Below are positions 1 through 64,000 of a DNA stretch of 64,000 bases, in pieces. The DNA lies in NCBI RefSeq assembly GCF_963675165.1, contig NC_087377.1, forward strand, positions 12,448,632-12,512,631, given 5' to 3'. The notes under the pieces were generated by a model. It did no database searches. It had not been told where the DNA came from and worked only from the letters and a program-made list of their open reading frames with translations. The position numbers and the translations under genes are program-made. Each line of letters opens with the position of its first letter. The stretch's first letter is position 1. Source of the DNA: Halichondria panicea. Taxonomy: Eukaryota; Porifera; Demospongiae; Suberitida; Halichondriidae.

Positions 1-66
1 CCTATGGCCGCCCACGCGCGCCTCGGGTAATAAGTGGAGTATGCAGATCTACAATGTACATTATCA

Positions 67-287
67 AAACCGTATAGCGGGTATATTTCGAGGGTATAAA
101 TTTTCGCGGATGTGCCTTTAGAAAGATTTTTGCGGATTTAATTTTCGTGGAATAGCGCCTTTTTTGCAGCATGCATGCATGCATGGAATATTAAATTCAC
201 GGTTATAAATGTTCGCGGTTCATGCCTAATCCGCGGCGAAAACCACAAACATTTTTATACTCTCGAAATATACCCTCTATACGGTTT
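67..287. mobile_element. MITE, CCGTATAGCG-type
   Basis: The segment begins AAACCGTATAGCGGGTATAT and ends with its inverse, ATATACCCTCTATACGGTTT. It contains the paired words TTCGCGG and CCGCGGCGAA. It belongs to the same terminal-repeat family as the elements near 43.5, 45.4, 49.5 and 54.0 kb. It has no coding capacity, and the internal complementarity predicts a hairpin. Confidence 0.7.
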
Positions 288-374
288 GAAATAGTTGTAG
301 GAAACAAGGACACAAACTGTTTTGGAGCATAATTATGGCTTCTACACATTCCTAACAACTTACCAGGATAGAGT

Positions 375-1575
375 TCAGGAATAGATCGACGTGTCTCTTG
401 AACACTCTCTTACCCAGCGACTTGGCAAACACTTTAAAGCTGTGGGAGAAGAATGAGGGGTGAGGTTGTGTGATGTGTGTGGATGTGCTGTGTGATTGAG
501 GGTGTAATGGGGTATGGGATAAAGGTATGTTGTGTAGATTGGGTATACTTTGTACATGTGCATGTGGTATAAATATCCAACTGTGGACAGAGAGAGAGAG
601 AAAGTGTTAGAGCAACATTGAACACATGCACTCAAGATACCGTATAGCCACAACACATAATACAACACAAATACTGTACAAGCATTGCATGTTCTGTGGA
701 ATGCACTTCTTACAGTGTCAACTTTTGAGGACATTAATCTGTTTAGCGAAGAACTGGTGTCTAAGAAATTTCAACCCATACACTATCCCTAAAGAAACTG
801 GAGAGCTACTTTCATATATCTTACTCATCTCACCAGTTTGAGCAGTGACTCCAGGAGGTTGATGTGTTGAGGGTAGTGTCTGTGTTGTAGTGTCTCAGCA
901 CAGAGGAGGGAGGACACTCGGTCACCACATCCACTCACACCACTCAGCTCTCCAAGCACAATAATAAAACTGGAGAGGGGGGTACAAAATTAGTAAAACT
1001 GCCTCAATTTACATCACACAACACATTCACAACCCTTGGATCCACCACATTTATACCACATGCACATGTACAAAGTACCTTATCAAACACATCTTTGTAC
1101 ATGATCAGTACACCTAATCTACATAACATCAACATACCTTTATCCCATACCCCACTACACCCTCAATCACATAGCATATCCACACATATCACACACCCTC
1201 ACTCTTCTCCCACAGCTCTCCCGGCTTGTGATAGTGTGAGTCCATACATCCTCCCCTCCTCATTTTGGGGGCCAATGAACCACACCGGTACATCTGCTGG
1301 TCTGGGTTGTCATGAATACGATGCACCACGCCAAATACAGCCGGTCCATGATCAATATCAGAGGAGCTGAGGAATGGGGAGGAAGAACAGTAATTGAATT
1401 GCTTCTAATCCCAAAACGTATACTGCATGACTATAATTATACACATACTCAAAATCACCAGCCTCAGGAGTTCCTTTGCCATGCAGTTGATCCTATCTTA
1501 CATAGTCTGCCAGCTCCTCTAGGTTAATTAATTGGTCTTCCAGAGTAATTAACTCTTCATCATCCATTAATAGTC
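375..1575 (-). pseudogene. Exon fragments of a HEAT/ARM-like gene, block 1
   Basis: Four short minus-strand exon-like segments also occur elsewhere in the window in the same order. Reading 5' to 3' on the minus strand they are a WREL-type piece (about 1560-1475), a piece at 1366-1203 with GPAVFGVVHRIHDN and CGSLAPKMRRGGCMDS, a piece at about 960-837 related to GELSGVSGC and LLPLCAETLQHRHYP, and a piece at about 450-375 with FAKSLGKRVFKRH. The 1366-1203 piece has an AG acceptor and a GTGAGG donor. The peptides look like alpha-helical repeats, but I do not recognise the parent gene. The YYVAEGV, VEFHIS and VNKDC exons seen in other blocks are missing here. I infer a decayed partial duplicate. 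Confidence 0.55.
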
Positions 1576-1967
1576 AATCAAGCAAGCAAGCAACTGCAAT
1601 GAGACAAAACAGAGGATAAAGATCCACTACACAATAAACATCAAGTGAGACAGGGATTTAGCTCTGATAAAGGGTCATGCAATCTATAACCATTATTTGA
1701 TGGACATAAATGATAAAGGGTCATGCAATGTACATAACATTACTGGTTGGCTGGTCTCTGGGAGGAACTCCCTCATAACCACGGAGGCTGACATACACAA
1801 AAAAATGGTAGTGGGCTCATGTAAAGTGTATCTAGAAAGTGAAAGCACTAAGAGAATGCAGTGATGTCATTGTAATGATGTAATAAAACGTCTCATGTTT
1901 CACATGGAGACTAGGTATCACTGGTCAACTATGGACATGGTTCAAACACACTAATATATCGACAACA
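1576..1967. other. Gene-free stretch
   Basis: Nothing coding is recognised. The phrase around TGATAAAGGGTCATGCAAT occurs twice here and again near 53.97 kb. This stretch therefore belongs to the same duplicated intergenic unit as the HEAT-like fragments. Confidence 0.4.
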
Positions 1968-2285
1968 CTTCATGGCAATTGGTAGAAGAGCTTCCTCCCC
2001 TCTACGAGTTTTGCATGTATCTGGCGTTCCTCAAGTTAAGGAAGCATCTTGGGGCCTATATATGCTTTTCTTAGTCTATATCAATGATCTACCAGAAAAA
2101 TTAACTTTGAAACTTGTGCAGATGATGCCAAACTAGTTGCCCCCAATAACGTCTTGCAGTGATCATACAATTATACTATTTTCGTTTATCTATGGTCCGT
2201 CCAACGAAGGGAAACCAAGTTTATCCTAGGAGGCTACACCAGAACAACAGACTACAAAACTCGCCTCACTAAACTCAATATGCTC
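1968..2285 (+). mobile_element. LINE reverse transcriptase remnant
   Basis: Conceptual translation gives SGVPQ followed by a degraded SxLGP region, then LVYINDLPEKL and a broken ADDAKL. Further on come VQRRETKFIL and DYKTRLTKLNMLP. This order (GVPQGSxLGPLLF, YINDLP, FADDxKL, then a QRRxTKxI...Y..RL..L segment) is that of non-LTR retrotransposon reverse transcriptase and its C-terminal end. Frameshifts separate the motifs, so it is a dead fragment. Confidence 0.65.
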
Positions 2286-3125
2286 CATGGTTTGAGCTCC
2301 AAGACATTAGTGAAGTGTCTTAAATATACCCGCCAGATAATGTAGAGCTGAGTACACATCTATGTACTCACCTCCAATCTAGCTCGTAGCTGGTCAAGAC
2401 CAATTGCTCCTCTCCGAGATGATCAGTCAGCTCCTTCCATGTTGAGCAACTCTTCATCCATTGGTAAATCACTCCCATTAAGCATCCAGCATTGTCATTG
2501 CAACACGTATCTTCAATCTATAGTGGTCCAGGAGAAAATGAGATTAAAGTGGGTAGTATGATTAAATTAACTAATAACGTATTTATTACTAGCACTTATA
2601 CTTTGCAAGTATAAAACTTAAGGTGTGACAAAACAATGGTTAATCACATCAGCACAATGTAACAGGATTGCAAAATAAAACCACAGCCAGCTAGGTTCAT
2701 AATACAGTCAAAGGTTTCTTACTGGGTATGTGTAGTGTAAATTGTTTTCGCGTTAGAATAATGAGCACGTCTTTTCTCCACATACAAAAACAAACAAGTA
2801 ACAATCTTGACAACATCAACAAATATATAGTAAATTATCAGTACAGGCACTAATCATGTGCAGTGCTGTTAGTCAGGAGACTCTATGATGAGGAATTGGT
2901 CAGTTTAGAGGATACACCACTCTTTGACCAGCCAAGTCCATGAGCTACTGAAGGCACACGTAATGAAACCACTCAAAGTAGGCAATGAAATAGCAAATCT
3001 AAGATCCACTCACCACTTTTGGTACAGACTTTAAGAGTGGACAAGTAATAACAAAAAACAGATGGTAAAGATCTGCTAGAGACGATAAACATTAACAATG
3101 ACGACGCATGTCCAGCCTCCTCTGT
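2286..3125. other. Gene-free stretch with one HEAT-fragment echo
   Basis: Around 2395-2470 there is a diverged copy of the WREL-type exon region also seen at about 1.5, 8.3 and 53.8 kb. The rest shows no convincing coding region. Confidence 0.35.
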
Positions 3126-4030
3126 ATTTCAGTGAAGCACTGGTGTCTAAGAAATTTCAAACCATACACTAGCTAGCTATCAATCACTAAAGCAACTGGA
3201 GAGCTACTTTCATATCTTGCCTCAATTTACACATTCACAAGCTGTACTCAACACTTAGACACTTGGATCCTTGTGTATACCACATGCACATCTACAAAAG
3301 TAAGTGACCCCTTATCACACACATGATCAGTACACCTAATCTACAACATCAACATACCTTTATCCCATACCCCACTACACCCTCAATCACATAGCATATC
3401 CACACACACCACACACCCTCATCTAGTAGAGCCTTGCAGTTCTCTTCTCACTCTTGCAGCTACCAATAGCTAGCGTTCTAGTGCAGAGCTAACTACTTAG
3501 TAGAGTGGCAACACTCCATGGACAAGTTTTGCTACACACTCTTCTGAAAAGGCTGCAATGGCATTCCAAGCAAAAGTAGGCATAACTCGAGAACGAAGCA
3601 TTATATTGCAATCCACTAATTAAAATCCAAGTAAACATGACTAGAAGCCTATAGAAACTCATACTTACAGTTCATTGATCCTTGAGCAGCTATATAGCAG
3701 TCTACACACACAAACACACTACCATATACCTCGCTTGCACATGCGCACCGATGCATAATTATTATACTCCGCCTCAATTTACATGACACAACACATTCAC
3801 AAGCTGTACTCAACAATTGGACACTGTGTTACCCATATCAAACACATCTTTGTACATGATCAGTACACCTAATCTACACAACATCAACATACCTTTATCC
3901 CATACCCCACTACACCCTCAATCACATAGCATACCCACACATATCACACACCCTCACCCCTCACTCTTCTCCCACGGCTCTCCTGGCTTGTGATGGTGTG
4001 AGTCCATACATCCTCCCCTCAGGATCAATA
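3126..4030 (-). repeat. Duplicated intergenic/intron segments of the HEAT-like unit
   Basis: Two partial copies of one dispersed segment lie here (about 3130-3420 and 3772-4030). Shared words include ACTGGAGAGCTACTTTCATA, CACATTCACAAGCTGTACTC and CCTTTATCCCATACCCCACT. The same words occur at 0.8-1.2, 18.3-18.6, 44.6-44.9, 51.8, 57.4 and 58.5 kb, beside the HEAT-like exon fragments. They are most simply introns and flanks of the duplicated gene. Confidence 0.55.
3425..3765 (+). repeat. Dispersed ~330-bp repeat, copy 1
   Basis: It contains CTACCAATAGCTAGCGTTCT, CTTCTGAAAAGGCTGCAATG and CACTACCATATACCTCGCTT. Closely similar copies lie at 11031-11382 on the same strand and at 15838-16175, 30960-31215 and (more diverged) 54424-54800 in reverse. 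No open frame is conserved, so it is a noncoding mobile or SINE/MITE-like element of unknown class. Confidence 0.7.
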
Positions 4031-5296
4031 CCAGAGGATCTAAGGAAGGAGCAGTAGAATATACTTCATCTGATTTGCTTCTTACGACGCAACATCAAAG
4101 AATATTACACAATCTTTCAAACAACTGTTCAGGTAGTAACATGGTCAAAAGAGCTTTAAGTGCTCAATGTACAACAATATTGATTGCTAAGCAGCAGCTC
4201 ACAAGGTTAGAGAAAGAGATAGAGAAACTTTGAGTGCTGTCAGGAGTGCATGAATATTCATGCACTCCTAGACTGGTACAGTGCAACAACCAAAGAGAGT
4301 AGAACTTTTGATTTTTTACGTTTTTGTGAATATCTTCTAAACTAAATGTGATTGGAACAATTTGAGTGCAGGTACTGAAAGTTCAACTCTTGGCGCTTCC
4401 ATTGGACCACCACCTGTTACATCATAATACATCATCACTCCAAGATGGCTGCTGCAATATGTGTACATTGAAAATATGTTAGGCATGAAACTATCTTATA
4501 TGTTTGAGTTAAGATCTGAAATTTGTTATGCAAGTACTTCATTACCTTGCGCATCTTTTGAGCTCTTACAGAAGTGCAGGCTACTAGTAAGTTCTGAGAT
4601 ATACAAAGTTTTGTAAATTTCTCTTTGTATTATCACTAAATTAACATGGCAATTCTTCATAATTATATAATACTGATTATGCTCTCTCTCTTTTGCACTC
4701 TGTACTACTATAAATTATATGCATAAAGGCCGTTCTCAAATTGTAGCCTCCTCTGCCAGCAAAATGAGAGCCGCGACTCCTAATCAAGCATATACGGTAT
4801 AGATAGAGTCAAGTGGCCATTATTTGATGTTACTTGTGCATCTATGGGTTCTATGTTGGCTTTAGAGGTATAAATGTGGGAATAATAAAATAATAATAGG
4901 TTTTAATTAACTAATTAGCATGCATAATAGGCTACCAACCCCTACCGATATGAGAATACACACCCTTGTATGTTAACAAGTGAACATGTACATACTTAAG
5001 ACAATATTGACTTCGAAGCTGATTATAGGTAAAGAATGTTAACTAAATACATATAAAGTAAGCCGTCTTACAATCTGGACAAGGGTGTCCACATTTAAAC
5101 ATCACACATAATTACATTGCTTAAACTAGTGATTCTTACCACAGGCAAATATAGGTCAACAGCCATGAGCAGGTAATGTGTTCAAGGGAACTTAATGCAC
5201 AATGCATTATTGCTTCTTAGACTACATTACATCATCTGTAATTGATCTGATTGGCTAAAAACAGTAGATTACATGGAAGCATAATCTACTGGAAGA
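4031..5296. other. Gene-free stretch
   Basis: I see no supported gene. About 4720-4800 contains a short motif (AGCCTCCTCTGCCAGCAAAA) that recurs near 52.55-52.65 and 52.84-52.91 kb, so a small dispersed repeat is present. Confidence 0.35.
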
Positions 5297-5300
5297 ACTT

Positions 5301-5395
5301 ATTCTACAGGAAATGGGCGCATATTCTACAGGAAATGGACGCATATTCTACAGGAAATGGACGCATATTCTACAGGAAGTGACAATAATTTGCAG
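5301..5395. repeat. 22-bp tandem repeat
   Basis: ATTCTACAGGAAATGGACGC plus AT is repeated three times and then truncated. The word GCATATTCTAC from the unit reappears at both arms of the foldback at 5942-6091. The array and the foldback may therefore be the two ends of one element of about 0.8 kb. Confidence 0.75.
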
Positions 5396-5941
5396 GAAGT
5401 TCTCAAAAGTTGAAATGAAATTTTTAGTGAAAGTGACAAGAAGATGACAAAAACATTATAAAAAACACAGAATGCAATAGTTTGTTCAGTCAATATCCAT
5501 TCTTTCCATGTCCACTGTTGCTTTGTATTGCTTTTTCCAGTTGGGCATGGGCAAGGGGGCCAGGAAGCATCAAAAACACTTTAGCAGTTGCTTGACACTT
5601 TCTATTGAGGTTCCATGCCGGTCCAGTCTGCTCTATACCCCCTCCACTCCACCACAGTGCTTCATTCTTCTTGTAGTGTTGCAGAGTCAGTTCTAGCATA
5701 GTTCTATGTTCTTTTTACTTGTCTGTTCTTTCCAGTATCTTCAGGAAGCGTTTCACAAGCTTTACTAAGTTTTACTGTAGTTTTTCGTTGTTTTGAAGCC
5801 GTCTTCTTGTCTTTTTCTGTCAACTGGTGTCTCTCACAGCTCGTCCAGCTCGTCCAGCTCGCACAAATTCAATTTCTGTTGCTACGCACCAAACCTGGCT
5901 TTTTATAACCACGCCTCGCGCATGCGCAATGAAGTCCAAGT

Positions 5942-6091
5942 TAGATAGACCACACCCACTCGTAGAATATGCGTCTTAGTAACCGCCTTGGTTACGGTTA
6001 GATTCCCTCGGCTTTGCGCCTCGGGCTAACCGCAACCGCGGAGGTTACATAGACGCATATTCTACTCTTAGGTGTAGTCTATCCTATACAT
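5942..6091. repeat. Foldback palindrome
   Basis: TAGAATATGCGTCTTAGTAACC on the left is answered by GGTTACATAGACGCATATTCTA on the right. The outer GATAGACCACACC is answered by AGGTGTAGTCTATC. The loop is GC-rich. It is probably the terminus of a foldback element that includes the upstream tandem repeat. Confidence 0.65.
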
Positions 6092-7398
6092 AGTGACGTG
6101 CATGGTAGTACCACTGACCAATCCAAGTGATGTACCAACTACTGTACAAACATATTCCTGTAATAACCATCCCAGAAAATGGACAAGAACTGTTACAAAG
6201 AATTAACATTTCAGTGCACTAGCCACATGCGTGTGTGAACATACAGTATCTATCTATGTACTATACCGGTAGTATGTGCACAAAATAATTAGCTGTTAGG
6301 GGTTATAATAGTACAAAGTATTATATAATCCAATAATGATGCATTAAGGGAACATTACAGTACGCCATGAAGCTACCCAAGCTGTTTAAAGTCCGAGTAC
6401 AAATTTCCATTCAGATACACAAAGGATATTTATGATCTGATGATGTCAAGTTTTGCTATGGAAACACCAATCAGTGAGTAGCTCCTTGCTACAAGGATTC
6501 CTAGGTGAATTCCAGACACACCCAAACATTCAACAATAAATCCAGAGAACACTTCCTATAGAGCTATAATAAAACATATTCACCTCAATGACATGTGCGT
6601 GGTGGCGTATACCCGCTATATAGAGTACAACATGCAATCTTAGTCTTGATGATGCACTGCTTGCATGCCTTCATAGCTATACGAACACATTCCAAGCTCA
6701 ATAATAAATTAGTCTAGCTAACCAAGAAATAATAATATTATGGGTACAGTATTATGGGTACAGGGTATTTTCCTAGGCCTACAGTTTGAGGTATTGTAAC
6801 AGAACAGTTAATTGAGTAAGCTTATTAAAACACAGACTGTGACAGTCTCACAATGGGCGTATCGCTTAAAAAGGGCGTGGAGGTGCTGTAGAGACACTAG
6901 CTTCAGTAAATATAATTATGGCTGCAGACTATATTCCACAACCATACAATTGTAATAGTACACGTGCATGTACGTAATTACAGGGGGGCATGCTTTGTGA
7001 GAGAGTTTGTGCCAATCAACGCACGGTTTAGGACAGTGTCTTTGATTGTCCTGGGATGTCGTCTGTTATATGGCGGGAGATCGAGAGGGGAAGGGGCTCT
7101 GTTTTACTTGTGCACAGTATTTGTTTGGTTCATGTTCAACTCCACAGGGAAACGACCTGTGAGTGTGTGTGTGTGTGTGTGTGTGTGAAGAGGGGGTGAG
7201 TGTTGGGTCATAAAACACTGTACATGGTGATCCAAATCACTAAGCCCAAAATAATACTCCAAAAAAGATCGTACTATACCTGTTCAATCAATGTCTCTGG
7301 CAGCCTCACAGTCTCAGCCAGCTCCCTTCACTTGTGCTTCATTGACCTGATCTGCATCAAGACCTGGTAGGAGCTTTTCCACATCAGCCAGGCTGAGG

Positions 7399-7439
<41 letters not shown>

Positions 7440-8235
7440 TGAAAGTGAAACCAAAACCAGTGAGTTGGACAAACATAAACTGGACAAACATATAGCACTC
7501 ACTATAGTGCAAACTACAAACTAGAACACTGAAGTGCAAACCTTTGTGTTAATTTGAGGTTTAGTGAGTCTATACAGCCTCTAGGCCAACGTGCAGGTTT
7601 GAACTTTTTAGCTTCTTTCGCCTTCATTCGACAACAAAGTTTTAACATCAAAATCTGCCAAATTTAAACTACTACCTTGTTGTGTTGAGGCTATCCATGG
7701 TACAAATGCAGTGCTATCACATCCAGGTGAGTAGACTCAGAATACACATACAGACTGACAGACAGACAGACAGACAGACAGACTAACCGACTACTATAAC
7801 CCGCGTCACGCCTCGGGTTAACAATCCTTTATTTAGATTCAGGGCAGCACTACAAGCCTCCTGTCACTAGAAGAAGCAATAAATGCTATGCACACTTTTA
7901 GTTAAGCCATGAATAATCCTACAGTCTCTATAGAGTGACTCCACATAACAAGGTACCAGTATGGCTCAATTACCCACAGCCTTAAAAGGTAATGGTAAAA
8001 TCGGAAGACATACAGCTGACAGCTTATCAAAGAACACTTTGTGTTTTCCCACTGTCTCCTAATCAGCGGTTCAACATAACCAAATTGGTATTCTCACTAA
8101 CTTCAGTAAACAGATAAAATATGACCTTGGTGAAAGAGCTAATTCTAATTATATTCAACTTAATCGGACAGCAAAAAAATGCAGTGCCACAATTCAAGCA
8201 ATATACATACCATGTAATATTGTTGACTGCATATT
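6092..8235. other. Gene-free stretch with microsatellites
   Basis: No supported coding region. It holds (GT)n runs at about 7160-7187 and 7400-7434 and an (AGAC)n run at about 7755-7783. The minus-strand open stretch around 7314-7430 could be an old exon but has no second line of support. Confidence 0.35.
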
Positions 8236-8345
8236 CAGATAATCACGGTCGAGTTCCTTTGACAGTTGCTTGCTCTTCTACTGAGATGAGTATGATCGGC
8301 CAGTTTCCTCCAGGTTGGTCGTCCAGAGCAACTCTTCATCAAGCA
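8236..8345 (-). pseudogene. HEAT-like exon fragment (WREL-type piece)
   Basis: Reverse-strand similarity to the 53.79-53.89 kb segment covers GAGTTCCTTTG, CTCCAGGTTGGTC and CCAGAGCAACTCTTCATC. It is isolated from the other exons of that gene and diverged, so it is a relic. Confidence 0.4.
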
Positions 8346-8718
8346 TCTAGCACTGAATGTCTATTGCAATATGAATCCTCAATCTAGAATATAATATACT
8401 TGCGAGCAGCGTAATTACTTTGCCAGTGGAAACAAAATGCAGTGCAAGCTTACAATGTTCTGAGCAGCTGTGATTACATCGTTAACTATCGTGAAAGTTA
8501 GATTGTGCAATTCCCTGGCAGTTATCCTACAAAGTGGTAAATTTAAAGCACAACTCTATTACACCGGTTGGACCCATGCAACTTCCTGTATAGCTCTGTT
8601 GTTGAATCACATGTCAATTTGCCGAAAATTTTGTGTATACAGTATACAATTATGAATATACACGACTGTACATAAGTCTACTATTTCCTAAGTATGCATG
8701 TGCATAACACTAACTCAT

Positions 8719-8850
8719 CCTATATATACCGCGTACAGCGTGAATTTTTGCTGTTTTCGTGGGTTAGCAATCCTACACAAAAATTAATTCCATGAAAATT
8801 GTTTCTTTCATCTGCAAAGATTGAAGGCGTGGCCAGGGAGTGCTTCCGGT
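8719..8850. mobile_element. Half MITE, same family as 43.5 kb
   Basis: It contains TTTCGTGGGTTAGCAATCCT, a diverged AGGCGTGG segment and CTTCCGGTAAGCAGT in the same order as the 230-bp MITE at 43513-43742, but the right half is missing. Confidence 0.55.
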
Positions 8851-9020
8851 AAGCAGTAGGGGTGCGGCGATTATGCGAGCATAATTTTGGGAATAATAGG
8901 TAGCTTAGAGAATTAAGAATTATGCGGGAATAAACGGTAGGTGGGTACGTGGGAATAATTATGCCACGTGGCTAGCATTCTAAATGAAGCACAATTACCA
9001 TTGTTATTGTACTCTGGCAG

Positions 9021-9211
9021 GACAAACTATGATACAGCTAGCTACTAGTATATATATGGAATCTGAAGAAAATCAAGAGATAGCACATCCAGTAATATCT
9101 CTAGTGCCTATCCCAACACAAGTTACACTGAAACCAGTTCTATTTCCAAGTAGATTGAGTTATATCGATACTGGCACTTCGTTCGGTGATCAGCAAGACA
9201 AGGCTCTTTAG
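9021..9211 (+). CDS. Possible 3'-terminal exon of an unknown plus-strand gene
   Basis: A good acceptor (ACTCTGGCAG) precedes an open frame that includes ESEENQEIAHPVISLVPIPT and ends in LSYIDTGTSFGDQQDKAL and a stop. An AATAAA follows 34 bp after the stop (9245-9250). The peptide is polar and matches no family I recognise. No upstream exon could be identified, and the nearest upstream DNA is MITE remnant. It would converge on the Death-like receptor gene on the other strand. It could also be chance. Confidence 0.3.
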
Positions 9212-9244
9212 GACTATGTAAAGACTTCACCCATGTTGCAATTT

Positions 9245-9264
9245 AATAAAATATGATTTTTATT
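9245..9264. promoter_or_regulatory. Adjacent poly(A) signals on both strands
   Basis: AATAAA on the plus strand (9245-9250) and AATAAA on the minus strand (TTTATT at 9259-9264) lie within 20 bp, about 105 bp beyond the minus-strand gene's stop. This fits a shared convergent gene end. Confidence 0.45.
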
Positions 9265-9368
9265 GTGATTTTAATGAAGAATACTAAATTTAGTTTTTTG
9301 GGGCTCAAACACTGACAAAATTTCGCGCTATAATTATACGGTTGTCACAAAAAAGGTTATGTGTAGTG

Positions 9369-12300
9369 TTAAGGCTGTTCAAGTTCCAGTTCTCCCAGTT
9401 CAAGAGTTTTACTCCCCACACCAACAACAAACCGTGCAGAGTATTCTTCCATCTTGATAACAACATCATTTGAAGGAGGCGATGAAGAAATATCTGAATT
9501 ACAAAGGTAACCAGGGTCTGCAAAGTAAGAAATGTAGTTGAATTTTTTGAGTTACTGACTCAAGACAAGCAGACTTACTGTATTTGGAAGAAATCTTCTT
9601 AGCCATAGCTCCAAAGAACTGCCTCGTCTGTACATGTACATCATTATCAGAAGACTCTGATATATTCTCCAAAGCTATGACAAGTTTGGCCACTGCACTG
9701 TTCTTGTTCTTCGGATGCTGATTAAAATGATATTCAACAAGATGCTTAAGATTTGCCTCTTCGTTTTGTTTTAAGTTGAGTTTTTTTTCAAGTCCAAGAA
9801 AATTTAAAAGAATTTTCCAATAGCACGACAGAGGAGTAAGAAGTAGCAGCAGATCGTCTTGAACTTCATCTGACTTAAGCTCTACATACGAGGAAGAAAC
9901 AGCAAATCTTTTATTATAAGTGCAAGCACCAATTAATTATATGCCATTAATACATTAATACATGCAGTTCAAGTTTGTTCACGTTTATATCTCCTAATCC
10001 CATCGCAGCACAAGAATTCTGTACTATACAATGGTTCTGGTGTGGTACTCTAGTTTTGCATTGCTGTTAGATAATCCTCAGTACCTGTATACGTGCATAT
10101 ATTGATCTCTAGTCGCTATGTATGTACAGTATGGCTACAGCAGCATTAAATAGAAACTTAGGTAGTTGAACTATCAAGTAGCTAAGGTAGGTGAACTATC
10201 AAGTAGCTAAGGTGAACTACTATAGTAGCTCTCAGGGCCACCGTAATTCTGTGTTCAAATGACTGGTTTTTGAGCCCCAAGCAGTTGCAAACATCCAAAA
10301 AGGTCATAAAAGCAGTCTTTACTACGCAGAGCCAGGTCAATCAAATCCCCCAGTATGGCATGGGGCAAAAATGTCAGGTCAAATTCCCCCATACGTCCCG
10401 GGGGGGGGGGGGGGGGGGTAGTTGGGCAACACATTGATAGGTGCATTACTGCATGTTTTTGTGATGTCACTATGAAAATACTTGTGGTATGTATTTCCTG
10501 TATTGATACTGGAGGTCTTAGGGCAGCTGGGACATTATTTACAAATTCACTAAAATTCGATAAAATTAGTACCCGTTTATCGTAACATTATGTACTTACA
10601 ATTAAATACTATACACTCACCTTTAGAATCCACACTAGAGCGAGACTGTAACTTTGTTGAGATTTCTAGGTCCTAGAATTATATATATATATGTATTATG
10701 TATAAATTATAGTGATTAATTATATATACATCGATCATTTTGAATTCCAAGCCATCTTATCCCAGCCAAATTATACCCACCCAAATGTATTAGCATGTAC
10801 GGTTTAATGAAGAGTTACAATCACTCAATCACTCCAGATATAATGAAAGCACCGCAGGTGCTGATGCCTCGGTGGAGATGCTAAAGCTACATAACATAAA
10901 GCTACTATACACGTGATAAACAATTTAATTTTGCTGCATGCAAAAACTCACAGAGTGGGTAATGATCGACTATGATTGTTGTTAAAAAATGATCGATGCC
11001 AAAAGTTAAAGTCTAAAATTAATGGCTGCATTAGCAGAGCCTTGCAGCTCTCTTCTCACTCTTGCAGCTACCAATAGCTAGCGTTCTAGTGCAGAGCTAA
11101 CTACTAAGTAGAGTAGCAACACTCGGTAAACAAGTTTGGCTACGTGCTCTTCTGAAAAGGCTGCAATGGCATTCCAAGTAAGCAAAACTAGGCATAACTT
11201 GAGAACGAAGCATTATTTTGCAAATCCACGAATTAAAATCCAAGTAAACATGACTAGAAGCCTATAGAAACTCTTACTTGCACTTGATTCATCCTTGAGC
11301 AGCTGTAGCAGTCTACATGCACACACACACAAACACACTACCATATACCTCGCTTGCGCATGCGCACCGAGGCATAATTATTATATATAGACTGTAATAC
11401 CTTTTATACGCACTAGCTCTTACACAAATGCACATACCTCAGGACCAGCGTTTGAAGATTGAATTTCTCGGTTTTTCCTCGACCTTGGTCCATCTGAACA
11501 GTTATACGTACAACAATGACGATAAATTTATTATAAAATCTACTCTTTACCTTTAGGATTCGGTATAGATTGTTGTGATATAATAACATCAGTGCTACCA
11601 GCATCATCAACAACGTGTTGAGGCGTTGAGAAGCAGCTTTTAATATCATCATTGGTTTCCTCTTCTTCTGCTTCTTCTAAATAGTATGATATAATTATGG
11701 TGCGCACGACGCACACATATATACACACACATGCAGTCAGCTTTACCGTTAGAATCTGGATTGTCTGTCGGGATTTCTTTGTCCTAGAAACATTTATATG
11801 CATCATATAGACATACTTAAATTCCAAGCAATTTAGCATAGCCGAATAGTATAATAAATTTTTTCAAGCAGCAATATCATAAAGCTGACCCTATAGAGGT
11901 ATAGTGACCATGCACACATGTACGTGCATATTCTGTTAGGGACATATTTTGAAAGTTGTGATCTCACTAGCTGTTTAGCACATAATTATGCTGGATGGTA
12001 TTAAGTTGTTGGTTATTAATTTAAGGTTTGTAAATAACTTGCGTAGTTTTCCAAAAACACACGCGAAAAGTAATCTAAGGTATATAATTATGTGGAGAAA
12101 CACCCAAGACTATAATTATACCACAATACATAATAGCTCTCACACAAATTTAAGTGACATAATTATGCAACATACCTCTAAAGAAGCTGAAGTCGTCACG
12201 CCTACAAGTATACCATAAAGCAGATTAATGTTACAGCAATGAAAATTATACACATCGCTCCTTACTTGTAGGTAGTTGCGTAGCAACTTCCACTCTGTCA

Positions 12301-13236
12301 GGCATATTGCTCTGTTCTGCCTTTTTCTTGCATATTTTAGCCAATATTAGTCCCACTACTAATGGTGGTATGAGCAACAAGAAATACAAGTTGCCTGGGG
12401 TATTCAGTTTAGTAGTATCATCGGCTGCATGAAGAAAATGGTTATATAATAAGGTTATATAAAGATCAACCACCATTTAGGGAACACATAATTCAGTTAC
12501 ACTCACAAATATTAGCTATACAGTCAGAAGTAAGCATCGGAACCCAGTGAGAAGACAAATGTGTGTGATTAGTCTCGATGTTAGTATCCAGCTGTAGTTT
12601 ACAAAAAGGTCTCGAACATCCAGGACATATAAACCCATCAATGCACTTGGAGGTCACAGTTGAATTCGTAGCAACGTTTCTGCTATTCAGAAGTGGGTCA
12701 CACTCATCCGAGAACACGGTAATATTGAAGCTAATCGGATCAGAAAATTCACTATAACACGTAAAAGAGCCAGCAAATACCATGGAAACAGGAAAAAAAC
12801 AGGAAATTTCAGTACCGTAAACGCCTGGCTCAATATACAGAACATCGCTATGGCAGTGCTTATCAAAGCCATTCACACGGAGTACTTTGAAGCCAGATGA
12901 GTTAGAAAACTGGCAGGCAACCTTCACAGTAGATATCTCGTTGAGGAGGCGGCATGTGTGGCTGACTGTTCAGGATCAAGAGGATCACATTAATTTGCAG
13001 TTAATGTCACAAACAGAAATTGTATGTGCAGCTATATATAGCTAGATCATGCAGACACATTTACTTATAATTTAACTTATCTTTATAGCAATCTGACACA
13101 CACGATATAGTAGTTAGTTACAAATCTACAGTTGAGACTTACATGATATCTCACTGTTGTTTGAACTACCACCACCCTCGCAGTACAGATCTCCTAAAAC
13201 TGGAAGGGCCAGCCACGCTAAAAGCAGAAATTTCAT
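9369..13236 (-). CDS. Ig-like receptor with C-terminal Death-like domain
   Basis: The model has ten exons: complement(9369-9517, 9579-9881, 10621-10672, 11438-11493, 11551-11676, 11747-11783, 12176-12201, 12266-12424, 12507-12965, 13143-13236). All have GT-AG borders and the phases close, giving 486 aa. Residues 1-15 (MKFLLLAWLALPVLG) are a clear signal peptide. Residues 32-184 are a Cys-rich ectodomain with an Ig-like VKVACQF...GSFTCYSEF pattern and several N-glycosylation sites. A TM helix (NLYFLLLIPPLVVGLILAKI) is followed by KKK. Short acidic and polar linker exons lead to residues ~337-437, where CYWKILLNFLGLEKK, NLKHLVEYHFNQHP and SAVAKLVIALENI fit the Death-domain layout (WxxLAxxLGL...LLxxW...A...LxxAL). 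The model predicts a plasma-membrane receptor signalling through homotypic Death-fold contacts. A missed small exon is possible, and the Death call is by motif only. Its 5' end points away from the receptor relic at 14.1 kb. Confidence 0.68.
10399..10420. repeat. Poly-G tract
   Basis: An uninterrupted G run of about 20 bases inside an intron of the minus-strand Death-like gene. The length may be unreliable in the assembly. Confidence 0.8.
11031..11382 (+). repeat. Dispersed ~330-bp repeat, copy 2
   Basis: This is the best-preserved copy, nearly collinear with 3425-3765. It lies just beyond the exon ending at 11438, inside the largest intron of the Death-like receptor gene (10673-11437), and so is an intronic insertion. 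Confidence 0.7.
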
Positions 13237-13416
13237 TTTTCAGTCTGGCCAATATCTTTTGTTCTCGACTAAACAAAAGAGACAACTGTACGGTGGCCCT
13301 GAAGGTCACTCACAAGTTGTGTTCTCAACTTGGTGTTCTACAGTTGAGCTTCGCTAGTTGAGCTTCGCTCTCACCAGAGGGCCTGGTAAACACTGTTTGC
13401 GCGTGGGTGGATTCAA

Positions 13417-13469
13417 TAGTAAATTTGTTAGTAAAACTCTTTGTAATTTATCAATTAACCTTTTGTACT

Positions 13470-13514
<45 letters not shown>

Positions 13515-13569
13515 TAGTAAATTTGTTAGTAAAACTCTTTGTAATTTATCAATTAACCTTTTGTACTAT
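13417..13569. repeat. Direct repeat flanking a T-tract/A-tract hairpin
   Basis: About 53 bp beginning TAGTAAATTTGTTAGTAAAA and ending CAATTAACCTTTTGTACTA occurs twice. The copies are separated by a run of about 20 T followed by about 24 A. The two copies are identical over the stretch I compared. Either a very recent insertion or a local assembly artefact would give this. Confidence 0.75.
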
Positions 13570-14015
13570 GGTCACCCACGTGGTTGATTAAACTATTTAG
13601 AGAGAAATCGCCATCACAACTCTAGGCTCATACGAGGAGCACTGATCTTACTGAGATGGCATCAAACAAGTGTCTGGAAGCAAGTAGATTTGCCAGAGCC
13701 GGTCGGTACTGACAGAAAAACGCCTACCACTCTACCACAGTACAAAAGAAGACAAAATCTGACTTTTCAACACTGGAGAGAGCTTGAGCAAGAACAGAAG
13801 TAGAAGCCATCACAACAAAACTAGTCACTAGTCTAGGTCGTAAATGTTGTAAGTAGCTGTGTTATTTTATTAAAACTGCTGTGATTTGTGCAATGACATC
13901 ATTGTAAAATATACAATATACTGACTAATTTACTAAGATATCTCGATCCGGCAACTGACGCATGCGCAGACAATGTATAGGTCTTTCTCAATTGAGAGCG
14001 GCCTGGAATCGAGGC

Positions 14016-14089
14016 TATAAACAGACTAAACAAGGAAGTTGTCTAGTCAGCAATCACATTGACTTCTAACTGTCAAGAAATAATTTGAG
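14016..14089 (+). promoter_or_regulatory. Conserved 5' flank/5' UTR of the Ig-FN3-Sushi type, copy A
   Basis: AAGTTGTCTAGTCAGCAATC and TAACTGTCAAGAAATAATT are shared with 55313-55393 and, with changes, with 47707-47777, directly before the start codon. Similarity stops at the foldback element end near 14014, so the upstream promoter in this copy has probably been displaced. Confidence 0.5.
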
Positions 14090-15575
14090 ATGACAGTTCT
14101 TCTGATATGCTTTCTGGCTGGCTCCTCCAGCACTGGTAAGACTGACTAGATTCCTTATAAGCTTACATTGCTGCATGCTTTGTAAAGCCCAATATTCAGT
14201 GAGTGTGGAGAAACCATGTCCAATGGAAACAGTCACTTTCACTTGTATCCTTTCCTCCTTGAGTCTCAATGTACCACTAATGCAGCCAGATTGCAGTTGA
14301 TAACACTACTTTAACATCTACTCTGTCTAGAACAGCAGAGAATGGAATCACTGTGTCCTGTATGGGGTTTGTGCCTGTAAGCACTATAGGGTCTTCAACA
14401 GTTCAATTGATTGGTGAGTTGCAATTAGTATCTTGTCTATTGTCTGTATATACACTAAGTTACATAGATCCACCAGGACCACCATCCACCATAAGACACT
14501 CCACTCCGAGTAGCTTAGCCAATGAAGTCAGTGTATCTGTACAATGGGACCCTCCTACTGAGACTGGTGGTAGAGATGACCTCACCTACACAGTGACCAT
14601 CTCACCTCCGGCCCAGCTCTCTGCTACTGTCCTCACATCTACCTCTGTCACTGTGACTGCTCAATACAATGTGGACTACACTGTCAGTGTTGTGGCTACC
14701 AACTGTGCTGGGAGCAGTACAACTGTTGTGTACAACTTTAGGATTGGTGCGTCGACATCGTTTAAACAGCACATGCACTACACTGACTCCCTCTTGTGCA
14801 GGTGGCTGTCCTGTGTTGACTAACCCCCATAAATGGAGCATTTGGACCAACCACCAGCAGATTATCAGGATCCACGGTAACTATCCAGTGTGACGCTGGA
14901 TATGTATCTGCTGTTACAATGGTGATATGTGAGGGTACACTGATGTGGAGTACACACCCTGAGGCTATTGAGTATACATCACTAACCACACCTACTCCCA
15001 CAACTCGTGAGTTAAGTTCTTGATTGTAGGAATTAAATACAAAATATCTATGTTAATCATTACACAACTCCTCCAATAAACTGCACAGCTTCACTATCCC
15101 CACCACCACGGAATGGCACCATCACTATTCCCGGCACACAAGTTACCCTCCATTGTGACGATGAACTGTTCCCTGAGGGAATAATGGCTGCTACCTGTCT
15201 AGCTACAGGAAAGTGGGACGAGGAGATTGTCTGCAGAGGCAAGCGTATTCGAATACACTTGTAATCATGTTCTCTCTTGAACCACCTACAGCTGCTCCTT
15301 GTAATTGTGCCAGCCTATCTGATGGGAGTCGATTTGATGCAGCTGTCTCCATCAGCGTTGTTGTCACGGCAGTTGCGTTCACAATCATTGGATTGTTGAT
15401 GGGACTCTTGATCATGTATTTGCTCATACATAAGAAGGCAGTGTACTCCCCAGCAGCTAAAGGACAAGCTAACGTAGGACCCACTCCACCAGCTGGTCCT
15501 GTTTATGAGGAGGTGTCACCCAAAGAGGAGATTGAACTGAATACTAACCAGGCATATGGACCAGTAGGAGTGTGA
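14090..15575 (+). pseudogene. Broken Ig-FN3-Sushi x2-TM receptor (copy A)
   Basis: The exons are recognisable: signal peptide 14090-14135, Ig 14200-14413, FN3 14468-14756, Sushi 14802-~15005, Sushi ~15068-15238, TM/tail 15292-15575. Several lesions are visible. The Ig exon is 214 nt against 288 in copy F (net loss of 74), giving a frameshift and stop. Sushi 1 has an extra C (AACCCCCATAAATGG), a second frameshift. The last Sushi-1 Cys is Tyr (GAGTATACA for GAGTGTACA). The acceptor before Sushi 2 reads ACACAA instead of ACACAG. The FN3 exon and the TM/tail exon are still open, the tail keeping PVYEEVSPKEEIELN and QAYGPVGV. A truncated product from an internal start cannot be excluded. Confidence 0.75.
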
Positions 15576-15837
15576 AACATGCGTTAATGTGCATGCTCAT
15601 GACGATTTTAACAACTGTAAACAGCAACATCTGTTCATTAAAAGCCACTACATCTTTTGAAAAAGCTATATTAAACGAGTGGTGCGCTGTGCTATAATGC
15701 CTCTCGCCATGTTTAGCTTCGCTAAAAAAGTAGAGTGTTATAATAATAAGCAAACTAATACTTCTTCTTTATAATAGTTAGACAGTGTCTAAAATCATAT
15801 AATACGATTGTATTAGTTTGCTTTGTATACTGTTATG

Positions 15838-16175
15838 TTATTACTATGCCTCGGTGAAGCAAGGTATACGGTAGTGTGCATGTGTGTGTGTGTGTCTTGT
15901 GTAGACTGCTACAGCTGCTTAAGGATAAATGGAGTGCAAGTAAGAGTCTATAGGCTTCTGGTAACATTTTCTTGGATTTTGATTCGTGGATTTTCGTTCT
16001 CAAGTTATGCCTGGTTTTGCTTACTGGGAATGCCATTGCAGCCTTTTCAGAAGAGTGCGTAGCAAAACTTGTCCGTGGAGTGTTGCTACTCTACTTAGTA
16101 GTTAGCTCTGCGCTAGAACGCTAGCTATTGGTAGCTGCAAGAGTAAGAAGAGAGCTGCAATTAAGGCTCTACATG
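15838..16175 (-). repeat. Dispersed ~330-bp repeat, copy 3 (reverse)
   Basis: Reverse-oriented copy with AGAACGCTAGCTATTGGTAG and CATTGCAGCCTTTTCAGAAG. It lies downstream of receptor copy A. Confidence 0.65.
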
Positions 16176-16329
16176 CAGCAGCCATTAATTTAGACTTTGT
16201 ACTTTTGACATTTTTTCTAGCAACAATCATGATTTCCCACTCCCTGAGTTTCCCTGTGTATAGCCAGATGCAAAAATGTTTATCATGATAATCATATCAT
16301 GTGTGTACGTATTAGCAATATTAGCTACC

Positions 16330-16687
16330 CTATTATAAACGGGTACTAATTATATTTTTAGCGAATTTTAGCGAATTTGTAATTAACGCTAAATTAAGTA
16401 CACGCTAATAATAAAACGCAATTAAAAAATTATGAACTCATTAACTTTTTTTTTTCTAATGTACTTTTATATTATAATGTAATGTACTTTTGAGAGTACG
16501 CTATAAGCAAGCTAGCCCTTTTTTCATCTGTATCTGACTCCAAACTTTCCATTCAACCTTAAAACTCATACTTGTATATCTTTTGAGATATATTGTGGTA
16601 ATGAATTTGCTACAAATCCGCCAAAATTAGTACCCTAAAAACAGAGAAAAATCTGAAAATGCTAAAATTACTACCCGTCTATAATAG
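16330..16687. mobile_element. MITE with CTATTATAAACGGGTA termini
   Basis: The left end CTATTATAAACGGGTACTAA is answered by ACTACCCGTCTATAATAG on the right. The interior is very AT-rich and noncoding. A fragment with the same GTACCCGTTTATCGTAA end lies at about 10565-10590. Confidence 0.65.
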
Positions 16688-17845
16688 TAACATTAAGGTA
16701 TAGTAGCTATTAAGGTAGTAGCTTTATATTGACACAGCATCAGCACCCGCGGTACTGTTGTAATTGTTGACAATGAACTACACTGTCATTATAGAAGAAG
16801 GAAACAGAAGTCTATGTGATGGCTTGGTGAACTAGAGCACTGAAGTGCTAACCCTCGGCTACTGACATGAATCTATACAAACCTGAGGAGTGTTACACAA
16901 TACATGCATAATTATTATGTATATTATGTATAAGCATAAAAGCTGGCTAGTAAGCAGCAAGTAACAGGAGCAATAAAATTAAAGGCATGCTGAAACTTTT
17001 GAGAACTGCGTTTTAGTGGTGCATGAGACTTGCACTGTGGACTAGGATCATATCAAAGTCAACACAAAGAAGCCTGGAGTCTTAGAAGTTCTGGGGCTAA
17101 AGAACAAACTATTCTAGCTTTCTACTTTAGGGACCCTGTTCCATTGCTCCTGGTAAAAGATCACTTCAGCTGAAAATACGCACTCAATTAAAGGCTGTTC
17201 ATAATTAATACATGTACACGTGAAAGTGACATCAGGGCTGCATCCAGGATTTTGGGTCAGGGGGGCATATAAAAAGACGCAAAGTCAGTGCATGCCAAAC
17301 TAGGAGGGTCCGGGGGCATGCTCTCCGTAAAAAATTTGATATTTGGGAGCTTATAGATCACTTCTGGCGCAATTTCAGCTCATAATTACGTAGCTATCAT
17401 AAAAATTATAGTACATATATACAGAATATTCCAGATATCATCATTACATGATTGTTGTAAATTATAGTGTTAGGTGCGCAGAATAGCTGTTTAAAACTAA
17501 ACTGACTACCCACCTCAGCTTATATATTATGTCTGTGTCTGGTCCGGCCTATTCCGATTAGCGAGGGTCTACTGTATTAACTTAAAAACAGCCTGTGCGC
17601 CTCCCCATGCACTCTCTATATGCAGTAAACGATATTACCACCTCTGAGGTACTTCTCACACGTAGATCATACAAACTAATTTCTAATATAGGGCTATAAT
17701 TATGCATACATGTATATACAAAGGAATCCTGAATGACACAATATACGACTTACATGCAGTCATCCTATAGGCTCTGAGTTGGTAGCCTAAGTCATGCATA
17801 GCTACGTAGATATTATTCAAAGACTGACATTGGATTGTGTTGTTT
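16688..17845. other. Gene-free stretch
   Basis: No supported gene. About 17230-17345 (GGGCTGCATCCAGGATTTTG) resembles degraded ends of a hAT-like element. Confidence 0.3.
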
Positions 17846-18200
17846 TATTCTCCCTCTGAGGATCATTCTTCCCAGCAGTTGACAGAGTGAGGTGAGACAG
17901 TCCACTCTAGCAGACTGCATCAGGCATTGTCACTGCTCTGTGAGGGGGGGGGGGGAGTACAAGTATAAATAACTGGAGTACATTATCAATGTTGAAAATT
18001 AATTGAAGCAAAGTACACAAACAGAAAGCGTTTTGGAACAAACTTGTATCGATATTGTAAAAAAATGGCTTCTACATGCAGTCATAATAACTCACCAGTC
18101 CATAAAATATGGGGAGTTCAGGAACAGCTCGAGGTGTCTCTTGAACACTCCAGCAACTTGGCAAACACTGGCAACTGTGGACACAGAGAGAGAGAAGTGT
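17846..18200 (-). pseudogene. HEAT/ARM-like exon fragments, small block
   Basis: The minus-strand piece at about 17945-17850 reads CLMQSARVDCLTSLCQLLGR then MILRGRIK, matching pieces at 44.3 and 50.0 kb. A FAKSLG-related piece lies at about 18180-18110. The exons upstream in the parent order are absent, so this is a 3' partial copy. Confidence 0.5.
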
Positions 18201-21013
18201 TAGGGCAACATTGAATACATGCACTCAAGATACCGTAGTCACAGTACAACACAAAATATTTTGTAATGGTCTATGGAATCCACTTTGAAAGTTTCTTACA
18301 GTGTCAGCTTTTGAGGACATTAGTCTGTTTCAGTGAAGCACCTGTGTCTAAGAAATGTCAACCCATACACTATCACTAAAGCAACTGGAGAGCTACTTTC
18401 ATGTCATCACCCACACTTGGATTAATTGGTCAGTGTGCATGAAAGATACAGGAAGTAGTCACGTTACTCTCCGTATATATCTGATGCACAGTATGCCTAC
18501 GTTCGATACTCTCTCTCTCTATATATACTTTAATTGCCTCAATTTACATCACACAACACATTCACAAGCTGTACTCAACACTTGGACACTTGGATCCTTG
18601 TGTGTCACTAGTGACCACCACATTTATACCACATGCACATCTACGAAAGTATACACACATCTATGTACTGCCCTTTGCAGCTCACTTGGAAGTTTAGGGC
18701 AAATAGTAAATTTCAAAAAACCACTTGAGATAAGTGTAACAGTTTACATAAGTAAACCACAATACTATAGAGCAAGGGACCAAGTTTAAATTTTGGCAGA
18801 TCTTTATGTTTTGTTGTTGTAGTTTTTCACGCTATTTGTTGTAGCTCACGTCAACTCACTTGAAGTTTTGGCAAATAGTATTACTGTAAAATGCAAAAAA
18901 CCACTTGAGGTAAGTGTAACAGTTTACAGCTAAACCACAACTTGGCCAGATCTCTATCTATATAAGTACTAAGTTTGGGCTGTAGGAGTAGCTTGATTAC
19001 GACATAAACTGCCTGTTCGTCTAATTGTTGACTGAGAAACAGCCTGCTGCTGAACCATGCAGTCTCCAATTCTCTGCCACAATGACATATGTAGTACGCC
19101 ACTTAACTCCTCTTGATAAGGATTAGTTGTTCATGGTTACCCAACTAGTAGTTTATGCTGAATACTGTACTAGATCTATATGTTATAGTTGTGACACATG
19201 CACGAGTGCCACATGGGATATATTGGTGACTTAGGCCCGAGGGCCGCAGGCCTCGAGGGCCAAGGCACTATACTGAGCCAATATATCCAATGTGCGCACG
19301 AGTGAGCTGTGTAACAACTGCATTCCTTGTTGCATTCCTTTCGTGTACACATCACTCCTTTTATAGGACAACTACTAGTTTGCAACTACTTGTGGTCGGC
19401 TGTGGAATGCCCCCTACTGTCCATCATCATTACTTCGGCCCTATAGAAACCATAACCGAGGTCCTCTTTCATGCTAATGCAATCAGGCAATAGCCTGCCT
19501 TGAACACTCTAAGTAAACGTCCCGAACTACCCGACCTGACCAGTACTCACCTTGCCGTGGACCAGGCAGGCCACCCTGAAATCCAACTACAAGTTTTTTA
19601 ACTGCATGCAACAACTTTAATATCCGTCATACCCAAGACCCAAATGACCTTCCTTCTACAATCACAGCTCCCTGAGGAACTCCTATGCTCAGAGGAAGTG
19701 GTGCTTTTCGATCGACCTTTACCCAATGGTGACTGAGAGACTGATAACTGGCTGACTGACTGACTAACCTAGAGAAAACTGTGCTAACTGAGGACTGCAC
19801 TAAGGCTGAAGACTGAAAACTAAAGACTAAAGACTGACTATGTAAACAATTCTTCCTGTGCAATTGGGAAAATCCGATACCGAGACACAGGACGAAACCG
19901 AACCATCCATGCACCGATACGTATGTCTGGTCGTATTCGAAATCCGCCAGATCTTTATAGCGTCTAAACCTAGAATGTAAGGACTAAAACTCTGAACTCT
20001 GAACTATAATTATTATGTATTATTGTTATGACCTGTATGGCATGCATTATGTCATGTTCCTTTGTTTAGAATGTACGCCGCTCGTTATTTTGAGATATAC
20101 CCCACTTGGAGTCTGTATCATAGCAACTGGGTGGGGTTTAACTACCATAAACTCCTCATTCCTCATAAACTACCTTGCCTTGATGAGGTCAAACTGATTT
20201 TATACCAGCCAAAGAGAAGCTATAATTATATAGACACTTGTTGGCAATGGCAGAACGGGCTCGCAGGAAGGTTGAAGAAAGGCTGGGGCTCACTGCTTGG
20301 ACATGCGTAGAGCTAGAAGCTTACCACAACTGGCTACAAGCTATACGCACAAGCTTTTCGTTAGTTTTTGAGACTGTTAGCTAGTTGTATCAAGGTGAGG
20401 TACTTTAGGTAGCAAGCATTTTTCATTCCAGTAGGTATGATTATAACACTTACCGTCCACTTAGCTACATTCGAATTTATGGCAACGTAAACCAATCCTT
20501 GGCCTCGTGGCTTCGCTCTCATCCTCGAAGGTTTACTGCTATAAATTCTGATGTAATGGTATAACTTGCCACATTCTCTTTTAAAGTAGAGCTATAAATA
20601 TATAAAGCTATTACAAGCATGCAAGTTCGCATTTCCCATAACCAAACTACTATAGCTATATATACAGTAACACATTGCCATCACTGGAAGCACTGACAAC
20701 GCTGGACTGGTAACACTGCATGCGTGCATGCCATCACAGTGGAATACTACCCAAAAACTGCTATCACAGGTAATACTGGGAAACACTGAACACAATAACA
20801 CTGATAAGCGATGCTTTCAGTATGATTTATATTTTAACTTTGTATATAGAAATTCTCATGCAGGTTAGACTATAGATTTAGAATCTAGCCATGCAATTAG
20901 CAATTTGAGAACGGCGTCACAATTACAGATCTAGATCTATAAACTCATAATTATCTTTATAAGCAAATGAGCTCCTGACTATAGTTATAGACTGTATACA
21001 GCCTGGATCTATA
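18201..21013. other. Gene-free stretch
   Basis: About 18330-18640 repeats the flank of the HEAT-like unit. A direct repeat (CAAAAAACCACTTGAG followed by TAAGTGTAACAGTTTACA) occurs at about 18714 and 18894. A minus-strand stretch around 19740-19680 reads PLPLSIGVPQGAV, which recalls the LINE RT GVPQG motif but has little else. No gene is supported. Confidence 0.35.
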
Positions 21014-23129
21014 ATGAATGTACTCATAATGCAGCTGAAAGTGAATTTACTGTTGATATTCTGCACCAGTGCATACGGAGAGTTGGCGAGTAAGCTCAAA
21101 TAAAGTATTAAGGACAAATACATGCACGCAAAAATCTAAACTATAATTATATGTAATATAGATTGTATACTATAACTGATTAATGCACACAATAGAAATT
21201 GAGGCTCCATTTGTCTACAATGCCTACTTAAACCAGCCGGATAATGGAGTGTTTGTATGTTTGGTAAGAAATGGTGGATCAGCTCGCTGGATAGTAGATG
21301 GACAGCAGGCAGACAGTGTTCCAATACTATCCAGAGAAATTACTGTTACGTATGATCTGAATCAAGTGCCTGGGTACATTACAGCAACCATTACAATTCC
21401 TGCTACTGTTGTTAATTCAAATGGTGTCACCTGCAAATGCAGACGATACACATCTATTGGCTTTGTTGAAGCCTATGAAACAGCTAAGTTTTATGTTCAA
21501 GGTAAATCAGATATATATTCCCGTGCATGATATAGATATTGGTATATAGCTACTAGCTAATACTTCATGAGCTATTCCTCCTATAATATATCACAGGAAT
21601 TCTCCAGATGTCATCAAACTACACAGTAGCACGTTACAATAAATCTCATAACAGAGTGTCTTGGACAGAACCCTTTTCACTAAATATTACTGCTGTCCAG
21701 CAAGATATCTTTGGTTACACAATTTGTACTGACGGTCTGACAGCAATTGAGCAACTACAGTGTATGAACACAACAACAGCAGAGATTATTCTTCCCAAGT
21801 ACTGTGTTGACGTCAATTACTTAACAGTTGGTGCCTGGAATATTGTGGGAGAAAGTAACACAGTTTTATTTGCAGTTGAGCGTGAGACCACAGGTGAAAA
21901 TACTTCACTCTCAGGTAAGTATAAACAGTGCAATGTTTTACACACGCCTGCATGACATGTAAGTTTCACACAATCTACATTCAGAAGCGATTGCTGAAAT
22001 ATCGTTCAGCGGCAACGAAACTGAAATCAACATAATCTTTAATGACTCTGAGGTAAACATATAAATCCTTCATGCATGGTGTCCATAAGATCTCCAAAAA
22101 AATATTTTACAGCTTGAATTGTGTCTTTGTGTATTTCAAGTCACCATTTTTCAACTTACAAGCAACTCAATTGTCTTCAAAGGATTTATATATAGTATCT
22201 ATGAATACTTGACGATAGTGTGTAACCTTCCACACAACGAGACGTTTTTGGCCAATGTTAGCTGTTCTGATAATAAAATTGAGCACTCAAACATTCCTTT
22301 TAGTAAGTTTTCAGATGATGTTGTGCTGCCATAACATAATGACATAATTATAAAAAAAATACTATTTTCAGGTACATACGATATTCAAAACGTAGAAATC
22401 ATTGTGAGAGGAAATAATGTCACTGTCACTTGCTGGTTTGCTAGAGGGACAACTGCTCGTGGCTTTAAGATTGACATTCTGGGCGTTGAAAATCGTTTAG
22501 TGATTTCTATGTTTGTCAGCATAAATGAAACTTGTGTAAAAGGTTGTTCATACAGTGTAGATGTGGAGGTTGGTAATTTCACCACTACTGTTTATAATTG
22601 GGAACAAGATGGTGGTATACGCAGAGTGTACAGTAGAGAGATTGTTATCATAACCCTCAAGTCCAACTCAACAACAGAGAGTACAGTTATTAGAAACATT
22701 ACTGACTTGGACCCCATTACAACAGTACACTGGGGTAATTATACTGTAACTTCAACCATAATCGGTGCAGGTGTTATTGGAGGTTGTTCTGGTGGAGCAG
22801 TTTGCTGCATTATATTCATTACTGTAACATTAGCAGTGTTGTTCAAGAAAAGAAGGAGAAAATCAAAGAAAAGTGAGTAGATTTCCCAAGATAATTACTT
22901 TAATAAGCCATTGCACCATTGCACCACATATACAGCGTTCGAAGTCAGCAACTGTGAAGCATACTCTATTGTATTGAATATGAGAAAAAATGAAGCGTAT
23001 AATGAAATTTGTATTGCCAACCATTCACAAATAATTGCTACGGAGCCACATCTGTATGATGTCATAGAAAATGCTCAAGGATCACCTACACTACCTACAG
23101 AACCTTTGTATGCAGAAATACGTGTATAG
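21014..23129 (+). CDS. Ig/FN3-type receptor with multi-YxxI tail
   Basis: Seven exons: 21014-21089, 21196-21501, 21597-21914, 21985-22052, 22113-22302, 22372-22872, 22936-23129. Phases close, giving 550 aa. Residues 1-21 form a signal peptide (LLLIFCTSAYG). Residues ~26-127 are Ig-like (GVFVCLVRNGG...ARWIVDG...VTCKCRR). Residues 128-233 are FN3-like (NRVSWTEPFSLNI...VGAWNIVGESN). A less clear Cys-containing beta-rich region follows to ~440. The TM (VIGGCSGGAVCCIIFITVTL) is followed by KKRRRKSKKS. The tail of ~70 residues has YSIV, YNEI, YDVI and YAEI. The last three are YxxI, the core of ITIM/ITAM-like SH2-binding sites, although the -2 residues are not canonical. The second exon has a weak pyrimidine tract; its AG at 21194-21195 was chosen because it keeps frame. 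Exons 4 and 5 (68 and 190 nt) are the least certain. Confidence 0.72.
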
Positions 23130-25230
23130 GTAGACAGTTTTATACTGAGAATTTGAATGCATGCACTATAGCTTGTTGACATTTACTTTATTCACTCATG
23201 GCTGCATGACTAACGATAATAGTAGAATACTGAATTTTGTTGAATGCTAAACAAGCTTGTTTTCATATAACTGTAGGATGGTAACCTGATGTATAGGGAC
23301 AATACAAAGACAGCTGGCATCGTGTCATGTGCTTGAAAGCTTGTCACGTACGTGTACACATAAGCCGTTTAAAGATAACTATATATAGCATTCCTATTGT
23401 TAAATTTCGATGCTGATGCATTATGGCATAACAATTGGTGTAACAATTAATCCCATATGCATGCAGGACAATGATGAGCTATAAACTAATACCCACAGTG
23501 TACACAATTTAATGCAGTAGAGCTAGCAATTAAGATGCACTAGCTGCTTCATAATTATATAGCTACAAGTTAGGTACACAGTGAGAGTCGCGACTAACAA
23601 ACAATAGATCATGTTGGCATTTAATTTATCATAATTATGCCTATAATTATATCAAACTCTGGTGACACAAGGGTGCTTGATGCATCTGATAATTGTATGG
23701 AGTCCATGCAGTACTCTTTTTGATCCATCCCAACATACAGATACAAACAACTTTTCGTTGGCTTATAATTATGTAGACTCTCGCTATTCCAGCTCTCTGA
23801 AGTACGGCCACCTCGATACATCGGTCATTTGGTTTGGCACGGATTGCTAGCTTGATCTTTACTGCACAAAACTTGACCTGAAATGCTATTCTGTATACTG
23901 GCCAGTACTGGCTGCCTCAAACTTTGATGGTTTTTTACGTTTATTACGGCCGGATATGATATTTTGGGTATGGTTTGGCAGATAATATTGAATTTACACA
24001 TAGAAAGCAAAATGAGAGCAAAATGATCTGACAGAACTGCAAAATTAGTTATTAGATTCGAGGTAAGGACCGCTTTTTAGCCGCAGCTATATTCTGAAAT
24101 GCGGCCATCTCGCCAAGGGTGGCCAGATTTAATAAGAGTTTACTGTACATGAAAACTTTGTAAGCTATATGGACAACAAACGTAATACATATAATTATAC
24201 AGTCGTAGCGGTAATATCCACGGGTGGCACTCAGCTTACAGTTCAGAAGGGCATGAGGGAGGCAGTGCTTTTAGTAGTCCGTGGCTGTCCCCTTTTCAAC
24301 GTAGGTGAGAGAGAGAGGTGGGAGGGGGCGAGGCTTCGTCATACTAGCTTGTACGTGGTCTTCAGTACAGCATTCATATTCAACTCTACTGGCAGTGTGA
24401 GTGAGTGGATGGAGAGATTGGTTATTGGAATGTTCTATATACCCATTATTTCTTTGTGCCACATCCGTAGTGTACTATATATACTTCATGCTTTTGTCGC
24501 GTTGCATTAGTGACCTTAGAGTACAGTGTATACACACATGCAGCCATTGTGCTTGTGATATAGTCCCTATATTGTGTTCAGCATGTGAACTATTATTGCC
24601 TGCAAATACGAGGTATTGTACCATATACAGAAAGCTTGTGTCAGCAGTGGACAGGTGCACACTAGCCATTGTTCTCAAACTATAAATCACGTGCAGCTAT
24701 TGTACTGTGGTTTCTTTGTTTTGAACTGGCTTAGCGGTTTTTTCTGAATTTTGGCGTTTCAGGCGCGTCACAGCGATGATGTTATGGAACATTTGATTTG
24801 GCGATCTTCAGTAAAATCGACCAAATTGCCAGATTTTCCAGTTATACTGTAGCTATTTTGAATATTGGCTGCAAAAAATTATTACTAATAACTGATTATT
24901 ATAGCTATAGCCCAAAATGGACATGCAAATAAACAATAGCCATAATTATCAGCAGTATTGCCTAATAATATTGTTGATGTGTACAGTTAGATACACACTT
25001 ACCTCTACTTGAACATCAATTGACATTGGCTACTGTGAAAGTAGAAGATCAAAGTGTGCAAGATGACAGCAACATGTACAGTAAGTTTATACTCTGAGTC
25101 ACGACAATTAATAATTGCTGGATCTATAGTATGCATGAAGCTAATAAGAAACTAGACTATTTTGTCTATATTAAAGCTATATATAATTATACAGCAGATC
25201 TATCATAGAGAAGTTGATACTGGATTATGT
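23130..25230. other. Gene-free stretch
   Basis: No supported gene. One short open segment near 24987-25080 with an AG before and GTAAGT after could be an exon but has no partner. Confidence 0.3.
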
Positions 25231-25450
25231 ATTAGTTTTATTGCCCAGCACGAGTAAAACATGCCATATATTGCACTGGAGCAGCATAAATGCAGGCCCT
25301 CGGGCATTATGTCATCCAGTGCAATATATGGCATGTTGCACGAGGGCGCCTTCAATAACTAACTTGTTGCCCAATGACGTCAAACTCTTCTGATTGGTTA
25401 AGTTTTTTCCCTATAAATTGTCATGTGTTTTTGAGTGAATTTTAGTGGAT
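25231..25450. repeat. Palindromic dispersed repeat, copy 1
   Basis: ACATGCCATATATTGCACTGGA is answered by TCCAGTGCAATATATGGCAT, followed by GTTGCACGAGGGCGCC and AATAACTAAC. The same arrangement is at 30441-30660, and a fragment is near 30825-30855. Confidence 0.7.
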
Positions 25451-25661
25451 TCATGAATTCCATAATAGGTTTTGTTCCCACAACTAATGAAAAGGTACAC
25501 CCCGCCAACCCATGTAGTGGGAAATGTTATTAATATTATTCACATGCAGCTCCCCGCTGGGACTCTTAATTAGTCCTGTGCTGAGCTCCATTCCTAGCTA
25601 GTGTGTGCATCTAGTGTATGTCACCAAGAGCTTGGAAGCTTTCAAAGGCAGTTTTTTTTGA

Positions 25662-25959
25662 TAGCCTCGAGACCAGGCCGTTCGTTGTCTGAAAGAACGC
25701 CTGGTCAAGTTCCAATGTAGAACTTGTCTAATTGTTCCAGGAATTTTTTGGACCGATAATTGCCCGCAACAACCATATACTTATCCGTGAATATCATTAC
25801 GATGTATGCAGCTAGCTAGTATTGTTGTGTTTACAGTTTCCGATAATCATGTTCACAACCTACTCAAGCCTAACCACTCACTGACTCAGGTAGACGAGTT
25901 CTACATTGGAACTTGACCAGGCGTTCTTTCAGACAACGAACGGCCTGGTCTCGAGGCTA
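25662..25959. mobile_element. Foldback element with perfect 63-bp inverted ends
   Basis: The left arm 25662-25724 starts TAGCCTCGAGACCAGGCCGT. The right arm 25897-25959 is its exact reverse complement over the 63 bases compared. The ends belong to the TAGCCTCGA family also found at 31777, 32863, 60869 and ~14014. The flanking T-rich sequence (GTTTTTTT) is probably a target duplication. Confidence 0.85.
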
Positions 25960-26647
25960 GTTTTTTAAGTGTTGTATTATCGTTTCGGCTCTATATCTAG
26001 TGGCTTTGTGTACGTTCTACAAGGAGAGGCTGTGACTACAGTACAACATATTTAAAGCTGGGCATTGTATGTAGGTAAAATCAAAGCCACTTGGCTTTAG
26101 GTTGGTAAGTAATAATTATTCATTTTTGCCTTAATTAGTAGTAAGCTGGTTTTGAAGCAGCCCATGCATTTAGAAGTCATATCAAGGATTAAAATTAATG
26201 TATAGGTATACATGTCTCTTTGTATTCATTGATAGTTAGTTCATTGTATCGGCACAGTAATTTACGACAGAACTTTGCTACATTTCCCTATCATGTTTGT
26301 GACTGTACTGGAAGTACTCAACGGTACAGCCAGAACTCCTCTCAAGAATTTACTGTCGAAGCTGCTTTTTGCTGCTTGGAGGGTCTCACTAACTATTGCT
26401 ACTACCTTGCTGTGACTGTTCCATAGCCATTGGTTAATACATGGAGCTCAGTAGCCAGTTTATAGCAGTACTAGCTAGAAGTATGGGACAGAGGAAATAA
26501 AAGAAAATGTTGACCGAAACACGGATCGTCAATGCTATTTACATTGCGTTTCCCACCCTAATAGATATATATATAAGAAGGGAGAGGGATGGGAAACGAC
26601 TATGGTTTAGGCTAGCATCTATACACTTCAAGCAGCAAATTTTATCA
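25960..26647. other. Intergenic region upstream of the tandem-FN3 receptor
   Basis: A TATA-rich run (ATATATATATAAG) lies at about 26562-26576. A Cys-rich open segment at about 26230-26426 (CDCTGSTQRYSQNSS, FCCLEGLTNYCYY) ends in a stop and could be an old ectodomain exon, but it has no partner exons. Confidence 0.3.
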
Positions 26648-28838
26648 ATGTACTTCATTGTTTTAGGTGGTGGTATTATTTGTTGCTACAGTTACAGGAC
26701 TAGTGCTTGGTATAGGTATGTACAATTAATTATCATAGTTGTCCTTAATTTACTTGTTACGTATGATGTTTTTTATAGGTCAGGTGGTTGAAATTGCTTC
26801 AGATTTAGACGCAGCCGGTCGTAACTTTTCCTGCACTGGTGAAGTTGTCACATACACTTGTAGCGCTCAAGGAACCACCCTGTTTGTACAGTTTCCACCA
26901 TTACTAAATCAGCAAGCATTCATTAGCAGTGATCCTGTTCCTGATGTTCAGACATTCCCTACTGCTCTGAATGTTATTCTGACCCTGACAAGTGGAATGC
27001 CCAATTTTACTTCAAACCTGCAAATCAGAGTGTCAAGTGATCTGCAGCAGATGAATTTTTCCTGTTCTACGGACATTTCTGGCCCTCAGAACGATTTTGT
27101 ACTAACACTAATTCATGAAGGTAAGTTGTCATGCCGTATATATAGCGGGTAACTTTCGTTGGTGAAAATTTCGTATGAGTGAAATATTTCGTATAGGCTA
27201 AATATTTGTACAGCTCAGAATAGTGACATAGAACCTACGAAAATGTCCACCATACGAAAATATCCCGCTATAATTATATGATTATCCTTTTATATACAGC
27301 ACAAATCGAGCCACCTTCCACTGTGACATTCTCTGGAGACACGACAGTATCATGGACCCCACCTTTGAACCCCCAGTTTGACATTGATTATTATATTGTG
27401 AGAATTTACGTGGATGGAGTGCTGTACACAACTAGGAGCTCTCGTGATAATGGTCTGGACGTTACGTTGCCTTCTGGAGAAATCACTGCTGATGTTCGTA
27501 CTGTTAGCACTTGTGGTAGCATTAGCGCTGCACAACAGTCAGTGGGATCAATCTCAGGAGGATGTGCAAATGAATCAGTCTCTGCTGCAGGTTTGTTTGC
27601 TTCTGAAAAAAAATTATGTTTATGCCCAGCTCACAAAATTGTACGTAATAGTTAGCGCTGAATCAATGCACTCATTTCTTGTACGATAAAATCTATGCTC
27701 TCTCTGTAGCATTTTATGCCGGCTGGATTTTTTGGTTTTTACACTAATTGTTGTTTTCATCATCAAATATACGAACATTTCCACCATACGAAAATAACCT
27801 GCTATAATTATATATACAGTATATCCTTTCATGTACAGCAAAAATTGAACCACTGTGACATTTTCCGGAGACATGACAGTATCATGGATCCCTCCTTTGA
27901 ATCCCCAGTTTGACATTAATTATTATATTGTGAGAATGTACGTGGATGGAGTGTTGTACACGACTAGGAGCTCTCGTGATAATGGTCTGGACGTTAAGTT
28001 ACCATCTGGAGAAATCACTGCTGATGTTCGTACTGTTAGCACTTGTGGCAGCATTAGCGCTGCACAAAAGTCAGTGGGATCAATCTCAGGAGGATGTGTA
28101 AATGAATCAGTCTCTGCTGCAGGTTTTGTTTGCTTCTAAAAAAAAATTATGTCTATGCCCAGCTCACAAACTTGTACGTAATAGTTAGCGCTGAATCAAT
28201 GCACTTATTTCTTGTACGATAAAATCTATGCTCTCTCTGTAGCATTTTATGCCGGCTGGTTTTTACACTAATTAAATTTTTTGTTTTCATCATCAAAAAT
28301 ACAAACATTTCCACCATACGAAAATAACCTGCTATAATTATATATACAGTATATCCTTTCATGTACAGCAAAAATTGAACCACCTCTCACTATGACATTT
28401 TCCGGAGACACGACAGTATCATGGATCCCTCCTTTGAATCCCCAGTTTGACATTAATTATTATATTGTGAGAATTTACGTGGATGGAGTGTTGTACACAA
28501 CTAGGAGCTCTCGTGACAATGGTCTGGACGTTAAGTTACCATCTGGAGAAATCACTGCTGATGTTCGTACTGTTAGCACTTGTGGCAGCATTAGCGCTGC
28601 ACAACAGTCAGTGGGATCAGTCTCAGGAGGATGTGCAAATGGATCAGTCTCTGTTGCAGGTTTGTTTGCTTTTGATATATCTATGCCTAGCTCACAAAAT
28701 TGTACGTAATAGTTAGCACTGAATCAATGCACTCATTTCTTGTACGATAAGAGTATAAAAAATTATGCTCTCTCTGTAGCTGGCTTTTTGGTTAGCACAC
28801 TAATTGTTGTTTTCATCACCATCGCTGTTATCGTATAG
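26648..28838 (+). CDS. Ig + tandem FN3 receptor ending in a tail-less TM
   Basis: Exons: leader (start unresolved, near 26648-26709), Ig 26779-27120, FN3-1 27300-27590, FN3-2 27839-28122, FN3-3 28369-28659, TM 28780-28838. The Ig exon has FSCTGEVVTYTCSAQG...MNFSCSTD. FN3-1 and FN3-3 are 291 nt, phase 1-1, and near identical (TVSW, NPQFDI, YYIVR, VDGVLYTTRSSRDNGLD, CGSISAAQ). FN3-2 is 284 nt: a 7-nt loss near its start (GAACCACTGTGAC) creates a stop. It would have to be skipped, which its symmetric phases allow. The last exon encodes AGFLVSTLIVVFITIAVIV and stops at once, so the product lacks a cytoplasmic tail. The leader has an in-phase hydrophobic segment at 26667-26709 (VVVLFVATVTGLVL) but its ATG is unclear. 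Confidence 0.55.
27140..27285. mobile_element. MITE remnant in an intron (GCGGGTAA type)
   Basis: CCGTATATATAGCGGGTAAC on the left and CGAAAATATCCCGCTATAAT on the right, with GAAATATTTCGTA inside. Its right end was carried along in the tandem FN3 duplication. Confidence 0.6.
27300..28838 (+). repeat. Three tandem ~535-bp units (FN3 exon + TM exon)
   Basis: Each unit holds an FN3 exon, a GCTCTCTCTGTAG acceptor with a TM exon or its relic (27708, 28243, 28780), and before the next unit a MITE remnant (CACCATACGAAAATA). Spacing is 539 and 530 bp. In units 1 and 2 the TM exon is degraded (GCATTTTATGCCGGCTGG then a TAA). Only unit 3 keeps a full helix. Confidence 0.8.
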
Positions 28839-30440
28839 CACTGGCTAATGATCAATTGGAAGACAAAAAAGGTATCGGTCCTAATGGATTTGTAAATGGA
28901 GTTTGTTTTGGGGTGATAGTTTTTAGGTTGCTGTGTTTTTCTCACTGTAGATTTGAGATTTGAGATTTGAGGAGACTCTAAAATACAGTGTGTGTGTGTG
29001 TGTACATTTTAGTTAACATGTATACATTATATACGTACTACAATTTGTATTTATTTATTAAAATTGGTCGTTTAGTGTCTATAATTATGATACTGTCGTT
29101 TAAACTAGAGTAATTAATAATTTAACGTATCATTGATTCGGGGTAGGAGCACCAGAAGAGGTACGCCATAACCTTCTTGTTTTGCGTTCTTGACCTTTGC
29201 ACCGTACTTTTTCATACTAGGAAGGTTGGTCACACTGCATGACCAGGTGAGTACAGCTAAGCTTATTATTAGTGAAACATCAAACAGGACCTCAGAGAAA
29301 GGGGACACTTAATTAATATGGACAAATGTTTCCGTCTCAAAATGTCCTGTGCAAAGTATAAAATCTCTAAGGATAACCTCGATCTGTAGATCTGCCATAA
29401 ATATTATTACCTCATGACTGGGCAGTGTGGGTAGATGTGGTTGCCTGTCCTCTGGGGGTGGGGGGTGGACCAGAAATTCCCTCGTAGCCTCCTAGGAGAG
29501 ATCAAGGAGTTAAGTAAAGAGTGGACAAAATTTAATGTCTCAATGCTTGATACAGTGACTCTATAATAAACAGATTGTTGCATGATTGAAGGTTATTTGC
29601 ATGGGCTGGTCAACCTGCATGGCTGTATGAAAGTGTGTGAGTTAGCATGCATGTGGGATAACAGAGAGACACTGTTTTACTGTTTGCACCTTCGTTGAAG
29701 CAAAAAAATGCGTTCAGTCCTCCAAGTTGTCACTTACATGACTGTATGTGCTACAACTAAGAGCTATTTTATGTGACGTCAATCACGTGAAAAATGCCCA
29801 AACAACCATATATTAGGGTACAAAATGTCCGATGGTCACGAAGGTGTAGCTGTTCGAAGCGCTCTGGGAACGATGAAGATAATCGAATCCATGCAGCAAT
29901 CAGAGGCAGAAGTGATCACCAAAATAATCCATGTAATTTATGCAAAAGAAAAAAAGTGAGTTTCTGGAAGCTATTTCAAGAGAAGGTGTCACTGATACGA
30001 ACTTGGCTCAACACTGTTTGCGAATGAAAACACAACCTTGCATGGCCAGCGGTATATTCCTCGAGGTCATGAGAAGGGCAGACAAGAAGGAAAACTGCTA
30101 TTTTAATTAAGGTATAGGAGATATAGCCAAAAAAAAGCTTCTTGTCTAGTAAAGAAGCTGCACAATGAACACTACTAGATTTTAAAGATCATGAATGTTA
30201 TATACTTGTTGATCGATGAACGTATAGTGAGTGCATGCATGTGTATCAAATGCATGTGGATAGGATACTGTATTCGTTCTATTTTTGAGAGACTATAATA
30301 ATAATAATTATGACGAAAAAAATTTTAAAGTACATGTGTATAATTATGGTAGCGAAATAATTATTCAGAGTGGTGCTGTAATTATAGAACCAACACGGTA
30401 TAGGCAATAAAAGGATCACCTCAGAGAAATTGTATGCATG
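28839..30440. other. Gene-poor stretch with one coding-like relic
   Basis: About 29829-30108 reads like a broken coding region: MSDGHEGVAVRSALGTMKII continues to a run of A, and after a one-base shift EFLEAISREGVTDTNLAQHC leads on to MRRADKKENCYFN and a stop. I do not recognise it. The rest shows nothing supported. Confidence 0.3.
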
Positions 30441-30660
30441 TATTAGTTATTGCCCAGCCAGAGTGCAACATGCCATATACATTGCACTGGATGACATAAT
30501 GCTCCAGTTCAATATATGGCATGTTGCACGAGGGCGCCTGCAATAACTAACGTGTTACTCAATGACGTTAAACTCGTCTGACTGGTCTAATAAAAGACAT
30601 GTGTTTTGAAGGAATTTAGTGTATTCATTAGTTTTGCTGAATTCCATAGTACATTTTTAG
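30441..30660. repeat. Palindromic dispersed repeat, copy 2
   Basis: Same order as 25231-25450: ACATGCCATATACATTGCAC, ATATATGGCATGTTGCACGA, AGGGCGCC. About 90 bp of flanking similarity (CAATGACGT, ATGTGTTTT) is also shared. Confidence 0.7.
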
Positions 30661-30959
30661 GTTTTCTTCCCACTAATAGGGCTGAAAGTAGTAGCCTATA
30701 AAAGGGACCAAATGAGTTATTGGGTGGGATTGTGGGGCATAAGTCCCAAATGGAGAAATCTACTGCATTTACACACAGTGCAAGTGCATATAATGCAGTG
30801 CAATATTTTTACGGTAGCCATGGGAGTGGTGCAACATGCCATATACTGAGCACTGGATTGCTTTGATCTGGGCAACAAAGCCAATTGCCGCAGTATATAC
30901 ACTGGCATTTCGTAGTTGGAAAAAGAAAATTTCCGCATTTAGTTAGAGTTTCTATAATT

Positions 30960-31215
30960 ATAGGCTTCTATAGTCATGTTTACTTGGATTTCAATTCGTG
31001 GATTTGCAAAATAATGCTTCGTTCTCGAGTAATGCCTAGTTTTGCTTACTTGGAATGCCGTTGCAGCCTTTTCAGAAGAGCACGTAGCCAAACTTGTTTA
31101 CCGAGTGTTGCTACTCTACTTAGTAGTTAGCTCTACTATTGCACTAGAACGCTAGCTATTGGTAGCTGCAAGAGTGAGAAGAGAGCTGCAAGGCTCTGCT
31201 GATGCAGCCATTAAT
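30960..31215 (-). repeat. Dispersed ~330-bp repeat, copy 4 (reverse)
   Basis: Reverse copy with GCTTCTATAGTCATGTTTAC, TGCAGCCTTTTCAGAAGAGC and GCTAGCTATTGGTAGCTGCA. Confidence 0.65.
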
Positions 31216-31776
31216 TTTAGACTTGGTTATCGATCGTTTTTAACAACAATCTGGTGGATCATTACCTACTCTTAGAGTTTGCATGCAAAAAATGTTCATC
31301 ATAATGTCAGAGTGTATATAGTAGCTTTATGTTATGTAGCTTTGGCATCTCTACCGAGGCATCAGCATGCATGCACCTGCGGTGCTTTCATTGTATACAT
31401 GCTGTGTACAAGATAGCTGGCTGCTTGCATGCATGTGATGAGATAGCTGCATGCAGCACATTATTGAACTGTATACCTCTAAGATGGCCGATTAGTAGGC
31501 GGCTGTGCTAAGTCGTGATGAAATGCCTCTTAGTGTAACAATCTCAGAGGTACGTACGGCCGATCAACGATAATTATGATAAGTAAAAGACTGCCTTGGC
31601 ACCACAAAAATACGCCTTTTTCATAAAATTAATGGCAAAAAATTGCCGCTTTTTATTTTTAGGATGACCGAGGTGACACTTAACTTATAGTGGCGGCGTA
31701 ATTAGATACATCAACCTACGACAGCTTGTTTTTACGTAAGTTTTATATGCAATATCTATATACTCACCACAGTGCC
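31216..31776. other. Gene-free stretch
   Basis: Nothing coding is supported here. Confidence 0.3.
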
Positions 31777-32863
31777 TAGCCTCGATCCCAGGCCGAGTTT
31801 TCGCTTTTATAACGGTTAGGCAACAACTGGGCCTGGTACTAGTTGTCTGCGCATGTGTCAAATTTTCATTGTATATTTGTGGTCGGCAAAAATATTTAAT
31901 AAATCAATAATGGAAATTTGTACACAGAAAATGCACAGAGTGAGTACACAAAAGATGCACATAGGGAGCTGCTTCACAAAGGCCTGGGGAGTTGCCAGTT
32001 GTGCTGCAGCACAATTACAGTGACCCAGGGCAACTTCAGGATGATTGAATGCCTTCAAATTACGTTTCAAAAAGATTTAGCAGGCTGCTGGACTTCTCTG
32101 ATTCTAGGCCCCAACTCGTAACTCATTGCTTGAGAAAACGTAGATTCTCTTGATGTCTCTGAGCTACCCAGCAACGCTCGAATGAGCAGGTCATACTCCA
32201 GTCCTGTGTCTGTGAGTATAGGACAATATTAAAAGAAACCAAAGACGGTTAAACCCTTACCTCAAACTGTCCAGTCTCGTCCGTTAGTATAGCCAAGAGG
32301 AGCACTGTTGGGATAGCTGGATATTAGCCATTGCTCCTGTACAGAGAAGTAGACATTTTAAATACGTGTAGATCTATACATATTAAATTTCTCGGTTATA
32401 GTGTCATTGTCGACGAGCTGATGATGGCAGCACCAAGTTCTCTAGCTCACACTCTTCACTTGATCCACCATATTAATGATGAAACTATAGTCTACCTACA
32501 TTCTTGCCAAACATGAACAAGACTTGATAGCATAGCCGGCCATAGGGCCCACACAAAAATATCTGACCTTAACAAGCTTGACAAAGCTTTATACCTCTTC
32601 CCTTGTTGTTCAGTCTTCAGAATAAGCTTCAGAGAAGAGAGAAGCTTCAGCTAAGAGCCATTCCAATCGATTCCAATAATGATAAAACGGGAACTGACTT
32701 CTAGTACACGATAGTACACGAATATAAATGTCACGAAAGTGAACGAGAATATCCATTTGTCAGAATCTGACAAACGATTGACGCATGCGCAGACAACTAG
32801 TACCAGGCCCAGTTGTTCGCCTAACCGTTATAAAAGCGAAAACTCGGCCTGGGATCGAGGCTA
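31777..32863. mobile_element. TIR element with 9-bp target duplication
   Basis: The left end TAGCCTCGATCCCAGGCCGA at 31777 is answered by TCGGCCTGGGATCGAGGCTA ending at 32863. The inverted arms run about 80 bp. CACAGTGCC flanks both sides, a 9-bp target duplication that favours a Mutator-like (or other 8-10-bp duplicating) transposase. The interior has no supported transposase, so it is non-autonomous. Confidence 0.85.
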
Positions 32864-32955
32864 CACAGTGCCAGACATATGTAATCTATCTCAGAACCTT
32901 CCTTTTTCTTGCATGTGTCACAGCCATGCAGCCATAGTCCAGTGTATTACCAAGA

Positions 32956-33040
32956 GTTCATGGTATACTGTATACTCTGCACTTTGTCTGCATAGTCTAT
33001 GCAGACAATGAAAGTGCAGAGTATATACAGTACCATGAAC
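32956..33040. repeat. Near-perfect palindrome, ~42-nt arms
   Basis: GTTCATGGTATACTGTATAC is answered by GTATATACAGTACCATGAAC, with the centre at TGCATAG/TCTATGCA. As RNA it would form one long hairpin. Confidence 0.75.
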
Positions 33041-33324
33041 TGTTTTGCCATAGACTAAAAACATTTTAGTAGCTTTATGTTATGTAGCTTTACGCTTTAT
33101 TGCCCTGGTGAGGTTCGTTCATGGTTGAACTGTTGCCTTGTTTAGTATGCACTTTTTTGTAACTACTTTTACAACACTCTCTAGTTTTAAGACATAATTT
33201 ATAGAGATTGTTGGATTATATAAATGTCTGGTTTAGCGCTCTAGTTCTGGACTGTCTATAATAGTAGTCGACTAGATATTGAATGTGTCTAGACTATAAA
33301 TTATGTTGTTATAATGATCTTTAA

Positions 33325-33983
33325 CAGGGGCGTAGCTTAATGGTTTCCTAGTTGCCCAGAAACCCCCTTGCTTGCTGAAAAATGGGTGGGGCTGATCATG
33401 TGCTGAAGTTAATATTGACCACAAGTAGATTAATATCCAGTCTGTATTTATTGTGCCTATTAGTTACCTTCTGCAATCCAAGATAAGAGACCAAGATCAT
33501 CCCAGTTCCTCTACTACTGCTCAGAGTCAGACTCCAGACTGTATTTTACAGTGTATACTGCTAATGGCTGGAGACTAGCAAGAGTATGGATTGATATCTA
33601 GCCTGGATTTATTTCAATGCCTATTATTAATACTAGTTTAGCTTCTGCAATCCAAGATAAGAGACCTGATTGTTAGCCCAGTTCCTCTACTGCATGCTCA
33701 GTCTCACCACAATCTGATTCTCAGCTACCAACCTCAGAGCTCATGCTCACTGTCAATGCCAATGGTACTGATCCTGGTAGTACATTTGTACTTACAACTA
33801 TAAAGTTTAGGAGATGAGGCCGAGGAAAACTGAAGTTATCAAAAAATGCAGCCATAAGGGGTGTAACCGGCATAATTAAGGGGCGTGGCACTGGAAGTGG
33901 GCGTGACCTAAAAATGTTCGCGGCGCTATCGCGCCGCCTTATTCCTTCAGAAACCCCTTTAGTAAATGTCTAGCTACGCCCTG
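33325..33983. mobile_element. hAT-like non-autonomous element
   Basis: It begins CAGGGGCGTAGCTTAATGGT and ends AGCTACGCCCTG. Flanks GATCTTTA and AATCTTTA match at 7 of 8 positions, as expected for a hAT 8-bp duplication. There is no transposase frame. It ends about 65 bp before the ATG of receptor B. Confidence 0.65.
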
Positions 33984-34049
33984 AATCTTTATCATTGTTC
34001 TAGTTTAATCTGCACAGTTTAGCATTATTTATTAGATGCAGCAATTGCA

Positions 34050-35937
34050 ATGCAGCTACAAACAGTTATTATTTACAGCACCCAGTTGTTCGTACTGGCT
34101 GCAGGTGAGTGTTGCATGTGTGCATGTGGCATATAGCTATATAAAACTTGATTTAGCTATACATTTATATTTTTGCAGCCACTCTGACATCCACTCCCAC
34201 TGTGTCCTGTCCTGGTGACACTGTCACCTTTACCTGCACTCTACCTGGTAGTCTCATACGATGGAAAGTCACTCCTCCAACGGTTCAAGGAGCTTCGTTT
34301 AGATTGACTTTAATATTCACCGGCAGTGTAAATGTCGCTGTGACTGAGGGTAATCCAGCATTCCGTGGTGTTCTCACTGATTCCAGTGGAGGAATGCTCA
34401 CTGCCACTCTAACCTCACTGTCTGAGGCCTCAACTGTGGAGGGATTTATGGTGGAGTGTGAGGGAGCAAGCTCACAAGAGGGTCCCCTCACTATCACTAT
34501 GGCTGGTGAGTGGCTGGTGGAGTGCATACATGCCATGTACACGTGCATTCTCAGTTTATCAATACACTCATGCACAGATTCACCCTCCCCTCCACTTAAT
34601 CCAAGGGTGTCCTCCTCAGCCCAAAACCAACTCAGCTCCTCTATTATCACTCTGGAGTGGGACCCTCCCTCCTCTACTGGTGGTGTGTCTGTCAGCTATG
34701 TCCTCATCATCTCCCTAAAACCTCTCTCCAAGTCACCAGTCACCGTGGAGACCACCTCAGCACAGATAACTGTCTCCTACAACACTCCCTACAATGTGAC
34801 AATCAGAGCTGTCAACTGTGCTGGAATGAGTGACGATGATGTGATGATGATGATTCTTCCTATTGGTTAGTTTCTATTAGCTGATCTCTTAGTGTATAAT
34901 ATTGTTTGCTACAGTTACCTGCCCCTCCAACCCAACACCTGCAAATAGAGTGACCATCAATGGTGCTCCACCACTGCCTGCACTAGTAGGATCAACACTG
35001 AGCTTCACTTGCAATGGAGAGACAGTACCAGCAACCTGTGAGAATGATGGGCGGTGGTTACCTGATCCTACCAGTTACCTCTGTCCCTCGGGTAAAATTA
35101 TTGGTGAATCACTGTCATGATTGTTACTATATAGCCCCTCCTCTCAGATGTCACCTGTGGCTTTCCTGTCGCACCTTCCAGAGGCAGTGTGGACGTTAAG
35201 GGTCGGACATTGCCCTTTTCGATAGACTCAGTGGTAAACTTATATTGTGACAAAGGACTATTCCCAGCTGGTGATATGTCCAGTACGTGTGAAAATGTGG
35301 GTGGAGTAGGAACTTGGAAGCCGGACACGAACATCACATGCAGAGATATGCCTGGTGAGAATGCCATTGGCTAAACTTGTTGCGTGTATTATTAACATCT
35401 AATTTACGTTTCACCGCAGTCAACTGCTCTCTACCCAAAAAGCCATCCAACGGAACAATAGTGAACTATGAGAGTTTGAATGAGACAGTATCGGAGGGAA
35501 CAGTGCTGACTTACCAGTGTGACAATGGACTCTCACTGACTGGACCCAACACCATCACTTGCACTAATGCTGGTGTCTGGAGTACTGAGCCTGAGGCAAT
35601 CGTGTGTGTACTTGAATGTGAGTAGCGCTTTGTTAACGGTTGATTTCCTTGTTTACCTTCTCCATGCATAGATGATATTTCCGCCACCTTATCCACTGGT
35701 GCTGCTATCGTTATAAGTGTGATCATCACTTTCATTGTGACTCTAGTCACTGGATTCCTCACTGGACTCTTAGTGATGCACCTTTGCTCCCGTAAGAAGG
35801 CAGCTGAAGGACAAGCTAACGTAGGACCCACTGTACCAGCTGGTCCTGTTTATGAGGAGGTGTCACCCAAAATGGAAATTAAACTGAACAGTAACCAAGC
35901 ATATGAACGGTCAACCAGTGTATACGTAGGACTGTGA
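34050..35937 (+). CDS. Intact Ig-FN3-Sushi x3-TM receptor (copy B)
   Basis: Seven phase-1 exons: 34050-34104, 34179-34505, 34578-34865, 34915-35091, 35148-35354, 35420-35617, 35672-35937, totalling 505 aa. The ATG at 34050 is preferred to 34036 because it gives a signal peptide (MQLQTVIIYSTQLFVLAAG) matching copy D. Ig spans ~19-127 (SCPGDTVTFTC...LIRW...VECEGA). FN3 spans 128-223 (LEWDPPSSTGG, YNVTIRAVNCAG). Sushi domains at 224-282, 283-351 and 352-417 each have four Cys. The TM is ~428-455. The tail of ~50 residues has PVYEEVSPKMEIKLN and NQAY but ends ERSTSVYVGL instead of GPVGL, adding a tyrosine. Expected at the cell surface. Ligand unknown. Confidence 0.85.
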
Positions 35938-37340
35938 AAGTTTAGCATTAATCCAGTGTCTGCATAATAATTTATAGCTTATCAGTTGTACGCGATGTAT
36001 ATGTGTTATAGAGCCAAGGTTTTATACATCAACTTATGTTTATTCATCGCGTCTGTTGTTTGTAATATTAACACTTGAGAACTGAATGTAAACAATTAGC
36101 ACAAATCAATGTGTACATCTCTGTGCATCAACGATCATGATTTGTGTCAGCAATTAACATAATTCTATGCAATATTTTTTATCGTTATTGTTCTGTTAAA
36201 ATTTGTATTATAGTTTGTATAATTCAGCACATGCAGCAAATTAAATACTGAAAAAGCATGATTTGTTGTATTTGTTAATTGTCTCCATGCACACGACACT
36301 TGCTTATAAATCTTGATTGCAGCAAGGATAGAACACACACATGCACAGAGCACAGTACAGAACCTTTTTCTACTGATACAAAGCTAAGTAACTTCTAGGT
36401 AGATTGTTCTGTTACAGTTCCAGTGGATACTCCACCCTTAGATTGAAGATTCATCTGCATGGGAATTGAATATCCGTACGTTCCAGTTAATTGTCTATAT
36501 GACAAGTTACTCTTTCTGGTTTTGTGATTCTTCTGGCTGAGCTGGAGATGAGGGTATGTCTATCTCATCGGCATATCTTCTTCAGTTTGCGGCGAAGACG
36601 AGACTTGGAATATGATCCGCATGCATGTCTCCTGACTTAGTCGTTCGTCTTTCTATAATTTATAGTCTCACTTCGTAAGTTAGATTTCCTTGTTTCGATA
36701 CAATCACTCCAGGCGTCCATGCATGTGACCGTGAACTTCTCTCTACAGGTACTATAGGAATACAAGTATGAAGAAGCGCTTTATTATACCAGTCCTATTA
36801 TTATATCAGGGGGCATATGATTCAGTATAATTATACAGATGGTCCCAGAGCCACTTTGTAGACTTCAATGTAAAATATCACGTGAATCGCTTCCATTTCC
36901 AATCCTTCTTTCTCTTCTATCTATACTGGTAGTGTATATATAGATCTATAATTTTATGCATGACCACCACATTACCACCATAATTATTATTATTTATCTA
37001 CCACACATGCCATTAAGATTATTATGTTACCTTTTGTTACCTTTATCCCATACCCCACTGCACCATAAACTTCTAGTATACACGTACATCACACACCATA
37101 TTTAAGTTGCAAAATTAATGTTCATCAGTTACAATCTTTACTTTTGACATGCAGGAAAACTCCAGATTGGAACTTTAGAACAACTCTATACACGGTAAAC
37201 ACAACAAGCACAACGTTATAATGTAATACCCACACACAATAAACCCACTGTCTCATGACTGGAGAAAAAGTATCATAGCAATAGGTAAAGATGTTACAAT
37301 TTGCTTTTGGCACTTTACTTGTCTATGTCCTGTTAAAATA
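35938..37340. other. Intergenic region between receptors B and C
   Basis: No gene is supported. About 36837-36925 is reverse-similar to the element end at 59983-60065 (CAGAGCCACTT, ATCACGTGAATC, TTTCCAATCC). About 37125-37340 is the conserved upstream region of the C-type gene. Confidence 0.4.
37125..37340 (+). promoter_or_regulatory. Duplicated 5' flank of C-type receptors
   Basis: CTTTACTTTTG, AACAACTCTA, GGTAAACACAA, CACTGTCTCATGACTGGAGA and TTTGCTTTT follow in the same order as at 40270-40479, each ending at the ATG of a matching signal-peptide exon. It is therefore probably promoter plus 5' UTR. No TATA box is obvious. Confidence 0.45.
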
Positions 37341-39171
37341 ATGATGGTGAACTTGTTAGTGATCAACTTCAAGTATCTTCTGTTAGTAGTATTGATTAGC
37401 TCTCAGATGGGAGGTATGAATAACAAGCTAGGTGTATTTTGATGTTTGAATGAACCTGTTCCATTTCAACACAGAGGCCTCTCAGACTCTAGTGTCCAAT
37501 ACGAGTGTGGTGTGTCCTGGAGAGAGTATCCACTCTCATCAACCTCAGTGAAGTATCTGTACTGGATGGTAGCAATGTCACCTGTTCTATTTTCGATTCA
37601 AATGGTACTGATGTTGAACTACAGACAATAATGGTTGCTGGTGAGTAGCTGTTATTATCTTTATTATCAATCTAGCACTGCTTATGTTTACACACAGGTA
37701 ATTCAACCTCTCCATTAAACCCAAGAATATCCTCCTCTCTAAATCAACCCAGCTCATCCATTGTCATTCTGGACTGGGACACTCCCTCCTATACTGGTGG
37801 TGTGTCCGCCAGGTATGTCCTCATCATCACCCCAACACCTCTCTCTGGGTCACCAGTCACCGTGGAGACCACCTCAGTACAGATAACCATCTCCTACAAC
37901 ACACCCTACAATGTGACCATCAGAGCTGTCAACTGTGTTGGAATGAGTGAAACTAGAATTGTGAATCTGGGTAAGTTAATAAGAATTTATACATTGTTTA
38001 TATTCCTTCTCTGTAATACAGTGGTGTGCTCCACACCGTCTATACTTCTGCTGGTGTGACCATCACCAACACACCTCCTGTCACTATTGGTGGATCCATG
38101 CTCATTTTCACTTGTAGTGGAGACAATGAAGTGAGAACCTCAACCTGTGGCAGTAGCGGGTGGTCTCCTGACCCTGGGACCTTTGACTGTGGCATCCCAC
38201 AGCCAGTTACAGGTATCACACATGCATGGGCAATTAACTCTCTAAAAGGAATGTTGATCTCATGCATTAGATCCCCAAGTCAGCTGTGGTTCTCCTGCTG
38301 CACTGTCTAGAGGTAGTGTGGATATCAGTGGTGGGACATCACCCTTCTCACTGGGTTCACTGGTTAGCTATCGTTGTGACAAGGGACTATTCCCCCCTGA
38401 TGTGAGGACCAGCACATGCACTGATGTGGGGGGTAGGGGAGAGTGGGTGGACAATCCTGGGAGCTTGAGGTGTAGGGAGAGGCCAGGTAAAACGTAGCTG
38501 TTTAGAGGCAATTTTTTGATTTCCTTCGAAAAAGTTCATTCTATAGACGTGCAATTGTATTAGTTTACGTACACCGCCTTTGTTCCACATTTCTAAGTAT
38601 TCAATGGCAGGCTATTGAGTGCTCGTAATACAAACATATCATTTTCTGACCGTCCATATAGTCAACTGCTCTCTTCCTGCTGAGCCCTGCAACGGTGCTA
38701 TAGTGGACTATGAGAGATTGAACAACACAGTGTTGGAGGGAACAGTGCTGACTTACCAGTGTGACAATGGACTCTCACTGACTGGACTCAACACCATCAC
38801 TTGCACTAATACTAGAGTCTGGAGCACTGAGCCTGAAACAATCATGTGTGTGCCTAGGACTGAAGGTCAGTAATTGTTTGCTATTCCAAAAATACATGCA
38901 GTCATACTATCCCCTCTCACAGTTTCTACTGTCGCTATCAGTGTGGTCATCACTTTCATTGTCACTCTAGTCATTGGATTCCTCACTGGACTCCTAGTGA
39001 TGCATGTTTTCTCTCGTAAGAAGGCAGTATACTTCCCGGCAACTGCATGAAGGACAAGCTAACGTAGGACCCACTGCACTAGTTGGTCCTGTTTATGAGG
39101 AGGTACCAGTATCACCCAAAGAGGAGATTGAACTCAACACAAACCAGGCGTATGGACCGTTAGGACTGTAA
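37341..39171 (+). pseudogene. Broken Ig-FN3-Sushi x3-TM receptor (copy C)
   Basis: Exons: 37341-37413, 37475-37640, 37698-37970, 38022-38212, 38280-38486, 38662-38865, 38923-39171. The signal peptide, FN3, Sushi 2, Sushi 3 and TM are open. The Ig exon has lost most of its middle (166 nt against ~310-330 in B and D) and hits TGA. Sushi 1 has two extra bases (CCGTCTATACTTCTGCTGG) and a frameshift. The tail exon has a 4-base insertion (ACTGCATGAAGGACA) giving TGA just after the TM, and a later six-base insertion before TCACCC. The acceptor of Sushi 2 is CCCAAG. At least three independent lesions make a full receptor impossible. Confidence 0.8.
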
Positions 39172-40479
39172 AACTCATTCACTATAATATTCAATAGCAT
39201 TATTCAACAAGTTAATTGTGATCATTCTGCCATTTCATAGGCCTATATAATTATAGACTCGCTATAGTTCGTATATATAACCTGGAGATTGTCTCAATTG
39301 CATTCCCTATAATTATAATACATCAGAGGAGGTTATTTTTTGCTGTAAAACTTGCCATTGTTATAACGTGGTGATCAAACTCGACAGTTATTATAATTAT
39401 GGTTCAGTGTGTGGTAGTATGTGCATTACACCCTAACTTTCAGCTATTGTTTTCCTTGCAACTTTCATTATTCAGCATCAGATATAAATGTATATGTATA
39501 TGTAATATGAGAACAATGTAGCACTGCATCTGTTCACACATATTTAAACTGATGTACACATGTATGCTAATTTGCTTTGTACAATAATAAGAGAATATTA
39601 ATTATACAACTGTCCACAAATGTACCTGGAACTGCCCTTGAGCTTGAGACAGTGTGCACTGTTCTGTCCAACTTGCCCAGATTCCTGCAGCAAATATAAA
39701 TCACAGTACATAAAGAAAAACTCAGTGCTAATGCCTCTCACCATTTGCTTCACTCAAGGTATTAAGAGGGTTATATAATTATATATGTTATTATTGTTGT
39801 TTGCAATTGCTGTTGTTGGCTGTTGTGGAGGTGTTGTTGGCGGTCTGTTTGCATGGGGGTACTGATTGTTGTAATGCTCATAGTTTTTTGTTATTATCAC
39901 CAAGAACTTGAAAAGTGGAGCTTATAGAAGGATGTTTACGATTGTACAAAATCAATTGTTATTAATTTTGTTTAAGACAAATGAGACAATGGAGATTTTG
40001 TAATGACTAATTTGCTCTAGAGGCCACATTGCGTTGCAGTCGAATCAGGCATATAGAGAAATCAAATATATGCAGAGTATAGCTTGCTACTTGATCTTGA
40101 TTGTGAACCGTTTGTTTACTTATCAATAATGGTCATGATTGCATTCATCTTTATTGTTAACAGAACAGTATCCTTTATGATCACAACAGCTGGCTAAACA
40201 AACACTAACAGGTTACTCAGCCTGCAGCTATTTACTGAAGTCAGCAATTTAGCAAATGTTTCATTAACGATCTTTACTTTTGGAAAACTTCTTCAGGACA
40301 ACTCTACAGATATAGCAGATATAGGGCTCTGGATATAGGGTATGGTAAACACAAGGTTAATATTAGATCTCTTTTTTCGTACCCACACTGACACAATAAA
40401 TTACCCACTGTCTCATGACTGGAGAAGTATGATCTAGTAAAGATGTCACATTTTGCTTTTATATTTGCCCTGTTAAATA
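39172..40479. other. Intergenic region
   Basis: No gene is supported. Its first part parallels the 3' flank of copy D (43068-44000), for example CAGATTCCTGCAGCAAATAT near 39680 and 43968. Its last ~210 bp parallel the 5' flank of copy C. Confidence 0.4.
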
Positions 40480-40935
40480 ATGGTGAACTTGTTGATCAAG
40501 CATCTTCTGTTAGCAGTGATGATTGGCTCTCAGATAGGAGGTATGAATGCAAAACAAGATATATTGTGTTTCATGTGTGATTGAAGCTGTTCTACTACAG
40601 AGGCCTCATTAGCGTCCAACACGAGTGTGGCGTGTCCTGCATGGAGATGCAGTTCTGCTCACATGCTCTAAGCCTGCCCTGCATTGATATGGCAAGTGGA
40701 TCCTCCAGCGATGTCTGGGTTGATGTCAGTTCAAAGTACATTCTTTATTGGTTCTCAAGTTGGTCGAAGGAGGGACACATTAGGATCAGGAGTGATCATG
40801 CTTGAGGCTGTTCTTGTAAGCAATGATGGTGGAACTCTGACGTCCACCCTAATCAACCTCAGTGAAGTGTCTGTACTGGAAGGAACCAATAATTTTATTA
40901 CCTGTACTATACATTTATATAGATCTAGTTGTGTA
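40480..40935 (+). pseudogene. 5' remnant of a C-type receptor (signal peptide + Ig)
   Basis: The signal-peptide exon 40480-40540 (MVNLLIKHLLLAVMIGSQIG) ends in a proper phase-1 donor. The Ig exon from 40601 begins EASLASNTSVACP, then a small indel gives a stop. The rest of the Ig exon is recognisable to about 40935 (TLINLSEVSVLEGTN in another frame). No FN3 or Sushi of its own follows. Copy D begins 146 bp later with a different signal peptide. Confidence 0.65.
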
Positions 40936-41081
40936 TAAAATTATGGTTGACTTCTTCAACATTCTGATGTGGTTTTTCTGACTTCCTCAATAGAGGGTGT
41001 GTTAATTCAATCATAGGTGATCAATAAACTTAATTGTTGTTGTTGTACCAGCTAGTTATATATATATATATAGCTCCTGTA

Positions 41082-43067
41082 ATGCAAGTACAGGCAGTTA
41101 TTATCAGCATCCAGCTGTTTAGTCTTGCTGCAGGTAAGTTATATACATAGATCATCATCTATGTGTTCACTGGAACACACAATTTGTTTCAGCCACACTG
41201 ATATCCACTCCCCCTGTGGCCTGTCCTGATGACACTGTCACCTTCACCTGCACTCTGCCTGGTAGTCTCATACGATGGACAGTGACTCCTCCACAAGGCC
41301 AAATGTTCCTTGTCACTTTGAGTACCAGTAACACTGAGGACACACAAGGTAATCCAGCATTCCGTGGTGTTCTCACTGACTCCAGTGGAGGAATGCTCAC
41401 TGCCACTCTCACCTCACTGTCTGAGGCCTCCATTGTAGAAGGAACTATGGTGTTGTGTGAGGGAGCAAGCTCACAAGAGGGTCCTCTTACTATCACTGTG
41501 GCTGGTGAATGGATGATGGAATGTATGTAGAGTTATATCTATAGTCAATACACCTACAGATCCACCCAGCCCTCCACTGAACCCAAGAGTGTCCTCCACT
41601 CAAAACCAACCCAGCTCCTCCATTATCACTCTGGAGTGGGACCCTCCCTCCTCTACTGGTGGTGTGTCCGTCATGTATGTCCTCACCATCTCCACAACAC
41701 CTCTCTCCGAGTCACCAGTCACCGTGGAGACAACCTCTGCACAGATCACTGTCCTATATAACATTCCTTACAATGTAACCATCAGAGCTGTCAACTGTGC
41801 TGGAATGAGTCAAGAAAGTCTAATTGTGGATCTTAGTAAGCCATTCCATGGTCGTAATTATTATAACACATGTATGTATATTGTACTCTTTCTTAGTTTT
41901 GTGCCCCACACCGTCTACTGCTGCTGGTGTGACCATGACCAACACACCTCCTGTCACTATTGGTGGATCCATACTCACCTTCACTTGCGGTGGACCCAAT
42001 GAAGTGATAACCTCAACCTGTGGCAATAACGGGTGGTCTCCTGACCCTGGGACCTTCGACTGTGGCACCCCAGTTACAGGTATCATATACACGGGCAATT
42101 AACTCTCCAAAAGGAATGTTGATCTCATGCATTAGATCCCCCATCAGTCACCTGTGGCTCTCCAGCTGCACCGTCTAGAGCCAGTGTGGACATCAGTGGA
42201 GGGACACCACCCTTCTCACTGGGTTCAGAGGTCACCTTCCACTGTGATGAGGGACTGTTCCCCCCTAATTTGAGGACCAGCACATGCACTGATGTGGGGG
42301 GTAGGGGAGAGTGGGTGGAGAATCCCGGGAGCTTGGTGTGCAGGGAGAGGCCAGGTGAAATGTAGTTGTTTAGAAGCTTGATTTTGCCGTCAAAAAAAGT
42401 TTATGTGACTGCATGATATGTGTACAATTGTACCGCCTTTGTTCCACATTTCTTAGTATTCTGCAATTATGGCAGGTCATTGGGTGCTCATGTTGAGCTG
42501 ATGAGATACAAAGATGTATATTCACAGTTATTTTCTGACCGTCCCTATATAATTATAGCCAACTGCACTGTACCTGCTGAGCCGTGCAACAGTGCTATAG
42601 TGGACTATGAGAGGTTGAACGAGACAGTGTCGGAGGGAACAGTGCTGACTTACCAGTGTGACAATGGATTCTCACTGACTAGACCCAACACCATCACTTG
42701 TACTAATGCTAGAGTCTGGAGCACTGAGCCTGAGGCAATCATGTGTGTAGGTCAGTAATTGTTTGCTATCCCAAAATTAATACAGTCATATCTCACAGTT
42801 TCTACTGTCGCTCCCTTGTTCTCCACTTCTGCAACTGTCGCTATCAGTGTGGTCATCACTTTCATTGTCACTCTAGTCATTGGATTCCTCACTGGACTGC
42901 TAGTGATGTATCTTTTCTTTCGAAAGAAAGCAGTGTACTTCCCAGCAACTGAAGGACAAACTAACACAGCGTCCACTGCACCAGCTGGTCCTGTTTATGA
43001 GGAGGTGTCACCCAAAGAGGAGATTGAACTCAACACAAACCAGGCGTATGGACCATTAGGACTGTGA
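41082..43067 (+). CDS. Intact Ig-FN3-Sushi x3-TM receptor (copy D)
   Basis: Seven phase-1 exons: 41082-41133, 41193-41504, 41560-41835, 41897-42079, 42148-42354, 42559-42750, 42799-43067, totalling 496 aa. The signal peptide is MQVQAVIISIQLFSLAAG. Ig spans 18-121 (ACPDDTVTFTC, LIRWTV, VLCEGAS). FN3 spans 122-213. Sushi domains at 214-274, 275-343 and 344-407 each have four Cys. The TM (VAISVVITFIVTLVIGFLTG...) is followed by FRKKAVYF, and the tail has PVYEEVSPKEEIELN and QAYGPLGL. It is closest to B in Ig and FN3 but closest to C in Sushi 1-3 and the tail, which suggests exchange between neighbours. Likely a cell-surface receptor with phosphotyrosine signalling. Ligand unknown. Confidence 0.85.
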
Positions 43068-43186
43068 AACTTTGTGCACTCTTTATGAATAGCATTCAAC
43101 AAGTTACATTGCAATAATTATCGTTCTGTTGGTATTTTGTTTGTTATAGACATAGACTCAGTGTTTTTGATAGCATATAATTATAA

Positions 43187-43243
43187 CCAGGAGCCCATAT
43201 TAAATAAGAATTCTAGATCGATCTCTTATTTATATGGGCTCCT
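43187..43243. repeat. Short palindrome
   Basis: AGGAGCCCATATTAAATAAG is answered by CTTATTTATATGGGCTCCT around a TCTAGATCGA centre. It would form a stable stem 120 bp after the stop of receptor D, possibly in its 3' UTR. Confidence 0.7.
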
Positions 43244-43512
43244 AGTATAACTTATACACAATTATATATGTAAAACCTATGTATTAGTTAATGTACAGTT
43301 ATAATTATAGAGGGGTTTATAACAGTAAACCTTCCGACCACGAGGGCGTAGCCCAAGTTATAGATCTATGTGGTTTTTCTCTCAATCAGAAAATTGAGTT
43401 CACGTGTTTTTTCTTCACGAACCAAGTGATCGATCAAGCTCAGCATGCGGTTATTAATTATGCTTCGATGTGCGGTAATAATATTATGTGCATTATACCC
43501 TAGCTTTCAGTA

Positions 43513-43742
43513 TACCGTATAGCGCGAAATTTTCGAGGGGCTTAATTTTCGTGGATTTCGTGGGTTAGCAATCCTACACGAAAATTAAGTCCACGAAAAT
43601 CGTTCTTTACCTGCTATAACGTGCAAGATTTAAAGGCGTGGCTTCCGGTAAGCAGTCATTCCGCGAACATTGTGCAACGAAATGGCTTTTAGAGGCCAAT
43701 CCACGAAATATAAGTGCCTCGAAAATTTCGCGCTATACGGTA
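43513..43742 (+). mobile_element. 230-bp MITE, TACCGTATAGCGCGAAAT ends
   Basis: It starts TACCGTATAGCGCGAAATTT and ends with the inverse. The internal half-palindromes TTTTCGTGGATTTCGTGGG and ACACGAAAATTAAGTCCACG predict two stems. An almost identical copy of the same length lies in reverse at 54024-54253. TA at each end suggests a TA target. Confidence 0.9.
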
Positions 43743-45358
43743 ATTATAAATTGTTATTTGCAACTTTCATAAAATAATAATGGCATTGTTTATATTCAGC
43801 ATCGGATATGTATAATTGAGAACAATGCAAACAATAGCTGCATCTGTTCACATATTTAAACTGATGAACAAAGAGTAAACGTACACATAATTATATTGCT
43901 TCAAATGTAAGAAAAACAACAAGCTATATAATTGTACATTGTATACTGTTCTGTCAGACTTGTCCAGATTCCTGCAGCAAATATGGAACATCAGCATATA
44001 AAGATCTGGCATGAAGTTAGGATATTAATTAAGCAATAATAATGCCATTACGGGGTGGGATTATGGAGGTAGAAAGGAGGAGAGAGTGGCTGAAGGGATC
44101 GAATGTACATAGGTAAAGCCGTCCTAAGCCTAATTAAGCTTAATGAGCAGGGCTTTGAGTTACACGATTGTAATGTTCATATATATAGTAAACGATAGAC
44201 ATTACGCAAAGACTCACATTGGATTAGTTGTTCTATTCTCCCTCTAAGGATCATTCTCCCCAGCAGCTGATAGAGACAGTCCACTCCAGCAGACTGTACC
44301 AGGGCATTGCCACTGCTCTGTGAGGGGCGGGGGGGTACACGTAAATAACTGTATGTAGATCTACATAATCAATATTGAAATAGCTAGGAAACAAGGACAC
44401 AAAGTGTTTCTATGCTATTGAAAGTAATGGCTCCTACACAGTCCTAACAACTCACCAGTCCATATAGAAGATGCAGCTCTAAACACTCCCTCACCCAGCG
44501 ACTTGGGCAGGCAACTGTGGACAGAGAAAGGGAGAGAAAAACATTGAACATACTCGAAAAGAAGTGAGAGAAAGAATTTCAAGCTGGAGAAGGAAACTGA
44601 AGGGGGAGGGGGGAGGGGTATTAATATAATTATTATACTCTGGCCTAAACTTACATCACACAACACATTCACAAGCTGTACTCAACACTTGGATCCTTGT
44701 GTATCACTAGTGACCACCGGGTACACTAACACATGCAACTCTACAAAAGTACTATCACACACATCTTTTGTAAATGATCAGTACACCTGTAATCTACATA
44801 ACATCAACATACCTTTATCCCATACCTCATTACACCCTCAATCACACAGCATATCCACACACATCACACACCCTCACTCTTCTCCACGGCTCTCTGTGAT
44901 AGTGTGAGTCCACACATCCTCCTCTCCTCATGCTGGGGACCAGTGAACCACACGAGTACTGTAACATCTGCTGGTCTGTGTGAGCTGGGTTGTCCATGGA
45001 TACAATGAATCTCCCTAAATACAGCCGTTCCAGGATCAATACCAGAGGAGTTGAGGTAGGGAGAGGATGAACAATAAAATGATTCATCTTTGCATCTTAA
45101 AACACAATCATCTACTATATTACGTTAAACACAATCTTTCAGACAGCTATTGAGGAAGCTTTAAGCACTCAATGCATGTACAACAATATTGATTGCCTAG
45201 CAGCAGCTTACAATTAAGGTTAGAGAAAGAGATGGAGAAACTTTGAGTGAAGTACAAAGTGGAGATAAGACAAGGAATGTAGTGGTCACCCACAACTTGG
45301 TATCTGTTACAGAACACAAAGGATTCAAAAGGTGATACACTCCATACTAGTAACTAGC

Positions 45359-45567
45359 TACCGTATAGCGGGTAAGTTTCGTGGGGTAAAAAATTCGTTC
45401 AACTCGAGAAAAGGTGGTTTCCGTGAATAAAAATTTCGTTTAGTATTGTGGCTGCACGGCATTCCTACGTTCCAATAAGCCGCACCTACGTTAAAATTTC
45501 GTGGAGGTCAGCCTGCCCACAAAAATAACGAATATTTTACCCCACGAAAATTATCCGCTATACGGTA
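45359..45567. mobile_element. MITE, TACCGTATAGCGGGTAA type
   Basis: Left TACCGTATAGCGGGTAAGTT, right AATTATCCGCTATACGGTA. Interior words include GTGGGGTAAAAAATTCG and its inverse CGAATATTTTACCCCACG. Confidence 0.85.
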
Positions 45568-45835
45568 TAACAGGATTGCAAAATACAACCGCAGCCAGTT
45601 AGGTCCCTTAATACAGTACAGCTATCTTCAAAGGTTTTTAATGTTTCTTAAAGGGGCTTTCATACTTGTAGTGTTGTTTTCACACGATCAGCTGGTGTAC
45701 CTCAAATTAAAGCCGTGTGTAGTTAGCTAGCTGCAACATACAATCAAGCTTAGCTTTTGCTCGCTTTTATTCGACAACAAAGCTTTAACATAAAATCACC
45801 AGTCGTCCCACGTAGGGTTTCAGACAATCCTTCAC

Positions 45836-45838
<3 letters not shown>

Positions 45839-45908
<70 letters not shown>

Positions 45909-45912
45909 CGTG
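45839..45912. repeat. (GT)n microsatellite
   Basis: About 33 GT units ending GTGCGTGCGTG. On the minus strand this is the (AC)n tract directly before the acceptor of the VKDCLKPY exon. Confidence 0.9.
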
Positions 45913-46564
45913 ATAACTTTGGATTCTAAGCACACCGTCCATGAGGCACTCAAAGTAATCGCACACCCAATCAAAAAATACACTTTAATGGCCAAAGACT
46001 TTTCCCTGCATGCAAAAATCCCATCACCCACTCACCACTTTGTGGATGTACTGCTCAACCAGCTGCACTACCCTGGTCTGTGTGACCACCCTCCAGGTCT
46101 CCTGAGAGTAGAGCCTTACACCCTCAGCCACATATTACCTGAGAGGAAGGGAGAGATAGTGAAATACAGTGGAACAATGAACAAATAACCTTCAAAGAAA
46201 AGGGACACTGTAATAATAAGGAAAATGCTTTCGTGTCGTAAATATCAATAAACAATAGACGTACGAAATCAGTCAACCAATATGCACATTTTGTACTTTG
46301 TAGTGTTGTTTTCACACGATCAGCTGGTGTAACTCAAATTAAAAGCCATGTGTAGTTAGCTAGCTGCAACATACAATCAAATATAAGGTGAGTAGATTTG
46401 GTTATAATATAATAATAGGTGCCTTACATGTGTAATAAATATATAGGTGTCGTACTAAGAGAGAGGATGAACAATATGAGAAGGCTATTTATTATGCTAA
46501 CATAATTATTATGGAAAAAATATATAGGTTCTATAATAACAGGTCTATATATAAGTTGCATTTA

Positions 46565-47397
46565 GCGTGTACACTGTATGGTGATGTCGGTATGTACACT
46601 GTAGTGATGTCGGTGTGTACGATGTTGGTGTATATACACTGTATAGTGATGTTGGTGTGTACACTGTATAGTGATGTTAGTGGGTACACTGTATGGTGAT
46701 GTTAGTGTGTACACTGTATATGGTGATGTTAGTGTGTACACTGTGTGGTGATGTTGGTGTGTGTACACTGTGTGGTGATGTTAGTGGGTACACTGTATGG
46801 TGATGTTAGTGTGTACACTGTATGGTGATGTTAGTGTGTACACTGTATGGTGATGTTAGTGTGTACACTGTATATGGTGATGTTAGTGTGTACACTGTAT
46901 GGTGATGTTAGTGTGTACACTGTATGGTGATGTTAGTGTGTGTACACTGTATGGTGATGTTTGGTGTGTGTACACTGTATATGGTGATGTTAGTGTGTAC
47001 ACTGTATATGGTGATGTTAGTGTGTACACTGTATGGTGATGTTAGTGTGTGTACACTGTATATGGTGATGTTAGTGTGTACACTGTATATGGTGATGTTA
47101 GTGTGTACATGCACTGTATGGTGATGTTTGGTGTGTGTACACTGTATGGTGATGTTTGGTGTGTGTACACTGTATGGTGATGTTTGGTGTGTGTACACTG
47201 TATGGTGATGTTTGGTGTGTGTACACTGTATGGTGATGTTTGGTGTGTGTACACTGTATGGTGATGTTTGGTGTGTGTACACTGTATGGTGATGTTTGGT
47301 GTGTGTACACTGTATGGTGATGTTTGGTGTGTGTATACTGTATTTGTGATGTTTGGTGTGTGTACACTGTATGGTGATGTTGGTGTGCGTACACAAC
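46565..47397. repeat. 25-27-bp minisatellite, about 30 copies
   Basis: The unit is GTGTGTACACTGTATGGTGA followed by TGTTA or TGTTTG. Variants with TATATGG or an extra GT cluster in sub-blocks. The open frames across it (HTKHHHTVYTHQT) are a by-product of the repeat. It ends 380 bp before the ATG of receptor E. Confidence 0.95.
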
Positions 47398-47706
47398 GAG
47401 GTGTTTAAGCAAACTAGATACTTTCATGGACTGTTTTAACTGCTTGAGACAGTGGTTGAGGTTGAAATTTGTAGGCGATCTTCAAAGGCGATAAAAAACA
47501 CTGATATAATCTTATATAGATTCACAGTCATTCCCCATAATGATGTTATAATTAAGTCAAAAAGTTATTGTATCTGTTTTTACAGCTGTGTGCGTGCAAT
47601 GAAGCTCAAAGCACGGGATAAATGCTCTATGAGCATCTTGTTATGATTATATTGTCTACGAAAACTGGAAGCGTAATTAAAAGAAGCTATGAATAAATTA
47701 TCATAA

Positions 47707-47777
47707 AGGAAGTAAACAAGGCGGTTGTGTAGTAACAATCACATTGAAACCTTATCACTGTCAAGAAATAATTAGAG
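47707..47777 (+). promoter_or_regulatory. Conserved 5' flank of receptor E
   Basis: AAGGAAGTAAACAAGG, AACAATCACATTGAAA and CTGTCAAGAAATAATTAGAG match 55313-55393 (receptor F) and 14016-14089 (copy A) directly before the ATG. It is probably 5' UTR and core promoter. Confidence 0.5.
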
Positions 47778-49197
47778 ATGACACTAATAGAGATAGAGCT
47801 CATTAGAGTTCTTCTGATTTGCTTTCTGGCTGGCTTCAGCACTGGTAAGACTGACTATTCAATTTCCTTACATTGCTGCATGTCGATTATAGATTTCCTT
47901 ACATTGCTGCATGTTTCATAAAGCACAATATTCAGTGAGTGTGGAGAGACCATGTCCAATGGAAACAGTCACTTTCACCTGCACTGCTGCTGGAGATTCC
48001 TTGGTATGGGTACTGTCAGATGTAACTCACACAATCACTATCCGCTCCACCTCTGGTCTCAATGTACCCAATGTTGTATCAGGTTACACTGTGACACTGA
48101 TTGCATTCAACGACACTACATTAACATCTACTCTGTCAAGAACAGCAGAGAATGGGATCACTGTGTCTTTAACAACTATAGGATCTTCAACGATCCTATT
48201 GGTGGGTGAGTTATTGCAGTTAGTGTCTCGTCTATTGTCTGTATACAATAAGTTACATAGATCCACCAGGACCCCTGTCCACCATCAGACACTCCATTCT
48301 GAGTAGCTCAGCCTTTGGAGTTAGTGTATCTGTACAGTGGGACTCTCCTATTGAGACTGGTGGTAGAGATGACCTCACCTACATAGTGACCATATCACCT
48401 CTGGCCCAGCTCTCTGCTACTGTCCTCACATCCACCTCTGCCACTGTGACTGCTCAATACAATGTGGACTACACTGTCAGTGTTGTGGCTACCAACTGTG
48501 CTGGAAACAGTACAACTGCTGACTACAACTTCAGAGTAGGTGAGTATATATATTTTTTGCACACAGTATCAATTGATCCTCTTAGGCAGCTGTCCTGTGC
48601 TGACCAACCCCATAAATGTAGCCTTTGGACCAACCACCAGCAGATTACCAGGATCAACAGTAATCATCCAGTGTGATGCTGGGTATGTGTCTGCTGTTAC
48701 AATGGTGACATGTGAGGGCAGTACACTGATGTGGAGTCCAGACCCTGACACTATTGAGTGTACATTACTAACCACACCTACTCTCACAACTCGTGAGTTA
48801 AGCTCTTGGCTGTATATAGTTATATAGATATTAATTCTATTACACAGCTCCTCCAATAAACTGCACGGCTCCACTATCCCCACCACTTGAACCACCTACA
48901 GCTGCTCCATGTAATTGTGATTGTAATTGCGCCAGCCTATCTGATGGCAGTCGATTTGATGCAGCTGTCTCCATCAGTGTGGTTGTCACGGCAATTGTAT
49001 TCACGATAATAGGATTATTTGTGGGACTCTTGATAATGAATTTGTTCGTGCATAAAAAGAATGTGTACTCCCCGTCACCTAAAGAGCAAGCTAATGTAGG
49101 ACCCACTGCACCAGCTGGTCCTGTTTATGAGGAGGTGTCACCTAAAGAGGAGATTGAACTGAACACTAACCAGGCGTACGGACCAGTGAGACTGTGA
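47778..49197 (+). CDS. Ig-FN3-Sushi-TM receptor (copy E)
   Basis: Five exons: 47778-47844, 47936-48205, 48261-48539, 48586-48792, 48848-49197. Phase-1 joins, 390 aa. The signal peptide ends FLAGFSTG. Ig spans ~23-112 (CPMETVTFTCTAAGD...SRTAENGITVS). Against copy F, 21 nt are missing after GITVS, removing CVGPLPT and with it the second Ig cysteine. FN3 spans 113-205 (VQWDSPIETGG, VVATNCAGNS). One four-Cys Sushi lies at 206-274. The last exon starts as a Sushi (PPINCTAPLSPP) but is fused through former intron bases (LEPPTA) to a CNCDCNCASL stalk, the TM and the tail (VYSPSPKEQ, PVYEEVSPKEEIELN, QAYGPVRL). An ATTAAA lies about 100 bp after the stop. Confidence 0.8.
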
Positions 49198-49421
49198 AAC
49201 TTATGGTAATTTTCATCAACAGTTAATGTACATGTAAACAATTAATATATAGCACTACATCCGTTCAACTATACTTAAGTAAGCAATAACGTTGTTCATT
49301 AAAAAGCCACTAAACATGTTTTGTATGAAGTTATATAACTAGAGCACTAAAGTGCAAACCCTCGGCTGGTGACATGATTATAAAGAAACCAAATAAAAAG
49401 TATGCAGTGCATGTAGTGATG

Positions 49422-49635
49422 TACCATAATAATAGCGGGTAATTTTCGGGGGGCAAAATACTCGTGGTTCAGCAATATTGAGACTTTTCGTGGGTAATAT
49501 TTTCGTGGTTGCTGCTTGGATTGTAGGTAAAGGTAGGCGAGGTCGCTTCATTCGTGGGTAAAATATTCGTGGTCAGACCTCCAACCACGAAAACCACAAA
49601 TATTTTGCCCCACGAAAATTACCCGCTATACGGTA
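49422..49635. mobile_element. MITE, GCGGGTAATTTTCG type
   Basis: Left AATAGCGGGTAATTTTCGGG, right CGAAAATTACCCGCTATACG. The left end has lost CCGT. It is related to the 45359-45567 element. Confidence 0.75.
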
Positions 49636-50728
49636 TGACTGGGCTGTCTAGCACAGCAACTCAGGAGACTGGAGGCTTCTATAGAAACCGTGATAAAAGC
49701 AAGCATAAAGTAAAAGCTGTGAACGCTATGTCAAACCACCTTCAAAGACAATCTCAACTAAAACAGCCAATATGTAGTCTATAGCTAACGTCTTATATGC
49801 ATACACGTACAAAGGAATCCTGAATGACACTATCTATGATTTTACAGTTGTCTTATAGGCTTTGAGTTGTTGGCCTAAGTCATGTAGCTACGTATATAGA
49901 TATTATTTAAAGACTCACATTGGATTGTGTTCTATTCTCCCTCTAAGGATCATTCTCCCCAGCAGCTGACAGAGTGAGATGAGACAGTCCACTCCAGCAG
50001 ACTGCACCACCAGGCATTGTCACTGCTCTGTGAGGGGGGGGGGGTACTTGTAATAAATGGAGTATGTAGATCTCATTATTTATTGAATAGCTTAAATGTA
50101 GGAAACAAGGACAGAGCAACATTGAACACACTCAAATAAGTTAGATACATGCATGTATAGTCACAGTACAATTACACAAATACAAGAAAATGTTATGTGT
50201 GGAATATACTTCGAAACTTTCTTACAGTACGTGCCAGCTTTTGAGGAAATTTAGGTGATTTAGCTGGCTAAGAAATTTCAACCCACACTATCGATAGTAC
50301 AACATACATCACTAAAGTAAATTTATAGACTTAGAGAGCATAATTATATGGTCACCAGAGGACATCCGACATGTGTGCACAAATAATTACAAGTGCTAGT
50401 GTATTTTTTGGATGACGCAATGACATCAATGCACTGAACTTATAGTGATTCGTGCACGCATGTCGGACCTTCTCTGGGGTCATACTGAATGACACAATGA
50501 GTATCCATTTATCACCCATCTCACCAGTTTGAGCAGTGTCTCCAGGAGGTTGGTGTGTTGAGGGTAGTGTCTGTGTTGTAGTGTCTCAGCACAGAGGGGG
50601 AGGAGGGAGGACACTCGGTCATCACACCCACTTACACCACTCAGCTCTCCAAACAGGACAATGAAACTGGAGGGGGTGTACAAGATTAAAACTGCTATTA
50701 CGTATAATTATTACACTCTGCAGTGCCA

Positions 50729-51639
50729 TTAACCCTTTCCCGGCTTTAATTAAAAAAACAAAATACAGAATAAATACATATTTTTCTTTAAAAATACATA
50801 TCTCATGAACAATGCATTGAAATCACTTGCAACTATTTCCTACAGGTAGCCCAGATCCTGGGGGTACCATGACATCATCATCGTTACCTAGCAACTGACC
50901 ACCCCCCACTAATTAACGATTTTTTACACATTTCACAATTATGAACATAAAGAATATTGTATGAAGGCATGAAGTAACTAAAAACACTAAGTAAGTGTTC
51001 TCAATGTTCTCACGGTGACATGGTTCAATCAGGATCAGCAGAAACTTCTCTGCGAGGTCGTATCGGCAGACGCTCTTTTCCCGGGAAATGTTTTCTTCAC
51101 CTACACACAGGTTTACAAGTTCAATGGTGGCTCATGATGTCCACTTGTGTACTAACTAGACTAAGCATACCATACTGAAGCTATCCAGACTACATATGAT
51201 ACTCCATATATAGTTACTTACAAGGTCCAGGACTTTGGTTCATGCTCAGGAGCTTCTTCCTCCGGCTCTTCAGGCTCTATGTTTATAGCTTGACCTCTGA
51301 GAAGTAGTTTCCTCTCTTGGTATGATCCCAGTCACTGTCCTCTTACTCAACAAGGCCATAAGTATCATTATTCTCACTGTCTAGCTGCCCTAGAACCTCG
51401 CTGAGGTTGTACTACAAAGATCTTGTAGCCATTATCAAACGGTCACTTTTCCTTTGACAGTACTGCACAAAGTGTACCTCAAGGCAAGATATTAAAGATA
51501 CCATGTGAAAGAGCAGCCCAATGCGCATGTGCTGGTACCTACAGCGTGCGCATAGCTCCAACACAGCGCCCACAACAATTTTTTGAAAATTATCACTACC
51601 GCTGCCGTCATATGACGGCTAAAGCCGGGAAAGGGTTAA
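50729..51639. mobile_element. piggyBac-like element with TTAA duplication
   Basis: It is bounded by TTAACCCTTTCCCGGCTTTA on the left and TAAAGCCGGGAAAGGGTTAA (with one-base variation) on the right. TTAA target duplication and CCCTTT ends are the piggyBac signature. The paralogous block at 57.66 kb has the unoccupied site (CTCTGCAATTAATTCCTCTA). A minus-strand acidic open segment at about 51290-51225 (IEPEEPEEEAPEHEPKSW) followed by a GTAAG donor may be a relic of its coding region. No full transposase. Confidence 0.85.
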
Positions 51640-51893
51640 TGCCTCTATTTACATCGAACAACAACATTCATAAGCTCACTTGAGGATTCTCTTGTGACAC
51701 ATTTATCTGCCACAACATCTACAAAAACACGTAGTTTACCCTTATCACAAACACCTTGCAATTTGTACATGTACATAATTATAAGCTAGCATACCTTTAT
51801 CCCATACCCCACTACACCATAAAGCTCCACACATCGTCATGGAAACACTACACTCACCAGTCGTCTCTCGTACGGTTTCAGACAATCCTTGTT

Positions 51894-51896
<3 letters not shown>

Positions 51897-51957
<61 letters not shown>

Positions 51958-51972
51958 GGTGGGTGGGTGTGT
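51897..51972. repeat. (GT)n microsatellite
   Basis: About 28 GT units, then GTATGTGGGTGGGTGGGTG. On the minus strand it forms the tract just upstream of the VNKDCLKPY exon acceptor, as at 45.84 kb and 58.63 kb. Confidence 0.9.
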
Positions 51973-52534
51973 GGGGTTGAATTGTTGAGCTGTAATGTGT
52001 AAACATAATTACGTGTGCTACTGAACACATGATACCAGACTTTAGGGGATATAGGTTACACAGGCACCATTATCACATGACCACCCACCCACCTTAGTGC
52101 CCAGCTCTGCAGTACAGATGCAGGCTGCCTCTCTCACTGCATGGTTGGCCGCCTGGCTCTGGGAGATGTGGAACTCCACCTGCACAAACACAAATCAACA
52201 TCACAACAAGATCGAGACTGTTGCAATAACATACTACGATGCATAGCATTGTTCTACTTAATAACTATAATTATATTGAAAATTGTGAGCTAACCTACTA
52301 CTAATTAAACGATTGCACTTGTCAGAATCGATTAAAATACAGCTATTTGACTCGCCAAAAAGTGTCGTTTTAACTAAACACACCTTCCATGGAAACAATC
52401 TACCATACAGCCGGTCACACATTCGTAGTTGAGCAATATTTAGTCAGTTTGTGGGATGCATTTTTGTGGCTCTGAGATATGTAAGCCTACCTGCACAGAC
52501 ACATCACCTTAACAATCAAGATACCGTATAATTA

Positions 52535-52920
52535 TGCTCGATCAGAGGCCGCTCTTGTATAGTAGCCTCCCTTGCTAGCAAAATGTAACATTTAGTAGCC
52601 GCTCTCAAATAGTAGCCTCAGTGAACTTTGACTCTAGCATTTCTGCACGTGGTAGCCAAAAAATTATTGATACTAGCAGCTAGCTATATGTACGTAGCTA
52701 CTAGGTACAGGTAGCAGCTTGTTAGTGCTTCACAAAGACTTTCTCATGGCAGAGTTCAAGTTTATGCAGTTGAAAAGAACTTTTGATGACAAACTAAGGT
52801 TGTTGAATTAATAAACGCTGCTCTTAAATAAACAGTGGCCTCTCTCGAATTGTAGCCTCGACTCCTCTTCCAGCAAAATGAAACATTTAGTAGCCGCGGC
52901 TCCTGATCAAGTATAATTAT
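52535..52920. repeat. Small repeat pair (GTAGCC...GCTAGCAAAATG)
   Basis: AGTAGCCTCCCTTGCTAGCA with AAATGTAACATTTAGTAGCC occurs near 52560-52620, and a similar set near 52845-52910. A third relic is at about 4735-4800. Unknown element. Confidence 0.45.
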
Positions 52921-54023
52921 AATCATGGTACCTTAACTTAGCTATTGCAATAATGATAGAGATCTCAACTAACCAATTTGTGCTGCTGGATTTGGCTAGC
53001 TCGTCCACATTTGTGTTCCAATCACCCACTCACCACTTTGTGGATGTTCTGCTCTACCAGCTGCACTCCCCTGGTCTGTGTGACCACCCTCCAGGTCTTC
53101 TGAATGTAGAGCCTCACACCCTCAGCCACATAGTACCTGATCAGGGGAGGGAGAGATAGTGAAATACACTGGAACAATAAACAAAGAACCTTTAGAGAAA
53201 AGGGACACTGGTAATAACAAGGACAGTGCTTCCGTCCCTACTTAAACTATATAACCTCCGAACAAAAGGAAAACCTCTCTATCAAAGTGCCGTAAATATC
53301 AATAAACATAATAAACAAATAGACAATACGTAAAATAATGGTAAGCATCAATCAACCAATATGCACATTTTGTACTAGGGTGGGTAGATTTGGTAAAGGC
53401 TTCAGAATGGATAAGCAACAATCACACTGCATGAGCCCAAACAGACGGTAAAGACCTACTATACAATAAATATTAAGGGAGACAACAATTAATGGTCGTA
53501 GCTCTGATAACTGTGGTGCGTATGTGTGTGTGGGGGTGGGGGGGGGGGTTAGTACTAACTCAGTCAATAGATGCAAACGGAATAGCAAACTTAAAAATGA
53601 ATACAAGAATGATTTATGCATGCAGGTAAATCTTTCTGGGCATCTACGTATACTCTACTGTGGTTGCTTACGTAGATGTACGTATGTATGTTAGAATGAA
53701 TAGCTTGTATACAGTCCCACTTTATACTCATTACCACTATATAGATCTACCACATGCCAATATCTAATTAATGTACTGACTGCATAGCCTCACAGATAAT
53801 CAGGAGTTCCTTTGCCAGTTGCTCCTCTCCGATCTTACTATGGTCTGCCAACTCCCTCCAGGTTGGTCTTCCAGAGCAACTCTTCGTCATCCATTAGCCA
53901 ATCATTTCAGCCAAGCAGCTGAAAGGGTAAAGATCCACTATACAATAAACATCAAGTGAGACAAGTGTACTAGCTCTGATAAAGGATCATACAATGATCT
54001 ACAACCATTATTTGATGGACATA

Positions 54024-54253
54024 TACCGTATAGCGCGAAATTTTCGAGGCACTTATATTTCGTGGATTAGCCTCTAAAAGCTATTTCGTTGCACAATGTT
54101 CGCGGAATGACTGCTTACCGGAAGCCACGCCTTTAAATCTTGCACGTTATAGCAGGTAAAGAACGATGATCGTGGACTTAATTTTCGTGTAGGATTGCTA
54201 ACCCACGAAATCCACGAAAATTAAGCCCCTCGAAAATTTCGCGCTATACGGTA
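54024..54253 (-). mobile_element. 230-bp MITE, reverse copy of 43513-43742
   Basis: It has the same length as, and is nearly the exact reverse complement of, the 43.5-kb copy. Differences are single bases, for example around GAACGATGATCGTGG. It lies between the HEAT-like fragment block and receptor F. Confidence 0.9.
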
Positions 54254-54423
54254 TATATAATTACTGATATTATTTATCTAATTCAAGATGCTGTATTTCT
54301 GAGCACAATTGCACAGCATGCTTCGAAAACCATGAGAAAAAAATACCAAAAAAATATAAATTTTAATAAGGCATGTAAGGCCACCCACCGGAGTACTTGT
54401 TTGGTTGTGTATTATTCATGTCT

Positions 54424-54800
54424 ACAAAAACAGGAAGTGTAATTATGCCTCGAGGCGTAGCCGCACGAGGGATACGGTAAAGCTGACTGTGCATGTGTGT
54501 GTGTCTGTGTGTGTGTGTATTCCAGCAGTAACTGCTCAACGGTTGCAATGCGACGAAAACTAACAGCTTCTATAGGCTTCTAGCCACGTTCTCTTGGATT
54601 TTGATTCGTGGATTAGCAAACTAAAGCTTCTTTCTCTAGTTATGGCTAGTTTGACTCACATTGAAGGCTGTTGCAGTCTCTTCAGAATCTTTCATAGCAT
54701 CATCTGTTCGCACAAACTTTCTATTCAACATATGAGTTAGCCTTGAACTAAAGCGCTAGCTTTTTGTTAGCTACAAGACTCAAAAAATATCTGTTAAAGC
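54424..54800 (-). repeat. Dispersed ~330-bp repeat, copy 5 (diverged)
   Basis: It shares TATAGGCTTCTAG, TTGGATTTTGATTCGTGGAT and CTAAAGCGCTAGCTTTTTGTTAG with the other copies, but with many changes. Confidence 0.5.
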
Positions 54801-55312
54801 AGCTAGCTAGCAGTAGCCATTTGTGAAAATTGATCTCTTTGGACACACCCTTTAATTATTGCTGTGGATGTAATGCGCATGCGCGCTCATTCCCCATGTG
54901 TGAGAAAATAATATCCAAGATCCATATCCAGATCCTCCTGGCAGAATCATCTTTGTCTTGAGGGCTAGGGCCTGGTAAGCCATAAAACACTACCATATAA
55001 CAATATTAATATAGATAACAATATGCATGTACAGGTCTTTTCTTCTTAGATATTATATACACTGAACTACAGATCCTGGAAGAATCAATTTTCTTCTTTC
55101 TTGAGGTCCTGGTAAGCCACATAATACAACAATAGATGCATGTAAATAAGTGTTTTCTTCTCAGTGACTTTATATAGATAAGCTAACTTTAGATAACATT
55201 CTAATACTTTTGAGCGAAAGCAAAAACATGGCGAGAGGCATTAGCACAGCGCCAGCTTGAACACTAGTTAAAAGAAGCTATGATATCATAGATAATAGAG
55301 ACTATGATAAAT

Positions 55313-55393
55313 AAAGGAAGTGAACAAAGAGAAGTTGTCTAGTCAGCAATCACATTGAAATGCAACCTTCTAACTGTCAAGAAATAATTCAAG
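55313..55393 (+). promoter_or_regulatory. Conserved 5' flank of receptor F
   Basis: AAGGAAGTGAACAAAGAGAA, GTTGTCTAGTCAGCAATCAC and ACTGTCAAGAAATAATTC are shared with copies A and E up to the ATG. Confidence 0.5.
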
Positions 55394-56802
55394 ATGTCAC
55401 TAATAGAGCTCATTGGAGTTCTTCTGATTTGCTTTCTGGCTGGCTTCAGCACTGGTAAGAACTGAGTATTCAATTATAGATTTCCTTACATTGCTGCATT
55501 TTTCGTAAAGCCCAATATTCAGTGAGTGTGGAGAGACCATGTCCAATGGAAACAGTCACTTTCACCTGCACTGCTAATGGAGATTTCTTAAGATGGGAAT
55601 CGTCAGATGTTTCTTTCATCACTATTCGCTCCACCTCTGGTCTCAATGTAGCCAATGTTGTATCAGGTTACACCGTGACACTAATTGCATTCAACGACAC
55701 TACGTTAACGTCTACTCTGTCAAGAACAGCAGAGAATGGGATCACTGTGTCCTGCGTGGGCCCACTGCCTACTCTAACCACTATAGGATCTTCGACAATC
55801 CAATTGGTTGGTGAGTTGCAGTTAGTGTCTCGTCTATTGTCTGCATACACTAAGTTACATAGATCCACCAGGACCACCTTCCACTATCAGACACTCCATT
55901 CTGAGCAGCTCATCCAATGAAGTCAGTGTATCTGTACAGTGGGACCCTCCTACTGAGACTGGTGGTAGAGAAGACCTCACCTACACAGTGACTGTCTCAC
56001 CTCTGGCCCAGCTCTCTGCTACTGTCCTCACATCCACCTCTGTCACTGTGACTGCTCAATACAATATGGACTACACTGTCAGTGTTATGGCTACCAACTG
56101 TGCTGGGAACAGTACAACTGCTGACTACAACTTCAGAGTAGGTGAGTATATATATTTTTTGCACAGTATCAATTGATCCTCTTAGGCGGTTGTCCTGTGC
56201 TGACCAACCCCATAAATGTAGCCTTTGGACCAACCACCAGCAGATTACCAGGATCAACAGTAACCATCCAGTGTGATGCTGGGTATGTGTCTGCTGTTAC
56301 AATGGTGACATGTGAGGGTACACTGATGTGGAGTCCAGACCCTGAGGCTATTGAGTGTACATCACTAACCACACCCACTCCCACAACTCGTAAGTTTAAG
56401 CTCTTGGTTGTATATATAGTAATGGATATTCTTATACAATTCTATTACACAGCCCCTCCAATAAACTGCACGGCTTCACTATCCCCACCACTTGAACCAA
56501 CTACAGCTGCTCCATGTAATTGTAATTGTAATTGCGCCAGCCTATCTGAAGGGAGTCGATTTGATGCAGCTGTCTCCATCAGCGTAGTTGTCACGGCAAT
56601 TGTGTTCACAATAATAGGATTATTTGTGGGACTCTTGATAATGTATTTGTTCATGCATAAGAAGAATGTGTACTCCCCGTCAGCTAAAGAGCAAGCTAAC
56701 GTAGGACCCACTGCACCAGCTGGTCCTGTTTATGAGGAGGTGTCACCCAAAGAGGAGATTGAACTGAATACTAACCAAGCGTACGGACCTGTAGGACTGT
56801 AA
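55394..56802 (+). CDS. Ig-FN3-Sushi-TM receptor (copy F)
   Basis: Five exons: 55394-55454, 55523-55810, 55863-56141, 56186-56389, 56453-56802. 393 aa with all phases consistent. Signal peptide MSLIELIGVLLICFLAGFST. Ig spans 21-116 with both Cys (TFTCTANG, ITVSCVGP) and FLRWE. FN3 spans 117-209 (VQWDPPTETGG, YTVSVMATNCAGN). Sushi spans 210-277. As in E, the second Sushi is lost: its first ~13 residues (PINCTASLSPP) run through former intron sequence into CNCNCNCASL, the TM (VVVTAIVFTIIGLFVGLLIM) and HKKNVYSPS. The tail has PVYEEVSPKEEIELN and QAYGPVGL. The last intron (63 nt) is open in frame, so retention would add 21 residues rather than truncate. An ATTAAA follows about 100 bp after the stop. 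Confidence 0.85.
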
Positions 56803-57459
56803 AAACTCTCATCAACAGTGTAGATATAATATACATGTAAACAATTAATATAGCACTATACATCCGTTTATCAACAACTTAAGAACAATGTAAACAATAA
56901 CATTGTTCATTAAAAAGCCACTACCGTACTTATTTGATTTAAAGCACCCCTCCAAATATGCATCACCCAATTTTCTGACCTCTAAAAGTATTGACTGCTG
57001 CGTTGTTATGTCGCGTCCTAAATAGAGGTCAAACAATAGCCTCGATTCCAGGCTGCAAGAAACAATGTAATTTAAGAGGCCCTCCAAATATGCGACACCA
57101 GGACTTTAACATAATTTTCAACCTCCAAAAGAAACGACCTCTGGCTGTTTAGTTGTGAACGCTGTGTCAAACCGTCAACTTTTGTTTGGAAAAAACTCCT
57201 CCTAATCTCATTATTAGGCTTCCTCCGATTTAGCAACATGTAAAATTAACTGATATTAAATAGCCTCTCCAACTTTCTATAATTATATATGCAGCACATG
57301 CGTGATTACCACCTCTGAGCACTTCTCACACGTAGATCATACTGTATAAGGTGTCAACTTTCGAAGACATTTCTCGGTTTCAGCGAAGCATAACAAATTT
57401 CAACCCACACACTATCCACTAAAGTAACTGGAGAGCTACTTCATATCTTAATCATCTCA
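56803..57459. other. 3' flank of receptor F
   Basis: It resembles the 3' flank of receptor E for about 100 bp (GTAAACAATTAATATAGCAC, GTTCATTAAAAAGCCACTA), then diverges. A TAGCCTCGATTCCAGGCTGC element end lies near 57037. No gene. Confidence 0.45.
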
Positions 57460-58830
57460 CTAGTTTCAGCAGTGACTCCAGGAGGTTGAGGTGTTGAGGG
57501 TAGTGTCTGTGTTGTAGTGTCTCAGCACAGAGGGGGAGGAGGGAGGACACTCAGTTACCACATCCACTCACACCACTCAGCTCTCCAAACAGGACAATGA
57601 AACTGGAGGGGGGGGGTACAAGATTAGATTTGGTTAAAACTGCTATTCCGCATACCTCTGCAATTAATTCCTCTATTTACTACACAACACCTTCATAAGC
57701 TCACTTGAGGATTCTCTTGTATACACATTTTATCTACCACAACATCTACAAAAGCACGTACTCAGGTTAATTGGTTAAGGCCGTTTCACAAATACAGGCC
57801 ATAAATGAGGGTGCATTGCTGTCTATTCATTGTCATTGTGTAATGGTTTCATTGTGTACCTTTTTATTCGGGATTCATATTAGATACGTAAAATGGATCA
57901 GGATGATAACACCATTGCCATGGTTACTGCCTTGTTGTGTACATTAACTTGCTATTTACTTAAACCAAAGAACGCTGTCTCCAATAATCACCTTCATGGT
58001 TCAATCTTAGTATCAAAAGAAAGCTCTTACTACAGTGCAATAGAAACCAAGTGGATATTTAGGGCTGCTACCACGTATTTTGTACAATAGCATACAAATC
58101 ATAAATTTTCACACTTTTTGAGCATTTTTCAATAAAGTTGCTATAATCAGAGCTAAAATGAGCTCACACCAAATATCCACTTTGTTTCTAGTAAACCTCA
58201 CTAAAAGCTTTCTTTTGATATCAATATTGCCTTCTACAACTTGGTATTGGAGGCAGCATTTTCAAAATAATTGTTAAGGTAAGTCATATTTGGTCACAGT
58301 TAACGCACATATCAAGATAGTAACCATGGTAATAATGTTATCAGATAAAAGGTATTCCTGTTTACAATACATTTTGTGAAAAATAATGTGTAATTGACAA
58401 CATTTTTTTACAAAAAATGGTAGTTCTTTATAGTACACTTTTTCTTCAATTTCAATAAAAAACGGCCTTAACCTACCTGAGTACCCTTATCACAAATACC
58501 TTCGTCAAGCTAGCATACCTTTATCCCATACCCCACTATACCATAAAGCTCTACACATCGTCATGGAAACACTACAACAGTACACTCACCAGTCGTCTCT
58601 CGTACGATTTCAGACACTCCTTGTTCACCTGTGTGTGTGTGTGCGCGTGCATGCGTGATAAGGATCTCAACTAACAATTTGTGCTGCAGAAATATCATGG
58701 ATTTGGCTAGCTTGTCCATATTTGTTTTCCAAGCACGAAAACTCACCACTTTGTGGATGTGCTGCTCTACCAGCTGCACTCCCCTGGTCTGTGTGACCAC
58801 CCTCCAGGTCTCCTGAGGGGGAGGGAGAGA
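57460..58830 (-). pseudogene. HEAT/ARM-like exon fragments, block 57-59 kb
   Basis: Minus-strand pieces: ~58817-58747 (truncated ETWRVVTQTRGVQLVEQHIH), 58628-58590 (VNKECLKSYERRL-type, 39 nt with a good acceptor and donor), and ~57605-57470 (GELSG, LLPLCAETLQHRHYP). The first piece has lost its upstream part (GVRL...) by deletion. A TIR element (57758-58484) lies between the second and third. Confidence 0.55.
57758..58484. mobile_element. TIR element with TA target
   Basis: Left GTACTCAGGTTAATTGGTTA plus AGGCCGTTT. Right AAACGGCCTTAACCTACCTG plus AGTAC. The interior is AT-rich with paired halves and no transposase. In the paralogous block near 51731-51745 the flanks (CACGTA and CCCTTATCACAAA) are almost adjacent, so this is an insertion at a TA. 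Confidence 0.8.
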
Positions 58831-59976
58831 TAGTGAAATACAATGGAACAATAACGAAGGACCCTACAAATTTCCTATGCAAAATAATTCCGAGCGAAGC
58901 AAGGCTCTAATCAGATTCATTTTGGTGGTGGTAGCTAGCTAGTGGACACATTCATTAGAACTATAGTGGCTTAATTTGGTTGCTGCAGACGTACGGTTAA
59001 TTGACTTCAAAGTTAATTGGACTAGTTACAATCTGCAAGGACAATTAACCTCTCAATCCCATAGACACCAACAAAACAGTGTCTAACTCAATGGGTGACT
59101 CATTTAGATAAAACGCGTGTGCAAGCTCTCTTTTTGTGTTTAGAAACCGTGACTATGATGAAAGTAAGCATAAAGAAAAAGGTGTGTCAAACCTTGGAAG
59201 AAACTCCACACATTCACACTCTTAGCAGTGGCGTAGCCAGGGGGTGGAAAAGGAGGCTAATGCCCCCCTTTCTGGATCTCTACTACTTAGCTCAGATTAG
59301 TGTATCTGATTATCTAGCTGAGCACGTACCCCTTTTCTTCTGAATCTTGCTGCTGTTAGCTAGTAGCCCACCACCACTGACGATCTTGCACCTCTGATAG
59401 CTTGGATGGCCGAGCGTAGGAGGGAGAAGGGTAAGCGACACCTTACCCAGCATAGGGTGAAGGTGGCGGCGGTGGGTGTTAATTTTTTAACTGCAATAAT
59501 ACTTCATGTAAAGGTTAAAGGGTGGGATACAAAGCATAACAGGAAAAATAATTACTATGCGGAGCGGAGCTGAGTTCAGTTGAATTTGAATCCTGGCATA
59601 GCCAGGTCCATAGTATATAGTCTCGCACCAGCCCCGATTAAAAATTGGGTCTGGAGAACTTCCTATCAACGAGTTGTGCAAGGCTTTAAGTGGGTGATAG
59701 TAAATAGTGGTCACAAATATCATGTTGATGATGACCACAGTGTGGTTGCAATAATGTGAAAACCACAGTTCTGCACATAAATTATGTAATTGAGAGTCCT
59801 CGGTTCTCAGTGCTCAAATCAGGATGGATCTACATATGCAAGAAGGAGAGAGGCTATTAACACTAATTGGCTACTGAAACTTTCTTATATAATTGAAATA
59901 TAGTGCATGATTTTACTACAAAACATTTGGCGCCCATTAAAAATTATGATTGGTAAGACTTTGGCTTGGTAAGACC
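58831..59976. other. Gene-free stretch
   Basis: About 59226-59275 (GTGGCGTAGCCAGGGGGTGG) is a hAT-like end relic. No gene is supported. Confidence 0.35.
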
Positions 59977-60507
59977 ATAGATAGAGTAGAGAGGGATTGG
60001 AAACGGAAGTGATTCACGTGATGTTTTACAATGAAGTCTACGTAGTGGCTCTGGGACCATCCGTGTATCTCCTCATAACTCCCGCAAAAGCCCGGGAAAC
60101 TTATTGTGTCAAGCATACATCTCAGAGCTACCCCCATTACTGAATCACATGCCCCCTGATAGTAGGTATCAATTGGAAACAAAGAAAATATTATCTCGAT
60201 TGTCGTGAAGTAGCTAGAGGTACACAGAGCGCTTTTTCATGCTTGTGTTCCTATAGTGCCTTTGATATAGCTAAGGCGTTGTAACTAAATAGTGTCCTGT
60301 GTCCCAAATGGCCTCAAGTATTAGAGAAAGTTAATGTTTAGCAGCAGAACTGCTCGTGGACTTTTTTACAGAGAGCAACACAATTCTAATAAATTATTCA
60401 TGTTTAGCCCTCGCGTTAAAAAGTAAGCCTCGATTAAAACCGCGGAGATACACAGATGGTACTTCGAGGGTACTTCCGTTTCCAATCCCTCTTTACTCTA
60501 TCTATGG
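59977..60507. mobile_element. TIR element, ATAGATAGAGTA ends
   Basis: Left ATAGATAGAGTAGAGAGGGA then TTGGAAACGGAAGT. Right ACTTCCGTTTCCAATCCCTC then TTTACTCTATCTATGG. TAAGAC occurs on both flanks, a likely target duplication. A relic of the same family is at 36837-36925. No transposase. Confidence 0.75.
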
Positions 60508-61511
60508 TAAGACCTAACCCTATAACCACTAAAAATCATGTGGTCAATTAAAATGTTTTTTCCAATTACTGAATTCTGTATTGTGGTACCGTAGTTTATG
60601 TAATTAATTACAGCGCCAGTCTAATTGTTGGCCATAATTATACTACCATAATAATTATGTTTTATCATAGATAGAACTATCTATGGGTTTCAGTCTCACA
60701 AAAATAATTATGGCACTGTAATTACATCATATCTCTGTCAGAAGGAACCCCAACCCCGCTGAGTCGGCACTTTAATCGCATTCCTGAGCATTCTTGAGTG
60801 TTTATCTTTCTTGTATAATACGTCTCCTGGTCTAGTCTATGAATCATCTGAGTAGTTCATTGCCAGACTACCTCGATTCCAGGCTGCGAAGAGAAAGGCT
60901 TTCTCTTCGCGGCATGGAATTGAGGCTATTGCTACACTGCACCGTACCTAGCTTCGATCCCAGGCCGCTCTTCCTCGAAGAGGCCTTGTGAAGGAGTCTA
61001 CACCGTGCAATGGCTACTTGCAGGAGACTGGGAACCACTTGACCTTAGCTAAGGTGGATTTATCCAAACTTCTCTTGCAGACTGCTTCAAGTCTAGTTTT
61101 TGTGTCTGTAAGTTTAAAACATATTTTGCAGGGGTCAAATATTTGCCAATTTTAGAGATATAATCAAAAGTCTTGCTCTTGTACTAGCCTCGATATCGTG
61201 TGCGGCTTGTTCTCGAGGTCACCGCACAGCTTGGCTTTGATATTATTATCTCTGCTTCTGAGCAAAATTGGCGAAAATAAAATTTGACCCACCCCTGAAA
61301 AATAGCCATAAATCCTCATTCACACCTCTAGTTTTCTCGGCATGTAGTCCAGTGGAGGCATGGCCCGGCAAGGAGGCCTCAGTTGTAGTGAAGAGATTGT
61401 CTGCATGCTAGTTGGGCGGAGTCCAACCCTCTACGTAGTTGGTAGTTGGGCGTGGCTCGACCGTCCCCTCCCGTCAGGGGACGCTCTATATAGCGCTTCT
61501 TATGTCAAGTT
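60508..61511. other. Gene-free stretch with foldback ends
   Basis: 60869-60928 is a compact hairpin with CCTCGATTCCAGGCTGCGAA and its diverged inverse. Further TAGCCTCGA/TAGCTTCGATCCCAGG ends lie near 60949 and 61186. No gene. Confidence 0.45.
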
Positions 61512-62328
61512 AGATGGGCGTGCCCGTCCCCAGCCATAAAATGGGGGGACGGGTTTCAGTCCTTGTTCTGCCATGCAGCACCAATCAGATTGCAGACTGC
61601 TTACGTAATACATTTCAGCACCAATCAGATTGTATACATGTAGTTCTTACGTAATGCATTCCTTGGCTTAGATAAATAGAACTTTTTATTTGGGCAGGAA
61701 ATGCTGCATCCACAGTGTGGGTTTTAATGCAGGTCCTGTATACTATATAGACATGAACAAAAGACAAGAAAGTAGAAAAATAATGGCTTAGTTGCAGTTG
61801 CATGGAGAACAGTTTGTGTATATACTGTTCTTGAATGCTGGTACTGTTTTTGTTTTCTTGAGTTCTTGAGGAAGCGCATTGTACTTGAGAGCTCCTTGAA
61901 AACTCGGTGGATGGTCTTGGAAGGTGGAGGTTATCTTGTCCACGAGTTGTTACTTGTGCTTGTCTGCTACTGTGTTCAGAGTTCTTTGTGAATAGTTCTT
62001 GCAAGTACTTAGGTGCAGTTTTAATGATGCTGCGGTGGACTTGTACCAGCATAAGCTCTTCTCGACGCTGTTCTAGAGTAGTCCATCGCTACGCAGCGGT
62101 GAACTTGGAATGACCCTCATGCCATAATTCTGGATGCTCTCAACTTGATCTTTGAGCTTGCTGCTTGCTTGCTTCCCAGCTCCTCCCCTTCTCTGCAGCA
62201 AGCTGAGCTCTGTGGTTAGAGGCGCGGTTAATATTAACTCATAGTTAGTACGGGAACATCAGAAGGAATGCTGATAAGGCTGAAACCCGTCCCCCCCTTT
62301 TTATGGCTGGGGACGGGCACGCCCATCT
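61512..62328. mobile_element. TIR element carrying a LINE 3' fragment
   Basis: Left AGATGGGCGTGCCCGTCCCC then AGCCATAAAA and GACGGGTTTCAG. Right is the inverse, ending CACGCCCATCT, so the arms are ~46 bp. TA flanks both sides. Within it on the minus strand lies ALKYNALPQELKKTKTVPAF then KNSIYTNC, with an upstream AP.YLQELF in another frame. That is the usual C-terminal end of non-LTR RT proteins, here frameshifted. Confidence 0.75.
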
Positions 62329-62414
62329 AGATTAAAGTATAGTACAAGTCAAGTCTGAGTGTATTTATACAAAATACCTTCAAGTTACAGTGTAACTTCG
62401 CAAGAGGAGATCTC

Positions 62415-64000
62415 ATGGCTGTTAAGATATGGCATTCTTTTGTCTTCAAAATATTGGTGTATGCTGGTAAGCTAATCTAGTCTCTCTAGACAGTGAATTA
62501 ATAAGTATTCCACTCTCACAGTTATAATACAATGGTTGGTTGCAGGTATACGCTTGGTGCTTGGTGGTCTGACTCGTGACTACACTGAAACCCCCTGTGC
62601 TGGTGATATGATCTCCCTCACTTGTACAGTGCCTGGGGCTTTACTGGAATGGGACGTGCCTGAACCAACGAGGGACATACAACTTGATGCTGGATCTGTA
62701 GTCCCATTCCAACGAAATCAGTACACAATTAACACAGCTGTGTTGACGTTGAATTCCACCAGTTCAATGTTCTCCTCCAGTTTGAGTTTCCCTGCAACGG
62801 ACGGGATCACTATTGGTTGTTTTCCTCTAACAGAGCCAATGATGAGGAACGAACTCACCATACTGACAGCAAGTAAGGTTCTGGGTTCTGTAGAGACATT
62901 ATGACAGGACTATGAACCTTTTCTCTACAGCTGCTCCTTTACAACCGAATGGATTCAGTAACTCAATTTTGAGTACTTTAGCAAACAAAGTTAATGTTTC
63001 TGTTCGTTGGGATCCTCCTAATGGCAGAAATGATATCACCTACACAGTGACTATCTCACCTCCGGCCCAGCTCTCTGCAACTGTCACCTCTGTCACTGTG
63101 ACTGCTCAGTATAATGTGGACTACACTGTCAGTGTTGTGGCTACCAATTGTGCTGGGAACAGTACGGCAGCTGAGTACAACTTTAGGATTGGTGAGTTTT
63201 ATTTTTGACACACAGTGTCAACTCCTCCTCAGGCAATTACTGTCCTGTGTTGACCAACCCCATGAATGGAGTGTTTGGACCAACCACCAACAGTTTGCCA
63301 GGATCCACGATAACCATCCAGTGTGATGCTGGGTATGTGTCTACTGTTACAATGGTGACATGTGAGGGTACACTCATGTGGAGTCCAGACCCTGAGGCTA
63401 TTGAGTGTACATCACTAACCACACATACTCCCACAACTCGTGAGTTAAGCTTGTGGCTGTGTATGGATATATTAATTTTATTTTGTGTTAATTTTTCACA
63501 CAGTCCCCCCTCAAATGAATTGCACAGCTTCACTACCCCCACCACGAAATGGCACCATCAGTGGTCATTCAGTACCAGCTATTCCTGGTACACGAGTGGC
63601 CTTTCAGTGTGACGATGGACTGTTCCCTGAGGGAATAATGACTGTCACCTGTCTAGCTACAGGAGAGTGGGACAGGAACACGGGGGAAATTGTCTGCAGA
63701 GGCAAGCGTATTTATTACTTGCATACACTTGTAATCATAATTATTCTCTCCTGAACCAACTACAGCTGCTCTTTGTAATTGCGCCAGCCTATCTGATAGG
63801 AGTCAATTTGATGCAGCTGTCTCCATCAGTGTGGTTGTCACGGCAGCTCTATTCACAGTCATTGGATTGTTGATGGGACTCTTGATAATGTATTTGCTCA
63901 TGCGTAAGAAGGCAGCGTACTCCCCGTCAGCTGAAGGTCAAGCTAATGTAGGACACACTGTACCAGCTGGTCCTGTTTATGAGGAGGTGTCACCCAAAGA
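62415..64000 (+). CDS. Ig-FN3-Sushi x2-TM receptor (copy G), runs off the window
   Basis: Exons: 62415-62466, 62546-62872, 62931-63191, 63233-63439, 63504-63701, 63766->64000. All are open and in phase. Signal peptide MAVKIWHSFVFKILVYA. The Ig (~18-126: CAGDMISLTCTVPGALLEWD...ITIGCFPL) is unlike those of A, E and F, while FN3, Sushi and tail are close to theirs. FN3 spans 127-213 (VRWDPPNGRND, VVATNCAGNS). Sushi domains span 214-282 and 283-348. The intron after Sushi 2 begins GC (CTGCAGAG|GCAAGC), as in copy A. The TM is followed by RKKAAYSPS, and the tail continues PVYEEVSPK to the edge. This is the only copy with an intact second Sushi of this sub-type. Confidence 0.82.

Follow-up and report, generated by a model that had tools for sequence, protein, structure and literature searches.

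Sponges reject foreign tissue. The mechanisms of invertebrate allorecognition are called a mystery in the available excerpts of one account (PMC12065747), where the candidate allorecognition proteins of sponges, cnidarians and ascidians are described as not conserved. The 64-kb stretch of sponge DNA analysed here (the window) contains seven genes that end in the same kind of exon, encoding a transmembrane (TM) segment and a tyrosine-bearing tail. Is this a family of recognition receptors with one signalling output? Or, is it a tandem array whose tails are alike because the copies are recent? And, if these are receptors, could they be the ones by which a sponge tells self from non-self?

All seven tail exons are on the + strand, each ending in the TM segment and the GPVYEEVSPKEEIELNTNQAYGP tail, with their YEEV motifs near 15504, 35851, 39094, 42996, 49126, 56731 and 63978. 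Exons for Ig, FN3 and one to three Sushi modules, identified with locally built profiles, precede each of them. Gene 1 (14090..15575) has a signal-peptide exon at 14090, an Ig exon at 14193 that is split between frames and thus broken, FN3 at 14473, Sushi at 14820 and 15076, and a TM/tail exon at 15339-15572 followed by a stop. Gene 2 (34184..35937) has Ig at 34184, FN3 at 34583, Sushi at 34914, 35150 and 35419, and a TM/tail exon to 35934 plus the stop; it carries ER, not GP, after the second tyrosine, and no signal exon was found for it with a simple rule. Gene 3 (37514..39171) is a pseudogene with a weak Ig match (25 bits), FN3 at 37703, Sushi at 38032, 38279 and 38661, and a tail exon with a frame break and stops in the TM segment. 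Gene 4 (40672..43067), full by the intactness rules, has two Ig exons, at 40672 (59 bits) and 41198, followed by FN3 at 41565, Sushi at 41896, 42147 and 42558, and a TM/tail exon at 42831-43064 with its stop.

Gene 5 (47778..49197) consists of a signal exon at 47778, an Ig exon at 47929 without the second Cys, FN3 at 48266, Sushi at 48582 and a TM/tail exon at 48961-49194 plus stop; some of its splice junctions were not found with the junction rules. Gene 6 (55394..56802) is complete by every rule applied, with a signal exon at 55394, Ig at 55516, FN3 at 55868, Sushi at 56182 and TM/tail at 56566-56799 plus stop. Gene 7 (62415..64000) has a candidate signal exon of borderline hydrophobicity at 62415, Ig at 62572, FN3 at 62945, Sushi at 63238 and 63515, and a TM/tail exon from 63813 that is cut at the window end and runs on to NQAYGPLGQ and a stop in stretch L028. 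A related block on the same strand (26811..28706) has Ig at 26811 and three near-identical FN3 exons at 27305, 27849 and 28374; neither Sushi nor tail was found in it with the local profiles. In the joined models of genes 2 and 6, Pfam recognised Sushi (1.1e-13 and 1.2e-4) and fn3 (7.8e-6, above its cut-off, and 2.1e-4, below it). The preliminary description had proposed seven genes with a common TM/tail exon, some complete, some broken and some edge-cut, and all seven were located, with genes 1 and 3 broken and gene 7 edge-cut.

That description had also held that the modules differ in sequence and number. Sushi modules do vary in both, and the modules follow a regular order, with the signal peptide first, then Ig, FN3 and usually one to three Sushi, and TM/tail last. 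Signal-peptide exons were found in 28 of 41 Ig-bearing blocks as against 143 of 2000 random stretches, and splice junctions recur as well. About a third of the tail-bearing blocks (14/41, one of them the window-edge cut) are missing an intact module set by the rules applied; blocks were split at gaps of more than 2.6 kb, so some blocks with only Sushi and tail may be pieces of stretched genes. In a module-shuffling test the Ig, FN3, Sushi and TM distances are correlated (r 0.56-0.85), and the nearest neighbours agree between modules in only 4-9 of 27 genes.

Nearly all genes of the cluster share one little-changed signalling tail, of the form YEEV-x13-YGP[V/L]. YEEV is present in 37 of 37 readable tails, a fairer count than an earlier 35/35 that followed from its construction, although the tail-finding profile was seeded with YEEV tails and so may miss copies that lost the motif. 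The 26-residue tail core of the last exon is strongly conserved (pN/pS 0.20), while the linker adjoining it in the same exon is near neutral (pN/pS 0.82). Linker and core are similar in pS (0.216 vs 0.237) and differ in pN (0.177 vs 0.048), and the flanks diverge (0.580 vs 0.915). These values, like all our comparisons, are between paralogues of one genome, and they support purifying selection on the tail core beside a near-neutral linker. Recent duplication as the sole cause of tail conservation is ruled out by the contrast within the exon and the diverged flanks.

What might such a tail bind? Ligands of Src-family-type SH2 domains have the form pY-E-E-(I/V). By its sequence YEEV is of this kind, and we predict from the motif that it is phosphorylated and recruits SH2 proteins. 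The canonical ITIM, (S/I/V/L)xYxx(I/V/L), is excluded by the residue at -2, which is P (34/35) or F (1/35) before the first tyrosine and Q before the second (34/35, the 35th row being shifted by an insertion). The canonical ITAM, YxxL/I-x6-8(-12)-YxxL/I, is excluded by the x13 between the motifs, with tyrosines 17 residues apart in 35 of the 36 complete readable tails rather than about 16 as originally stated. The initial view that the tail is neither a canonical ITIM nor spaced as a standard ITAM was therefore right at the level of sequence. PTB-binding sites are NPxY, or combine N at -3 with a hydrophobic -5 residue. The NxxY of the consensus L-N-T-N-Q-A-Y does not fit this pattern, with N at -5 in 33 of 35 tails (H in one, and one shifted row); since a site other than NPxY wants a hydrophobic residue there, the PTB part of the tail reading looks weak.

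How far does the family extend? A degenerate pattern for the NQAYGP tail signature gave 217 exact matches in the 131 Mb genome, and the reversed pattern gave none in the same genome. Among the 188 tail places listed, 187 are on contig C1 between 11.25 and 14.50 Mb and one is on C7; a further 20 signatures of the V kind are outside the 188, and 9 are of neither kind. At least six of the 217 repeat the signature inside a single tail, and the pattern does not pick up variants such as NKAY. The receptor cluster thus comprises roughly 200 genes on one chromosome, seven of them in the window, which the cluster exceeds in size about thirtyfold; a single-copy tail is contradicted by this count of loci. 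Near-identical copies are present far apart. The searches scored 150 of 297, 150 of 280 and 150 of 241 candidates, and the 20 fetched 10-kb stretches come from the dense part of the cluster. Searches of IMG/VR and of prokaryote genomes confirmed no relative with the tail, and no sponge receptor cluster of this kind was found in the open-access literature (preprints being outside its scope). A tunicate host, which the resemblance to Botryllus fester would suggest, is improbable: an Antennapedia homeodomain query matches just 9 places at E up to 1e-4 (best identity 49%), and a silicatein query matches series of exons on C2 and C6, in pieces of 42-79% identity with many over 60%, along with long single-exon copies of 45-52%, although identities of short pieces may be flattering. 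A search for mitochondrial COI gave no match.

The Ig exon was not recognised by Pfam in the joined models of genes 2 and 6, and among 46 relatives only six gave matches to Ig_2, all weak (best E 0.013), so a fold prediction was needed. AlphaFold was applied to the Ig exon of gene 4 (41174-41506) and that of gene 6. The models of both Ig subfamilies are V-type, with antibody and T-cell receptor (TCR) V domains as their best matches, and have the predicted two-sheet Ig fold with strands A, B, C, C', C'', D, E, F and G and a Cys-Trp-Cys core. Of 34 Ig exons scoring above 60 bits, 28 belong to two clades (M and D).

Variation among 12 local clade M copies (of 14, two frame-broken copies being dropped) is concentrated on C-C'-C'' and the FG loop, the side that bears the CDRs. 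The same concentration recurs in a set of 113 sequences, which includes 112 database proteins; this comparison was not blind because the loop boundaries were set after the variability had been inspected. Alignment A1 used 41 of 67 hits, and A2 used 112 of the 120 listed, 145 having been found; clustering of the database at 90% identity raises variability overall and leaves its position unaffected. Moderate variability extends to the D-E loop as well (mean entropy 0.96), and clade D shows the contrast less strongly. In the 12 local copies, pN/pS is 0.96 (0.73-1.34) for the variable segments, 0.78 (0.56-1.06) for FG and 0.22 for the frameworks, with genes rather than independent lineages as the bootstrap unit. 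As the variable segments are at about 1 and not clearly above it, these values do not prove positive selection and could also result from relaxed constraint.

We read the cluster as a birth-and-death family of germline V-domain recognition receptors sharing one tyrosine tail, with a probability of roughly three in four. The original idea, a receptor family in a cluster whose members pair an unchanging signalling exon with varying recognition modules, gains support and precision from the 217 signatures, nearly all of those listed lying in one cluster, from the conserved tail core and from the V-type Ig domain with its CDR-like variable sites. The tandemly expanded genes would encode type I cell-surface receptors, each built from a signal peptide, a V-type Ig domain at the N-terminus, FN3, usually one to three Sushi, and a TM helix followed by a short tail. 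Displayed by the stalk, the V domain would recognise variable ligands through the C-C'-C'' side and FG loop, which vary by copy. The shared tail (YEEV, then NQAY-GP[V/L] 17 residues on) would be phosphorylated and recruit SH2 proteins, so that many specificities would feed a single output. The cluster's copies would have arisen by tandem and segmental duplication and then diverged or decayed, the course that self/non-self receptor loci take.

To what would such receptors respond? They might serve innate recognition of pathogens or symbionts, with each V domain binding some feature of a microbial surface and the shared tail setting off uptake or defence, a role to which we give somewhat less than an even chance. 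The large size of the repertoire, its birth-and-death pattern, its single tail and its CDR-like variability suit it, as does the habit of sponges to filter and to house microbes; V-set domains, however, more often bind host proteins. Expansion is also described for the SRCR and NLR families of sponges in the available text (PMC10855680; PMC12909245). Allorecognition proper, in which the cluster is all or part of a histocompatibility locus and fusion or rejection is decided when V domains contact one another, or polymorphic self ligands, with their variable side, is possible though on balance doubtful. It agrees with the copy number, the broken copies and the near-identical copies far apart, and with variability on a side commonly used by V-set adhesion and recognition proteins. 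The architecture, with V-type Ig, Sushi and a YxxI/L/V tail, is also near that of the Botryllus fester genes as excerpted (PMC12065747), but about 200 copies exceed the invertebrate families quoted in the available texts: 41 Alr genes (PMC11999971), and over 37 new fester family and 53 co-receptor loci (PMC12065747).

Two further explanations dispense with an immune role. A family for cell adhesion or cell-type identity, for example a homophilic sorting code, is unlikely: Ig-FN3 ectodomains are typical of adhesion molecules and sponges do re-sort their cells, yet a developmental code is expected to be more stable than an array with a varying number of Sushi modules, in which roughly one tail-bearing block in three is not intact by the rules applied. 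Neutral amplification would make the cluster a tandem array of mostly non-functional copies, its tails alike through recent duplication or gene conversion. The blocks without an intact module set and the near-identical copies far apart are what it would predict, but a linker that matches the tail core in pS and not in pN, diverged flanks and constrained frameworks beside varying loops make it very improbable.

Under the receptor-family reading, the cluster is a strong candidate for the sponge's means of telling self from non-self. We propose, tentatively, that this single, megabase-scale array of about 200 germline V-domain genes with CDR-like variable faces and a shared phosphotyrosine output may be the long-sought self/non-self locus of a sponge, which would mean that V-domain repertoires existed when the animals first diverged, well ahead of antigen receptors that rearrange. 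With a single V-domain receptor cluster, sponge allorecognition becomes mappable, through the segregation of fusion and rejection and through loop differences between incompatible individuals, and the shared tail offers a convenient probe for the predicted SH2 pathway downstream. Should these V domains prove to be genuine relatives of the vertebrate receptor V domains, germline repertoires of V genes would be older than the split between sponges and other animals.

How does the family compare with known systems? The vertebrate KIR and LILR paired receptors likewise form clusters of Ig receptors that vary in copy number and signal through short tyrosine-bearing tails, but their Ig domains are C2-type, their tails are ITIM-bearing or adaptor-linked and not uniform, and they have neither FN3 nor Sushi. 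Relative to antibody and TCR V domains, each copy examined here has a germline V exon that is complete, G strand included, and there is no close sequence relation (best E 3.1e-5 with the clade D profile and 0.0068 with a single sequence, against an antibody-rich library). The Ig-bearing receptor tyrosine kinase and adhesion molecules of Geodia share cell-surface Ig-like domains in a sponge; the available excerpts on them, as kinase or adhesion molecules, mention no array with a common non-catalytic tail. The Hydractinia Alr genes of the allorecognition complex are a clustered invertebrate IgSF family with V-set domains, some tyrosine motifs and a tie to self/non-self, and differ in numbering 41, in combining V-set with I-set domains, in their reported ITAM/ITIM motifs and in that the excerpted descriptions do not mention the FN3 and Sushi stalk present here (PMC11999971, PMC12065747). 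Close in described architecture are the Botryllus schlosseri fester family (FF) and fester co-receptors (FcoR) of the fuhc locus, which in the available text (PMC12065747) have a signal sequence, V-type Ig, Sushi, TM and a Y-x-x-I/L/V core tail in large clustered families, the combination also found here. FcoR have, as excerpted, two C2-type Ig domains before the TM segment where the sponge genes have FN3 and up to three Sushi, and FcoR tails vary by member (ITIM, hemITAM, core), whereas the readable sponge copies have one type; the sponge array also has more copies and belongs to a different phylum. By analogy, our best reading is that the sponge receptor family would work like FF/FcoR or Alr.

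The window spans C1:12448632-12512631. Seven of its genes, all on the + strand, end in a transmembrane (TM) exon with a tail close to GPVYEEVSPKEEIELNTNQAYGP[V/L]GL. Module profiles made from the window exons were searched against the window and 200 kb of other cluster sequence, where receptor genes are arranged head to tail with a spacing of a few kb. The matches follow a regular exon order of Ig, FN3, mostly 1–3 Sushi and TM/tail, with extra Ig, FN3 or Sushi matches now and then. When matches are split into blocks at gaps of more than 2.6 kb, a tail is present in 41 of 48 blocks and 27 are full-length. In 28 of 41 Ig-bearing blocks the Ig match is preceded, 63–290 bases upstream, by a signal-peptide exon that closes with a GT donor (e.g. 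MTLIEIIKLIRVLLICFLAGFSTG), with CFLAG in 16 of the 28; the rule is loose, and of 2000 stretches of 450 bases drawn at random from this DNA, 143 also satisfied it. Nineteen of the full-length blocks also have the signal exon, and 15 of those have all phase-1 junctions as well. Fourteen tail-bearing blocks out of 41, including one truncated by the window edge, failed the intactness rules.

Among 41 tails found by profile, YEEV is present in all 37 that are readable to the first tyrosine, the other four being out of frame before it. NQAY is present in all 36 complete tails and is followed by GP in 35. Over 33 tails, the 26-codon core has a pN of 0.048 and a pS of 0.237 (ratio 0.20, 0.14–0.28), compared with 0.177 and 0.216 (ratio 0.82, 0.68–1.01) for the linker upstream in the same exon. 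Recent copying was ruled out as the cause of this difference, since synonymous divergence is alike in core and linker; the tail therefore appears, from its codons, to be conserved for a reason beyond recent copying. Mean identity is 0.915 in the core versus 0.580 in the 90 bases 3' of the stop; of 465 pairs, 462 show higher conservation in the core.

As the preliminary description had proposed, the tail is neither a canonical ITIM, the -2 residues being P or F at the first tyrosine and Q at the second, nor an ITAM, the tyrosines being 17 residues apart in 35 of 36 complete tails. YEEV is the kind of site that Src-family SH2 domains prefer, and the NQAY site misses the PTB consensus at -5. A unit of 18 residues that includes the second tyrosine occurs three times in tandem in one tail-bearing locus (C1:11480051-11480850) and twice in another (C1:12272351-12272900), so the number of putative docking sites differs between genes.

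In the genome of 131.46 Mb (39 contigs), a degenerate DNA pattern for NQAYGP matched 161 times forward and 56 times in reverse, with none for the reversed control; L follows in 88, V in 120 and another residue in nine. Of the 188 places listed (88 L and 100 V), 187 are on contig C1 at 11.25–14.50 Mb. The sole one elsewhere, G000:C7:3600290 on contig C7, is possibly a dispersed copy or a founder outside the cluster. A TM and tail search placed all 150 scored of 297 candidates on C1 at 11.25–14.93 Mb. Of 241 candidates in the Ig exon search, 150 were scored and 149 matched (146 on C1, two on C6 and one on C32), with relatives outside the tail cluster at G000:C1:9867606-10425233, G000:C6:2305860, G000:C6:2349653 and G000:C32:2614. 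About 200 is a fair figure for gene number, which is somewhat below signature number because the 18-residue unit is repeated within some genes. Three loci at 12.04, 13.23 and 11.80 Mb of C1, up to 1.4 Mb apart, have identical tail-exon translations, and one window Ig exon has 97% protein identity with another 1.09 Mb distant; these probably reflect large recent segmental duplications. Relatives in public assemblies (E up to 10) comprise 279 tail proteins and, for the Ig exon, 67 proteins of clade D and 145 of clade M. An Antennapedia homeodomain query gave just nine homeobox-like places in the genome, the best at 49% identity, which argues against a tunicate, another bilaterian or a cnidarian. 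A silicatein query gave clustered copies in several pieces, with piece identities of up to 79%, which argues for a siliceous sponge. A search of the assembly for COI was negative.

For the 12 clade M Ig exons that are intact, pN/pS is 0.26 (0–0.70) for A-B, 0.96 (0.73–1.34) for C-C'-C'', 0.13 (0.06–0.22) for D-F, 0.78 (0.56–1.06) for the FG loop, which ranges from 2 to 13 residues, and 0.40 (0.20–0.62) for G. Pooled, the variable segments, whose boundaries were set after inspecting variability, give 0.90 versus 0.22 for frameworks, with 0 reversals in 1000 bootstraps. Among 113 sequences, 112 of them database proteins (clustered at 90% identity and not wholly independent of the 12 exons), mean entropy is 1.44 at positions 24–53 and 84–91 versus 0.45 elsewhere in 14–98, a difference reached by 0 of 84 circular shifts. 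All of the 15 most variable positions are within these segments; the D-E loop (mean 0.96) is the highest of the loops outside them. By pattern reading, 44 of 68 FG loops and 87 of 90 C-C'-C'' segments are distinct. Clade D has the same trend, less sharp. The Ig variability is located where antibodies vary. Is the ratio near 1 in the variable segments the result of diversifying selection diluted by averaging? Or, has constraint been relaxed? The values fit either.

Two further + strand loci lie in the window. The one at 21180-23126, a different receptor-like gene, has two exons that we read as Ig/FN3-like (Pfam gave no match for the two joined), a TM exon with KKRRRKSKK and a tail with many tyrosines of the YxxI/V type (AYNEI, LYDVI, LYAEI). 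Besides a second copy at C1:13344997, this tail has weak relatives at 11.07 and 11.18 Mb of C1 and on C5, and its family is possibly a partner of the receptor cluster. At 26811-28706, an Ig exon and, after it, three FN3 exons that are nearly identical and spaced by about 530 bases, with no Sushi or tail found, look like a recent internal FN3 amplification.

The V domain, on its FN3-Sushi stalk, would probably offer its variable side to ligands, and the common tail, once phosphorylated, would probably dock SH2 proteins, giving a likely single output for all specificities. By analogy, a variable V domain with a common tail would follow the logic of clustered recognition receptors. Searches of open-access literature listed no sponge receptor cluster of such kind, subscription journals and preprint servers being outside their scope. 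Botryllus FcoR carries a V-type Ig domain, Sushi, a pair of C2 Ig domains, a TM and a YxxI/L/V core (PMC12065747), and Hydractinia Alr genes have V-set and I-set domains (PMC11999971). Compared by domain description, the sponge family probably works like both but is not classed with FcoR or Alr, as it lacks the C2 Ig pair and has FN3.
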